Position numbers and translations under genes: made by a program | Source: Urechis unicinctus | Lineage: Eukaryota; Annelida; Polychaeta; Xenopneusta; Urechidae | NCBI GenBank assembly: GCA_034190875.2 | Contig: CM067358.1 | Coordinates: 54,102,767-54,166,766 of the forward strand | Direction: 5' to 3' | DNA: 64,000 bases | Notes under the pieces: model-generated | Database searches by the model: none | What the model was told of the DNA's origin: nothing | The model's input: the letters and a program-made list of their open reading frames with translations, nothing else | Part shown: in pieces, positions 1-64,000 of the stretch | How positions within the stretch are numbered: the first letter of the stretch is position 1 | How the letters are laid out: each line of letters starts with the position of its first letter

Positions 1-47
1 GATATTAAGCTAATTACCTTTTTGTGTGCACCTGCTTTTGGTCACAG

Positions 48-3000
48 TGCCAGAGGAGTGCTTCTCTTACCCCACCTGAAAGATGAGCTCAAGAATTTCA
101 TTGAGGAGAAAGATTTTCTTCTGAGGACGCAGACTCTTCCTTCTAGAGACGGCTCCAGGCCTTACAGTACCCCTAACCTCTGGTAATTCTCACCTGTGTC
201 TCTGGTGCAGTGTGCAGAGTGCAGTGCAGTGTGCAGAGTGCAGTGTTATCATGCTGCATGCCACTAACAGATCCAAGATGAAGGCTGGGTTTTTGTATAA
301 GGGGCAAGGCTGCGAACGTGTACTTGTTTCTGAAGTATGCTTTGTTAAAATCATTATCATGATAAAATTGATGGTGTCATCATGTTATGATTGTCATAAT
401 GTCAGTAATGTCATGCTGTTGTTGGTGTCATCATGTTATGATTGTCATAATGTCTGTAATGTCATGCTGTTGTTGGTGTCATCATGTTATGATTGTCATA
501 ATATCAGTAATGTCATGCTGTTGTTGGTGCTTTCTTCCTCCAGTCGGCCTGGTTTTATGGGCGTTGATGAAGAATCGGTAAACGATGACACACCCCAGAA
601 ACGAGCCATATCGTGTCGACCTTCCATGGTTGGTGCACCTCACAACAAAGGGGAGCGGAGCGTTCTAGTGAGCGCCAAGCGCAGTGGTCGAGGTGAGTAA
701 ACTGTATCTTATTAGCTCAAGACTGATGCCGGTTGGCTTTACTTTGGGTTCCTGTTTGGACACGTGCAGATGAATATTATATTATACCAGTTGTTGCCAT
801 GCAATAAACTGATGCTTATCTTTGTCAATACGTTATGATGAGTCTGACAATACAGAGGCATGAATTGCCTGTAATTTATATGGTTTGTGACGTTATTGAC
901 TTTTGAGCTTTCCTGTGCTATACAGTGAGCACCATTCCTGAGGAAACGGAGGAGCAATTGCTGGAGAAATCACTACGCCAGGCAGCGGACAACAGCAAAA
1001 ATCTCAAGGAGGCTGAGAGGAAAAAACAAAAGACTCCAGACATTATTACTCCTTCTAGTGAATCGATGGAGAAACAAACAATTGCACTGAAACCAATTCC
1101 GGTTTCTTCGAAAAACAAGTCAACAGGTTCAAACTCTTCTACGAAAGAAGACATTAACTCTAATGAAATTGTCGATGATAAGGGCACGAGTGAGTCTGGT
1201 CATTGTGGCTGTGTCACTGCTGACAAGGCTACGGAAAGCTCTTTAAACAACGTCACGCCTCATCAAAGGCAGTCATCAACTCCTGTGAAGTTGGCTGCAG
1301 CTTCCAAAGTTGAAGCTACGTCTGATGACATGAGTAAACCCGATAATTGCGAGAAAGGAACTCAGTCTGATGGATCAAAACGATCTCCAAAAGCCAACTC
1401 CTCTTCTCAGGCTCCTATTCCGAAAATCAGCACCAAGCACGATTTGGTGGAAATTGAGCCTCCAAAACGTAACAAAATACAAGAGCCTCAACGCACGCCA
1501 CGGATTCAAGAGCCAAACCCTCTTGTCATTCAGTTTGAAACACCAAAACTAAACATCACACCACCCTCAAAGACTTCCAAAAATTCCCAACTCCAGCCGA
1601 CCCCAATGGATGGGCCAGTCCGGAAGAAATCGTCAGGCCGCGGGAAGAGCAGTGGTAAACGGTCGTCAGCGCACAATAAGGATTCATCACGTCGCAGTGG
1701 TAAAGGATCCATCAAGTCGGGGCCCAGGTCGACCCACAGTAAGGATACGCGCCCCGACACCCGCGATTCTCTGCTCAGTGTACCCTATGAGTCCACGGAT
1801 TACTACTCTGATGATTTTGATGATGACGGGGATACTCTCACCGACTCTGACATGGATGATGGTAAGTTGTACAGCACAGTTTTCAATTGGAATGTATTTG
1901 GAATCGATGTGTTTTTTTAGGACTTTCTGTGGCCATGTGTGAATGTCATGAGTTATTTGTAGGTGCCATCACCCTTATAGATTTGGTTTGTAATGGATAT
2001 AATATTGGGGCATTTCATTTTCGACTCAAGTGGATCATAGAGTTCCTGGTCGTTTTGAAAACGGTGCAGGGTTTAACTGTATTCCTGGCAGCGTTGAATA
2101 ACGGCAGACTAATTCTCATGAGCTGATACCAATCTTTAATCCAAACTCATTGGCCAATCCAATTACCTTGATAACATGAAGTCATTGTCAAAAATGTAAG
2201 ACATCCATTCTCATTCATTTTGAAAAATCCTTTGATTGGTCAGTTACTGACAACATTCTCACTCATTCATTGTAATATACTGCGCACTAATCTCTCCACT
2301 TCAGTTTCAATGCCATTTCATTGGACAGTCAATATGCTAAATAGACAATGTCAATGAATACTTTAATATATAAATGGCCTGTGTCAGATATTCCAGAGGA
2401 ACTATCTTATGACTACCGGAGGTCTGCCAAGTCCAACTCCTACACCCAGACGTTTGGTGAGTAGCTCACTTAGCAGTTTGCTGTGGGAGTTGGTTATGGT
2501 TTGGTTAGTGCACACTTTCAGTGATGTGATTTTAGCCTGGTATTGGTTTTGGAGTGCCTTTATCACTGATGTATTTATCAAACAGGAGACCCTTTCATGT
2601 CAATATTTCAACACCCTTTAGTAATTACAAAAATAGTATAGTATTTTGTTGTATTTGATGAATTTCGATAACTTTTCTTTGAGCGATATTAACTTAATTG
2701 ACAAGATTTTTTCACCTACTGATTTACAATTTCACATGATTGTTATCCTCCTGTAGTTAATTTCACGTGGACTTGTATTTCAGATTGCATTGGTATGAGT
2801 TTAAATGAGAGCATTTAACATTCTTTTTTTTACATCTTCAATGTTTTAACACTCATATTGACCATGTGTGCATTGCTTATGTTCTAATTTTCTTTGTATA
2901 TTGTCGTTTGTGAAGGTATGTTTTCAAATACTAACGTATACTTGGTTGTGGGGACTGTTCACAAATTGCGTAATGCTTTTTTGCCGATCCAACACCCCCA

Positions 3001-5512
3001 ACCCCAGTAAAGCTCCCTTGCGATAACCCATACGTCTACCAAAACGGACTCTAATGTCAGACCACGTGCCCTCCACCATTCTAGCATTACGTATTTTTGG
3101 AACGACCCTATAGGTTCTTGGTTTTCACTGATGTACCATCCTATATTGACTGTATGTTCACTATTTGTAGCCAGTTTCATTGGTAGTCACCTTTGCTATG
3201 AAGCTTGGTGTGTGTCATGACAGAGGTGGATATTGATTTAGACGTTGGTGAGTAAGAGGAAGACCATGACATCTGCAGGATACTGGATTTTGATTCTATG
3301 TTATCAGTATCAACCTGCTATCAATTACAAATGGTGTCATCCCCTTTGTGTGTTTTGGTTGTTTTGTTAGTATGCACAATTACTGTACATCAAATAAGCC
3401 CTACATGATTCAGAATGGATCATGATCGAATGGAATCATTAAGCGACTCCCAGAATCTCTTAAATTACTCAATATTATTCCATAATATTCATTATGAGAG
3501 CCTGATTCATTGATTTGTCTGTTTTTCTGAAAATTCAAATCAACAGGCATTTGACTTGATCAAGATTCTTACCAACTTCCTTGCTTATAGTGCACATGTG
3601 CTTCATTCAACAAATATAGAACTGCATTGTGTCTTGGAACCTTCATAGTTTAAAGACTGATTCTTGTTAAATATTGATAAAAGCCAAGTTAGCCCTCCTT
3701 GTCTCTCCGCATGTTTGGGGATTTGTTGTCTCTTGCCTTTAAAAGGTAATCTCAAATTGATGACTGTGCCATAGACTTTTCCAAACACCTGACGCTCCTA
3801 TCCCACATGTACTATATGTAAAGCATCAATGTTTCCTCCTGTTGTACCTACAGATTCTTGATCTAATTTGGAAAATCTTTATTCATACCAATTGTTTAAT
3901 TCAGCGGAAAATACATGATTTTGGTAAAAAAACAACTTGATAGATATCAAGAACTGATGTTTTGAATGGTGTTTTACTTGTTTCAAAATGCTGTGTTGTG
4001 ACTATCAGAGATTCCTGAGATTGAGGAAGATTTACCAGACGGAGAGGAGGCAGATGATGACGACGACTTTAATGAACTGGTGGAGGAAGAGGTTAGGGTA
4101 GTGATTGTCTTGAGTGGTTGTTCCTTAGATTAGAGTGACAAGTCATTGTTTGCTCTCAATGGATAGAGTGACAAGTCATTGTTTGCTCTCAATGGATAGA
4201 GTGACAAGTCACTGTTTGCTCTCAATGGATAGAGTGACAAGTCATTGTTTTCTTTCAATAGATAGAGTGACAAGTCATTGTTTGCTCTCCATGAAGAGAG
4301 TGACAAGTCATTGTTTGCTCTCCATGAAGAGAGTAACAAGTCATTGTTTGCTCTCAATGGATAGAGTGATAAGTCATTGTTTGCTCTCCAGGGAGTGACA
4401 AGTCATTGTTTGCTCTCCAGGGAGTGACAAGTCATTGTTTGCTCTAAATGGATAGAGTGACAAGTCATTGTTTTCTTTCAATAGATAGAGTGACAAGTCA
4501 TTGTTTGCTCTCCATGAAGAGAGTGACAAGTCATTGTTTGCTCTCAATGGAGTGACAAGTTGTTTACTATTGGTACAAGGATATCTTTTTAAACTGCTGG
4601 TTTTAACATTTGGAATAGTTGTATGTAAGAATTGTACTAGGAGTGTGGTGCCTGCTACAGGAGTTACTGGGGAATGTAGTCACGGAGGCCAGACGTGCTC
4701 ACAATGACCTTGAAAGCAGCACAGATAAGGATGAGGTCATTGTGGATGAAACTCGTCCCAACACCAGCAAGTTCATCAGAAAGTAAGATCCCTTCAATAG
4801 TGTTGGACATTTGTTTTTGTATGATCCTAGGTTGTGGTAATCCTAAAGCATGGGTTGTGTGAGGTGATGTAGTATTTTCTGTGTGCGCAGCCACTGCATC
4901 GATGCACTGGGCAAGGACAAGTATGACAAGGTACAGAAATATGTGGAGAACAATGATACACCTGAACTCAAGTGAGTCAATTCTTCAGTAACATGCTGTC
5001 ACATGTGGAGCTCAGCTAAGGAAAATGGTTTCTCATGAAATAATATTAGTGAATAAGTCAGAGTTGTGTATAAATCACATGCTTAGTATTGTCTTGAAAT
5101 GTTCTTAGAAGAACAACTTTATAAGCAATGGAAATTTTCAGATTATGTGTATTTCTAAGCTCACTTGTTGGCTTATGAGTTGAAAAAGATGGCTGTGCCT
5201 ATAGGCAATTTGTTCTCTTTATCAATAATGGTGATGTTGACAACAAAGCTTAAGATTTTCTTCATTTTTTTTCTTTTTCAAGAGTTTCAGTTTAAATAGA
5301 AATGTATATCTTTTTGGGAAAATATTTCTTGCCAGGCAATCAAGACAAGTGACTTTGGATTGCTTGTTTGAATTGTTGTTTTTGCATTGCTTCATTGAGT
5401 ATATTACATTGTTCTTGAATGTTACAGGAAACTGGAACGTATGGTGGGAAAGGAGCATGCCAAAACAGTGTACCTTATGGCAGAAATCTCAAGGAAACCT
5501 CGCCATAAATGA
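48..5512 (+). CDS. Acidic, Ser/Lys-rich protein, C-terminal nine exons (5' partial)
   Basis: Nine exons join in frame with GT-AG borders: 48-182, 544-692, 926-1861, 2388-2456, 3224-3247, 4009-4091, 4661-4782, 4891-4971 and 5428-5512 (TGA). They give about 560 residues; the start lies upstream of the window. The long third exon encodes a low-complexity Ser/Lys/Pro-rich region ending in an acidic patch with YYSDDFDDDGD. More acidic segments follow, including DDDDDFNELVEEE. The last about 60 residues look folded: ALGKDKYDKVQKYVEN, then LERMVGKEHAKTVYLMAEI, before a basic RKPRHK end. That layout resembles my recollection of the C-terminal tails of NIMA-related kinases (NEK1-like), but no kinase domain is visible here, so the name is a guess. 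Introns carry a 51-bp and a 33-bp minisatellite. The exon chain is well supported; the identity is open. Confidence 0.75.
374..527 (+). repeat. 51-bp minisatellite, 3 copies
   Basis: Three near-identical 51-bp units starting with GTGTCATCATGTTATGATTG lie in the intron between exons 182 and 544. The unit is a multiple of three and leaves frames open, but splice sites and frame continuity place it in an intron. Confidence 0.85.
4131..4562 (+). repeat. 33-bp minisatellite, about 13 copies
   Basis: Units contain GAGTGACAAGTCATTGTTTG followed by CTCTCAATGGATA or variants. Two units are shortened to about 29 bp (GGGAGTGACAAG...CTCCA). The array lies in the intron between exons ending at 4091 and starting at 4661. 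It is open in several frames, which I take as a by-product of the unit length. Confidence 0.9.
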
Positions 5513-8081
5513 CACTTATTCTCTTCACGAAACCACATCATTATTATTTAATGAACTCTTTCACTATTATCTGGAAACAGTAACAAGTCAATTTTGCTAC
5601 CTCCTTACTGAAAGGTCCTGTTTTTATTATTCGACCGAAACATTCATTAATAGCTGCTTGGTGATATATCATTTGTTACAAATATGAATACATATCTTCC
5701 TTTTGTCCGAGAGATCTCTCCATATCATTTCCTGCTTGCCAAGATACAGGTGATATATACAATATTTTTAAACTTTCGACAAGATATTCATATATATATA
5801 AATATATATATATATATGCACACACACATTTATATATTGTTAAATTCACTTCTCTATACAATTTTCACAAGTGCTAAGTGCTAACCTTCTTGACTAATGA
5901 CATGTTTGTCATCTGTTTCATTGTTCATTTGTGGCTGTTGTGTATAATTTATTTGGATTGCCTTGTTGATATTAATGCTTTGCTGTATGTTTACAAAGGC
6001 TTCAGATATATATATAGCAACTGGCGATGTCTGATGTCCTAGTCTTTCACTTCATTCCAGAACCTCACTCCACTCATTTGATGGGGTCATTGTAAATTAT
6101 TGAAGCTGGTTCAATCTCTACATATTTAATAGTTTGCATGTACTAGAAATAGAACAGCTATTCAGCCCATCATAATGTATGATATTATTAACATAAATTA
6201 TTTTACAAATTCCCCTTGAATACTTGTTGTTTTATTAAATGTTTTGTGTATATAACAGTTTATATAAAATCATTACTGGACCTGTCTGTTGGTAAGCATG
6301 TACCTACTATAGGGGAACTCAAATATAGAGATGAAAATAAGTCAGAAGATGCGACGCATATCGCGTTCAGCCACACCATTTTTGTCACGAACAAAATTTC
6401 CAGATTTCTGGATTCCATGTGTTTGGGATTCATTTGTGCCATTGAAGAGCTTTGCAACCATGATAATGAACTGTAATTAGTTCTCTTAAGCATTTGTGGT
6501 ATGATTTAATTGTCTATGATATCACCTCATTGGCTTCACATGAGATCTGCACCCGTTTCTTCTTGCTAGCACCTGAACCTCACCTGTAGCAATCAATCAA
6601 AAACATCTTATTACAGAGATGATTATTAACGTTATTAACACGTGTCAAGGGGTCATGACAATTCTATTTTGTAAAGAGGGTTGTGCAGTCATGAAACTGG
6701 ATCCGATCAGCTTCACCGCCCAGTTTTTCTGGCTGTTTGATAGGAATTGGTTCTTGACCAATAAAGCTTTGTTAACCTTTGATTTGTGTCTAATTGTGTC
6801 TGCCTAGTAGATATTTTGATCCTATTAGCATTATTTCATCACTGTAACAATACCTCAGCAGAACAGATCACAAAGAGGCATTGTCAGACTTAAAGATTTA
6901 CAGTCAACCGATTTTTTTCACGACATAATTTTGATGACTTTTTACGAAAATGTCTTTAAATTGCAGTCCAACATCACAAGCATTCTACCTCTAGTAGTAT
7001 ACCTTAAGTACTGCAATAAAGGTACAAGGACATTCCATTCAGAGTAGATGAGCAAACAAGAAATGGGAGGATGACAATAGTTCACACCCTTTGTTAATAT
7101 TTCTGCATGAGATTCTGATCATAAGAAATTCAATTCATTTATTGAACAACAAAAGGATCACAGCAACTATATTTGTGAAGGTCTAAAAAGCAAGACTGCA
7201 CATTAATGGAATAATGTTTTGTTCTGGCATATAGATTAACAGCAACAATAAAAAAAGTCACAATATTAAAGGAAATCAGTTAATTGTATCAAACAAATGC
7301 TATGTCCAAATGTGACATTAGAGGTGGGTAAATACATTACACAAAGAACACAGCACACTGTCAAGTCTGTTGTCAGAGAAACATATTATACAGAAATACA
7401 TACAGGAAGCTGAATGAATGATATGTGACCCTGGCTCTATACTAGTTAAACACTACATTTTCACTCATATTATTTTCTTTTATCAAGCATTAAGGATACA
7501 ATTATCGGCAATAACGTTCTCTTATTTTATGCCACTAAAGTTACCTGTTAATCAACCGTGTTGCTAAAAATAGCACTATAAATTTTGAGATCAAAAGCAA
7601 TATAATTCTAGTGCCTCATTTTTAAAGCAAAACATATAGGACGGAATACAAAAATACATATTCTCTATATATTAACAGCACTTTATATATTTACACATTC
7701 CATCCATATCACAGGAACAATTAGTTCTCCTCCTGTGATCCAACAGACACATTTTATATGCACCATATTTGCTTACTTATAATCTGTCCATTTAATTTGA
7801 AAAAAAAATAAAAGATGCAACAATCAATGGGTATAAAAAATTAGAACATTAAAGGTTGCATATTTGAACATGTATATCTACATAACATCATCATTTTATA
7901 GCCATTTAATAAGCAATATGAGATATATTTTCTTTCATTGTATTGCCATGTATTGGTTAAATTGCATGAGCACCATAATGATATGCAGCATGGTATATTG
8001 GCAGTTTTTCATATGATGATGAGAATAAGCCATCATCTAATTCAATATCCACACCAAACTTATAAATACCCCTCCCTCATC
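5513..8081. other. 3' UTRs of two convergent genes and intergenic AT-rich DNA
   Basis: No coding exon is recognised. A polyadenylation signal AATAAA at 6760-6765 may serve the upstream plus-strand gene, giving a 3' UTR of about 1.2 kb. A TA-rich microsatellite lies near 5780-5835. The minus-strand glycine-rich gene ends at 8082, so its 3' UTR should lie to the left of that point. Confidence 0.5.
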
Positions 8082-11000
8082 TCAATTCTCATAAACCAGC
8101 ATCACAAATTCACCGAATGGGTCGATCTCCTGTCCCCATGCCACAACCACTACACCTTGGCCTGCAGCATACACTGACGGCTTTCCTGCTTCACCCACCG
8201 TGACAGCTATGTCTTCACCCTCTTTGAAGTCTACGAATCCTCTGGAGTAGCCGCCACCTCCTCCGGCCCTGCCACACCCCTCACTGCCCCCTCCCCCACC
8301 GTACTGACCCCCACCCTGACCCACTGCATCTGAGGCCCCCGCACCATGAGATGGCACGTGAACAGCACCAGTATTCACTAGCCTCAAGCACTCTACTGTA
8401 CTGGCCATGGAGGCACCAGCTCCACAGAAAGGGTGCTCGCTTGACCCTGCCTGCAAGAAGCTTATATAGGGTTGCTGTTCAGATTGACTGGTACTCTTTA
8501 CAGTCTGGGTCTCTTCCATTGCAGTACTGATTGGAATTTCAGCCTCCTCCATAGCAGAACTGGTAAGGATTGGGGCCTCATCTATAAGCAATACTGGTTG
8601 GAATGGCGGCCTCTTCCACTACAGAACTGGTGTGAATTGGGACCTCATCTATTGCAATACTGGTTGGAATGGCGGCCTCTTCCACTACAGAACTGGTGAG
8701 AATTGGGTCCTCATCTATTGCAGTATTGGTTGGAATGGCGGCCTCTTCCACTACAGAACTGGTGAGAATTGGGGCCTCATCTATTGCAGTACTGGTTGGA
8801 ATGGCGGCCTCTTCCACTACAGAACTGGTGAGAATTGGGGCCTCATCTATTGCAGTACTGGTTGGAATGGCGGCCTCTTCCACTACAGAACTGGTGAGAA
8901 TTGGGGCCTCATCTATTGCAGTACTGGTTGGAATGGCGGCCTCTTCCACTACAGAACTGGTGAGAATTGGGACCTCATCTATTTCAGTACTGGTTGGAAT
9001 GGCGGCCTCTTCCACTACAGAACTGGTGAGAATTGGGGCCTCATCTATTGCAGTACTGGTTGGAATGGCGGCCTCTTCCACTACAGAACTGGTGTGAATT
9101 GGGGCCTCATCTATTGCAGTACTGGTTGGAATGGCGGCCTCTTCCACTACAGAACTGGTGTGAATTGGGGCCTCATCTATTGCAGTACTGGTTGGAATGG
9201 CGGCCTCTTCCACTACAGAACTGGTGTGAATTGGGGCCTCATCTATTGCAGTACTGGTTGGAATGGCGGCCTCTTCCACTACAGAACTGGTGTGAATTGG
9301 GGCCTCATCTATTGTAGTCTTTTCAGTTACAGCAGTGGTTGTAATAGGGGCCTCTTCCATAGCAGTACCACTTACAGTAGGGGCCTCATCCATACCATCA
9401 CCATTCTGTACATTCTCATCTCTCTTATATCGAACACGTCGATGCCTCTGATGTGGGTATTCCCCTGCAGCCCCACCACCTAATGTACACCGGTTGAACG
9501 CTGTTTTGTTGGGTGAGTTCATCTGCAGCTGGAGGCAGGAAGCATTCCACCTGCCCCTCCCTCCATTCCAATCCTCACCGTCTCCCCCGTCACCACCTAA
9601 CAAGTCACAGGTTGGATTTCTTATATTATAATCACCATTATAATCAACCCCAATCCAGGGTTTGCTTTTAGGTTGTGTGGTAAATTACCAAATATAAGTG
9701 AACATCTGCTTGTGTTGTACTCACCACTGTTGAACGGTCCTGCTCCGATGCCTCCGTAAGCGGTGATGTACTGGCCAAACGCAGAAAGACCTCCATCACC
9801 TCCAAGATGAACATTGTCCTTGGCAGTATCAGTATAACCTGAACGACCCCCACCCCCACCGCCAATACAGATGACGTCCAGTCTCAGTGGCAACCCTATC
9901 ACCTTGGGTATGGTAAGTGTACCGCTGACTTCAAAGATCACCTGCCCACTGCGGCTCTCTATGGTATATCCTGAAACAGTCCCACCGTGTCATAATATCA
10001 CAAATCAGATAAAGAGTGTGGAAGCTCTGCTACCCAAAAATAACAAGATTAAATCATGATACTACATTGCAGTGCTCCAAATGACCGATCTCCAGCTCAC
10101 ACGAGGCGAGTAACTATCTATTTGGGTGACAGAAATATAGCTATTTGTTGCCAGACTTGTGCACAAGAAGTGCAGGTCATGGAACGTTGCCGCCCCTGCG
10201 TTGCTAAGGGTAAATAAGTGCTGCTCTTTCACAATTTGCCTTTTGTTGAATTTGTTGTTTGATGGTGATTCGTACAAAACAACCAACATGAACACAGAAG
10301 TGAGCTCAGTTGATGACATGCACGCTGACATGTTTACTGAGTTCCCAGAAAGCCAGAAAAAAACCAGCCGACATCATAGCGCAGGGGACGTATGACGGGC
10401 CGGCCAGCCATGAGGGTCGGGCTTGGAAAGGGAGACTGCGCTTCTGATAGAATGAACTTTGGTATAAAAAGTTTTGCTAACAGGCAGAGCTGAAAACATG
10501 CCATCAATCAATATTATTCCCCACTATGTGACATTGTACAAGAGATTTTAGTTGCTTCTTTTTTTTAGGCTAAAGGTCATCCCGGGCTGATTTAAAGTCT
10601 GCAAGAAACAACGAACATCAGAGGGGCCCATGTGTAATGTTAGGCAGCTAGCCTGCTTTTTAGGAAATGCCATCAAAAGTTACTTTCTATTTGACTAACA
10701 TTTACTAAAAAACTGTGCAATGAGCCATCAACATAAGAGGGGTCAACATGTAATTTTGGGCAGCTAGCTTGCTTTATAAGTACACCTGCTGTCACACAGT
10801 ACAAGAGATTTTTTAAATGTTTTTCTCTAATAACTTATGGGGGTCTGATTTTTGGTCTGCGAGGAACCATAAGAGGGGTCCATGTGTAATTTGGGAATGG
10901 TACCTTGCTTTACAATGAAATGTGCCGTCACAAGACTTTTTACAAAACAGACAGATGGATGGATAGATGGCTGATGAAGCAAAGGTTTGTGATAAATTGT

Positions 11001-12350
11001 TTTATAGATACTGGAATAGGTGCCAACTCACGATCTGATTGAATTCGTGTGACAGTGGCATTCCTGTTTAGGTTGCTGAGTTTGGTGTCTACAGTAACAG
11101 CAGCAGGACTGGGCTGGGAAGTGGAAATTGTAACACTTGGAGAAGCCACTGTGTGGGGAGAGGTGTCCAGTGGTTCTGTGGCTGGCCCTGTTGTCAAGGA
11201 ATGTCCAGGTGGTGTGGCCCGCCCAGGTGGTGTGGCCTGCCCAGGTGGTGTGGCCTGCCCAGGTGCTGTGGCCTGCCCAGGTGAGGTGGGTAGATGAGGT
11301 GAGGTGGCCTGCCCAGGTGAGGTGGGTAGATGAGGCGATTCTGAACTCCACTCGAGTGCAGCACATTTATCCATACATTCCTGAATAAGAAACCAAAGCA
11401 AAAACAAATGAGTTTTATTGATTAGGGCAAAGGAATGAAGAACTGACTGGGAATGAAAATGAAATGTGGCAATGAACGGAGACCTGGAAGTGGCTAGTGA
11501 TTTTCTCTTGCATTCCTTGCATGTGATGGTGAGCAGACTCTGGGCGGGGATGCTCAAATGATATGTTGTTTGATATGTTTGTGCATCGATTGAAGCATTC
11601 CTGTACAGGCAGTCACATCCATGTTACAGCAGAATCATTTGTATTTCAACCATTTAACATAAACCATAAATGTATTTGGGCACCCTGTTAGGTATTGGGA
11701 TCATAACAATTTAATACATTTTGCTGCCACAAGATGAGGTATTCCTTCCAGAGGAGGACATACATTCACAACCAATAGCCTAGTTCATCTCTATTAATGA
11801 ACAAATTAGTATTTCCACCAAACTCTGTGAAAAAATCTAGGAAAAAGTCAAGATTGAGCTTTAGTAACTGTCCCATTAACTGCACAAGATATATGAACAT
11901 GGATGAAACCATTACATAAAAGTCAACTGAAGCAACTCATTCTATGGAAAACTGCTGTTCACCAGGAATATCAGTGTTCTGGTAGTATACAACACTTGCC
12001 GTATCATTGACTGTAGGCTTGGTTCGGAAGAGGAAAGAAGAATTCCATATGACAGGATAAATCACAAATACAGCGAGCGACACCATGGCACCAAGCAACA
12101 GTACGATGGTCACCGTAACCCCACAGCGGGAACAACAAGGCAAGCAATGTCTGCGGGTCTCCGATTCATGTTTACGCAGCTGTAAGTCATCCAAAACAAA
12201 CAAGTCTTCCTCTGCATCATCATCGCTATGGTATCTGCTGTCATTGTTCAGCATGTTGCGCATCTCATGATAAACCACCTCCTCTTCCGAATCTCCATCC
12301 TCATCCTCTTCCTCTCTTAGGAGATGAACTCTATCATACTTGGCAGACAT
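8082..12350 (-). CDS. Glycine-rich, probably type II membrane protein with 22-residue tandem repeat; reading frame broken
   Basis: Likely first coding exon 12350-11937 starts MSAKYDRVHL. It encodes an acidic N-terminus, a Cys cluster (CLPCCSRC, residues 69-76), one membrane segment (about 77-101) and two N-glycosylation sequons, which suggests type II topology. Downstream exons are 11380-11032 (Pro/Thr-rich, PGQATP repeats), 9970-9725 and 9596-8082; these three join in frame. The 9970 exon holds a beta-strand segment, then a Gly-rich stretch (CIGGGGGGRSG, GGDGG). The final exon continues it, inserts eleven 22-residue repeats (TSSVVEEAAIPTSTAIDEAP), and returns to Gly-rich sequence and a beta-rich end (GQGVVVVAWGQEID). 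The Gly-rich fold recalls that of ALK/LTK, without a kinase. The last exon has one base too many near 8583-8589. I found no in-phase junction between 11937 and 11380, so an exon may be missing, or the 137-residue ORF may be a separate gene. Confidence 0.6.
8575..9315 (-). repeat. 66-bp coding minisatellite, about 11 copies
   Basis: Units of exactly 66 bp encode 22 residues with the core EEAAIPTSTAIDEAPI plus TSSVV. The period keeps the frame, and copies are highly uniform apart from the last one at the 8575 end. There a one-base insertion shifts the frame relative to the glycine-rich C-terminus. The array is Thr/Ser/Glu-rich, acidic and lacks Cys, consistent with an extended extracellular stalk. 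Confidence 0.9.
10440..11000. repeat. Diverged repeats of about 120 bp in an intron, 3 copies
   Basis: Three related blocks begin near 10613, 10727 and 10861. Each holds a form of AAGAGGGGTCCATGTGTAAT followed by a GCAGCTAGC/TTGCTTT segment. They lie in the intron between exons 11380-11032 and 9970-9725 of the glycine-rich gene. I see no coding potential. Confidence 0.5.
11205..11340 (-). repeat. 18-bp coding repeat (PGQATP-type)
   Basis: Tandem 18-bp units around CCCAGGTGGTGTGGCCTG (plus strand) encode Pro-Gly-Gln-Ala-Thr-Pro hexapeptides on the minus strand, inside the Pro/Thr-rich exon of the glycine-rich membrane protein. A longer variant encoding a SPHLPTS segment occurs twice at the high-coordinate end. 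Confidence 0.75.
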
Positions 12351-13009
12351 GGTCTATTTGTTCAGTCTCCACAGTTGATAATGGGACTGTAGTTCTGAGG
12401 GGGTTACTTCTGAATGCAGCGGCCAGGGGTAACAATAACTGCTAGTGAGATTCCTGTTTCACAGCTTGTCATCGTTCAGCGTGCCACCCAGATGATCACT
12501 GCTCTCGACAGATCTGAACACCAGGATGCACAAAATAAACATTTGAACGCTTGTGAAAATATAATATAAATGAATAATGAATTCACATACTGCAGACAAC
12601 ATTCTATCAAATTAAGATTGGTTCATTGCATTAAGCTGATCTAATTCAGCTATAGCTTAACTTCTCCGCGAGCAGAATATCTGACAGCACTCTTTCCACA
12701 ATACATTATCGCAATGTTAACCAGCAGAATCTTGCTACAAACAATACAACAATGGTGCATGTCAGCATGTTCTGTAAAATTATAACAGAGTATGTCTATT
12801 GTGTGCTCAGAAGGCTTGTTAAGAGTTAATACAGTAGTTGATAATGCAATTAACCCCCAGGTCAGACAGACAAATGGTATCTATAACATTGCCCTAAGGT
12901 AGTGGTGTAAAATATATCTGAAACCTTCAAGGCATAGATTCATTATAAAGGACTACTACACAGTGGCATGGTCTATGAGTCGACATTTGCAATGAAAGTG
13001 GACTTCTCA
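12351..13009. other. 5' flank of the minus-strand membrane-protein gene
   Basis: No exon is recognised. The region presumably holds the promoter and 5' UTR of the gene starting at 12350. I see no clear TATA box or CpG-rich core. Confidence 0.35.
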
Positions 13010-14790
13010 AAGCCCTCACTCCTCAAACCACTGATGACAAAGATGTCTCCAAGCATTCACACCTCAAACCATTGATGAAAAAGATATATCAAAGCATTCA
13101 CACCTCAAACCACTGATGACAAAGATGTCTCAAAGCATTCACATCTCAAACCACTGATGACGAAGATATCTCAAAGCATTCACACCTTAAACCACTGATG
13201 ATGAAGATATCTCAATGCATTCACACCTCAAACCACTGATGACAAAGATATCTCAAAGCATTCATACCTCAAACCACTGATGACAAAGATATCTCAAAGC
13301 ATTCACACCTCAAACCACTGATGACAAAGATATCTCAAAGCATCCACTTCTCAAACCACTGATGACGAAGATATCTCAAAGCATTCACACCTCAAACCAC
13401 TGATGACAAAGATATCTCAAAGCATTCACACCTCAAACCACTGATGACAAAGATATCTCAAAGCATCCACTTCTCAAACCACTGATGACGAAGATATCTC
13501 AAAGCATTCACACCTCAAACCACTGATGACAAAGATATCTCAAAGCATTCACACCTCAAACCACTGATGACAAAGATATCTCAAAGCATTCACACCTCAA
13601 ACCACTGATGACGAAGATATCTCAAAGCATTCACATCTCAAACCACTGATGACGAAGATATCTCAAAGCATTCACACCTTAAACCACTGATGACGAAGAT
13701 ATCTCAAAGCATTCACACCTCAAACCACTGATGACGAAGATATATCAAAGCATTCACACCTCAAACCACTGATGACAAAGATATCTCAAAGCATTCACAC
13801 CTCAAACCACTGATGACAAAGATATCTCAAAGCATTCACACCTCAAACCACTGATGACAAAGATATCTCAAAGCATTCACACCTCAAACCACTGATGACA
13901 AAGATATCTCAAAGCATTCACACCTCAAACCACTGATGACTCTCAAACACACCTCAAACCACTGATGACAAAAGCATTCATCTCAAAGCAAATTCACATT
14001 CACACCAAAACCACTGATGACAAAGATATCTCAATGCATTCACACCTCAAACCATTGATGACAAATACATCTCAAAATATTCACATCTCAAACCTGATGA
14101 CAAAGATGACAAAACCACTGATGACAAATACATCTCAAAGCATTCACATCTCAAACCACTGATGACAAAGATATCTCAAAGCATTCACACCTCAAACCAC
14201 TGATGACAAAGATATCTCAAAGCATTCACACCTCAAACCACTGATGACAAAGATGTCTCAAAGCATTCACACCTCAAACCACTGATGACTAAGATATCTC
14301 AAAGCATTCACATCTCAAACCACCGATGACGAAGATATCTCAAAGCATTCACACCTCAAACCACTGATGACAAAGATGTCTCAAAGCATTCACACCTCAA
14401 ACCACTGATGACAAAGATATCTCAAAGCATTCACACCTCAAACCACTGATGACAAAGATGTCTCAAAGCATTCACACCTCAAACCACTGATGACAAATAC
14501 ATCTCAAAGCATTCACATCTCAAACCACTGATTACGAAGATATCTCAATGCATTCACACCTCAAACCATTGATGACAAATACATCTCAAAGCATTCACAC
14601 CTCAAACCACTGATGACAAAGATGTCTCATAACATTCACTTCTCAAACCACTGATGACAAAGATATCTCAAAGCATTCACACCTCAAACCACTGATGACA
14701 AAGATGTCTCATAACATTCACTTCTCAAACCACTGATGACTAATTATGATGACTCTTAGCATTCACAACTCAAGCCACTGATGACTCGAA
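13010..14790. repeat. 41-bp satellite array, about 43 copies
   Basis: Units of 41 bp read CACTGATGACAAAGATATCT, then CAAAGCATTCACACCTCAAAC. Common variants swap CAAAG/CGAAG, ATATCT/ATGTCT and CACACC/CACATC. A disordered stretch with partial units lies near 13935-14160, and the array degrades at both ends. It is 5' of the minus-strand membrane-protein gene. The period is not a multiple of three, and no long ORF spans it. Confidence 0.95.
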
Positions 14791-15169
14791 TGTGTCAAAG
14801 CACAGATGCTTGAGCATCTCCGGCATTTGCCACCAATAACTTGGCACTATTAAAGCCTTCAAACCTGAAAGGAGTTGCATTGCTCATGCCAAAATCTCTT
14901 GGTTTATCTTAATTTTATCATCATGATAAATGTTAAACATTAAATGCAGCATATTATTACATTTAATGGATTCTTCATGGTTAATAACCACCAAGTAAGC
15001 TGTCACTTCAATGTGAGGCTTTCTTATCGAATGATGGGTATTGCTTCAATCTATGAGCGTCCCCATTCAAATGATTCTACCAATGGGGCGCTGATCACAT
15101 TATTTGATAATTTATTCAACTGCTTTGTATATCTGAGGGTGAACTAGTTTTTTTCAGATGTCAAGATGT
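14791..15169. other. Intergenic, nothing recognised
   Basis: This is AT-rich sequence between the 41-bp array and the reverse transcriptase fragment. A 67-residue ORF at 14944-15147 has no recognisable feature and is treated as chance. Confidence 0.4.
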
Positions 15170-16218
15170 GGATGAAATTTCTTGATTTTTAGACTGTGAC
15201 CTCATGTGACCCTTTCTGTTTCTTCCAATTCAATAGTCGGATACAGTCGGACCATATTTTTTGGTTAAGATATTGTAAAGTTCTATCATACCTCCCCATA
15301 GGCGCTAATATGCCAAGGTCAGTAATTCTAATTTGTGTAGGTATTCAGCATAAGGCAAATCCTTGATAGACCGTACAAATTTTGTGGCCAGCATTCCCTA
15401 ATATTGTTATGTTTCTTTAAGTGAGGAGCCCAGACTTGATTGGCATATTCAATGCGTGGTCAAACTAGGGATTTGTAAAGCGTACTAATATTATCCATTT
15501 CCAGGTAAACGAAAGAACACCATATTATTCCAAGTATAGAATTTGCTTCATTTTCTCATTGATATTAAAGTTAATCGATCATCCACAATAACACCAACAT
15601 CTCTTTCTGTTTTTGAAATGTAATCACTTGACAGTTGGTTCCTATTGTATAGCTATGGGGTTCTGTTGTTTGGGTGGAAATTCTCATGGTTTCACATTTA
15701 TCAGGATGAAATTTAAGTAAGGAATCTTGAGAACACTCATACATTGAATCAATGTCCTAATGTAAATTTTCACAATCTTTCTTGCATGGAATATTTTGGT
15801 GTCAACAGCATATAAGAATATATCAGTTCCAACATTAACTCTATCTGGCAAGTCATTGGTATATATCACGAATAAGAGAAGACCCAGGACCGAACCTTGA
15901 AGTATTCCACTTAACACCTAACACCATTTTGAGATAGCTCTTTCGAACCCAGTATGGTGATAAAACCTGACGTTGGTCATTGGGCTATTCTGAGAAGGTC
16001 CCTTGGACTGTCACCCTTTGTTTACGGCCAGATAGAACGCTATTTATCCAGGATAAAAGTTCTCCTTTTATGTCATAGGATTCGCATTTTTTCAGCAGTC
16101 TTCTTTGTGGTACGGTATCAAAAGCCTTCATGAAGTCAAAGAAAATTACATCCACCTTCCCTCCACTATCTAGAATTTCTGTACATCTGTCTAATACCCT
16201 TAAGACCAAGACCAAGTA
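15170..16218 (-). mobile_element. Truncated non-LTR retrotransposon, reverse transcriptase remnant
   Basis: Read on the minus strand from 16215: an open segment carries the RT motif FFDFMKAFDTVPQRRLL and a WINSVLSGRKQRVTV segment. A new frame then gives LSGILQGSVLGLLLFVIYTN DLP and a YAVDTKIF core in the place of the catalytic YADD-type motif (F/Y-A-D-D). Further frames give a FHPDKCETMRIS segment, LVRPRIEYANQVWAP near 15430-15475, and GMIELYNIL near 15270. Together these match the C-terminal half of a Jockey/CR1-type RT. Several frameshifts and stops and the missing N-terminal half and endonuclease show a dead, 5'-truncated copy. The clade is unresolved. Confidence 0.85.
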
Positions 16219-16477
16219 CTAGTATATAGCTATATTATCGCTCGTAGGTTAACGGTCGGTTCCCCTTTCATTTTTATTCGTGTGATAGACATTATTGTAC
16301 TACAATGTCGTCTATTTGTAGGTATTGTATGTAGTCTATAGTTGTCGAAATAGGCAAACTAACTAGACCCATGTGGTTTTCGAAAATCGGACCACAGGGC
16401 AAGGAAACTTCACTCCATCCTCAACTGCGTTCGCTTTGTTTACAACTCCCGATCTTTCCAATTCCAGTACGAACTGA

Positions 16478-16527
16478 CGCCCTACAAGACGTCCGAGTAT
16501 ACATATTCATATTACCGACCGGGGCTA
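16478..16527 (+). mobile_element. Short TAGC-family transposon copy A (left end decayed)
   Basis: The segment starts GCCCTACAAGACGTCCGAGT after a degraded TAGC end and finishes GACCGGGGCTA. It matches copies D and H over its length. The right flank TACAAGTAT is the 9-mer later duplicated by copy B. No convincing left duplication is visible, so this copy is assigned by similarity only. Confidence 0.55.
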
Positions 16528-16536
16528 TACAAGTAT

Positions 16537-17370
16537 TAGCCCTACAAGACGTCAGTAGACGTCTTACTTTCTCAGAAAACGACGCAATGAAAAATAATTG
16601 AGATCGATTCAGACAACTCCCAAACACCAAACATACCAAAGTGATGAGTTATATAATGCAATAATGTTTTACGGACAATTTTATCCCTTTTCGGCGGGGG
16701 ATTTCATTCATGGTAATTATTTATAGTTCGATTAATTTGGGAAGCGGTAAAAAGTCCGAAACACAGCACATGTTTGTTTTCAAGTTCAAGACCACGTACA
16801 TCGCGCATGCTCAGAATGACGACTAATGCTAAACCCGGGGGGGGGGCACTTAAGTGTAAAGAGGTAGTATACATGTGCCGCGCGACCGGGTATGTTTTTT
16901 CGGCCTCTCGTCTTGTACGACGGTTTATACATTCGCATAGTACCTTGTACGACGGGGTATACTTTTTGCCATTCTCAACTTGTACAACAGGTACGGGTTT
17001 TCGAGGTCCCGCGGCACACCCCTATCCGAGTTAGGGTCAAGTGCCCCCCCGGGATGCTAAGGCAATGCAAATGAGGCGGCGGTAAATCACGGGAAATCAC
17101 GCGACCCAATATTTTTCCAAAATGGCGATCATGGTATCTTGCCTTTTCGGAAATGATGTATCGATGGCATTCCTTGAAGAATAGCGTTGAGTTGGGGTAA
17201 ATATTTTTGCGCGTAGGGACTGTTTGTAGTACAGGCTCTTGATATATGTTATTTTTTGGATGCGTAATTGAGCACCCAAGTGCGTAAGGCCACCAACTTT
17301 TCTTTAATGAAGCGCTCATACCGTCGTATCGTAACGGTATAAATTCATGTTACCGTTATGACCGGAGCTA
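16537..17370 (+). mobile_element. Long (834-bp) member of the TAGC family, copy B
   Basis: The left end is TAGCCCTACAAGACGTC and the right end is TTACCGTTATGACCGGAGCTA minus its first base; both are the same ends as the 54-58 bp copies. Exact 9-bp direct repeats TACAAGTAT lie at 16528-16536 and 17371-17379. The interior has no convincing ORF and holds a nested, unrelated element (16833-17053). Without the nested element the copy is about 610 bp, so it is non-autonomous as well, or the shell of a once larger element. Confidence 0.75.
16833..17053. mobile_element. About 220-bp non-autonomous DNA transposon with CCCGGGG termini
   Basis: The left terminus is CCCGGG plus a G-run then CACTT, and the right terminus is AAGTG plus a C-run then GGG: terminal inverted repeats of about 16 bp. 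The 7-bp direct repeat ATGCTAA flanks both sides (16826-16832 and 17054-17060). Inside, CTTGTACGACGG or CTTGTACAACAGG occurs three times at roughly 35-bp spacing (near 16913, 16948, 16979), like subterminal transposase sites. It is nested in the 834-bp TAGC-family element. The superfamily is not determined. Confidence 0.75.
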
Positions 17371-17894
17371 TACAAGTATACGAGCTGTTGTCTACCTGTC
17401 TACAATATGGAGTACACTGTTCCAGCTGCACAGCGAGGACAAGAATGGTCGAGAGTTGTAAACAGCATAGGCGATGTGGTAGGCAAAGTTTGTTTTCCCC
17501 CGAAGAAAACACCTTATTCAACGCAGACTCTGAAGATCGAGAAGGCACCACGGCCTTCAAATATATTTAAGTACCTTCTTAACAGCACTTCCCTGTTTAC
17601 CTTTTATATGGATCGCTGGGTCCAATCTGGTTTCATTCGTTCCAAATTGAACAAAACTAGTCCCATTCTAAACTGACGCCATGCGTGTGGACCAACAGGC
17701 TACGTGTTCCTTCCATCTAAGTGTCCTGATTAAACCGTCTGCTGCATGTACGATAAAGCGCAGTTTGAGAAGTGAGTTGCAAGTGGGTTCAAAGTTTATA
17801 CGTAGGAGGACCCAAACAAGGCCAATCTGTTCATGCGGTATTGTCACTTGTTGCCAATACAGCACTGGGTCCTCCCACACCACTCACTGTGTTG

Positions 17895-17965
17895 AAACTC
17901 CGCCTCTGACAGCGCCGTGCTATTTACTACTTTCGATCTCTCACATCCGCGTTCTAGATGTAGCA
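17895..17965 (+). repeat. Dispersed repeat, copy 1
   Basis: About 70 bp starting GAAACTCCGCCTCTGACAGC matches 50938-51005 in the same orientation with scattered substitutions, including TTTACTACTTT and GATCTCTCACATCCG. The edges and the element type are unknown. Confidence 0.7.
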
Positions 17966-18180
17966 TATACTGATCTGCCTGGAACAGATTCGGAAGCTCA
18001 GTTCCCAAATAGCACTCTTGAACCAAGTTGGGGAGCTTGCTGAATAGAGTAATGCTCTTTATGTTTAAAAAAAATAAGTCTATTAACATCGATCTCTGTC
18101 TCAAATCAGTAACTAGACTTCTTGTCTAATGCTAGACACAGGGAATTTACATTGTAAGGTACTAATTGTTAGGTTGGTTG

Positions 18181-18242
18181 TAGCCGTGCACGACGTTTAT
18201 TATTATATATATATATATTTATATTACCGTCGTGCGCGGCTA
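18181..18242 (+). mobile_element. Short (62-bp) TAGC-family transposon, copy C
   Basis: It begins TAGCCGTGCACGACGT and ends CGTCGTGCGCGGCTA, near-perfect inverted ends around a TA-rich centre. Exact 9-bp duplications GGTTGGTTG lie at 18172-18180 and 18243-18251. Confidence 0.85.
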
Positions 18243-18295
18243 GGTTGGTTGGTGCACCGGTCCCGGCCATTGGGTATAATATGCATACAAAACCA

Positions 18296-18349
18296 TAGCC
18301 CTACAAGACGTCTGAGTAGAAATTCATGTTACCGTTACGACCGGAGCTA
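18296..18349 (+). mobile_element. Short (54-bp) TAGC-family transposon, copy D
   Basis: It begins TAGCCCTACAAGACGTCTGA and ends CGTTACGACCGGAGCTA. Exact 9-bp duplications ACAAAACCA lie at 18287-18295 and 18350-18358. It is nearly identical, in opposite orientation, to the copy at 51639-51696. Confidence 0.9.
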
Positions 18350-19341
18350 ACAAAACCAAAGGTAAGGGATGTGTATGCATAATATGATCTTGATCCGTAT
18401 GATGCCCCCCACCCCCTCTCCCACCCCTGTTATAGCAAGGAGTTAAATAACTCAAGCTATTGGTTATAACTCCATGGTTATAGGCACTTATAATCAGATA
18501 ATGCGACTAACGTTGAAAAAACGAGAACTGCGGGGACGTACCATTGGGACCATTGCATTGTTTTTCCATGAAGTTAACGTTTCTATGGCTATAGAAATAG
18601 CACGAATTGCCAATCCATTTTACCATACATTGAAAACATCACCGTCAACCACACTGCATTCACAAACTGGTAAAATCTGACCATGTTGCTCGTTCGGCTA
18701 ATTGAAACCGAGCGACTATGTGCGCGGTCAGCTGATTAGCGCTGGCTTAGATAACGAAACTCATGTTTTCGCACGAGGTAAGCTGGGTATTGAATAGAAT
18801 TGAATACTTTTTTCCAGACTCGTCTGTATATACATATATAAATACAGTGGACCATATTCATACACACATTGATATACAACAATTCAGCAACTATTTCACA
18901 TGCGTATATTTAAACCAGTGTATCCGAATTTGTAAATGGGGTTAATGAAGATGAATGGCATCGAAATCGAGCTTTTGCGAAGCCCTCAAGCGACAACCCG
19001 TATCATCGCCAGGCCATAAGTAAGGTTATCTGATCACAAGCGTGACTGCATTTAATATATACATACACATCTTTATTATTGATATCTTCTCGTAGAGATT
19101 CGCCATCAATTTTCTGACCGCTTGGTATTATCGCTCACCCTTGCTAACTTGAGCGAGTATACGGATTGTGGGCCTTAAATTTCTATGTGTGCCAAAACTT
19201 GCATCTATTGTTGAGGTAGTCTTCAAACTCCAATGGTGTTAAATCTAGAATAAATGTTAATGCTTGCTCTTTTCCCTTAACTAGTTATTGTTTATCACAG
19301 ATTAACCCTACCTGTCTACATTTAATCAAATTAATGAAATG

Positions 19342-19463
19342 CGATGAAACCATATAATTCGCTCTGTTTTAGACGTTCAAGGTATCTGATGTGAATTGTG
19401 GATTCATCCATTGAATTGGATTCATTTGTCGTAGGACGTCTACATAGACATCCTGTAGAGCTA
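19342..19463 (-). mobile_element. Possible 122-bp TAGC-family copy E
   Basis: On the minus strand it begins TAGCTCTACAGGATGTC and continues with GTAGACGTCCTAC, matching the left end of the 834-bp copy B. The 9-mer AATGAAATG lies directly outside this end (19464-19472) and again at 19333-19341. The far end reads CATCG instead of GCTA, so it is either eroded or the second 9-mer is chance. Confidence 0.45.
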
Positions 19464-19665
19464 AATGAAATGAAACGTCTGTGCAGGGCTTAATTACAGA
19501 TATTATGGTTGTGAAGTTATTGTTCATAGATGTTTTATTTGTGTGCAGGATTTGATCAGCTTTAGCAAACCAAGCTGCAGCAACAATTGAGACATTGTTG
19601 TTCTTGGGGCTAATTTGTTGTGTATTGTGAGCAGGAAGCTGGGTCTCTAATTATCACCCAACATC

Positions 19666-22278
19666 ATGTCTAGATATGCCACTCTCTTATCATTCCGCCA
19701 TATCAGCAAGCTGTGGAACAAACCAACCATAAAGAAGCTGTCTATCCCCAATGAAACAGCGTCTTTTGTCAGCGATTCCTCTCAGCATCATCTCCTCGAC
19801 TTCTCGTCTATTCTTCTTCAGGATGGCTCTGATATCCACGATCTTCCCCTTCTCATTCGTCGCATGGATCCAAAAGACTTTCCCTTTGTTTCCATGACAA
19901 ATACCAGTGACACGATACGCCAAGCTTCCCTGGAAGATTTCATCTTCTCACAACGACTCAGCAACTGCAAAAACATATATGAGATTTTAGATTTACTTGA
20001 GGTCCCTGATGACATCTTTACTGCGGCTTCAGCAGCATTTGCTCTCCACAGACTGTGTCAGTTGAGTGTGAATTTAGGGGACAATGTTGACTATTATGTC
20101 AGAAAACCCTTGCTTGTGAAGCTGTGTCAAACCACTTGCAGTGGTCTTCCTCAACTGAGCAATGAATCAGTTATCAACCTTGTGGGATGCTACTTAAATT
20201 CATCTATTTTTGCCGATGGTTCGAAATTGTCTGTAGATTCAGAAATAGAGAGGAGAATAGCAGATGGTGTGTTTTCGTTGCCGGAAATTTGTCGTATTGT
20301 GGATCTGATTTGTAGTAGTACTGATTCCAACTTGTCTTTAGCCAAGAAAGCATGGACACATATTGGATGTCGAATCCATGATATTAACAATGAAAATTTG
20401 GCTCTGATCTTTAAGATGATGAAATACCCTAGTCCCAAGGAATCTTTCTTTTGGGGGGTATTGAGTCGTCGTTTTCAGTCATGCTGGTGGAAGCTAAACA
20501 GTACTGACATAGCCACCATTATGGAATCCCTGGCATTTAACGACAGATACCAAGTGCATATACTTTCAGCAACATCCAAATGGCTCTTCATGAACATCCA
20601 TGATGTGCCCGACGCAGAGCTCATACCAATTGTTGGGACATTCACACATTTTAAGTTCAGCAATGAAAAGCTGATCCACTCCTTGGAACGCTACATGAAG
20701 TTGAAAGTGGACCGCAGCAGCAAAATGCTTGTTGCTATGGTGATGGATCATTGTTGGAATCAGCGGTATCTCTCGACAATCATTTTCGATGCTGTTGCTA
20801 GTGATTTTGAGAGAAATGGCCAGGTCTATGATCCAACTGAAATTCACTTGGCACTGAGGCCATTTGGCTTGTTGAATTATTTACCGCCAAACTCTTACCA
20901 ATTCCTCACGCGCGTAGACACGATTCTGTTCAAGAAGTTCACAGACTTTGACTTGTTAAAGATGTTAGAGCTTGTGGCATCCTTCATGTATTTGGAGAAA
21001 TTTGCTATAAATCTCATCAGCAAATTGCAGGTTTCTTCATCTGTTTCTCGACTACAGTGTAAGTTTTTTGGAACCCCCTTTTTAACTTTAATCAAACCTG
21101 ACAGACCCTCATTTGGTGATGCTAAATATTGCGCTTTGATTCCCGACTAATCTCTTGATTTGTCTATACAGCTATTACGGATGTATCATTGCGGCAGCGC
21201 TATATTGAGTATTATCTACAGTTGCAAGTATCTACCTTAATTGAAATCCCTCATCTTTACCTTCATAATTTGATGGATCGCCTAGACCTCAAATTGGCCT
21301 TCAGGTGGAAGTGTAAGTATCCTCCCAATACCATCTTGCAATTGTTGCAAGCATTAATATATTTTTGTTCTTGACTTAGTTTGTCTCACCTGTGGGATAT
21401 AAGCGATTTTGTTTATTGCAGTCTGTGTGTAATTTGTTGTGCAGCCAGGTATGCCTCATTTCACAGGGAACTGGGCTCAGCTCTGTTCAAGCTCCTCTCT
21501 CCGCAGTGCCTACATGTCATGGCCAGCCCTGGCAGATCCCCCTATGTCATCGGTAATTCTTACTCACTTAAACTTCTTACTTAAAATCTCTAAAGTATTA
21601 AGGCTCATTTCAAGTGGTATTTGTAAGCCACTTGAATGTTAAAAAAAATCCTGTTGATTTGCATATTCATGTCTTGTGTGAAAGATTTTGAGGTTCTCGT
21701 GACCTCCGACGGGAAGATGATTCCTTTCTGCGTCCACAATTCCCACAAGTACAACTCTAGCACCGTGAAGTAAGGATGTGTTTCTTGGCTGTGACTTGTC
21801 AATGTTGTGTCTCAGATCCATAATTTCTGTCTGTTCTTAAAGCTGCAAGCTGGTACTTACTCATGGTCAGAATATTGAATGATTTTAATAGGCTAGTGTG
21901 ACCTGTGATAATCTTGTATGCCCCCATGGTCCTGCATTGCAGACTCGCCATCCTGATTGTGATGCCTGAATACTACTGTGTCAACCAAAAGCATTTGCTC
22001 GGAGAATACGTAGCTAAACATCGTCACCTACAAAAGATGTCCTACAAAATCATCCCAGTAAGTCACCCGTGTTCTTGTCCTCTTCTTTCTGATCATCCCC
22101 AATCTGTATGTTAGGCACTCTGAGATGACCCTTTGTTACTTTGCAGGTGGAATATGATGTGTTTCAAAATCAGCTGAAAGAAAAGAGTGAAAAAGAAGAG
22201 TACCTCTGTAGCTTATTGAAGCCCTACATCGTGTTTGATAAGGATGGCCCTGTTCAGATATCTCTTCAGGACCGGTGA
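19666..22278 (+). CDS. FASTK-family mitochondrial RNA-binding protein with RAP domain
   Basis: Six exons join in frame: 19666-21058, 21172-21312, 21445-21552, 21685-21769, 21943-22057 and 22147-22278 (TGA), giving 657 residues. The first about 28 residues are rich in Arg, Lys, Ser and hydrophobic residues with no acidic residue, as in a mitochondrial presequence. The body is all-helical repeat-like sequence (LSNCKNIYEILDLLEVPDDI; FALHRLCQLSV), as in FAST kinase domain-containing proteins. The C-terminus has the FAST/RAP pattern: SPYVIDFEVLVTSDGKMIPF, then a RAP core with HLLGEYVAKHRHLQKMSYKI and PVEYDVF (about residues 540-640). Family members (FASTKD1-5, TBRG4) process or stabilise mitochondrial transcripts; which paralogue this is cannot be told by eye. 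The ATG lies in a context with no upstream in-frame extension of note. A polyadenylation signal follows at 22504. Confidence 0.9.
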
Positions 22279-22503
22279 TATTCCCAATCCCTTGGAGATG
22301 GCCAACTCAAGTGATCATGCTGTAGATTGTTGAAGGTGTCCGTGATTATAGGGTCTTTTATGCAGTTCAACTTCAACACCTGTAATTATTTTGGTTTGAA
22401 ATTGAACTGAAAGCTTAGAAATATTGCTTAATGGGTTAGCTTGCTGTCAGATTAATGTGATTTCGAAATCGTGACACCAGTATTATAATATTTCTGGTTT
22501 GTT

Positions 22504-22509
22504 AATAAA
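22504..22509 (+). terminator. Polyadenylation signal AATAAA
   Basis: AATAAA lies 226 bp after the stop codon of the FASTK-family gene, in AT-rich sequence. Confidence 0.6.
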
Positions 22510-23269
22510 ATACTGTAAAACAGTAAACGTTATGATTTAGTCTTGCAATATCAATTTATTGAAAAATCAATGTCAGAGGCAGCAGAGATTCCACCGTGTG
22601 TGGCAAGTATCCGGCGGTCACCTGATCCCTCCACTCAAAACTCTGCCATACTACGGTGGTATGTTTTTCGTATATGCATATAAAAAAAAAATTCCAGAAG
22701 CATCCATTCCTTCTCAGTGGAATAGATAAAGTTGGGGATCTTACCCCTGTTGAATATGCTATGTGTCATCTGCATAGTAAAGGCATGGTTATTTACACTA
22801 ATGAGTACTTATGCTCATTTCCAAGTGACCTGCATATTGAACTATGGAAACATGTGTCCAATGTTTAGAACTTATCAATTCTTATCATTCAGTAGATTTC
22901 TGGTTAAATAAAGAATGCATTCTGAAAGATAAAAATAATTGCATATTTTCAATTTTTATTTCCATATATGCCTAAAATGTCAAAATTTTATGTGGCACCC
23001 CCACCTCCCACTCCTTACACCCTAACTTCGAAGATGCCCCCATGAATAGTAAGTCTAGCAATGAGACCCACTATTAACAGATCTGATGGCATCCAAGCTA
23101 TTTTGACAATCTTTTGCAGGTCTGTTTGTTATATTCCACTGTACACCTTGATTCGACATATCACCGTCCATGATGAATTGCCATGCGTTCCTCAAGGCTC
23201 TTATTGACAACTATTACCGTCTCTGGTGTGTGTGGGGGGGGTGGGGGGGGGGGGGGGGGGTGGTATTTG
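22510..23269. other. Intergenic, nothing recognised apart from a G-run
   Basis: No exon is seen. A 70-residue ORF at 22656-22868 shows no feature. A poly-G tract broken by single T residues lies at 23232-23261, just before the possible LTR. Confidence 0.4.
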
Positions 23270-23696
23270 TGTGACGTTAACAACTAGCCTGTCCGCTGAT
23301 GGCTCCTGAACGTATTGTAGGAATCTGAAGGGCTTCGTCTCCTCAGATTCAGCGGGTTTCCCCACCCCGATCTTGTTTAGGTATCGTACCAGAGAGCCAT
23401 GTTATCTCCCGCAAGTCTCCTACGCGGGAGTGAATACCGTCGTTATCACCACCACCACCAGCCAGTCTCCTGTACGGGAGTGAAGAGGACAGCAAGAAGA
23501 GGAGGGGGGCCAGTTCATGGCTCTTCACACAGTCGTATATAAGTGTCAGCTACCGAGTAGGCCTGCTACCCGCCAATTGTCAGTTCCGCAAAGGGGTGCT
23601 CCTTTATAGTCTCGAATAATACCACTCTGTATTACCATCAAATATAGTCAAATAAATATCGCTTGTTATACCAACCAGGTGTCTTTTTTGGGGACA
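23270..23696 (+). mobile_element. Possible solo LTR (about 427 bp)
   Basis: The segment starts TGTGACGTTAAC and ends TTTTTTGGGGACA, so it has TG...CA ends. It has a TATA box (TATATAA, 23536-23542) and an AATAAA (23651-23656) about 110 bp further on, the usual order of promoter and polyadenylation signal in an LTR. Two hairpin-prone units AGTCTCCT...CGGGAGTGAA lie near 23415 and 23465, and GAATCTGA/TCAGATTC forms a stem near 23323-23352. I see no target-site duplication and no internal retroelement sequence, so the call rests on layout alone. Confidence 0.4.
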
Positions 23697-23737
23697 ACCC
23701 TCGAGTCGTTTACAGTATGGCAAGTCTAGGGTTTAAC

Positions 23738-23787
23738 TAGCCGTGCACGACGTCTTATATATTTATATTAACGTCCGATCTGGGCTA
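23738..23787 (+). mobile_element. Short (50-bp) TAGC-family transposon, copy F
   Basis: It begins TAGCCGTGCACGACGTCTTA and ends GTCCGATCTGGGCTA. Exact 9-bp duplications GGGTTTAAC lie at 23729-23737 and 23788-23796. Confidence 0.85.
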
Positions 23788-23818
23788 GGGTTTAACGGGA
23801 CACCATCACGTGTACGTT

Positions 23819-23859
23819 TAGCCCCAGTCGGACGGTCTATAAGACGTCGTGCACGGCTA
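23819..23859 (-). mobile_element. Short (41-bp) TAGC-family transposon, copy G
   Basis: On the minus strand it begins TAGCCGTGCACGACGTCTTA and ends GTCCGACTGGGGCTA, so it mirrors copy F 31 bp away; together they look like a 126-bp foldback. Flanks GTGTACGTT (23810-23818) and GTGTATGGT (23860-23868) agree at seven of nine positions, consistent with an older duplication. Confidence 0.7.
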
Positions 23860-23869
23860 GTGTATGGTA

Positions 23870-25628
23870 CATGGTGCCTGAGGGGGGAGGAATACGATCG
23901 ATGGTTTCTGAGAATTGGTGCAAAGCTTAACATTCACTCGCCTTTAACGTCACAGACATGAATGCTTGAGACGGATCAAAGTTGTCTCTTTGATCAAAAG
24001 TCAAGTGGAAAACGCACTCGATTAAGAACTGTATACTCTGCGACTCAATTCTATCGTTAGGTCTGAAGCAGTATACTTCGACATCGCGCAAGCGCAGTGG
24101 GAAACAGCGGACGCTGTCGTTGCTTCCGCTTCATTGAACCTGGTGACGCAGTAACAAGTAGGTTATATATTTCTCCAGTTAAAACCATAGAGTATTATCA
24201 TTACTCATGGTTAAACAGTGTTGGTTTGTCGCCGAGACCTAGACGTCACTATAACGCTCTTAATATTGGATTAGTTGCTGGGTTGTGGGGGTGAGGTGTG
24301 GACACAGAAAATGCAACGATATCTCTGACAGGTTCAGTATCTCGGGCGAATATACTCTTGACTTACTTGCAAATGATCAAACACCTTCCTGGTCCACTTA
24401 CCAAAACATATTACTGACAATGGGAAGGAAATACGACGCCTCAATGTGCAACCATAGCAAAAAATAAAGTCAACGTGATGGGAAATGTGGACCACTTTAA
24501 TCTTTAATAACTCCAGCAATTATTGTGCGATGGTAAACATTTTAACATTTGCTGGTAGTTTAACTAATTATATTTTATCCGGAAAATGTTTTATTTACCC
24601 AAGCGCCCGGTCATGAAAACTTGGATCGCATATTGAATCGTCGATTGCAGTCTGATTTTCATCCTAGGCTATTGTTTTCACAAGTTGATATCAATGATGT
24701 GTACCTATTCTTAAGTCGACTGCGTCAATTCCTGCGCGATTAGCAAAAAACATAGTATCTAATGCTCTATATTCAATCGTTCAGAACATTTAAATCTCGA
24801 TAATGATGATGATGATAATGATGATGATCGTGATGCCCATGGGCATATACGGATAGCCATTATAGATACACAGATACGGATAGCCACGCGGTATATATAC
24901 CGCGTGGCTACATATATGTTGTCGTGGAGAAACATGGCGAACAATTCTTTTTTCATCAAAAGCAATATCATCATCATCATCACTTTCTAGTGGCCAAGAT
25001 AGATGGATAATGCAAATTGACGACTTCACGCAATCCATTTGTGCTATCGATGCACAAAATATTAGTTGGAAAATAATCAGGAAACTTTTATAACTCAGAC
25101 TTTTACCAAATTTCCCGATCTACCAATATACCTTTTGTTAAGTCGTCAAATGTCATAAATCACATTAAATCATTACCAATGTGGATGCGCCATCAGAAAA
25201 TATCCACGAAAACGACGGCATTTATCGTCGCCGTACGGAGCATGTCGAAAGTTCCTCTTCGTACGGTAGAGGTCGATGGGAAGGTCAGCTTAGCAGCGTA
25301 ACTCGAACCATCAAATTTGTGGATGCAGCAATAAGTGTTAATATCAACCTCACATTCCAAAACCCAATACTCCATTTCGACTTTTATCGACGACAATGTC
25401 ATAAAAAAACTGATTGATATGGCGCCATTACCAATTTCTCGAAATATTGCTTGATCCATCCATCAGCATAGATCGCTTCGATTCAACATCAACATCAATC
25501 ATACATTTATATCCCTTAATTTAGTATCGTTACTATTGTACAAAACAAATGACTTTTGCTACAGACCGTGGAATTCCGAGAGATTTTGACATCAGTACCT
25601 CGCTGTCAAGTCGATAGCTTGTGGCGCC
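23870..25628. other. Intergenic with palindromes and GAT repeats; 5' flank of the CABIT gene
   Basis: No exon is recognised. Notable are a GAT-type microsatellite at about 24801-24830 and a matching ATC run at about 24965-24983, which are inverted relative to each other, with two palindromes between them. ORFs of 60-88 residues here show no protein features. Confidence 0.4.
24881..24910. repeat. 30-bp perfect palindrome
   Basis: TAGCCACGCGGTATA is followed directly by its exact reverse complement. A second palindrome ATGCCCATGGGCAT is at 24833-24846, and ATACGGATAGCCA occurs twice just upstream. The TAGCC/GGCTA ends recall the nearby TAGC-family elements, but no 9-bp duplication flanks it. 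Confidence 0.85.
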
Positions 25629-27203
25629 ATGGAGGGAGCGCTGTGTGACCGATTCACCTGGTCCGGGAAGCGTCATAAATTGCACCAGTTCATGGCGCTT
25701 TACGGACATCGACTGCCGCAAATTGTCATCGTGCGGGGATATTGTCGTGATGAGTGTGTGCACCAGTTTGCAGCAGAAGAGGTGCGTTGAGAATTATCAT
25801 TTGACTATGTGGGCCATATCATTAATGCGAATTCGATTACCTTGTATACCAAGAGGAGAAGAAGGTATGACGGGACTTTGTATACTGACTCATTTCGTGC
25901 GTGGTGGAATTAACAGATGTACTGGGTCTATGAAGTGGCGACACAGCCTCGGGTGGTACTGACGAGCGAGACAGGAGAGAATTATAGCTTCCCACTCGAC
26001 CACGCCTCCTCCTTTAAAGTGCAAAGACACGACGGCACTAAAAGTAAGATGATTCTGTATAGCATAAGACGGCACTAAAAGTAAGATGATTCCATGTAGT
26101 ACATGACGGCACTACAAGTAAGATGATTCTGTATAGCACATGACGGAACTACAAGTAAGATGATTCTGTGTAGCACATGACGGAACTACAAGTAAGATGA
26201 TTCTGTGTAGCACATGACGGTACTACAAGTAAGATGATTCTGTGTAGCACATGACGGCATTGCAAGTAAGATGAGTCTGTATATCACATGACGGCACTAC
26301 AAGTAAGATGATTTTGTATAGCACATGACGGAACTACAAGTAAGATGATTCTGTGTAGCACATGACGGTACTACAAGTAAGATGATTCTGTGTAGCACAT
26401 GACGGCATTGCAAGTAAGATGAGTCTGTATATCACATGACGGCACTACAAGTAAGATGATTTTGTATAGCACATGACGGAACTACAAGTAAGATGATTCT
26501 GTGTAACATATGACGGCATTGCAAGTAAGATGATTATATATAGCAACTACAAGTAAGATGATTCAGTATAACACAATTAAGATGGTTTTGTATAGCACAT
26601 GACGAATTAAGAATCGAGTGCATATGGTTTTAACTTTATTACAAGCGAGATATTCCAGTAACAGACTATGCTTTTCACGATAATTGCTTCGTTTGTTTCT
26701 TCTGTAGCCAGTGTGTTGCCTCTGGCGGAAGCAACACGGAGGTGTGTTCATAAAAAAGACCGTCTACTTTTGGTACATGCCGCAGCTGATCGCGAGCGAG
26801 CCCATTTCGCCAAAGTTGGTCCGCTAAGAAATGCCATCAAATACGAACAGCAATATCTTCTGGGACATCCCTTGATCGTCGGTGAGAACAGACTCCAATG
26901 CATCAAGTCCATCGACAGATTAACATTACAATAGCGTGTTGAATGTAGTAAAGAATCGAAGTTATCAATAGATGGTTGTGTTCAGATGAGGTGATGCCGG
27001 AGCGAAGGGTACTCCCGCTCAACGCGCCCATCCAGGTTGACGTAGCCACGGGTCTGACAGGCAAGACTAAGGAACAGTTTGTAAAATTCACCTCCATCCT
27101 GGAAACAATGGTCACCAAGTTCAAGAAAACCGATCCAGTGCTGGAGACTGGTAAGTATGTACATCGTAAATAAACACAAACTGAGCCAACAACAAACAAC
27201 TCT

Positions 27204-27302
<99 letters not shown>

Positions 27303-27357
27303 TGAATATATACATATATATATACATATATATATATCTTTATTTATATATATTTGT

Positions 27358-27407
<50 letters not shown>

Positions 27408-27875
27408 TACCTATATATCTATATAATATGTAAGCGAGGGAGTGTGTTTGTGCGCATATGTGTGTGTGTTCGTACGAGCATTCTCGATTATTGGGTCAAT
27501 TACACATATGCCATTTTAGGTATCCTGATGTTAGAAGAGGGACCCGTGAACCAATATATTTTCGCCAAACCACTTGATTTTAACAAGAAGCCCCCTTCAT
27601 TACCGAACCGACCTCCAGTGTCTCCAACCGGAGCAAGCGACCGTCAACATTCCACCCTGCCGTCTGATCTCCAAGACTGCTCGATTCAGGAAGTAACTTT
27701 CATTCTGAAGAACCTTCGCCTTGATTCGTTAGCGGCTGACTTTGAGGCGCGCTGCGTCGATGGCGCCTTGCTGATGGCTCTCGACGAAGACATTCTCCTT
27801 GACGAGTTCAAATGCAGTCGCTTTGACGCACGTAAACTGGATAAGTTTATTCGCGGTTGGAGACCTAAGACATAA
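25629..27875 (+). CDS. CABIT and SAM domain adaptor protein (GAREM-like)
   Basis: Five exons join in frame: 25629-25781, 25917-26043, 26708-26881, 26986-27150 and 27520-27875 (TAA), giving 324 residues. Residues about 10-230 fit a CABIT module: [19 protein letters not shown], then [19 protein letters not shown] and [11 protein letters not shown], further on [17 protein letters not shown] Pro-rich linker ([14 protein letters not shown]), a possible SH3 ligand, precedes a C-terminal SAM domain (about 255-322) with [33 protein letters not shown] and [14 protein letters not shown] proteins (GAREM, THEMIS) act as adaptors in receptor tyrosine kinase or antigen-receptor signalling to MAPK; GAREM also ends in a SAM-like domain. 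This protein is much shorter than vertebrate GAREM. The start ATG is the first in its exon, with an in-frame stop 42 bp upstream. The second intron begins with a minisatellite built on the splice donor. Confidence 0.85.
26044..26600 (+). repeat. 37-bp minisatellite containing repeated 5' splice sites, about 15 copies
   Basis: The array begins exactly at the donor of the exon 25917-26043. Each 37-bp unit reads GTAAGATGATTCTGTGTAGC followed by ACATGACGGCACTACAA, so every unit ends in a copy of the exon's last bases (GACGGCACTA.AA) and the next begins with GTAAGAT. The last units are shortened or rearranged near 26525-26600. The period is not a multiple of three, and reading into the array meets a stop within the first unit. 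Confidence 0.95.
27205..27430. repeat. CT and TA microsatellites
   Basis: About 32 CT dinucleotides are followed directly by several TA tracts, inside the last intron of the CABIT gene. ORFs here are by-products. Confidence 0.95.
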
Positions 27876-28956
27876 ATGAAGGGCGGTGTGTGGTGGGGGG
27901 GGGGGGGGGTGGAGATAGGTGAGGGAAAGTGACACCTCTACGCTTTGTTTGTACGCTACGGACGATTCGCAATTATGTTTTTCTGCAAATTTGCAATAAC
28001 CAAGACTTTGATCACCTGATTGAACTTCGTGAATGTTGACGTGGTAAGGTTTACAATAAACTGTAAAATGCGCAAATATTGGCGGGAGAGTGTGTTCCCA
28101 TTCTCCACTGTCCGTTGATCGTTCGTACTGACAAACAGTCTGCATCCATCATTTGTTTTCTAAGCTCCAATTAGATAGGCGCTTAATTCATTTTCTGTTA
28201 GTTCGTATGAATGCTTTGGCAGTTTGGATGTCAATTTGTGACCATTATACTTCATGAACAATCTGCAGAAACAGTTACCGCGCCACTGACTTGTTATGCG
28301 CGCGCATCTATTTTGCTCGCCGGGTAACCTATTTGAGCATAACTGCGCGAATTGCGTTCATCAACCGGGTTCATCCCTTTGTGTGTGCATGAAATAGTTT
28401 TTCGCATACGTATGCGTGTCAATGGGCGTGATATACAATTATACTCGTTGTCGCATTTCGACACAAGTGAACAAAGATACATTGTATTCATGTTCTGGTA
28501 GCAAGGAAAGGGTTTGTATTTCACAAATCACTTCATGTAAAAAACAAAAGAGCTCGTTTAAAGTGGGAATTCGATTTTTTTAAACTGGTGCACATTTGAT
28601 GGTTGTACGAAACCCCACAATTTTCACTTCGAATCCGTCTTCGTCTAGTTGCTGAAATGACTCGATGGTAACCACTTACTCAGAAAGCAAACTAAATCAT
28701 CGATAGCTGATCTTTATCAGCGCCTAGCAGTGAAAAGTAGAATAGTTCATACAGCAACAACCACAGTATTTGAACATAATCATTTACAAAAATAACAACA
28801 AAACTTGCTGATTTTCACGAAATTTTATATAGATATAAATATTAATGCTAAAAGCATGGATGATTAAAAGATAGGTAGATTCTCCCCACTCAGCAAAATA
28901 TTTTTGGTCATACTTATACTCTGGCATAGAAGTAATTCATACATTGTAAATCAATA
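27876..28956. other. Intergenic region between convergent genes; 3' UTRs
   Basis: No exon is recognised. A G-run lies at 27896-27910. Both neighbours end here, so the segment should hold their 3' UTRs. Confidence 0.45.
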
Positions 28957-30079
28957 TCACAAATGATGCCCTAAGTATACAACTATGTCATTCAATACAG
29001 CTTTGGAAAGCTCAAGACTTTCAAAAAAATCCACCATGGCGTGGAATCCCTTGTCGTAATGCGCCAGTTTGACCTCCACACCGGCAACCTCAAGCCGTTT
29101 GGCAAACATCACACCATCATCACGTAATACGTCATAATGTGCTGTAGCTATGTACGCTTTTGGCAGTTGGGCGAGTTGCTTTGCCATAAGCGGCGCGAAA
29201 TAAGGATCGGCGATAACCGATTTAACTTCTGACCACAATGTGGCATTTCCGAAATTGCTTTGGCTCGGACGATAAAATGTATGAAGAAATCTTTTGGGGA
29301 CCAGGTCATGACTTGTATATTCACCGTACTTAGAATGCTTTGCTTCCGACGAAGTGTGCATGTTGCTATTAAAGTCATCCGCCAAATGGAGTGAATCCCA
29401 CCCAAAAGCATACCATAGCCAGAAATAGGTCATCCAATATTTCGGAAGGAAGGAGTTGTCCTCGCTCTCTTGGTAGGATGGCGTGTTTATCAAATGCCTG
29501 TAGACAGGGCACGATGAGCAGCTGGAGACGGGGTCGCAGGGGGCGCTTGTCATCGCGCAACTTGAGGGACACAGCAGCGGCGAGATTGCCACCTGCGCTA
29601 GCACCTAAATTAAAAAAAACCAGCACCTGCTGTGGCAGCATCTATCAAAGCCTCGTTTCATCCTACTGTAATATGCCGATAAATATAGAAAGGGATGTGT
29701 TGATATGTGTTGGTATTTTAGACAAACCCACCACCCAGCGCGATTCTCGATGGGTCCACACCCCATTTGTCTGCATGTTCCATGAAATACACCGTGGCTT
29801 GTTCACAATCCTCGAAAGGAACTGGGTACGGGAACTCGGGAGCCAGTCGGTAGCTTCGATAAACCACAGCAAAAGAATCTTTATTAATAACTGAACAACT
29901 GCCACGTAATGGATCTCACATCTAGCCATAGAAGAAGGACTGGAAACGCAAAAGCAAAACGTGCGAACTCACTCGATGCTTACTATAACGATGCCTAATC
30001 TCCTCACCAACTCAGCCATCAGGAAATCGTCTGATTCTACAGTCAATATTTCAATTATATGAAACGAAATATAATCATG

Positions 30080-30130
<51 letters not shown>

Positions 30131-31363
30131 ACTCACTCACTCATTGCACTCATTCGTCTTTCACTTACTCACTAAATCACTCACTCTCTTCCTCATCCTC
30201 CACTCGTTCACTTACTCACTTACGCATTCCCTCATTCACTCACTCATTGCACTCAATAATTCCCCTACTCACTCAACCACTCACTCATTCATACATTAAC
30301 TCTCACACTTACTCATTTAATTACTGAACATTAACACGGCGCAATGGGGAACTTACTGGCTGCTTTAGTAACCCAGCCACCCCCATGAATCCACACGAGT
30401 GCAGGCCTTATTGCCGACGGAGTCAGGGCTTGGTAGATCCGCACGGGTACGCCATCAAACACATCATCTTCAACCTTTGAATGAAGAGCCAGAAGAGAAG
30501 GGTGTTTTATGACTGGAGTGCCCGTGACTGTGACCATCAGGGTCAACCAGTTTTGTATTGGTTTACAAGGTGAGTTCTAATCTATTCTCACCTTTACTCC
30601 TGACCAGTTTGTCTCTAAATGGAATGAGAACAATGGCTTCGTTGCTAGGGCCCGCGCGTTGACGAGACGGTCCCCTAGCCCCATATACTCGCCGGCAACG
30701 GCCTGCAGGCAAATCAACCAATTAAACATTAAGGCGTGATGGGGCGTGATGAGTGAGGCAGGGAAACATGTGCAAACTGGTAAAGCGTTTAAACCGACTG
30801 AAAATATAAATATATACGATGCGCCCTACAAATTAAATTCATATCCATAATTATCGACATTGGCCGAGCTCTATGATTGATTTGTGCCTCGTGAAATGAA
30901 ATTAATTAGAAAATTGGAATTAAACGTCTCTTTCTTTAACAACATAATATCGCGACGGTGATGGATGAGGATGATTGTGACGCATGAACAGCTCCACTTA
31001 ACGTGTCACCAAGCAATTGGAACATACTCGTTGCCAAGAAGGGCAAGGAAACCATCGGCGCTAGAACGAATATAACGAGATGGGGCGCCAATAAACGAGA
31101 TTATTCGAGTCGCGAATAACCAAGATAAGTGCACCTAGGCATCGAACCCATAACCTGTAAGTCGAAATAAAAAAGCTTATTAGGATAACACAGATTTAAG
31201 TTGTAAGCCATACCAGTCCACGAATGTATTTTCGCTTGGCATACATCCAAACGACCTGGTCCTGTTGTTCGATTTCAGGGCTGACACTGGCTAGGCCGTA
31301 GAAGAGATAGGCTGCCAACGCACCCGACGCCACCAGGATAACAAAGTTCACAACTGTTCCCAT
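28957..31363 (-). CDS. AADAC/NCEH1-like membrane esterase, one frame break in the last exon
   Basis: Six exons on the minus strand: 31363-31214, 30702-30592, 30474-30357, 30036-29973, 29853-29735 and 29604-28957. They encode about 402 residues, close to vertebrate AADAC (about 400). The N-terminus is a signal anchor (VVNFVILVASGALAAYLFYG), so the catalytic part should face the ER lumen. Hormone-sensitive-lipase-family hallmarks are present: oxyanion motif PALVWIHGGGW, DYRLAPEFPYPVPFEDCEQA, nucleophile motif GASAGGNLAAAV (usually GDSAGG), acid residue in HYDVLRDDG and His in KGFHAMVDFF. Expected substrates are lipid or xenobiotic esters. The summed coding length leaves one base over. The frame changes between LLIVPCLQAFD and NTPSYQESED at about 29486-29490, where the family usually has one extra residue, so a two-base loss or one-base gain fits. 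Either the allele is inactive or the base call is wrong. All other junctions are in phase. Confidence 0.85.
30080..30330. repeat. CT and ACTC simple repeats
   Basis: A CT tract is followed by degenerate CACTCACTCATTGCAC-type repeats, inside an intron of the esterase gene. The motif CACTCACTCATTGCAC recurs at the end of the SINE-like repeat near 47575-47590. Confidence 0.85.
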
Positions 31364-34300
31364 CGTCAGACAACGTCACCTGAGAGCAGACAACGTATCC
31401 GTGTAAACACAAGGGGGTCACAGGGTGAGACGTTTGTGACTCCTATCCATGTTCCCTGCTGTGGCTCTATGTTCCTCAGGAGCACCGGGAAGATGTTCAG
31501 AAAGAGTTTGGGATTATATCGGGGATCATATACACATGAAACAGCAGAAATATCAGCCAGAGAAATATAACAAGATAACAGAATTTCAACTGTATCAGAT
31601 CAGTGAATGTTGGGTATTGGAGCGATGTTTTCATAGCTCGAAGATTGCCATTTCGAATGTTTGCGACGATACATTGAACTACCCATATGAAATTGTACCA
31701 AGGTACATGGCAAATGCTAGGTGCCTTGGATTTATATTTGACGAAAACAATCGCCGCGGTTGACATTTGAAGTTTTTTTTTTTTTACATTTACAATAAGT
31801 TAATGAGTTTTCTCTTTTAACTACACATTCTTTTCCGGAAATTACTTTCGATCATAAGGTCAAGGTCGTTTGGTAACGAGGAACAATCCCGCCACACAGC
31901 ATATGAAAAAGGAATGTCGTCAAGCCATCTTCGTTAGTTTGGATAAAACACGACTTACCGTAAATTTGGTACAATTATCAATTACTGCACGCTGTGGACG
32001 CGATTACCTTACACAAACGATCACCAGAAGTTGACTCCATTCCAAACTTTACTTCAGTATTTGTACATCAAGCAGTTATTTGTTTCCCGATATACAACCT
32101 CTGTATGAACGACATAAAGTGATAGACCACACAAGCAGTGTAAGGCCACGTCATCGTCACCTCTTCATGGATAACGGAAGGCTCCCTGTCTGCTGGCCGA
32201 GCGTTCGTTGGCCAGATTCGCATCGCCGACTTCCTTATAGCGCTCAAGCAGAGAATCAAGGTTCTATTCAAATGATTTACAAAAATCCACATACCTGTTA
32301 TGCGAAGGAATGACAGACCCTCATTCTCTCGGCGACTAGAGGTGTATGTGATAACCGAGCTTGACATGCATGCAATACAGAGAATCCAAAGTTCATAGGC
32401 CGTTGACGCGTTCACATTGTCTTCGCTACAATATAAGCCTTCAACCATAGCCCTTAAGGTTTTCGCCCCATCGTCAAAAGGCTGCTCACCACGTTGTCCA
32501 TGAACAAAATACTAACAGATATACTCCTTGCTGTTTATGTCCATGAGTCAGGTGTGTCGTCAGTCGGCTTTTCAAGGACAGCTTTTCGAATGATGGTTTT
32601 GTTGCGGTTACGGGTAGGACAATACGGTGCTTAATTGCGGTTATTAAGATATTAAATAAGGATATCAGCTAAATGATAAAGATATAATCGATGATAGGGT
32701 TCCAGTCTGGTTTCAATATGATCAGTCCACTCATGGCTTGATGTTATGATGTTTTGATTAAGCAGTAGGTATGTTTGTAGATTAATGATGACATTCTGAT
32801 GCAGCTTTTGGTTAGTTGGTTGCTTAGAGGTACTGACCCATTCTCTCAGCACCCACCCCCACCCCACAATCTTAATCCCCGAATTTGTCCAAATTTTGGG
32901 AACCCCCATTACAACTTCATGTAATCATAATGGTCAACGAAGGAATCGATAATCATAACGCATTTTTCAGTATCCAAACTTGCTGTCAGCACAAATTTAA
33001 CCACCAGAGGAAAGAGATCCTTTAAATAAATATAAAGCCACCATTGCTACGTCACATTTTATTTTAATAGCTGAGGTGTTAAGTGCATGTCAAATGACTG
33101 CACTTTCCTACATACAATTGTGTATGATATTAAGTGAAGTATGCATCTTGGGTATTTATAGTTACATTCATCAACATCAAAGTCTCCACATTAAAAGTTT
33201 CGAGACACACTAAGCAAATGTCAACATAACACATTGATAAATTAAAATATACTAGATAAGAATGAGCGAATAACTTCTGTTGCTATGAGACGACACAAAC
33301 AGATCATGATCCGCTGGTGATGCAACTCTAGAAGAAAGACAGATCCGCAGGTGATCCGACTATTAGATGACAGACAGATCATGATCCACGTGTGATACAT
33401 ATACAGGCAGATCATGACCTGGGGCTGATCCGACTAGTAGACGACACAGCAGAAGAGACCACACATTTCCTCAATTATCACCCACAACAACATAACACAA
33501 ATGACATGAGGAGTGACCCGGACATTGTCAGTGGGAATCACAAGCTGGTTCACTTATGCTGTTAACTACCAGGTATACCAATGTCATGTTAAACTAATGC
33601 TGCCACCTGCAGGGGTGGGGCAACCTGCGGAGGAGGGGCCACCTGCAGGGGGAAGGCGGGCCACCTGTAGAGGTGGAGCGGAGTCAGCAGCTATGAATCA
33701 ACAACCCATAATGCGCATATACAAATGAAAAAACCCAACAAAGCACAACTGCTAAAGCAACTCGGGTGCATCAAAACAATACAGGAGATATGGCATAGAA
33801 TCGTGACTGGCAAGTTGACCGCGGTTACGTCCAGTTCCCATCTATTAACATGCGTTTGATGCAAAGCATGATTCCCATGGATGAGTAACTCACAACAATT
33901 ACCTTCAATGTCAATGGAATGAAATCTATACAAAATTTCACTCTGCTGTGAAATTCAATTATTGGTCCAAAAATAGGTCCGGGAAATACATTAGGCTGGA
34001 TGCAAGATAAGTAGAGGGTCAGGGGTGAAATTTCATGCTCTTCTCGACTGCACAGTACCCAACCTTAACATCAACACTCCTCACAGACAACATCTGCAGG
34101 TAGATACTAAACTTGGTACATTCTACCTGTGCAAACAGAGTAGTAGAAACAAAATGCATATACATTGCCCTGAAGTCAACAAGACACTAAATAGTCTTTG
34201 AGGAAAGCTATTTCATGTATAACCCAGTCTCATACTCGACACAAGACTTCCTTAGTATGCATTCAATTTAAACACAATTGCCCTCTAGCACATATCCAAT

Positions 34301-34937
34301 TTAAACACAATTGCCCTATAGCACATATCCAATTTAAACACAAATGCCTCATAGCAAACATCCAGTTAAAACACAATCAACCCACATCACACACCCAAAG
34401 TGTGCTAGTACTGTTAGACACCGGCAACCTCACAAGCACCTAAATGGATGAACTAAACAGGTCAAACGAGGTCATCAACTACAAGTTACCCCCCAGGGAG
34501 CCCCAATGGCAACCCAGGGATTCAGAGCAATTTCAATCCAGTTCAGGCCTCCCTCTTGCATAAAAGCCGTGATAATCTGTGCAGTTTGACTAGAGAGAGC
34601 AGGTCTCTTACGCGCACTACTGCACCAGTGAGGGCACATCACATGCAGCATACAGGGAATGACCAGCCGTATAAGTCACGTGGCCAATCACTGTGGAGTC
34701 ATAAACGCTGGCCAAGGTCATGTCGTCATGACCAACAGGTGCATCTCAGCTATGCCCTTCGTCATTGCCATACGATGACGAGTGAATGCGGGGAAAGACA
34801 ACGCAAAGCGCTTGTAAATGAGACACTGATAAAACATGTCACAGAGTTCTCCACCACTTGGCCATGATATCAACATGATAAAGTCTGCAGGTAGTGGCCA
34901 GGCAGGGCAATGCAGTGTCACGGCGTTGAGGCTGGCG
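31364..34937. other. 5' flank of the esterase gene and 3' region of MOB2
   Basis: No exon is recognised. Short repeats include diverged units with ACAGATCATGATCC near 33295-33430 and a GC-rich run of CCACCTGCAGGGG-like units at 33600-33680. The right part probably belongs to the MOB2 3' UTR. On the minus strand a tRNA-like B box (GGGTTCGATGCC) is seen near 31139-31150, without a tRNA fold. Confidence 0.4.
34262..34395. repeat. 33-bp repeat, 4 copies
   Basis: Units contain CAATTTAAACACAATTGCCC then TCTAGCACATATC, with increasing divergence to the right. They lie just 3' of the MOB2 stop codon. Confidence 0.75.
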
Positions 34938-42833
<7,896 letters not shown>

Positions 42834-44440
42834 GCGTTGTTTGAATTTGTCTCCCCTGCGACGATAATTTCTCTAATCCAACGAAACACAGTAGACTTGT
42901 CCGCGATTGTTTGAATGGCTGCAATGCGTTCTGTCAACTACGCAGCAAGCAGCGCCCCAAATGAGGCGAGTAACGATGGGCTACAAGGCAGCCAGGCGAA
43001 TACCCTAAGCTTTGTAGGGAAGGAGGCTGGCTCAGTAAATATAGCTCCCTGGCTGATCGCCTACGAGTTTGCTGAGGTCGAAGCGGATAATCACTCCTCC
43101 CCTTCCTATAGAGCAGAGTCGTTTAATCAGAGTGGAAAAACCTAGCATAAGCTCCCTGTGGACAGTTGCTATCGATGTGCACCAGTTCAGATAGCAACAT
43201 CTAAATATGAGCAGAATAATATAACGCAGAGAGGTGTGAACAGAAGCAGTTCTGCGGCAGGGTTTTGAGACGCCCACGGGTCACTTTGTTTGTGACACTT
43301 GTGTGTTGGAGGTGTGAAGAAGCGTCGATCTCCCTTAGAAGATGTACTCATCGATTGATTGACACAAGACAACTCCTGGATGACTGGTAAGCGTAACTCA
43401 ATCAAGAAAGATGAAAATTGGCGCCAACTCTGTTCTCGTTTGGATGTTTCTCGCGACCGACCTCACTGCGCAGCAGATTTGCGAGCAAACAGTGCATCAC
43501 CCAATGACCCGCGGCTAATGTCGACGCTAGAAGACATTGACACCCAGGCTAGTATAATTGTTGCTCTTATCACTTAAACTATTAACTGGTGTACGATTCC
43601 TTCGGGATAAATAGCACTGCGATGACGCCTAGATGATTTGGAGAGCGATATACCATCGACATTGAGCAAGAGCGTAAATAGGCACATAACACTGCCTAGA
43701 ATCGCTTTGTCAATTTAAGCCAATCACAGGGCCAGAATATCAGCTGATGGCAGCGGATTGGCTATAAGCAGAACACACACCACACGATGCCATGTTATGT
43801 AAACATGGAACACGTGGTCAATGAGGTCACCTCCTATGTGTACCACGCGATCGACGTCGTGATTATCTTAACAATTAAGACGGCATTGAAGACATCAAAC
43901 ATAAACATACAGCTACAGGCGTATCTGTGTTGGTTGAAATCAGGCCACGATGAAGCCAACTACAAACTCATCGTATGTCACTGACCTTTTACCTGTGCAC
44001 ATACACACAACTATCCACAGATATAATTGCAGCAACATTCTCAACCCAATCCCCCCCCAAAGAGGCCTACTGCTTGCTTCAAACGGCTAATAACTGTGTA
44101 TCTACAGATGTCTAAAGGGAACTTGAAAAATCACACAACTGGAAAGTGACACCCCCTAACAAAACAGACTGAATGATGTGGACCGCCCGCTTGGCCAGCA
44201 AATTATGAAAAACTGCGCACAACCAGACAACAGCTGTCATATAGATGACGTAAACCGCGTGGTTTGTAACCGATAGAGAAAGGCTATCGTTCGGTCACAT
44301 CAGCCGTGATCTGTAGCACTCATGGCATCACATCACTTTCTTCATCATTATGAACTGACTGACATCGTAAATCACGATCGCTCACACGAGTGAGGCAATT
44401 AGGGCTGTGGTGGACGGAATAACTCGCCTCATGTTCACGA
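42834..44440. other. Region between the two MOB2 first exons, nothing recognised
   Basis: It presumably includes the promoter of the proximal first exon. Plus-strand ORFs at 42915-43145 and 43359-43577 have no protein features. Confidence 0.4.
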
Positions 44441-44535
44441 GTCATGTCCAATAAACTATACATATACACACACTAAAGTATATACATATCTCCAGAAGTA
44501 CACGCACACATACATATGTACATTTACGCATTGTA

Positions 44536-45312
<777 letters not shown>

Positions 45313-45323
45313 TATATACGTAC

Positions 45324-45355
45324 CAGAAAGTGAGCGTGTTGATCAAGTTGTTCAT
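45324..45355 (-). CDS. MOB2: Alternative distal first coding exon of MOB2
   Basis: The minus strand reads ATG with 10 codons ([10 protein letters not shown]) plus TG, then a donor GTACGT. The two spare bases fit the first base of MOB2 exon 41726-41563 exactly, giving [18 protein letters not shown] and an isoform of 306 residues. The phase is the same as that of the proximal first exon 42833-42625. A short hydrophobic N-terminus ending in Trp before a Lys-rich run resembles the vertebrate MOB2 start. The assignment depends on one splice junction, and no transcript is available here. Confidence 0.55.
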
Positions 45356-45439
45356 CTCGGTTTCTATCCAGCCGACCGTAGCAGGCAGTCAGATGACCAA
45401 ACCGCAGCGGACCACGTGGCTCCACCATCAAGCAGTTTT

Positions 45440-47084
45440 TCTTAGTTGAATATACATTTCGTGTTCGAGTATTAATATTATATAATTATATATCCGGAGC
45501 TGCGTTTTGTCGCTCTAGCCGGAGACAGCAATAACAGAACGTCCGTGATGATCACTGGAGTACGTCACGTCAATATGTCGACCGAGTTGTACATGACGCG
45601 GACGTCGGCCGACCGCTCGGCCTTATCAGCCCTGGCTTTATCACATGGTACACTGGGATGTTACCCTCTTTGGCTCACATACAGTGTCAATCTCTAATCA
45701 AACCGTGTCGAGGATTGACAACAAGACGTTGAGTACCCCGGGTTTGACCTCTGTCCACCAGTTACTAGCTAGCTAACGTGGGCATCCGCTTCGTACTATC
45801 AACAAGCTGGCGTGATGGGCGGGGGAGGGGAGAGGTATCTCAATGATGCGATGGTCCGGAGTCGGCACGAGAGCAAGCTGGAGACGTGGGCCTCGGCACT
45901 TGAGCTGAACCATTATGATAGCCGTTGTGGAGCGCGACGGGGGCACTCCCAGTGACACGACCCGGGCTGTATATGGAGAGGCCAGAGAATGGTACATACC
46001 AATGGTTTTGCATGCATCGGACAAGGCAACATTTCCTTATAGCCTTACTTCCTTAGTGCACTGAGTTTTACGCCCAATCCTCAAAGGCTGCTCAACCTTG
46101 GCCGGGGTTTTTTTGTTAGCCAAGATCACCTGATCAAAGGCCATCCAGGTCAGCACCCATTCAGCGAACGCGCTTGGTGTGCGCCTGACTCATGTATATA
46201 ATTGTTCTATATCAAGCAGTTACATGTCACTCATGGGTAGTTATGAATCGGAACTGAGGTCATGTGACAAAGATTACCCTCGGCTTTTCATTCAACAACA
46301 CTACTTCAAGGTAGTGTAGTGTAACGATTTGAAGATGAAAAGCGCCTTCATACGCAGAGCAATCAGCCCGCTGGGACAAGTCCCACGTAGCACACAGACC
46401 AATAAATTCACACTATTTTATATTAGCACAGTCATTCGTGTACAATTTCCTGTGTGTCATTCGATGTATCCAGAGACTTCGAACACTAAGCATACGTTAG
46501 CAACATCTGTGGCTTTCAACAAGTGAGATGATGACGTCATAGTACAGCTGATTTCATGCCAACCAAAAGACCGCGCTGGGAAAGCGGCGCCTCTAAGCAG
46601 CGGTTTCGAACACGCAAAACCGTCCAATCACCAACAACCCGAGTTCATGCGCGGTTGAAATTTGGCGATAAAGTGTTGATTTATTGTCTAATTTCGCCGG
46701 AATAATTCGACTGTTTTATCATTGCCAATGAACAAAAAAACATCGACAGCGAAGTCATGAATAATTACACATGAGAAATTCAAACTAATACATTGCGGCA
46801 ACATTCGCAGATTTAACACCAATGGTCATAACACGACCGACAAGAATGACTGATTCCTGGTGCACACGTTAAAATGCGAGCGATGATTTCGGATACCAAA
46901 AAAACCCAAAACATTCGCAGCTAAATCATTACTATTTTACCGTTGCTTACAGGGGGTGGGTGCAACAAATTCTACAACTCAAACTGCTCCACGTCGAAAA
47001 CACTTGACGAACTGCCATATAAGGCTGATAACTAATGTATTATCAGTGGCCATCGAACGGAACTTTATTCGAGTCTCATTGCAT
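45440..47084. other. Upstream region of the distal MOB2 exon, nothing recognised
   Basis: No exon is seen. An E-box-type palindrome CCACGTGG lies near 45405-45412, close to the distal first exon. The rest is unremarkable. Confidence 0.4.
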
Positions 47085-47590
47085 GGTTCCCCCTGTGGGT
47101 CTGGGGTAGAATAGGCCCACTTTATCCTCCTGCATGTCGTCAGAGGCGACTAATAGGGGGCAACCTGTTGGCCGTGGGTTGCGACTCGCGTCGGTGGGCA
47201 ATGGGTTCCTGGGGGTTGAGTGGAGCGGTCCTTTTGAGGGCCGTATCTGCAACACACCATTTAGGCCCGGATTTCGTCTAGACGAGAGGCTGGAATGGCC
47301 TGGTCCAGTCAATTGGCTGGTGGTGACTTGCCCTAGAATACTATTTGCATTTTATCTTTTTCATCATCATCCACTTTCATGTCCCTCTTTTTCCCCATTT
47401 ACCCTCGAAGGTCGAAATTATCTATTAACCTTTCTAGGCGCCATATAACACATACGAGTTGGTGTGCCGTTAAACCCTATACCCACTCACTCACTCACTC
47501 ACTCACTCACTCACTCACTCACTCACTCACACTCACTCACTCACTCACTCACTCATTCACTCATTCACTCATTCACTCACTCATTGCACG
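47085..47590 (+). mobile_element. SINE-like repeat with ACTC tail
   Basis: The head has an A-box-like TGGGTCTGGGG near 47096 and a B-box-like GGTTGCGACTC near 47177. The body ends GTGTGCCGTTAAACCCTATA and runs into about 25 ACTC units with some ATTC. A body followed by a simple-repeat tail is the layout of many animal SINEs. The A-to-B distance (about 80 bp) is longer than in a tRNA, so the head may not be tRNA-derived. A similar ending on the opposite strand (TTTAACGACACGCCGGC near 59128, with GAGT repeats after it) may be a second copy. Confidence 0.5.
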
Positions 47591-47650
47591 GAGAGGGACT
47601 TGAATAAGAATAATTAAGCGGGGAATATAGTATACGAGTAATAATTAGTC

Positions 47651-47875
47651 GGATAGGTCAACGTCGATATTGAATCAGTCTGGAAGGTCGCAGCCGAGCT
47701 TGAGTGAATGGGGAAGGTCACAGTTAAGACTGAATGAGTTGGGAAGGCCACAGCGAATATTGGGTGGGTTGGGAAGGTTAAATCTGAGAGTGAATGAGTC
47801 AGCGAGGTCACAAATGAGAATTAGTGAGTCGGTAAGGTCACAGCTGAGATTGAGCGAGTAGGGAAGATCACAGTC
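47651..47875. repeat. 30-bp minisatellite, about 7 copies
   Basis: Units read GGGAAGGTCACAGTTAAGAC then TGAATGAGTT with considerable divergence. It keeps a 63-residue frame open, but composition and divergence give no sign of a gene. Confidence 0.8.
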
Positions 47876-47879
47876 GCTG

Positions 47880-50800
47880 TGATTTTTAGTAATTACGAAA
47901 GGTTTAGAGGCGCAACCCTTCCATCCCCATGAGGGAAGGCAAATACAGGCCGAAAGGCCGCAACAACCAGCCTGCAAGCAATCAATACAAGATACAGTCG
48001 CAACAACACAGAGCCAACGACCCAGTCCGTGCAGGATAATTCAGTCTATTTTGGGAGCGATGAAAGATACAAAGATAGGCGTCTCTCATATCGGTGTGAA
48101 ATCTGTATCCGCTTTAAGCGCTAACGCCTCAACCGGTGCTTATACGATTCAACGACACAAGACGCATCGACTCGCACTGAACGGCCTCTGGCAAGTGACG
48201 GCGTTAAACCAAATTGATTAAACCACGTCAATTGATGTGGAACACAATTGCGGATCACTAGCGTTAATCTTATACCGAACGTAAGAGTATATCTAAGGGT
48301 AGATGGCATCCGACTCGGTCATTTTCTGTAGCTGTCGAATGTCAGACCGCGCGTTGCACATACAAATAAGGCAGAAGAAGCTGGGGTGTGTCTACATTAT
48401 ATAGCTCTACAGCGCAGCAACCAGCTGCAATCACAACTTATCGATGCAATCGGGGTAGCTTTGGGTTAATCTATACCAGTTGGTTTATCATTTCATAGAT
48501 ATGCAGCAATTCCTATGCACTTTGAAATAACAGGAAACATGCATTTTGTTAAAGATGCATTTTTAGTAGTGATTTTTAGTAATTCATTTTCGGATTCCAT
48601 CTTTGTCTTGTTGCAACCACCCGTTGAGAACACTCTAAAGGCAAGGTAAGGTTACTGGCCTCTCAACACAACAAACAACTTCCTAAATACCATTTGGACA
48701 GCGGTGGCATTCTAGGACCACCACTGAATTGTGACCAGTAGACCACACCAAGCCTAATGTGTTATTATCAGCATGGATGCAAAGGAGACTCTTGACCATG
48801 GCTGTGATATTGTTCAATATCTTGCACTCCAAACTAGTATCACAGCCTTGAATGGTAGTTTCCGGTTATATTAAGCTACTAAAATTACTTCAGTTACCAT
48901 TTTTTTGGGTATCAGGAACCCTAGATCTTCAATAAGTCATTGTTTTTAGTGCAACGAAAACATCATTGAACTTGTTTGCTAAAACAAGAAAATGTAAAGC
49001 CAACAGGTCTAGTAATTTAGAGCAGGAAATTCAATCAGCCTGGTATTACTACTGAAACTCTGCATTCTTGGCAGGTTGGACAAGTAAGGGTATCTACCAT
49101 ATGCCACTGTGGTTTGTTTGTTATGTTCTGTCATAAATATACAATCAGACTTTGTATACGTCATTAACGGAACCTGATTTTTAAAGATAGCTATGTCATA
49201 AGTTCCTTTTCAGAGCAGAAAGTCAATATTTTATGGGTGAATTGCACCTTTTCTAACTTAGTCTGACTTGTTTTTTTTCACGAGCAAATCAATAATATCT
49301 GGACACACCCCAAGCAGCAATGATGGGGTCAATGAGTTCCTTCATCCCTGTACTCCTTCCCCTATAGCACCCACCCTTAAATCCCAACCATCTAAGGATT
49401 CTCGGTCTTCACATCAGATGTTCACAAGCTGAAAAAGTATGGGTATATACCTCTGCCTTGGTCTACATTTAGATTGGGGGCCCTGAGCCACCTCCACACC
49501 CTTCCAGATACTAAAAACTTTGGTTTTGAGGTAAAGTTTATGCAGCTGAGCAAGCCGCTATCTCTGTTTGTATCTCTATACATTGAGTCGTCATCTGGAG
49601 ACATTCATTAAAATGTTTGGCAATAATTGCAGTATTATTATCTTTCCATACACAGTTGGTGAATTGGTAATGACATTAAAGGATTTGTTACTGGTTTGAA
49701 CAGCTGACAAAAAGAGCTCACATTTTTAAAAAACAAAACACCACTGACACATGCAAAATAGTCCCAACAATATATGCAAGTAACAGTTGCTGTTAGGAAT
49801 AGTGTTATAAGATCATATGTGGGGGTAAAATTCACACTAACCTAGTCTGATAGTAACATGCATTACAGGCACTCAAGGTTTGAAGATTTGAGGTGACAGT
49901 CATTCTTGAATGAAACAATAATAGATTTGGTCATGGTATATAAAGAAAGCATAATGTAAAACACTAAAAAAATACCTAAAACACTATAGGAAAGATATAT
50001 TGATCTAGTTTTCCAGGAGTTTGATTGAGCTGCTATGATTTGCTCAGGTTTTTAACAATATTTTTTTTCTTGTTAAAACTAGTCGAGATGGGTCTTTCAA
50101 GACAAGTTATCTGTGCAAACAAGTCCAAAAATTGGGCAGTATAATTTTCAATGATAGGTCCGCGAGTAGCCCAAAAGATCAACCGTCAATCGGGTACTCC
50201 CTTGTTGGTCTAACAGGAAAACCCAATTTTATCTGTAGATTGACAAACATGCTTAACTTATCATCACTTATCATGTTAAAAATACGTACTGAGAAGAATT
50301 TAAAGCCACCAACAGTGAAAGAACTGACTGAATTTAATTGATATGAGTTTTTTTTCAACCAATCTCCGTGCAAATCTTGATATTCGATTAATAGCTAACT
50401 TTTCAGCGAAATTCCACTCTGAATTCTGGTAGTTGCCAACAACCGTATCTTGCATGACGTTGTCGTAAACGACCGCGCGGAAGTTTTGATCATACCATTA
50501 TTGTCATTATCTGCCTGATAATACATTTCACAGGTGAGTCAATTTATACTAGATATATACTTTATAACTTTCCAACCTAGTTGCCTTTTCCTCTCCCTTA
50601 TTCAGTATCATAACAAGTCTGTTTCCAACTGACTTACGCTGCGCAATCTCGCCGCCATATTGGAAAATAGATGGAAAAGTTAATCGTCTCCCACATTTTA
50701 GGCGATTATGCATATTTACAAGTTATTGCACTTGCTGAGACTCATTCACCATACATAATACTGATTACTCATTAAATTGGACTTGTTACATCTAGTGGAC

Positions 50801-50930
50801 ATCGTGAAGTTAAGGTCTTATTATCGAATTTTCTACATTGGCGAAGCCATCCTCAAGAACCAACAGGGAGCACAAGCTCCACTTGGTTCAAAAGAGCTAT
50901 CCGTGAGAGAGCATCACCAAATGTTAGACA
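47880..50930. other. Gene-poor region
   Basis: No exon is recognised. It contains the miR-2-like hairpin candidate at 48790-48862. A YY1-like motif CCGCCATATTGG near 50652 could mark a promoter, but no gene can be tied to it. The ORF at 50777-51097 lacks an ATG start and overlaps a dispersed repeat. Confidence 0.4.
48790..48862 (+). ncRNA. Candidate miR-2-family precursor hairpin
   Basis: GGCTGTGATA (48800-48809) and TATCACAGCC (48838-48847) form a perfect 10-bp stem around a loop of 28 nt. TATCACAGCC is the conserved first ten nucleotides of invertebrate miR-2/miR-13, and in that family the mature form lies on the 3' arm, as here. Outside this, ACCAT pairs with ATGGT across a 4-nt bulge. 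Against it: the loop is long, the lower stem is weak, and no miR-71 or other miR-2 copy, usually clustered, is visible nearby. Confidence 0.25.
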
Positions 50931-50937
50931 AAGAAAC

Positions 50938-51005
50938 TCCGCCTCTGACAGCTCCGCACTGTTTACTACTTTTGATCTCTCACATCCGAGCTGTAGAGGC
51001 GAAGC
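50938..51005 (+). repeat. Dispersed repeat, copy 2
   Basis: About 70 bp matches 17895-17965 in the same orientation (ACTCCGCCTCTGACAGC, TTTACTACTTT, GATCTCTCACATCCG). Sequence downstream diverges. Confidence 0.7.
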
Positions 51006-51638
51006 GCCGCCTGCGAGATTTTGGAGCTTCCGAAGTCAAAACGACCGATGAACTCGCTAAAAACTTACCAAAGCCCTCCAAGAAAAAAAATTTGTGACAA
51101 AATGAAAGATTATATCACAAAATGACACGAGGACTGTTTCTATTACTACAGTTTTGTCTAATTGTTCTGTTTGAGCACTAAAATACGGCACATCATGAAA
51201 CTTTGTTCAAAAACTCAACATGGCCGACTCCCACAATGCAACATAATGGAGTTAATACGTTAATACACTATGACATTGCTCATGTTTTCGATTCGCGCGG
51301 TAGCCATGTTGGACAACAATTTTGAAATTGTGTTGGATTTTCGTCGATTCTGTGGGTTGAGGAGTATGACTGTTGTTGCACTCTAGGCAAGATTGATGGT
51401 AAGACATTTATGGATATGAAAATCTATGTTTTTTAAACTGTCCCTTGTCTGCATTGCGAGAAGGAGCAAATTTGCTTCTAATGCTATAGATTCTGCCATA
51501 CGGACCCTCGCCCCTAAGATGTCATCAGATCATTAAAACACCAGCGTGACCAGGGGCGAGTTGCCTTGCCTACACCAAATGTGAGACCGAGGTTAAGCAT
51601 TGGAATACGGACGTTCCTTACTGACTTAGTTCAAAACC

Positions 51639-51696
51639 TAGCTCCGGTCGTAACGGTAACATGAATTTATACCTACTCAGACGTCTTGTAGGGCTA
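51639..51696 (-). mobile_element. Short (58-bp) TAGC-family transposon, copy H
   Basis: The plus strand starts TAGCTCCGGTCGTAACGG and ends AGACGTCTTGTAGGGCTA, the reverse of copy D at 18296-18349. Exact 9-bp duplications TTCAAAACC lie at 51630-51638 and 51697-51705. Confidence 0.9.
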
Positions 51697-51709
51697 TTCA
51701 AAACCAAGG

Positions 51710-53042
51710 TTTTACGTAGAAATAATGATCCTCTTCTGATTCATTTTACTATTTTCAATTCTAAAGCCAGGATATCTCCATCTAAAATAGAATAAGCGCT
51801 CGCCAAATTGTGGAAACAATTAGCGACTGCTGTGCAATACAACTGGAACCAGGAACGATATAGCCGATAGGTTATAGAACGATAATGAAGTCTTGAAGGA
51901 ACATTACAATTATGATGCTAAAACAATAAAACAACCAAAGGAAGCATTTACCCCATAAACCAGTCCATCGTATCACGTAGGTATTCGGGTATTTTCTCCA
52001 GGGTGGCGGTGGGGCGAGAGGTTTGAGTGCAAATCAGAGGATTCAAAACAAAACAAATCAGATGACCAGGATAAATATGGCGAAATTAAGCCCACTGCGC
52101 ATGCGTATTGTTGGTGCTAGCAGACAGCTTTCGACTCTTCTGCGTCCGCAGGTCGCCAAGCATTTCCACCGACCAGAACGATAAGACGACGCGTATCATC
52201 TATTAATGGATCATAAATAGACTTCATTTTTCGCTTCCAGGAAGCTGTTCATCAAAAGAGAACCCATTACTAATCACAACTTGTTTATGTTGGTTTGAAT
52301 GCCTCTAACCCATTATGACGTAACAAATCGAGATTTTTCACAGCGGGGTTTAATCATGAAAAAGCAAAGAACCGACAGCTGTGGCCAGGTGACAGCATAG
52401 GCATTATCAACGCCAATGTTGTAAGTCATAGGTTGGGTGCAATGCCTAAATTATTTTATATTACATCGAGATGTTAATGTTTATATCACTCGAAAGCACG
52501 CGGAATGCAACTTCTCTACGCAACTCCTACTACGAAAAATGACAGTGCGCGAGTAGTAAACCACTTATTACAAAAAACTCCGTTCCACTTATCGGAATCG
52601 TTCCGATTCTGATTACATTCAGAACCTATGCGCAGTTGATGGTTCCGATGAATTTGTCAATTGTCATGTTTTGAACTTTCGAATCAGCAACCCAAAATTC
52701 ATCAACATTGCCCCATGGTAAAAAAATATTCTCTCATTCTTACAAAGATACTGCAACTATATAAATAGATACAGGTATATGTGCACCACTTAAAATTGTT
52801 ATACATGTACTTGCCCACATTAACTAGTCAAGCAGAAAAGTCATTTGTTATTGTAAATACATAATGTACTACTCATGTCACCAAATTTCTGATTTTGCCA
52901 AAACCCTCTGTCTATGTAAATGTTTTCTATACGTTTTTTACTCAGGTAGCCTGATTCTGTGACCTCATGTACTATTATTGTTGTGTACTATGCTTCTCTT
53001 TTGTACATAGTCTATCTTTTATGTGCTTCTTCTTTTATATTA

Positions 53043-53091
<49 letters not shown>

Positions 53092-56000
53092 GTCAGGGTG
53101 GCTCCAGCAGCAGCGGCTTATCAGCCTTAGCTGGAGTCTCCTTATCAATTGTTCATTGTGTATATGGTTGATAAATAGATCTGAATCTGAATCTTTGATC
53201 AGGAACCCACTCGCTTGAAAAATGACCTGTCGATTCGTGATATCAATTGAGCGGAAAATCATACCATCCCTTCACTACGCCCGCCATGCCCTGTAAAATA
53301 TACCCATTTCAATCGCCCATCGAGAAGTCTTTGGTAGTCTATCATCGGAAATGCAAAACCGCCCAACCCACATATCCGCTAGTTTAGGTCCCCATTCTGT
53401 TGTGACCCCACACACTGACTGGCACGGCTCTCTCTGGCTCAAAGCCTCAGGCGGTGGAAAGGAGCGAACCCCCGTAGTCGAGGGATGTGGACTACATATC
53501 CGCAACGCGCCGAGGATTTTTCTATTCGCTATGATCCGATGATACCGAGACACACTCTTACCAATCAACGTTATGACAACAAACTTAATGATCGCTTCAC
53601 ATTCGATTGATTGTTCAATTTATCAAAGTTTGTTTTACTGCATTGTCGTTTTGGTTATCACTCCAGTAGGTTTGATAGAAGGATCTCACGGAGGATGAGA
53701 AATATCGACGAAATACAACGAACAGGCAAAGGTAATATTTCTACCTAATGGAAGGTAGATAAGGTAGAATGGTGTTTCTTTACCCATCCCTCCCCGGTTA
53801 TAAGAAACGCGTCACGATATCATCAAAGATATCAAAATGATACATATCATGGACAAACAGTTGCAAAGTGATTACATTTGCAAATAGATCAATTCAGTTA
53901 ACATGCCGCTTCAGTTGAAATCAGACATATACATACACTAACATAGAAGCATGACTATGAAATAAGTGACTTAATGTGAGATACAAATTTGGCATGATTA
54001 GACGTTAGTTCTGAGATCAATTATTTGCGTTTTACAATCTTACAAAAGCAGCACTGCAGATAAATAGATAAAGATACCCATCACCAACATAAGTGACAAT
54101 TCCGTCATCTTAAAGATTTGAAGTTCACGATTGCCAAACATGAATCTACACTAGTCTGTATTTAGTTTTACATCTTTCAATATTCAGTTCCTGATGATGA
54201 CGAATAAATGACCCAATATATACTCAATCCTACTTCATGGAGAACTTGAATTTAGTAAGGTTAAAGAGGATGAAGAGTCATTTTAATTAAGGGCAAATCA
54301 ACCGCACACACCTTTCCACAAATCACCATCAACAGCCGAGCGTATAGACACCATTAATTGCCAGCATTTAAGAGTGGTTTTGGTCATTATAGGGACCAAA
54401 GAAAATAGATGCACAAAAAAACAGAATATTTTAACGGTTGGAGGCTCAGTAGCTAAAAGAAAGGATGCCCACAATGCAAAGCGGTTAATGAGTGTTGTTG
54501 TGTCCAAACAGAGAGAGCTTGAAGAGTTTTCCCTTGGTCTTGTTCTTATTTGTCACCATGACCATTCATCGTGGCCTGCTGGGAGCTGCTCGATGACTTT
54601 GTCATGACGTTCATACGTTGTAGTATTATATTAGAACAACTCAACAAAGAGAATAAATTGTTGCATCCAGAGAATATAAGAGCAATGCCATGGGAACCCC
54701 CAACGACAAAGGTCTTAGACTTATGCATGACCTTCCCGGGGTTGCCCTTACTCTTGGACTTTCTCGCCCGATTGTCCAGATATTGTAAACAAGTGTAGCA
54801 AATACTCATTATCCTGCCCCGAACCGCTACCAACATAACTGATTTTGTGAATCCGTCTTGCATAAATTTATCAATGCCATTTTAAAATAATGCATTGATG
54901 TCCCATTAAACCAAAAAAAAAAATGACGTTTCTTACTTAAGCTTGGTGTACACCCACTTGGATACCTCATGTTGACGAAAGAGTTTGTTATAACACCAGG
55001 TCTGAGTAAATCTAATGATAGAAAAAGGTCTAGCTTCCAGGGGCGTTGTGGTCAGTTGTTTGTTTGTTAGGATATAAACCAGTTTTGGCTGACGCTTAAT
55101 TTAAGCACAATGAGGTCGTAGGGATTCATCATTCCTATCATTTCACAACGTTAGAGATTTGTTGTCTCAATATAGTAGCCAATACTATAATCCCTCAAAA
55201 CTGGTGGTGCAGAGCCTTTATCACAACCACATCTGACGGCTAACCCTGTTGTCAAACATATGAAATGCTCGCGCTCATCTCAGCATCTCATTAGCAGCAG
55301 GATGGTTACTCTTCAGCAGTAAGTGTGGGATTATGTCATTATCCCGGAACCGCTCTTCAAACAACCCAGCATGTCTGCTCCATGAGGTCTGTTCGGATTT
55401 TCATGCCTTCCACTAAACGTCTACACAGAGAACATATATCCATTCTTCGTATGGGATCTATTGACTCAATCTGGCGGAATACACATCTCGAGCGAAGCTC
55501 CTCATATAACGTATACTTCATTGTTTTTCTGTCTTTATATTGTTATAAATACAGATCACACCGGGGTTTGATATAGCCCGCAGCAGCTTGTTCCCTTTAT
55601 AACCTATTGTTTACTATAATAACAAGCATCTGTTTAAAAAATCTGATTGCGCCGATTGCAGTAAACATTAAGGTTAGCGAATTCAGTTCGTTAGTTTTGA
55701 ATATTCCATTAGGAATAATGTGCATGGAACTCGGCAAGAAAGGGAAGAATATCGAAGAATAGAAAATACGATTTTAATGGTTATTTTGCGCTTAGATTTA
55801 TGACATGACATAATTATGCTCTGTCATTGTGTGCAGAGTGTGGATACACAGTCCTTTACCAAGGTCAATTAAAAATCACAATTATGATGCCAAAATCTGG
55901 AACAAGATGGCAACTCGGGTGAAATTATGAGCAACGTTTTGGCGTCAGTGATCGGACAATGTAAAATTATAAAATACACTTATTGTATGTTGAAAATAAA

Positions 56001-56520
56001 CCGGTCTTGCAGGCCCGAGAACCAGTTTAGTACCCTGGTTGTGGCAAGGACAGGTTGTGTAAGCAATGAGCTCGACAAAATATGTGAGCAGCGCGCTGCT
56101 TTGTAGCGTCTCGTAAAATAACATGGAATTTTCTGATCAATTCGGGTGCGCGCTCAACTAGACAAAACAGAAGACTCCATGTCTTCAACTGGAGTCGCAA
56201 GGGCAGATTCCCGAAATTTGGATCATCAGCCCTATGTGTTCTATTATGGCACCACCTGAGGACGGATATGTGTTTCATTCATTTGCATATTCACAGCACA
56301 GCTTGTCGGGGCGAGCCCTCTGAACGTAGCTATAATCTATTTGGTTTTAGTACCAATCAATCAATAGGCACATTGAACTAATTATAACCAATCATCACTT
56401 TTTCATAATCAATCAATAGGCACATTGAACTAATTATAACCATCATCACCATCATGATTAATTATCATCTCATCAATGATTAATTCCATCAATATTCATA
56501 CGAATCATGATCTAAAACAT
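51710..56520. other. Gene-poor region
   Basis: No exon with convincing splice signals and protein features is found. ORFs of up to 105 residues (for example 53275-53568 and 54546-54863, both minus) show no recognisable motif. An ATT microsatellite lies at 53048-53091. Confidence 0.4.
53048..53091. repeat. ATT microsatellite
   Basis: About 14 uninterrupted ATT units. Confidence 0.95.
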
Positions 56521-56539
56521 TCACCACCTCCATTTTCTG

Positions 56540-58680
56540 CTATACCAAGCTAACTTTTCCTGTGTTGACCATCTACATTTTCTGCTATGCCAAGCTAACT
56601 TTTCCTTTGTTGACCACCTTCTTTTGCTACTATGCCAAGCTAACTTTCCTGTGTTAACCACCTTCTTTTGCTACTATCATAACTTTTGCTGTGTTGACCA
56701 CCTTTTATACCAAAACTTTTGCATGTTGACCACCTTCAATCCTGTATGCCAAGCTGACTGTGTTGACCACCTTCAATCGCTGCTATTAACTTCCTGTGTT
56801 GACCACCTTCAATCGCTGCTATGCCAAGCTAACTTTTGCTGTGTTGACCACCTTCAATCGCTGCTATGCCAAGCTAACTTTCCTGTGTTGACCACCTTCA
56901 ATCGCTGCTATGCCAAGCTAACTTTTGCTGTGTTGACCACCTTCATTCGCTGCTATGCCAAGCTAACTTTTGCTGTGTTGACCACCTTTATGCCAAGCTA
57001 ACTTTTGTTGTTGACCACCTAACTTTTGCTGTGTTGACCACCTTCATCGCTGCTATACCAAGCTAACTTTTCCTTTGTTGACCACCTTCTTTTGCTACTA
57101 TGCCAAGCTAACTTTTGCTGTGTTGACCACCTTCAATAACTTTGCTGCTATGCCAAGCTAACTTTCAATCGCTGCTATGCCAAGTTGACTTTTGCTGTGT
57201 TGACCACCTTCAATCGCTGCTATGCCATGCCAACTTTGCTGTGTTGAACTTTTTGCTGTTGACCACCTTCAATTGCTATGCTACTATGCCAAGCTAACTT
57301 TTGCTGTGTTGACCACCTTCAATTCAATCGCTGCTATACCAAGCTAGCTGCCACGGGTGTTGACCAAGCTAACTTTTTGCCATCCTGCTATGCCAAGCTG
57401 TTGTTGACCACCTTCAATCGCTGCTATGCCCAAGCTAACTTTTGCTGTGTTGACCACCTTCATTTGCTACCCAAGCTAACTTTTGCTGTGTTGACCATGC
57501 AATTTGCTGCTATGCCAAGCTAACTTTGCTGTGTTGACCACCTTCAATTGCTATGCCAAGCTAACTTTGCTGCTACTATGCCAAGCTAACTTTTGCTGTG
57601 TTGACCACCTTCATTTGCTACTATGCCAAGCTAACTTTTGCTGTGTTGACTACCTTCAATTGCTGCTATATACCAAGCTAACTTTTGTGTTGACTGTGTT
57701 GACTATGCCAAGCTAACTTTTGCTGTGTTGACCACCTTCAATCGCTGCTATGCCAAGCTAACTTTTGCTGTGTTGACCACCTTCAATCGCTGCTATACCA
57801 AGCTAACTTTTCCTTTGTTGACCACCTTCATTTGCTGCTATGCCAAGCTAACTTTTCCTGTGTTGACCACCTTCATTTGCTGCTATGCCAAGCTAACTTT
57901 TGCTGTGTTGACCACCTTCATTTGCTACTATGCCAAGCTAACTTTTGCTGTGTTGACCACCTTCAATCGCTGCTATACCAAGCTAACTTTTGCTGTGTTG
58001 ACCACCTTCATTCGCTGCTATGCCAAGCTAACTTTTGCTGTGTTGACCACCTTCACCTTGCCAAGCTAACTTTTGCTGTGTTGACCACCTTCAATCGCTG
58101 CTATACCAAGCTAACTTTGGCTGTGTTGACCACCTTTATTTGCTACTATGCCAAGCTAACTTTTGCTGTGTTGACCACCTTCAATCGCTGCTATGCCAAG
58201 CTAACTTTTGCTGTGTGTGACCCTTCATTTGCTTCAATCGCTGCTACCACCTACGAACTTTTGCTGTGTTGACCACCTTCAATCGCTGCTATACCAGCTA
58301 ACTTGTGCAAGCTAACTTTTGCTGTGTTGACCACCTGTTGTGTTGACCACCTTCATTTGCTACTATGCCAAGCTAACTTTTGCTGTGTTGACCACCTTCA
58401 ATCGCTGCTATGCCAAGCTAACTTTTGCTGTGTTGACCGCCTTCATTTGCTACTATGCCAAGCTAACTTTTGCTGTGTTGACCACCTTCAATCGCTGCTA
58501 TGCCAAGTTTAGCTTTTGCTGTGTTGACCACCTTCATTTGCTACTATGCCAAGCTAACTTTTGCTGTGTTGACTACCTTCAATCGCTGCTATGCCAAGCT
58601 AACTTTCCTGTGTTGACCACCTTCATTTGCTAATATGCCAAGCTAACTTTTCCTGGGTTGACCACCTTCATTCGCTGTTT
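56540..58680. repeat. 45-bp satellite array, about 45 copies
   Basis: The consensus is GCTATGCCAAGCTAACTTTT then GCTGTGTTGACCACCTTCAATCGCT, with TTTGCTACT replacing ATCGCTGCT in many units. The left half (56560-57720) has many truncated and rearranged units; the right half is regular. The period is 15 codons, so two plus-strand frames stay open for up to 146 residues (AKLTFAVLTTFNRCY; QANFCCVDHLQSLLC). No splice context supports coding. Confidence 0.95.
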
Positions 58681-58689
58681 TGCTATGTC

Positions 58690-61600
58690 ACTTTTTTCTT
58701 CTCTGACCATTAATACTAGCTGCTTTGTCAAGCTTTCCTTTTGCCAATGAAACATGCTGCTCCGATTAGCTCTCTTGCTGTTAAGTTAAGATTACCTTTT
58801 CAGCACAGCTGCTTGATTTGCCTGGGTTTTAACTTCAGTCTTTATGGTTGTGGTCTGTAAGTTGGTGTTGTAATCTTACGATCAGTTTAAATTGCAGTTT
58901 CCATGCCTTCTGTGTGTATTTATATGTCAGACATGTTGTGAACATTGTGTTTTATGCCTGAGTTATTTGATTAAAGTAAATATGTGTACGCGGTGGTGTT
59001 GGGTCGATTTGTTGATTGAGCGTAGGGTTGAGTGAGCGGGCGAGATTAGCTAGTGTGTGAATGAATAATACATGAAGATAAGGGGCTGGGGTAAGTCAAT
59101 GTGTGAGTAAGGAGAGTTTAAATATAGTTTAACGACACGCCGGCACTAGTGTGTTATCTGGTGAGTGAATCTCGATGGGAAATATAATGAATTCGTGGGT
59201 TTGTTACTTAGTTCGTGAGCTAGTGTGTGTGTGTGTGTGAGAGTGAGTGAGTGAGTGAGTAAGTTCGCGAGTGAGTTCGTGAGTTAGGGAGTGAGTGAGT
59301 TCACGAGTGAGTTCGCGAGTAAGTTCGTGAGTGAGTGCGTCGATGCTTTAACCCCGCCAAATATTTGCATAGTATCAATAAAAGAAACCTGAGTGGCGTA
59401 TTCTCCAAGCGGATCGTGACAAAAGAGCGCTCTCAGTCTCTACCAAACAGCTGACACACATCAACAACAACCAGTTTATGATAGAGCCCAAAACAGCAGT
59501 GGATTCTGTCGGCGCGATAATAGCCCAGAGCCGCGGCACAGGGGCATGTCTTTTCATAACAACAGTCGAGCAGCCGGGCACTGGGTCATGTACAACACTG
59601 TGTGAGGCGTATCAACCGTACGAGTGGTTGACTTAACCGTCTGTTTTCCGTCGAGTAGCGTCATTCGCTATACCGATACGGGCCTCGTTGTATTCTGGTA
59701 GACTGCCCCGCATGAAGATACAGCGAGGAATACACAGCGCAACCAACACTCCTGAGCTGACTGCGCATATTTTGATGGCGTTCAGTTGTAATGGAGACTA
59801 CGTTCAACGGACGCGAGGAAAACGCCTCTCCATGTAAGTAGTTTTTCACCAAGATTTCGCAGGCGTCATGGAAAGTTGTATAAAGATATTCGCTGGCATC
59901 ACGAACGTCACTGTATAAGGTCAACATGGCGTAGCTCCAATAGGCACGGTAGGCCCGGGCCTACACATCGTTTCCAAAAATGAATCGCACCATATTGGAT
60001 CTATAGTTTAAAAAAATCTCGGGGGAGGTCCCCCGAACCCCCCATACCAAGTGGGCCTATACTTCGTAATAGGCCCAGCTGCGCCCCTGGTCAATCGTCT
60101 GATGAACCAATGTGAGTGGAATTCACCTCCAAAAGGCAGTGTTGTTAGCCGTACACGCTGATTTAGTTTCTCATGAGACTTTGATGTAAAACGCAGTGCT
60201 GCATGTAATGTGGTTATCCTTGATGCCTGATTTAAGTAGGGCACATATGCTTTACAACGCAGCGTCGCTCGTAATGACACAATAATATGATAAGAGGCCA
60301 AAACAAACATACGTTTTATTTCCACCCGCCATAACTTGAGCTGTTAGTCCAGACCCCAACGTAATGAGATCCGTTATGCAACCAATGATGGGTGTTGTTA
60401 CAACTGGCAGTATGGCGTATATAGGTAATGGTGATCCGCTCACACTAAAGCTGTATCCAGAGAGCCAACTAACCGAGCCAACAGGTGTGCTCCCGCGATA
60501 ACAGCCGCGGCGTTTACATTTGCCATCTGTTACATTCTGCTTGTCATCATGCTAAATATATAAGTACCAATACAGTAATGGGAGCAACATGGCTGCAATC
60601 GCCGAGGGGTCGAGATACCGCTCAAATGCGCAATGCGCAGATCAATGCGTCTCCGCTCAGCGTGGTCGCGCCCAGCTCCTTTGAGTGGAGGCTCTATGGT
60701 GAACTTGATTAATCTTTCAGTTACATATCTTGTCACCGCTTTGGTGGGAAGATTCTATATGGAAGCCAAAATGCGACGTCACATCGCTTATAGCAGTCTT
60801 CACTGGCTCCTTACACCATTTCCCTGTATCATTCTAGTCATTTCTGGGAGGTAACATTTCTGGGACCATGAATAGGACAAATATCATATTCACATGATTA
60901 TTTTAAGAAAGTCTGGGGCTAATATGATTTATCATTAAAGACGTAATACAATGCCTCAAAGGTCTTTATTTTGTTGTTGTTGGAGCCAGTCTGGCTATTT
61001 TCGCACCTTTTTGCTGGCACAACGTCGGATCGGATAGGGTTGTGACGACATAAGTTTGTAGCCATAAGCTACAAAATACTGTCGTCATAATCCACCCGAA
61101 TCATGCCTATATTTTAGCACCGGTGATTTTCTAAATAACCATATAAGTTTGGTATTTATCCGCAGCGAAAAGGTGTAAAAGAGCCAGTCCAAAAACCCAT
61201 GGGAGGTTAACATTTAGGGGCCCGGAGATATTTTTCTAGGGGCCCCTGGTTATTTAGACCCCTGGCACAAGGTTCGGGACTCGGCGGGGACACAAAATTA
61301 TGTTGTCTTAATCCCATCCGACCCTGCGTTGCGCCTGTAGGATTGCTATACAAGTAAACGACATTTGACGCCTTGTATTTTGTCTTAATAAACGTTTCTA
61401 ACTGATGAATCATCCATATGTTCTAGCCCCAGTCTTTCTCTAAAGACACATGCAAATTTGATATTCATCCTTTTCATGGTTCCTGAGTTATTACCTCCCA
61501 GACATGACTAGAATGCTACTGAGATCAGGTGTTAAGGAGCCATTGAAGATTTTTATAAGCAATGTGACGTCATACTTTGTTGCGCTATTGGGGGCGTGGG

Positions 61601-61871
61601 TGGGGGTCGAGGCGGGGATAAGGGGACCCCATAATCAACTGCCTCTCAACGCTTAGTAACCGAATTTCATAGGAAGAGAACTAAAGCACTTTTTCAATTT
61701 GTTTTAACATATATTCGAATAAAATTCATTCGAATGATGAATATTTTGACAAACATACTATATAAAAGTCAAGATTTTTAAACATGGCAAGACTTTTCCG
61801 TTACGTCACTGATTGGTCCCAGAGGCGTTCTCAGTCAACGTTTATTGCTGCTTAGCTGACAACTGCTTTCT
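58690..61871. other. Gene-poor region with simple repeats and possible transposon remnants
   Basis: A GAGT/GTGAGT-rich stretch lies at 59225-59345. An inverted repeat built on TGACGACA...TGTCGTCA lies at 61042-61087. Palindromic AGGGGCCCCT lies near 61238. No exon is recognised. Confidence 0.4.
59937..60090. mobile_element. Possible short DNA transposon with GC-rich ends
   Basis: The left end reads AGGCACGGTAGGCCCGGGCC and contains the perfect palindrome TAGGCCCGGGCCTA. The right end, on the minus strand, reads CCAGGGGCGCAGCTGGGCC. The interior holds a CGGGGGA/TCCCCCG hairpin. CAGGGGCG-type ends are common in hAT elements, but the two ends are only loosely similar and no duplication is seen. 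Confidence 0.35.
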
Positions 61872-62760
61872 ATGGGCTACAAAGCCGTGACGTCACGGAC
61901 TAACCGTGGTGCCATTGCGACGCCTCGACAGGGTGCTAACAAACCATTCGCCATCCTGGTTGCATTGCGCAAACTTCATTACTCAAGGAGACATTTTTCG
62001 TTTATCAGTGTGAGAGTGAAAGATTCGCTGGTTCACCATTACACTGGACTTCCAATTGCTGTTGATTTTGACAGTTTGTTTGCGTTGTGCGACCGGTTCG
62101 AGATTCATAACAACATGGGATGGAAGGTAGAGACCATCACCTCATAGGTTCAGCTTTTTCTGACCCTAATGAAACTGAAATTCCAAGTTCCGTGTTTCGG
62201 ACACAACAATATCCACTGTAACTCTTACATGACTTCATATGCTCCACGATATGCTCTTCGAGGGATCGCTCCGTGGTTCAAGAATACTTTCTCTTCCCAA
62301 GAACCAGACGTCCATGCCCCCCTGTTTCAGTTCAGTCACAAGCTGCTGCATTATTCTGGACTGCATTGTTCAATGCGCGATTCCAGCCCAAATTGACCAA
62401 CGTAGAGCGACATTTTCCCACTAAAAGCAGCGGGACACTTTGAAGGGGTTGGTTGGTGTGGCACCATAGGGTGTGATCACCGATGTAGTCAGCTTATACC
62501 CCGGATCAGTTAATGACAAAAGTCACATTTTGGCCACATTTCTCTCCTCACCCCAATTCATCACAGTTTAGGCTGTTGCAAATGCAAGGGCTCGTATTCG
62601 TGTTAAGAGGTGCATACAGACAGTCAAATAATTTGCTATCTTGGACTTTATCCCCCACCCGTACAGATATGTGTCTAGTTAAATATTCAGACCTGTGTCT
62701 GTCATGTCAATCTGCAGAACCCTTTGTTGTAAGGAAGTAGAGGATGCTTACTAATGTACT
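61872..62760 (+). mobile_element. Decayed HARBI/DDE_4-type transposase
   Basis: Pieces in changing frames follow the order of a DDE_4 (HARBI1-related) transposase. KDSLVHHYTGLP near 62025 matches the YTG(L/F)P motif. CCIILDCIVQCAIPAQIDQR near 62345 stands in the strand bearing the first catalytic Asp. Then come KGLVGVAP, a TAG stop, and GVITDVVSLYPGSVNDKS near 62450-62520 (second Asp in NDKS). Last is ARIRVKRCIQTVK, a stop, then FAILDF near 62590-62650 (family ARxHVERxIxRxKxFxIL). Stops and frameshifts throughout show it is inactive. Ends were not located. Confidence 0.8.
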
Positions 62761-63533
62761 ATATTGTGTTGTCAAGTATGAATGTGATTCTGCCACCTGT
62801 CCGGCCCATGTACTTTTGTATATGACGTGTACACAGCTGATGATTCAAATTATTGGCCATATTTAGCAAATAAAATTTGTCTCTTCTCATTTGTCCAAAC
62901 TATTTCAGATGCATATCTACTGTTACAAGTTTTTCACATTCAGTCCTGCTTGAAGTACATACGAAAAAAATGGGAAGAAACAATTTTGATTGAATCAAAT
63001 AAAACCGGCATATTCTGAAATTTATATAAGTCCACCTCTCAAGAATACGGGCAAGAAGTGCTCCTCATAGAACTCGGGGATGATTGATAGGTGCAACCCA
63101 CGATGTGTCCCAAATCACTGATATCAATATAATAGTAATTGGGGTGTACAACAACAAGTGAAACTCCATGCCCAAGCCGCGGGACACAAAGATGTTTCGT
63201 ATATTCAAGGAACCAAACATGCCCTGATCTGATGCAACATCCACTGATTGCAATGCCCCAATCAGACGCCGCGTTTCTCAGTTGTCGTCTCTGATTGGAC
63301 AATGTCACATTTCCATAAGAGTTGGTGCCATTTTGGTTTTTATCCGCTTCGTAGCGGATTTAGCGGTCTTTTCGTTAGAACTGAAGTATATGCTTTAACC
63401 TAAACCGTGGAAATGACAATCACTACAATAGTCACATTCCATGATATTGAAAGACTTTCGAAAGAAATGTGCACGCTGCCTTACGTTTGAGTTATAAGAG
63501 GCACTTAACGAAGTGTTCTGACTTTGTTTTCAG
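62761..63533. other. Intron or upstream region of the PDZ gene, nothing recognised
   Basis: No exon is recognised. The PDZ exon at 63534 opens with an acceptor, so this is probably intron. Confidence 0.45.
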
Positions 63534-64000
63534 GGAACTCCGCCATCACCCAGCGAGTGTGTGTGCTACAGATTCCTTCTGATGATCTACCAGGTTCCAA
63601 GAATCAATCCGGGCAACAGAACTTTGGTTTTGCCATTCGGGGACCATGGGTAACTGCTGTTACACCCGGGTCCCTGGCATGGTCCTCGGGGATGAGGGAA
63701 GGACAAAAGATCATCTTCATTGAGGGTGAGAGCGTCAAAGGAGAAGGTACCAAACAAATATTGCATCGCATTCGGCGTTACGGAAGAGACAAATTGACTC
63801 TACTCGTTGAAGGTTTGTAGCGCAAATGACCTCCATACAATCTACTTGATGGTGTTCATACGATTATAATAATCATTTCAGTAAATCATTGTTGGATTGA
63901 CCGTTGTTTATTAGTTATATTTATGTTATTCACAGATCCAGTGGAATCAGCTGATGTGATCATTGATCTGGATTCATATGATGAAGACAGTGTGGATCAA
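63534..64000 (+). CDS. PDZ-domain protein, two internal exons (partial)
   Basis: Exon 63534-63812 follows a strong acceptor (GTTTTCAG), and exon 63936-64000 continues past the window. They join in frame through a split Asp codon. The first exon is essentially one PDZ domain: VCVLQIPSDDLPG, a carboxylate-binding loop FGFAIRG, VTAVTPGSLAW, GMREGQKIIFIEGES and a final helix and strand ILHRIRRYGRDKLTLLVE. The following sequence is acidic (IIDLDSYDEDSVDQ). PDZ domains bind C-terminal peptides of partners, often at membranes. The FGFAIRG loop and single-domain exon resemble PDZ modules of signalling regulators, but the parent family cannot be named from this fragment. No 5' exons were identified upstream. 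Confidence 0.8.

Follow-up and report, generated by a model that had tools for sequence, protein, structure and literature searches.

Ultrashort MITE-like elements with 9-bp target site duplications in Urechis unicinctus: probable transposons of 41–62 bp

Background

MITEs are described as generally 50–800 bp long (PMC6171319), and a minimal in vivo value of 64–70 bp has been given for bacterial cut-and-paste transposons (PMC3464196). With respect to target site duplications, a length of 4 to 10 bp is listed for the IS256/MuDR group, 9 or 10 bp for AcademH and 8 bp for Merlin (PMC10045372); AcademH occurs in animals and fungi, according to the title of its paper as cited in the same source. 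Maize Mu generates 9-bp duplications and has terminal inverted repeats (TIRs) of about 215 bp (PMC2774946). Minute Mos1, an artificial mariner element of 122 bp, is described as moving in vitro without host factors, its transposase introducing a bend of about 90 degrees at either end (PMC2642840). The IESs of Paramecium are transposon-derived, many of them being about 45–66 bp long, and involve a transposase-like complex for which a loop down to about 45 bp has been proposed; decay following insertion was given as the cause of their shortness, and the constraint on length was placed on excision (PMC3464196).

The family described here is represented by seven copies (five on the plus and two on the minus strand), all located within one 64-kb stretch of Urechis unicinctus DNA, referred to below as the window. 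Its members resemble MITEs in being non-coding, in having target site duplications and in occurring as several similar copies that presumably depend on the transposase of another element. They differ from MITEs by the 41–62 bp length of the short copies and, except for copy C, by inverted repeats no longer than about 5 bp. Minute Mos1 is likewise a very short transposon, but it is about two to three times as long as these copies and its duplication is TA. Paramecium IESs are transposon-derived short pieces in the same size range, whereas they belong to a ciliate germline, their shortness has been attributed to decay following insertion, and their constraint is on excision. Paramecium IESs have TA ends.

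Affinities to known superfamilies were compared by duplication length. A 9-bp duplication lies within the range of MuDR/Mutator-like elements, although TIRs as long as those of Mu were found in no member of the family. It also lies within the 9-or-10 bp range of AcademH. For Merlin/IS1016 the length is close, yet the duplications of the family are exactly 9 bp and not 8 bp. In a previous sequence-only reading of this DNA, 9-bp duplications were linked with Mutator- and Merlin-like elements; by duplication length the Mutator half of this link fits, as does AcademH, while the Merlin half does not.

Results and discussion

Copies and architecture of the ends

The copies and their flanking duplications are located as follows (window coordinates).

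16477..16527, plus strand: copy A, 51 bp, a short relative of the D/H type, right flank TACAAGTAT
16528..16536 and 17371..17379, no strand: left and right TACAAGTAT duplication of the 834-bp copy
16537..17370, plus strand: 834-bp long copy (copy B), with both family ends and a perfect 9-bp duplication, TACAAGTAT
18172..18180 and 18243..18251, no strand: left and right 9-bp duplication GGTTGGTTG around copy C
18181..18242, plus strand: copy C, 62 bp, exact 9-bp repeats GGTTGGTTG on both sides
18287..18295 and 18350..18358, no strand: left and right 9-bp duplication ACAAAACCA around copy D
18296..18349, plus strand: copy D, 54 bp, exact 9-bp repeats ACAAAACCA on both sides
23729..23737 and 23788..23796, no strand: left and right 9-bp duplication GGGTTTAAC around copy F
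23738..23787, plus strand: copy F, 50 bp, exact 9-bp repeats GGGTTTAAC on both sides
23819..23859, minus strand: copy G, 41 bp, the shortest of the family, flanks GTGTACGTT / GTGTATGGT (7/9)
51630..51638 and 51697..51705, no strand: left and right 9-bp duplication TTCAAAACC around copy H
51639..51696, minus strand: copy H, 58 bp, exact 9-bp repeats TTCAAAACC on both sides

Common to the copies are two dissimilar blocks, one of about 17 nt on the left, TAGCC[C/G]T[A/G]CA[A/C]GACGTC, and one of about 25–30 nt on the right, ATTyATrTTAcCG...CGAccGGrGCTA. Together the two blocks occupy nearly all of each short element, in agreement with the earlier remark that these elements contain almost nothing besides their two ends. 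Since left and right blocks differ, the ends are asymmetric, copy C excepted, and those of a single copy are mostly not mutual inverted repeats beyond TAGC plus at most one letter. Inverted identity before the ends diverge was limited to TAGC in the 834-bp copy, D and H, to TAGCC in F and G, and to GCCC in copy A, following its two changed letters. Copy C alone has a real terminal inverted repeat, with identity at 14 of its first 15 letters.

Profiles were made of the left and right ends of the seven copies, and they separated all seven left and seven right ends from a reversed-window control, in which the best E values were 3 (left profile) and 1.4 (right profile). Since the final 15 nt of copy C resemble a left end, its right end reached an E value of only 0.18 with the right-end profile. 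Copy A, a piece of the sequence-only reading (16478..), was matched by both profiles (left E 0.0011, right E 0.00028); its left flank shows 4/9 identity, i.e. no match, and its first two letters are AC instead of TA.

The 834-bp relative contains a nested 220-bp element (16834–17053), and it is a single copy, with TAGCCCTACAAGACGTC (at 16537) as its left end and GACCGGAGCTA (up to 17370) as its right end. Its left TACAAGTAT also adjoins the right end of copy A. The only listed open reading frame of at least 110 aa inside it (16975–17349, minus strand, 124 aa) was without a Pfam match. This long relative had not been named in the sequence-only reading.

Target site duplications

Flanks were scanned for every TAGC...GCTA pair up to about 6000 bp apart, exact flanks of 7–11 bp being recorded. 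Exact flanks of 7, 8, 9, 10 and 11 bp were found for 1, 3, 5, 1 and 0 pairs, respectively. The five 9-bp pairs are copies C, D, F, H and the 834-bp copy. All three 8-bp pairs and the single 10-bp pair belong to a 45-bp tandem array (57–58 kb) and have a common start at 57345, and no 8-bp pair, the length expected of Merlin, is a family copy; nor is the 7-bp pair (51821–51920). The target duplication length of the family is therefore 9 bp, conserved at 9/9 in these five copies, 7/9 in G and 4/9 in A, and the exact repeats first noticed around C, D, F and H, as well as the 7/9 match of G, were borne out. Among the 24 TAGC...GCTA pairs spaced 30–70 bp in the window, flank identity was 9, 9, 9, 9 and 7 of 9 for the family copies versus 0–4/9 for the other 19 pairs, so that flanks of at least 7/9 were present in 5/5 and 0/19 cases, respectively.

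A third-order Markov null (200 sequences, spacing 20–200 bp) gave a mean of 0.005 and a maximum of 1, versus 4 perfect cases observed. As a second control, all 256 four-letter inverted ends were applied to the real sequence with a low-complexity filter, which removed copies C and D and left a TAGC count of 2. Other matches were CTCA with 5 (8776–9030), ATTG with 3 (34277–34333), TGGC with 2 (58118–58198) and TAGT with 1. Within each of CTCA, ATTG and TGGC the matches overlap one another; those of CTCA and TGGC fall inside listed arrays, and the ATTG set, judging by its spacing, is probably an array too.

Tandem or local duplication was rejected because flanks change from site to site, the only 9-mer common to two sites being TACAAGTAT of copy A and the 834-bp copy. 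Shared ends, unrelated sites and both orientations among the seven copies agree with the previous claim of true insertion. A chance origin was likewise rejected. Nor does it seem credible, except at a very remote level, that transposition played no part and that the copies arose by chance or as short palindromic DNA copied by template switching or repair. Copy C does form a strong hairpin (z -5.58), and simple and tandem repeats are abundant in the window; however, no unusual folding was observed for D, F, G and H (z 0.99, -0.96, -0.77 and 0.37), exact 9-bp flanks were confined to family members, and the Markov null stands far below the observed count.

Did the short form itself move?

Copies D and H are 33 kb apart and have different duplications, but their alignment comprises 54 matches, no mismatch and a single 4-bp gap. 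They share a TGAGTAG junction, and neither TGAGTAG nor even GAGTA is present in the 834-bp copy. Copy A, whose layout is similar, carries CGAGTA and aligns to H with 44 matches, 7 mismatches and 7 gap columns. This near-identity at different targets, together with a junction absent from the long relative, suggests that the short form seems to have transposed itself, a claim leaning mostly on the two copies D and H, with A as a more distant third.

Alternatively, a long element may have inserted at each site and lost its middle there later, for instance when the gap left by an excised sister copy was repaired incompletely, in which case the short copies never moved. Shrinkage in place would dispense with the need to loop 41–62 bp of DNA. 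The 834-bp copy, with family ends and an intact duplication, speaks for it, as do copies F and G, whose initial 22 nt are identical and which have common ends and different middles. Independent deletions should nevertheless give unlike junctions, and the common junction of D and H, found at two sites with different duplications in copies identical but for 4 bp, counts against this explanation, as does the similar layout of copy A. The 834-bp copy is without that junction, though an unseen long copy could carry it. On these grounds we regard shrinkage in place as unlikely.

Proposed mechanism

Our best reading is that the family represents an extreme, ultrashort MITE, i.e. a variant of an already known kind of element. 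Its members are probably non-autonomous cut-and-paste DNA transposons whose shrunken form transposes as such. A transposase, presumably of the DDE type and working in trans, would cut target DNA with a 9-bp stagger and insert the elements, and it may require little more than TAGC termini and the two unlike recognition blocks, about 17 nt long on the left and about 25–30 nt on the right. Elements would have shrunk to little beyond both end blocks and the shrunken form would then have kept transposing. Neither a transposase nor an autonomous copy was seen within the 64-kb window, where 20 of the 51 listed open reading frames of at least 110 aa were compared with Pfam.

The same comparison bears on another explanation, in which the copies are introner-like or IES-like, i.e. 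short transposon-derived inserts that depend for their spread on being taken out of a somatic genome or of RNA. Terminal inverted repeats along with duplications of 3–9 bp are reported for some introner families (PMC9860276), and size peaks at 26–28, about 45–46, 55–56 and 65–66 bp are given for Paramecium IESs (PMC3464196). However, no splice-site rule was evident at the TAGC...GCTA ends, none of the Pfam-matched open reading frames among the 20 scanned is overlapped or interrupted by a copy, and the genes of the window look animal-like (FAST_1, Mob1) and not ciliate. Such an origin is very improbable.

MITE-like transposition raises the question of how both ends meet. As an element of 41–62 bp is much shorter than the bending length of DNA, it would have to be strongly bent, whether by the transposase or by a bending protein of the host, or else its ends would have to pair with no loop between them. 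The 64–70 bp in vivo minimum of bacterial cut-and-paste transposons also makes an ordinary looped synapsis of such short elements less likely. A looping estimate based on an equation presented in PMC3687335, used at lengths where its validity is doubted, says only that free looping of such short elements would be negligible. A more specific proposal is that a eukaryotic transposase inserts complete 41–62 bp elements with their ends paired otherwise than by an ordinary loop, either side by side on one short, sharply kinked rod or between two copies that lie next to each other. Such end pairing might then have left a trace in the closely spaced pairs C/D, F/G and A/834-bp copy, the last of which have the same 9-bp site. 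We hold this proposal to be possible but rather doubtful.

Implications

Copies of 41–62 bp fall below the size that a transposon is usually thought to need for joining its two ends. If such elements do transpose as such, they would mark a natural lower bound on the requirements of a transposase, and the question of how transposon ends meet when the intervening DNA is too short to loop would become testable. Programs that search the MITE size range of 50–800 bp (PMC6171319) and look for clear inverted repeats would be expected to miss copy G by its length and most other copies through their asymmetric ends. Consequently, such events may be an overlooked source of insertions of about 50–71 bp (element plus duplicated 9 bp). 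No earlier report of these end sequences or of 'micro-MITE'-type elements was found in the searches made of open-licence papers.

Wider searches and minor observations

The hunt with end profiles through the window yielded no convincing member beyond the seven. A candidate at 19342–19463 is bordered by exact AATGAAATG repeats, but this 9-mer is of low complexity and the right end is unlike those of the family, for which reasons the candidate was left out of the count. One further feature lies within it.

19431..19463, minus strand: degenerate left end alone, with weak similarity to nt 1–31 of the 834-bp copy

Its score was equalled by 8 of 20000 random 60-mers of the window, which may include family copies. 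Within this feature the left-end profile gave a weak match at 19443–19463 (E 2.4). Other weak matches of this profile were at 19470–19490 on the minus strand (E 0.52) and elsewhere (E above 2), and all of these may be either fossils or chance. When gathering scores were applied, the window contained no Rfam match. In a contig scan, the 17-nt left block was found in 12 viral and at least 119 prokaryotic stretches. None of the 131 listed stretches, some of which end near the match, had GCTA within 4 kb together with flanks of at least 7/9, and these matches were taken as chance.

Finally, GGTT/AACC was present in 4 of the 6 duplications (p 5e-5 with the motif fixed). Since p rises to about 0.014 once any 4-mer is allowed, this is only a hint of a target preference.

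Copies and end anatomy

Seven copies of one repeat family, which could be oriented alike and aligned, were found in the window, and all statements on the family are based on these seven copies from a single 64-kb stretch.

Copies of the family, with strand, length and agreement between the two 9-bp flanks
16477-16527, + strand: short copy A, 51 bp, flanks 4/9
16537-17370, + strand: long relative, 834 bp, flanks 9/9
18181-18242, + strand: short copy C, 62 bp, flanks 9/9
18296-18349, + strand: short copy D, 54 bp, flanks 9/9
23738-23787, + strand: short copy F, 50 bp, flanks 9/9
23819-23859, - strand: short copy G, 41 bp, flanks 7/9
51639-51696, - strand: short copy H, 58 bp, flanks 9/9

Perfect 9-bp duplications bordered five of the seven (the 834-bp copy, C, D, F and H). 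Comparison of the flanks confirmed the sequence-only reading, which had claimed exact repeats at C, D, F and H and a 7/9 match at G.

The left end consensus was TAGCC[C/G]T[A/G]CA[A/C]GACGTC, except that C carried T in place of the last C and A carried AC in place of the first TA. The right end of most copies read ATTyATrTTAcCG...CGAccGGrGCTA; G was devoid of the TA-rich part, F had TTAACG and the end of C was left-like. Profiles made from the same seven copies, and thus indicative of separation from the control rather than of discovery, recovered seven left ends (E 3.4e-5 to 0.0011; best reversed-window control, E 3) and seven right ends (E 5.6e-5 to 0.18; best control, E 1.4). Within one copy, the two ends agreed in TAGC and at most one further letter before diverging; in A, whose first two letters were changed, the agreement was GCCC. 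The exception was C, the sole copy whose ends agreed as an inverted repeat (14 of the first 15 letters). It folded into a hairpin (z -5.58), and none of D, F, G and H stood out on folding.

Left ends defined two subfamilies, TAGCCCTACAAGACGTC (A, D, H and the 834-bp copy) and TAGCCGTGCACGACGT (C, F and G), separated by three mismatches in 11 as counted by eye. The Repbase superfamily rule for non-autonomous elements, as given in the available text of PMC4455052, asks for the same duplication length and at most one mismatch over the first 11 aligned positions, and would therefore not join the two subfamilies by their left ends alone.

Chance expectation of the flanking repeats

Among all 24 TAGC...GCTA pairs spaced 30-70 bp in the window, a list that excludes A (which begins with AC) and the 834-bp copy (too long), copies C, D, F, G and H had flank scores of 9 in four cases and 7 in one; the remaining 19 pairs matched at 0-4 of 9 positions. 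With pairs at 20-200 bp, four perfect cases were observed versus a mean of 0.005 and a maximum of 1 per sequence in 200 third-order Markov sequences. For pairs up to about 6000 bp, exact flanks of 7, 8, 9, 10 and 11 bp numbered 1, 3, 5, 1 and 0, respectively. All 8- and 10-bp matches began at 57345, inside a tandem array, with no family copy among them, and the sole 7-bp match (51821-51920) was not a family copy either.

Other four-letter ends in the real sequence, under a low-complexity filter that also discarded C and D, yielded CTCA (5), ATTG (3) and TGGC (2), each an overlapping set, and one TAGT. The CTCA and TGGC sets fall within listed tandem arrays, and from its spacing we take the ATTG set to be one too. 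The TAGT...ACTA stretch (53380-53494, 115 bp) lies between two identical 9-bp direct repeats, CATATCCGC, and may represent a second family of this type, although we estimate that chance alone would produce about one such case across all 256 four-letter ends.

Classification and the 834-bp copy

On its anatomy, the family is classified as a non-autonomous DNA transposon. Duplication lengths stated in the available text of PMC10045372 are 4 to 10 bp for MuDR with IS256, 9 or 10 bp for AcademH and 8 bp for Merlin; by this measure, the 9-bp duplication fits MuDR and AcademH, and Merlin less well.

The 834-bp copy combines family ends with a perfect duplication, TACAAGTAT. It agrees with D and H in 94 and 97 percent of its last 34-35 nt, and in 92 percent of its first 22-23 nt. 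It hosts a nested element (16834-17053, 220 bp) with CCCGGGGGGG...CCCCCCCGGG ends, inverted as CCCGGGGGGG(GGG)CACTT, and flanks ATGCTAAA/ATGCTAAG agreeing in 7 of 8 letters; this is a DNA transposon of a different type. The one listed ORF of at least 110 aa in the copy (124 aa) had no Pfam match, so that nothing in it looks like a transposase source.

Probable movement of the short form

D and H lie 33 kb apart and have different duplications, yet in their alignment 54 positions match, none mismatches and the only difference is a 4-bp gap. Both carry TGAGTAG between the end blocks; neither TGAGTAG nor GAGTA was found in the 834-bp copy. A, which has CGAGTA, is less similar, with 44 matches, 7 mismatches and 7 gap columns against H. 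The simplest account of these sequences is that an element already short reached new sites by copying or movement. Shrinkage in place, separately at each site, would instead require that an identical junction arose two or more times, or that there was a long parent unseen in the window. F and G, with 22 nt in common on the left and different middles, are compatible with both short-form movement and shrinkage.

Element length and transposition

For bacterial cut-and-paste transposons, PMC3464196 puts the in vivo minimum at 64-70 bp, and all six short copies (41-62 bp) lie under 64 bp. In the available text of PMC3464196, Paramecium IESs of 26-30 bp are proposed to be excised without a loop, those of the next, nearly absent size class to be badly handled, and those longer than 44 bp to use a very tight loop. 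G, at 41 bp, falls in between two of these classes; with its imperfect flanks, it makes a weaker case than F, D, H or C. A 122-bp Mos1 element moves in vitro, with each end bent by about 90 degrees (PMC2642840, available text). Free looping at 41-62 bp was negligible by the local-concentration equation in the available text of PMC3687335, the validity of which is doubted at such lengths, and we infer that the transposase must impose a sharp bend on the DNA or dispense with an ordinary loop.

Close pairs and target sites

With the elements removed, neighbour gaps were 0 bp (A/834-bp copy), 44 bp (C/D) and 22 bp (F/G). For seven points placed at random in about 63 kb, three gaps of at most 60 bp had p 2.5e-6 (2,000,000 draws), with a cut-off chosen post hoc. 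Such pairs could reflect hot spots, a preference for targets close to existing copies, or end pairing between copies. A lies directly left of the long copy, and the order of its right end, TACAAGTAT and the 834-bp copy indicates that the latter inserted at the exact 9 bp adjoining A, as if one target site had been used twice (A with the 9 bp spans 16477-16536). GGTT/AACC occurred in four of six duplications (p about 0.014 with any 4-mer allowed).

Other features of the window

The 122-bp stretch 19342-19463 is bordered on each side by an exact AATGAAATG, next to which lies a degenerate family left end; the right end of the stretch is unrelated, and a second weak left end is found at 19470-19490. 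Coding matches suggest that the window is animal nuclear DNA: one ORF is FAST kinase-like (PF06743, E 9.1e-11), and two exons match Mob1/phocein (E 8.3e-17) and alpha/beta hydrolase (E 2e-15). Tandem repeats of 41 bp form a large array at 12861-14860 (end estimated) and another at 38937-39582, and a 45-bp array spans about 56512-58754. An array of 33/66-bp units at 8457-9416, open in frame on both strands, is probably a repeat-coding stretch or a minisatellite.
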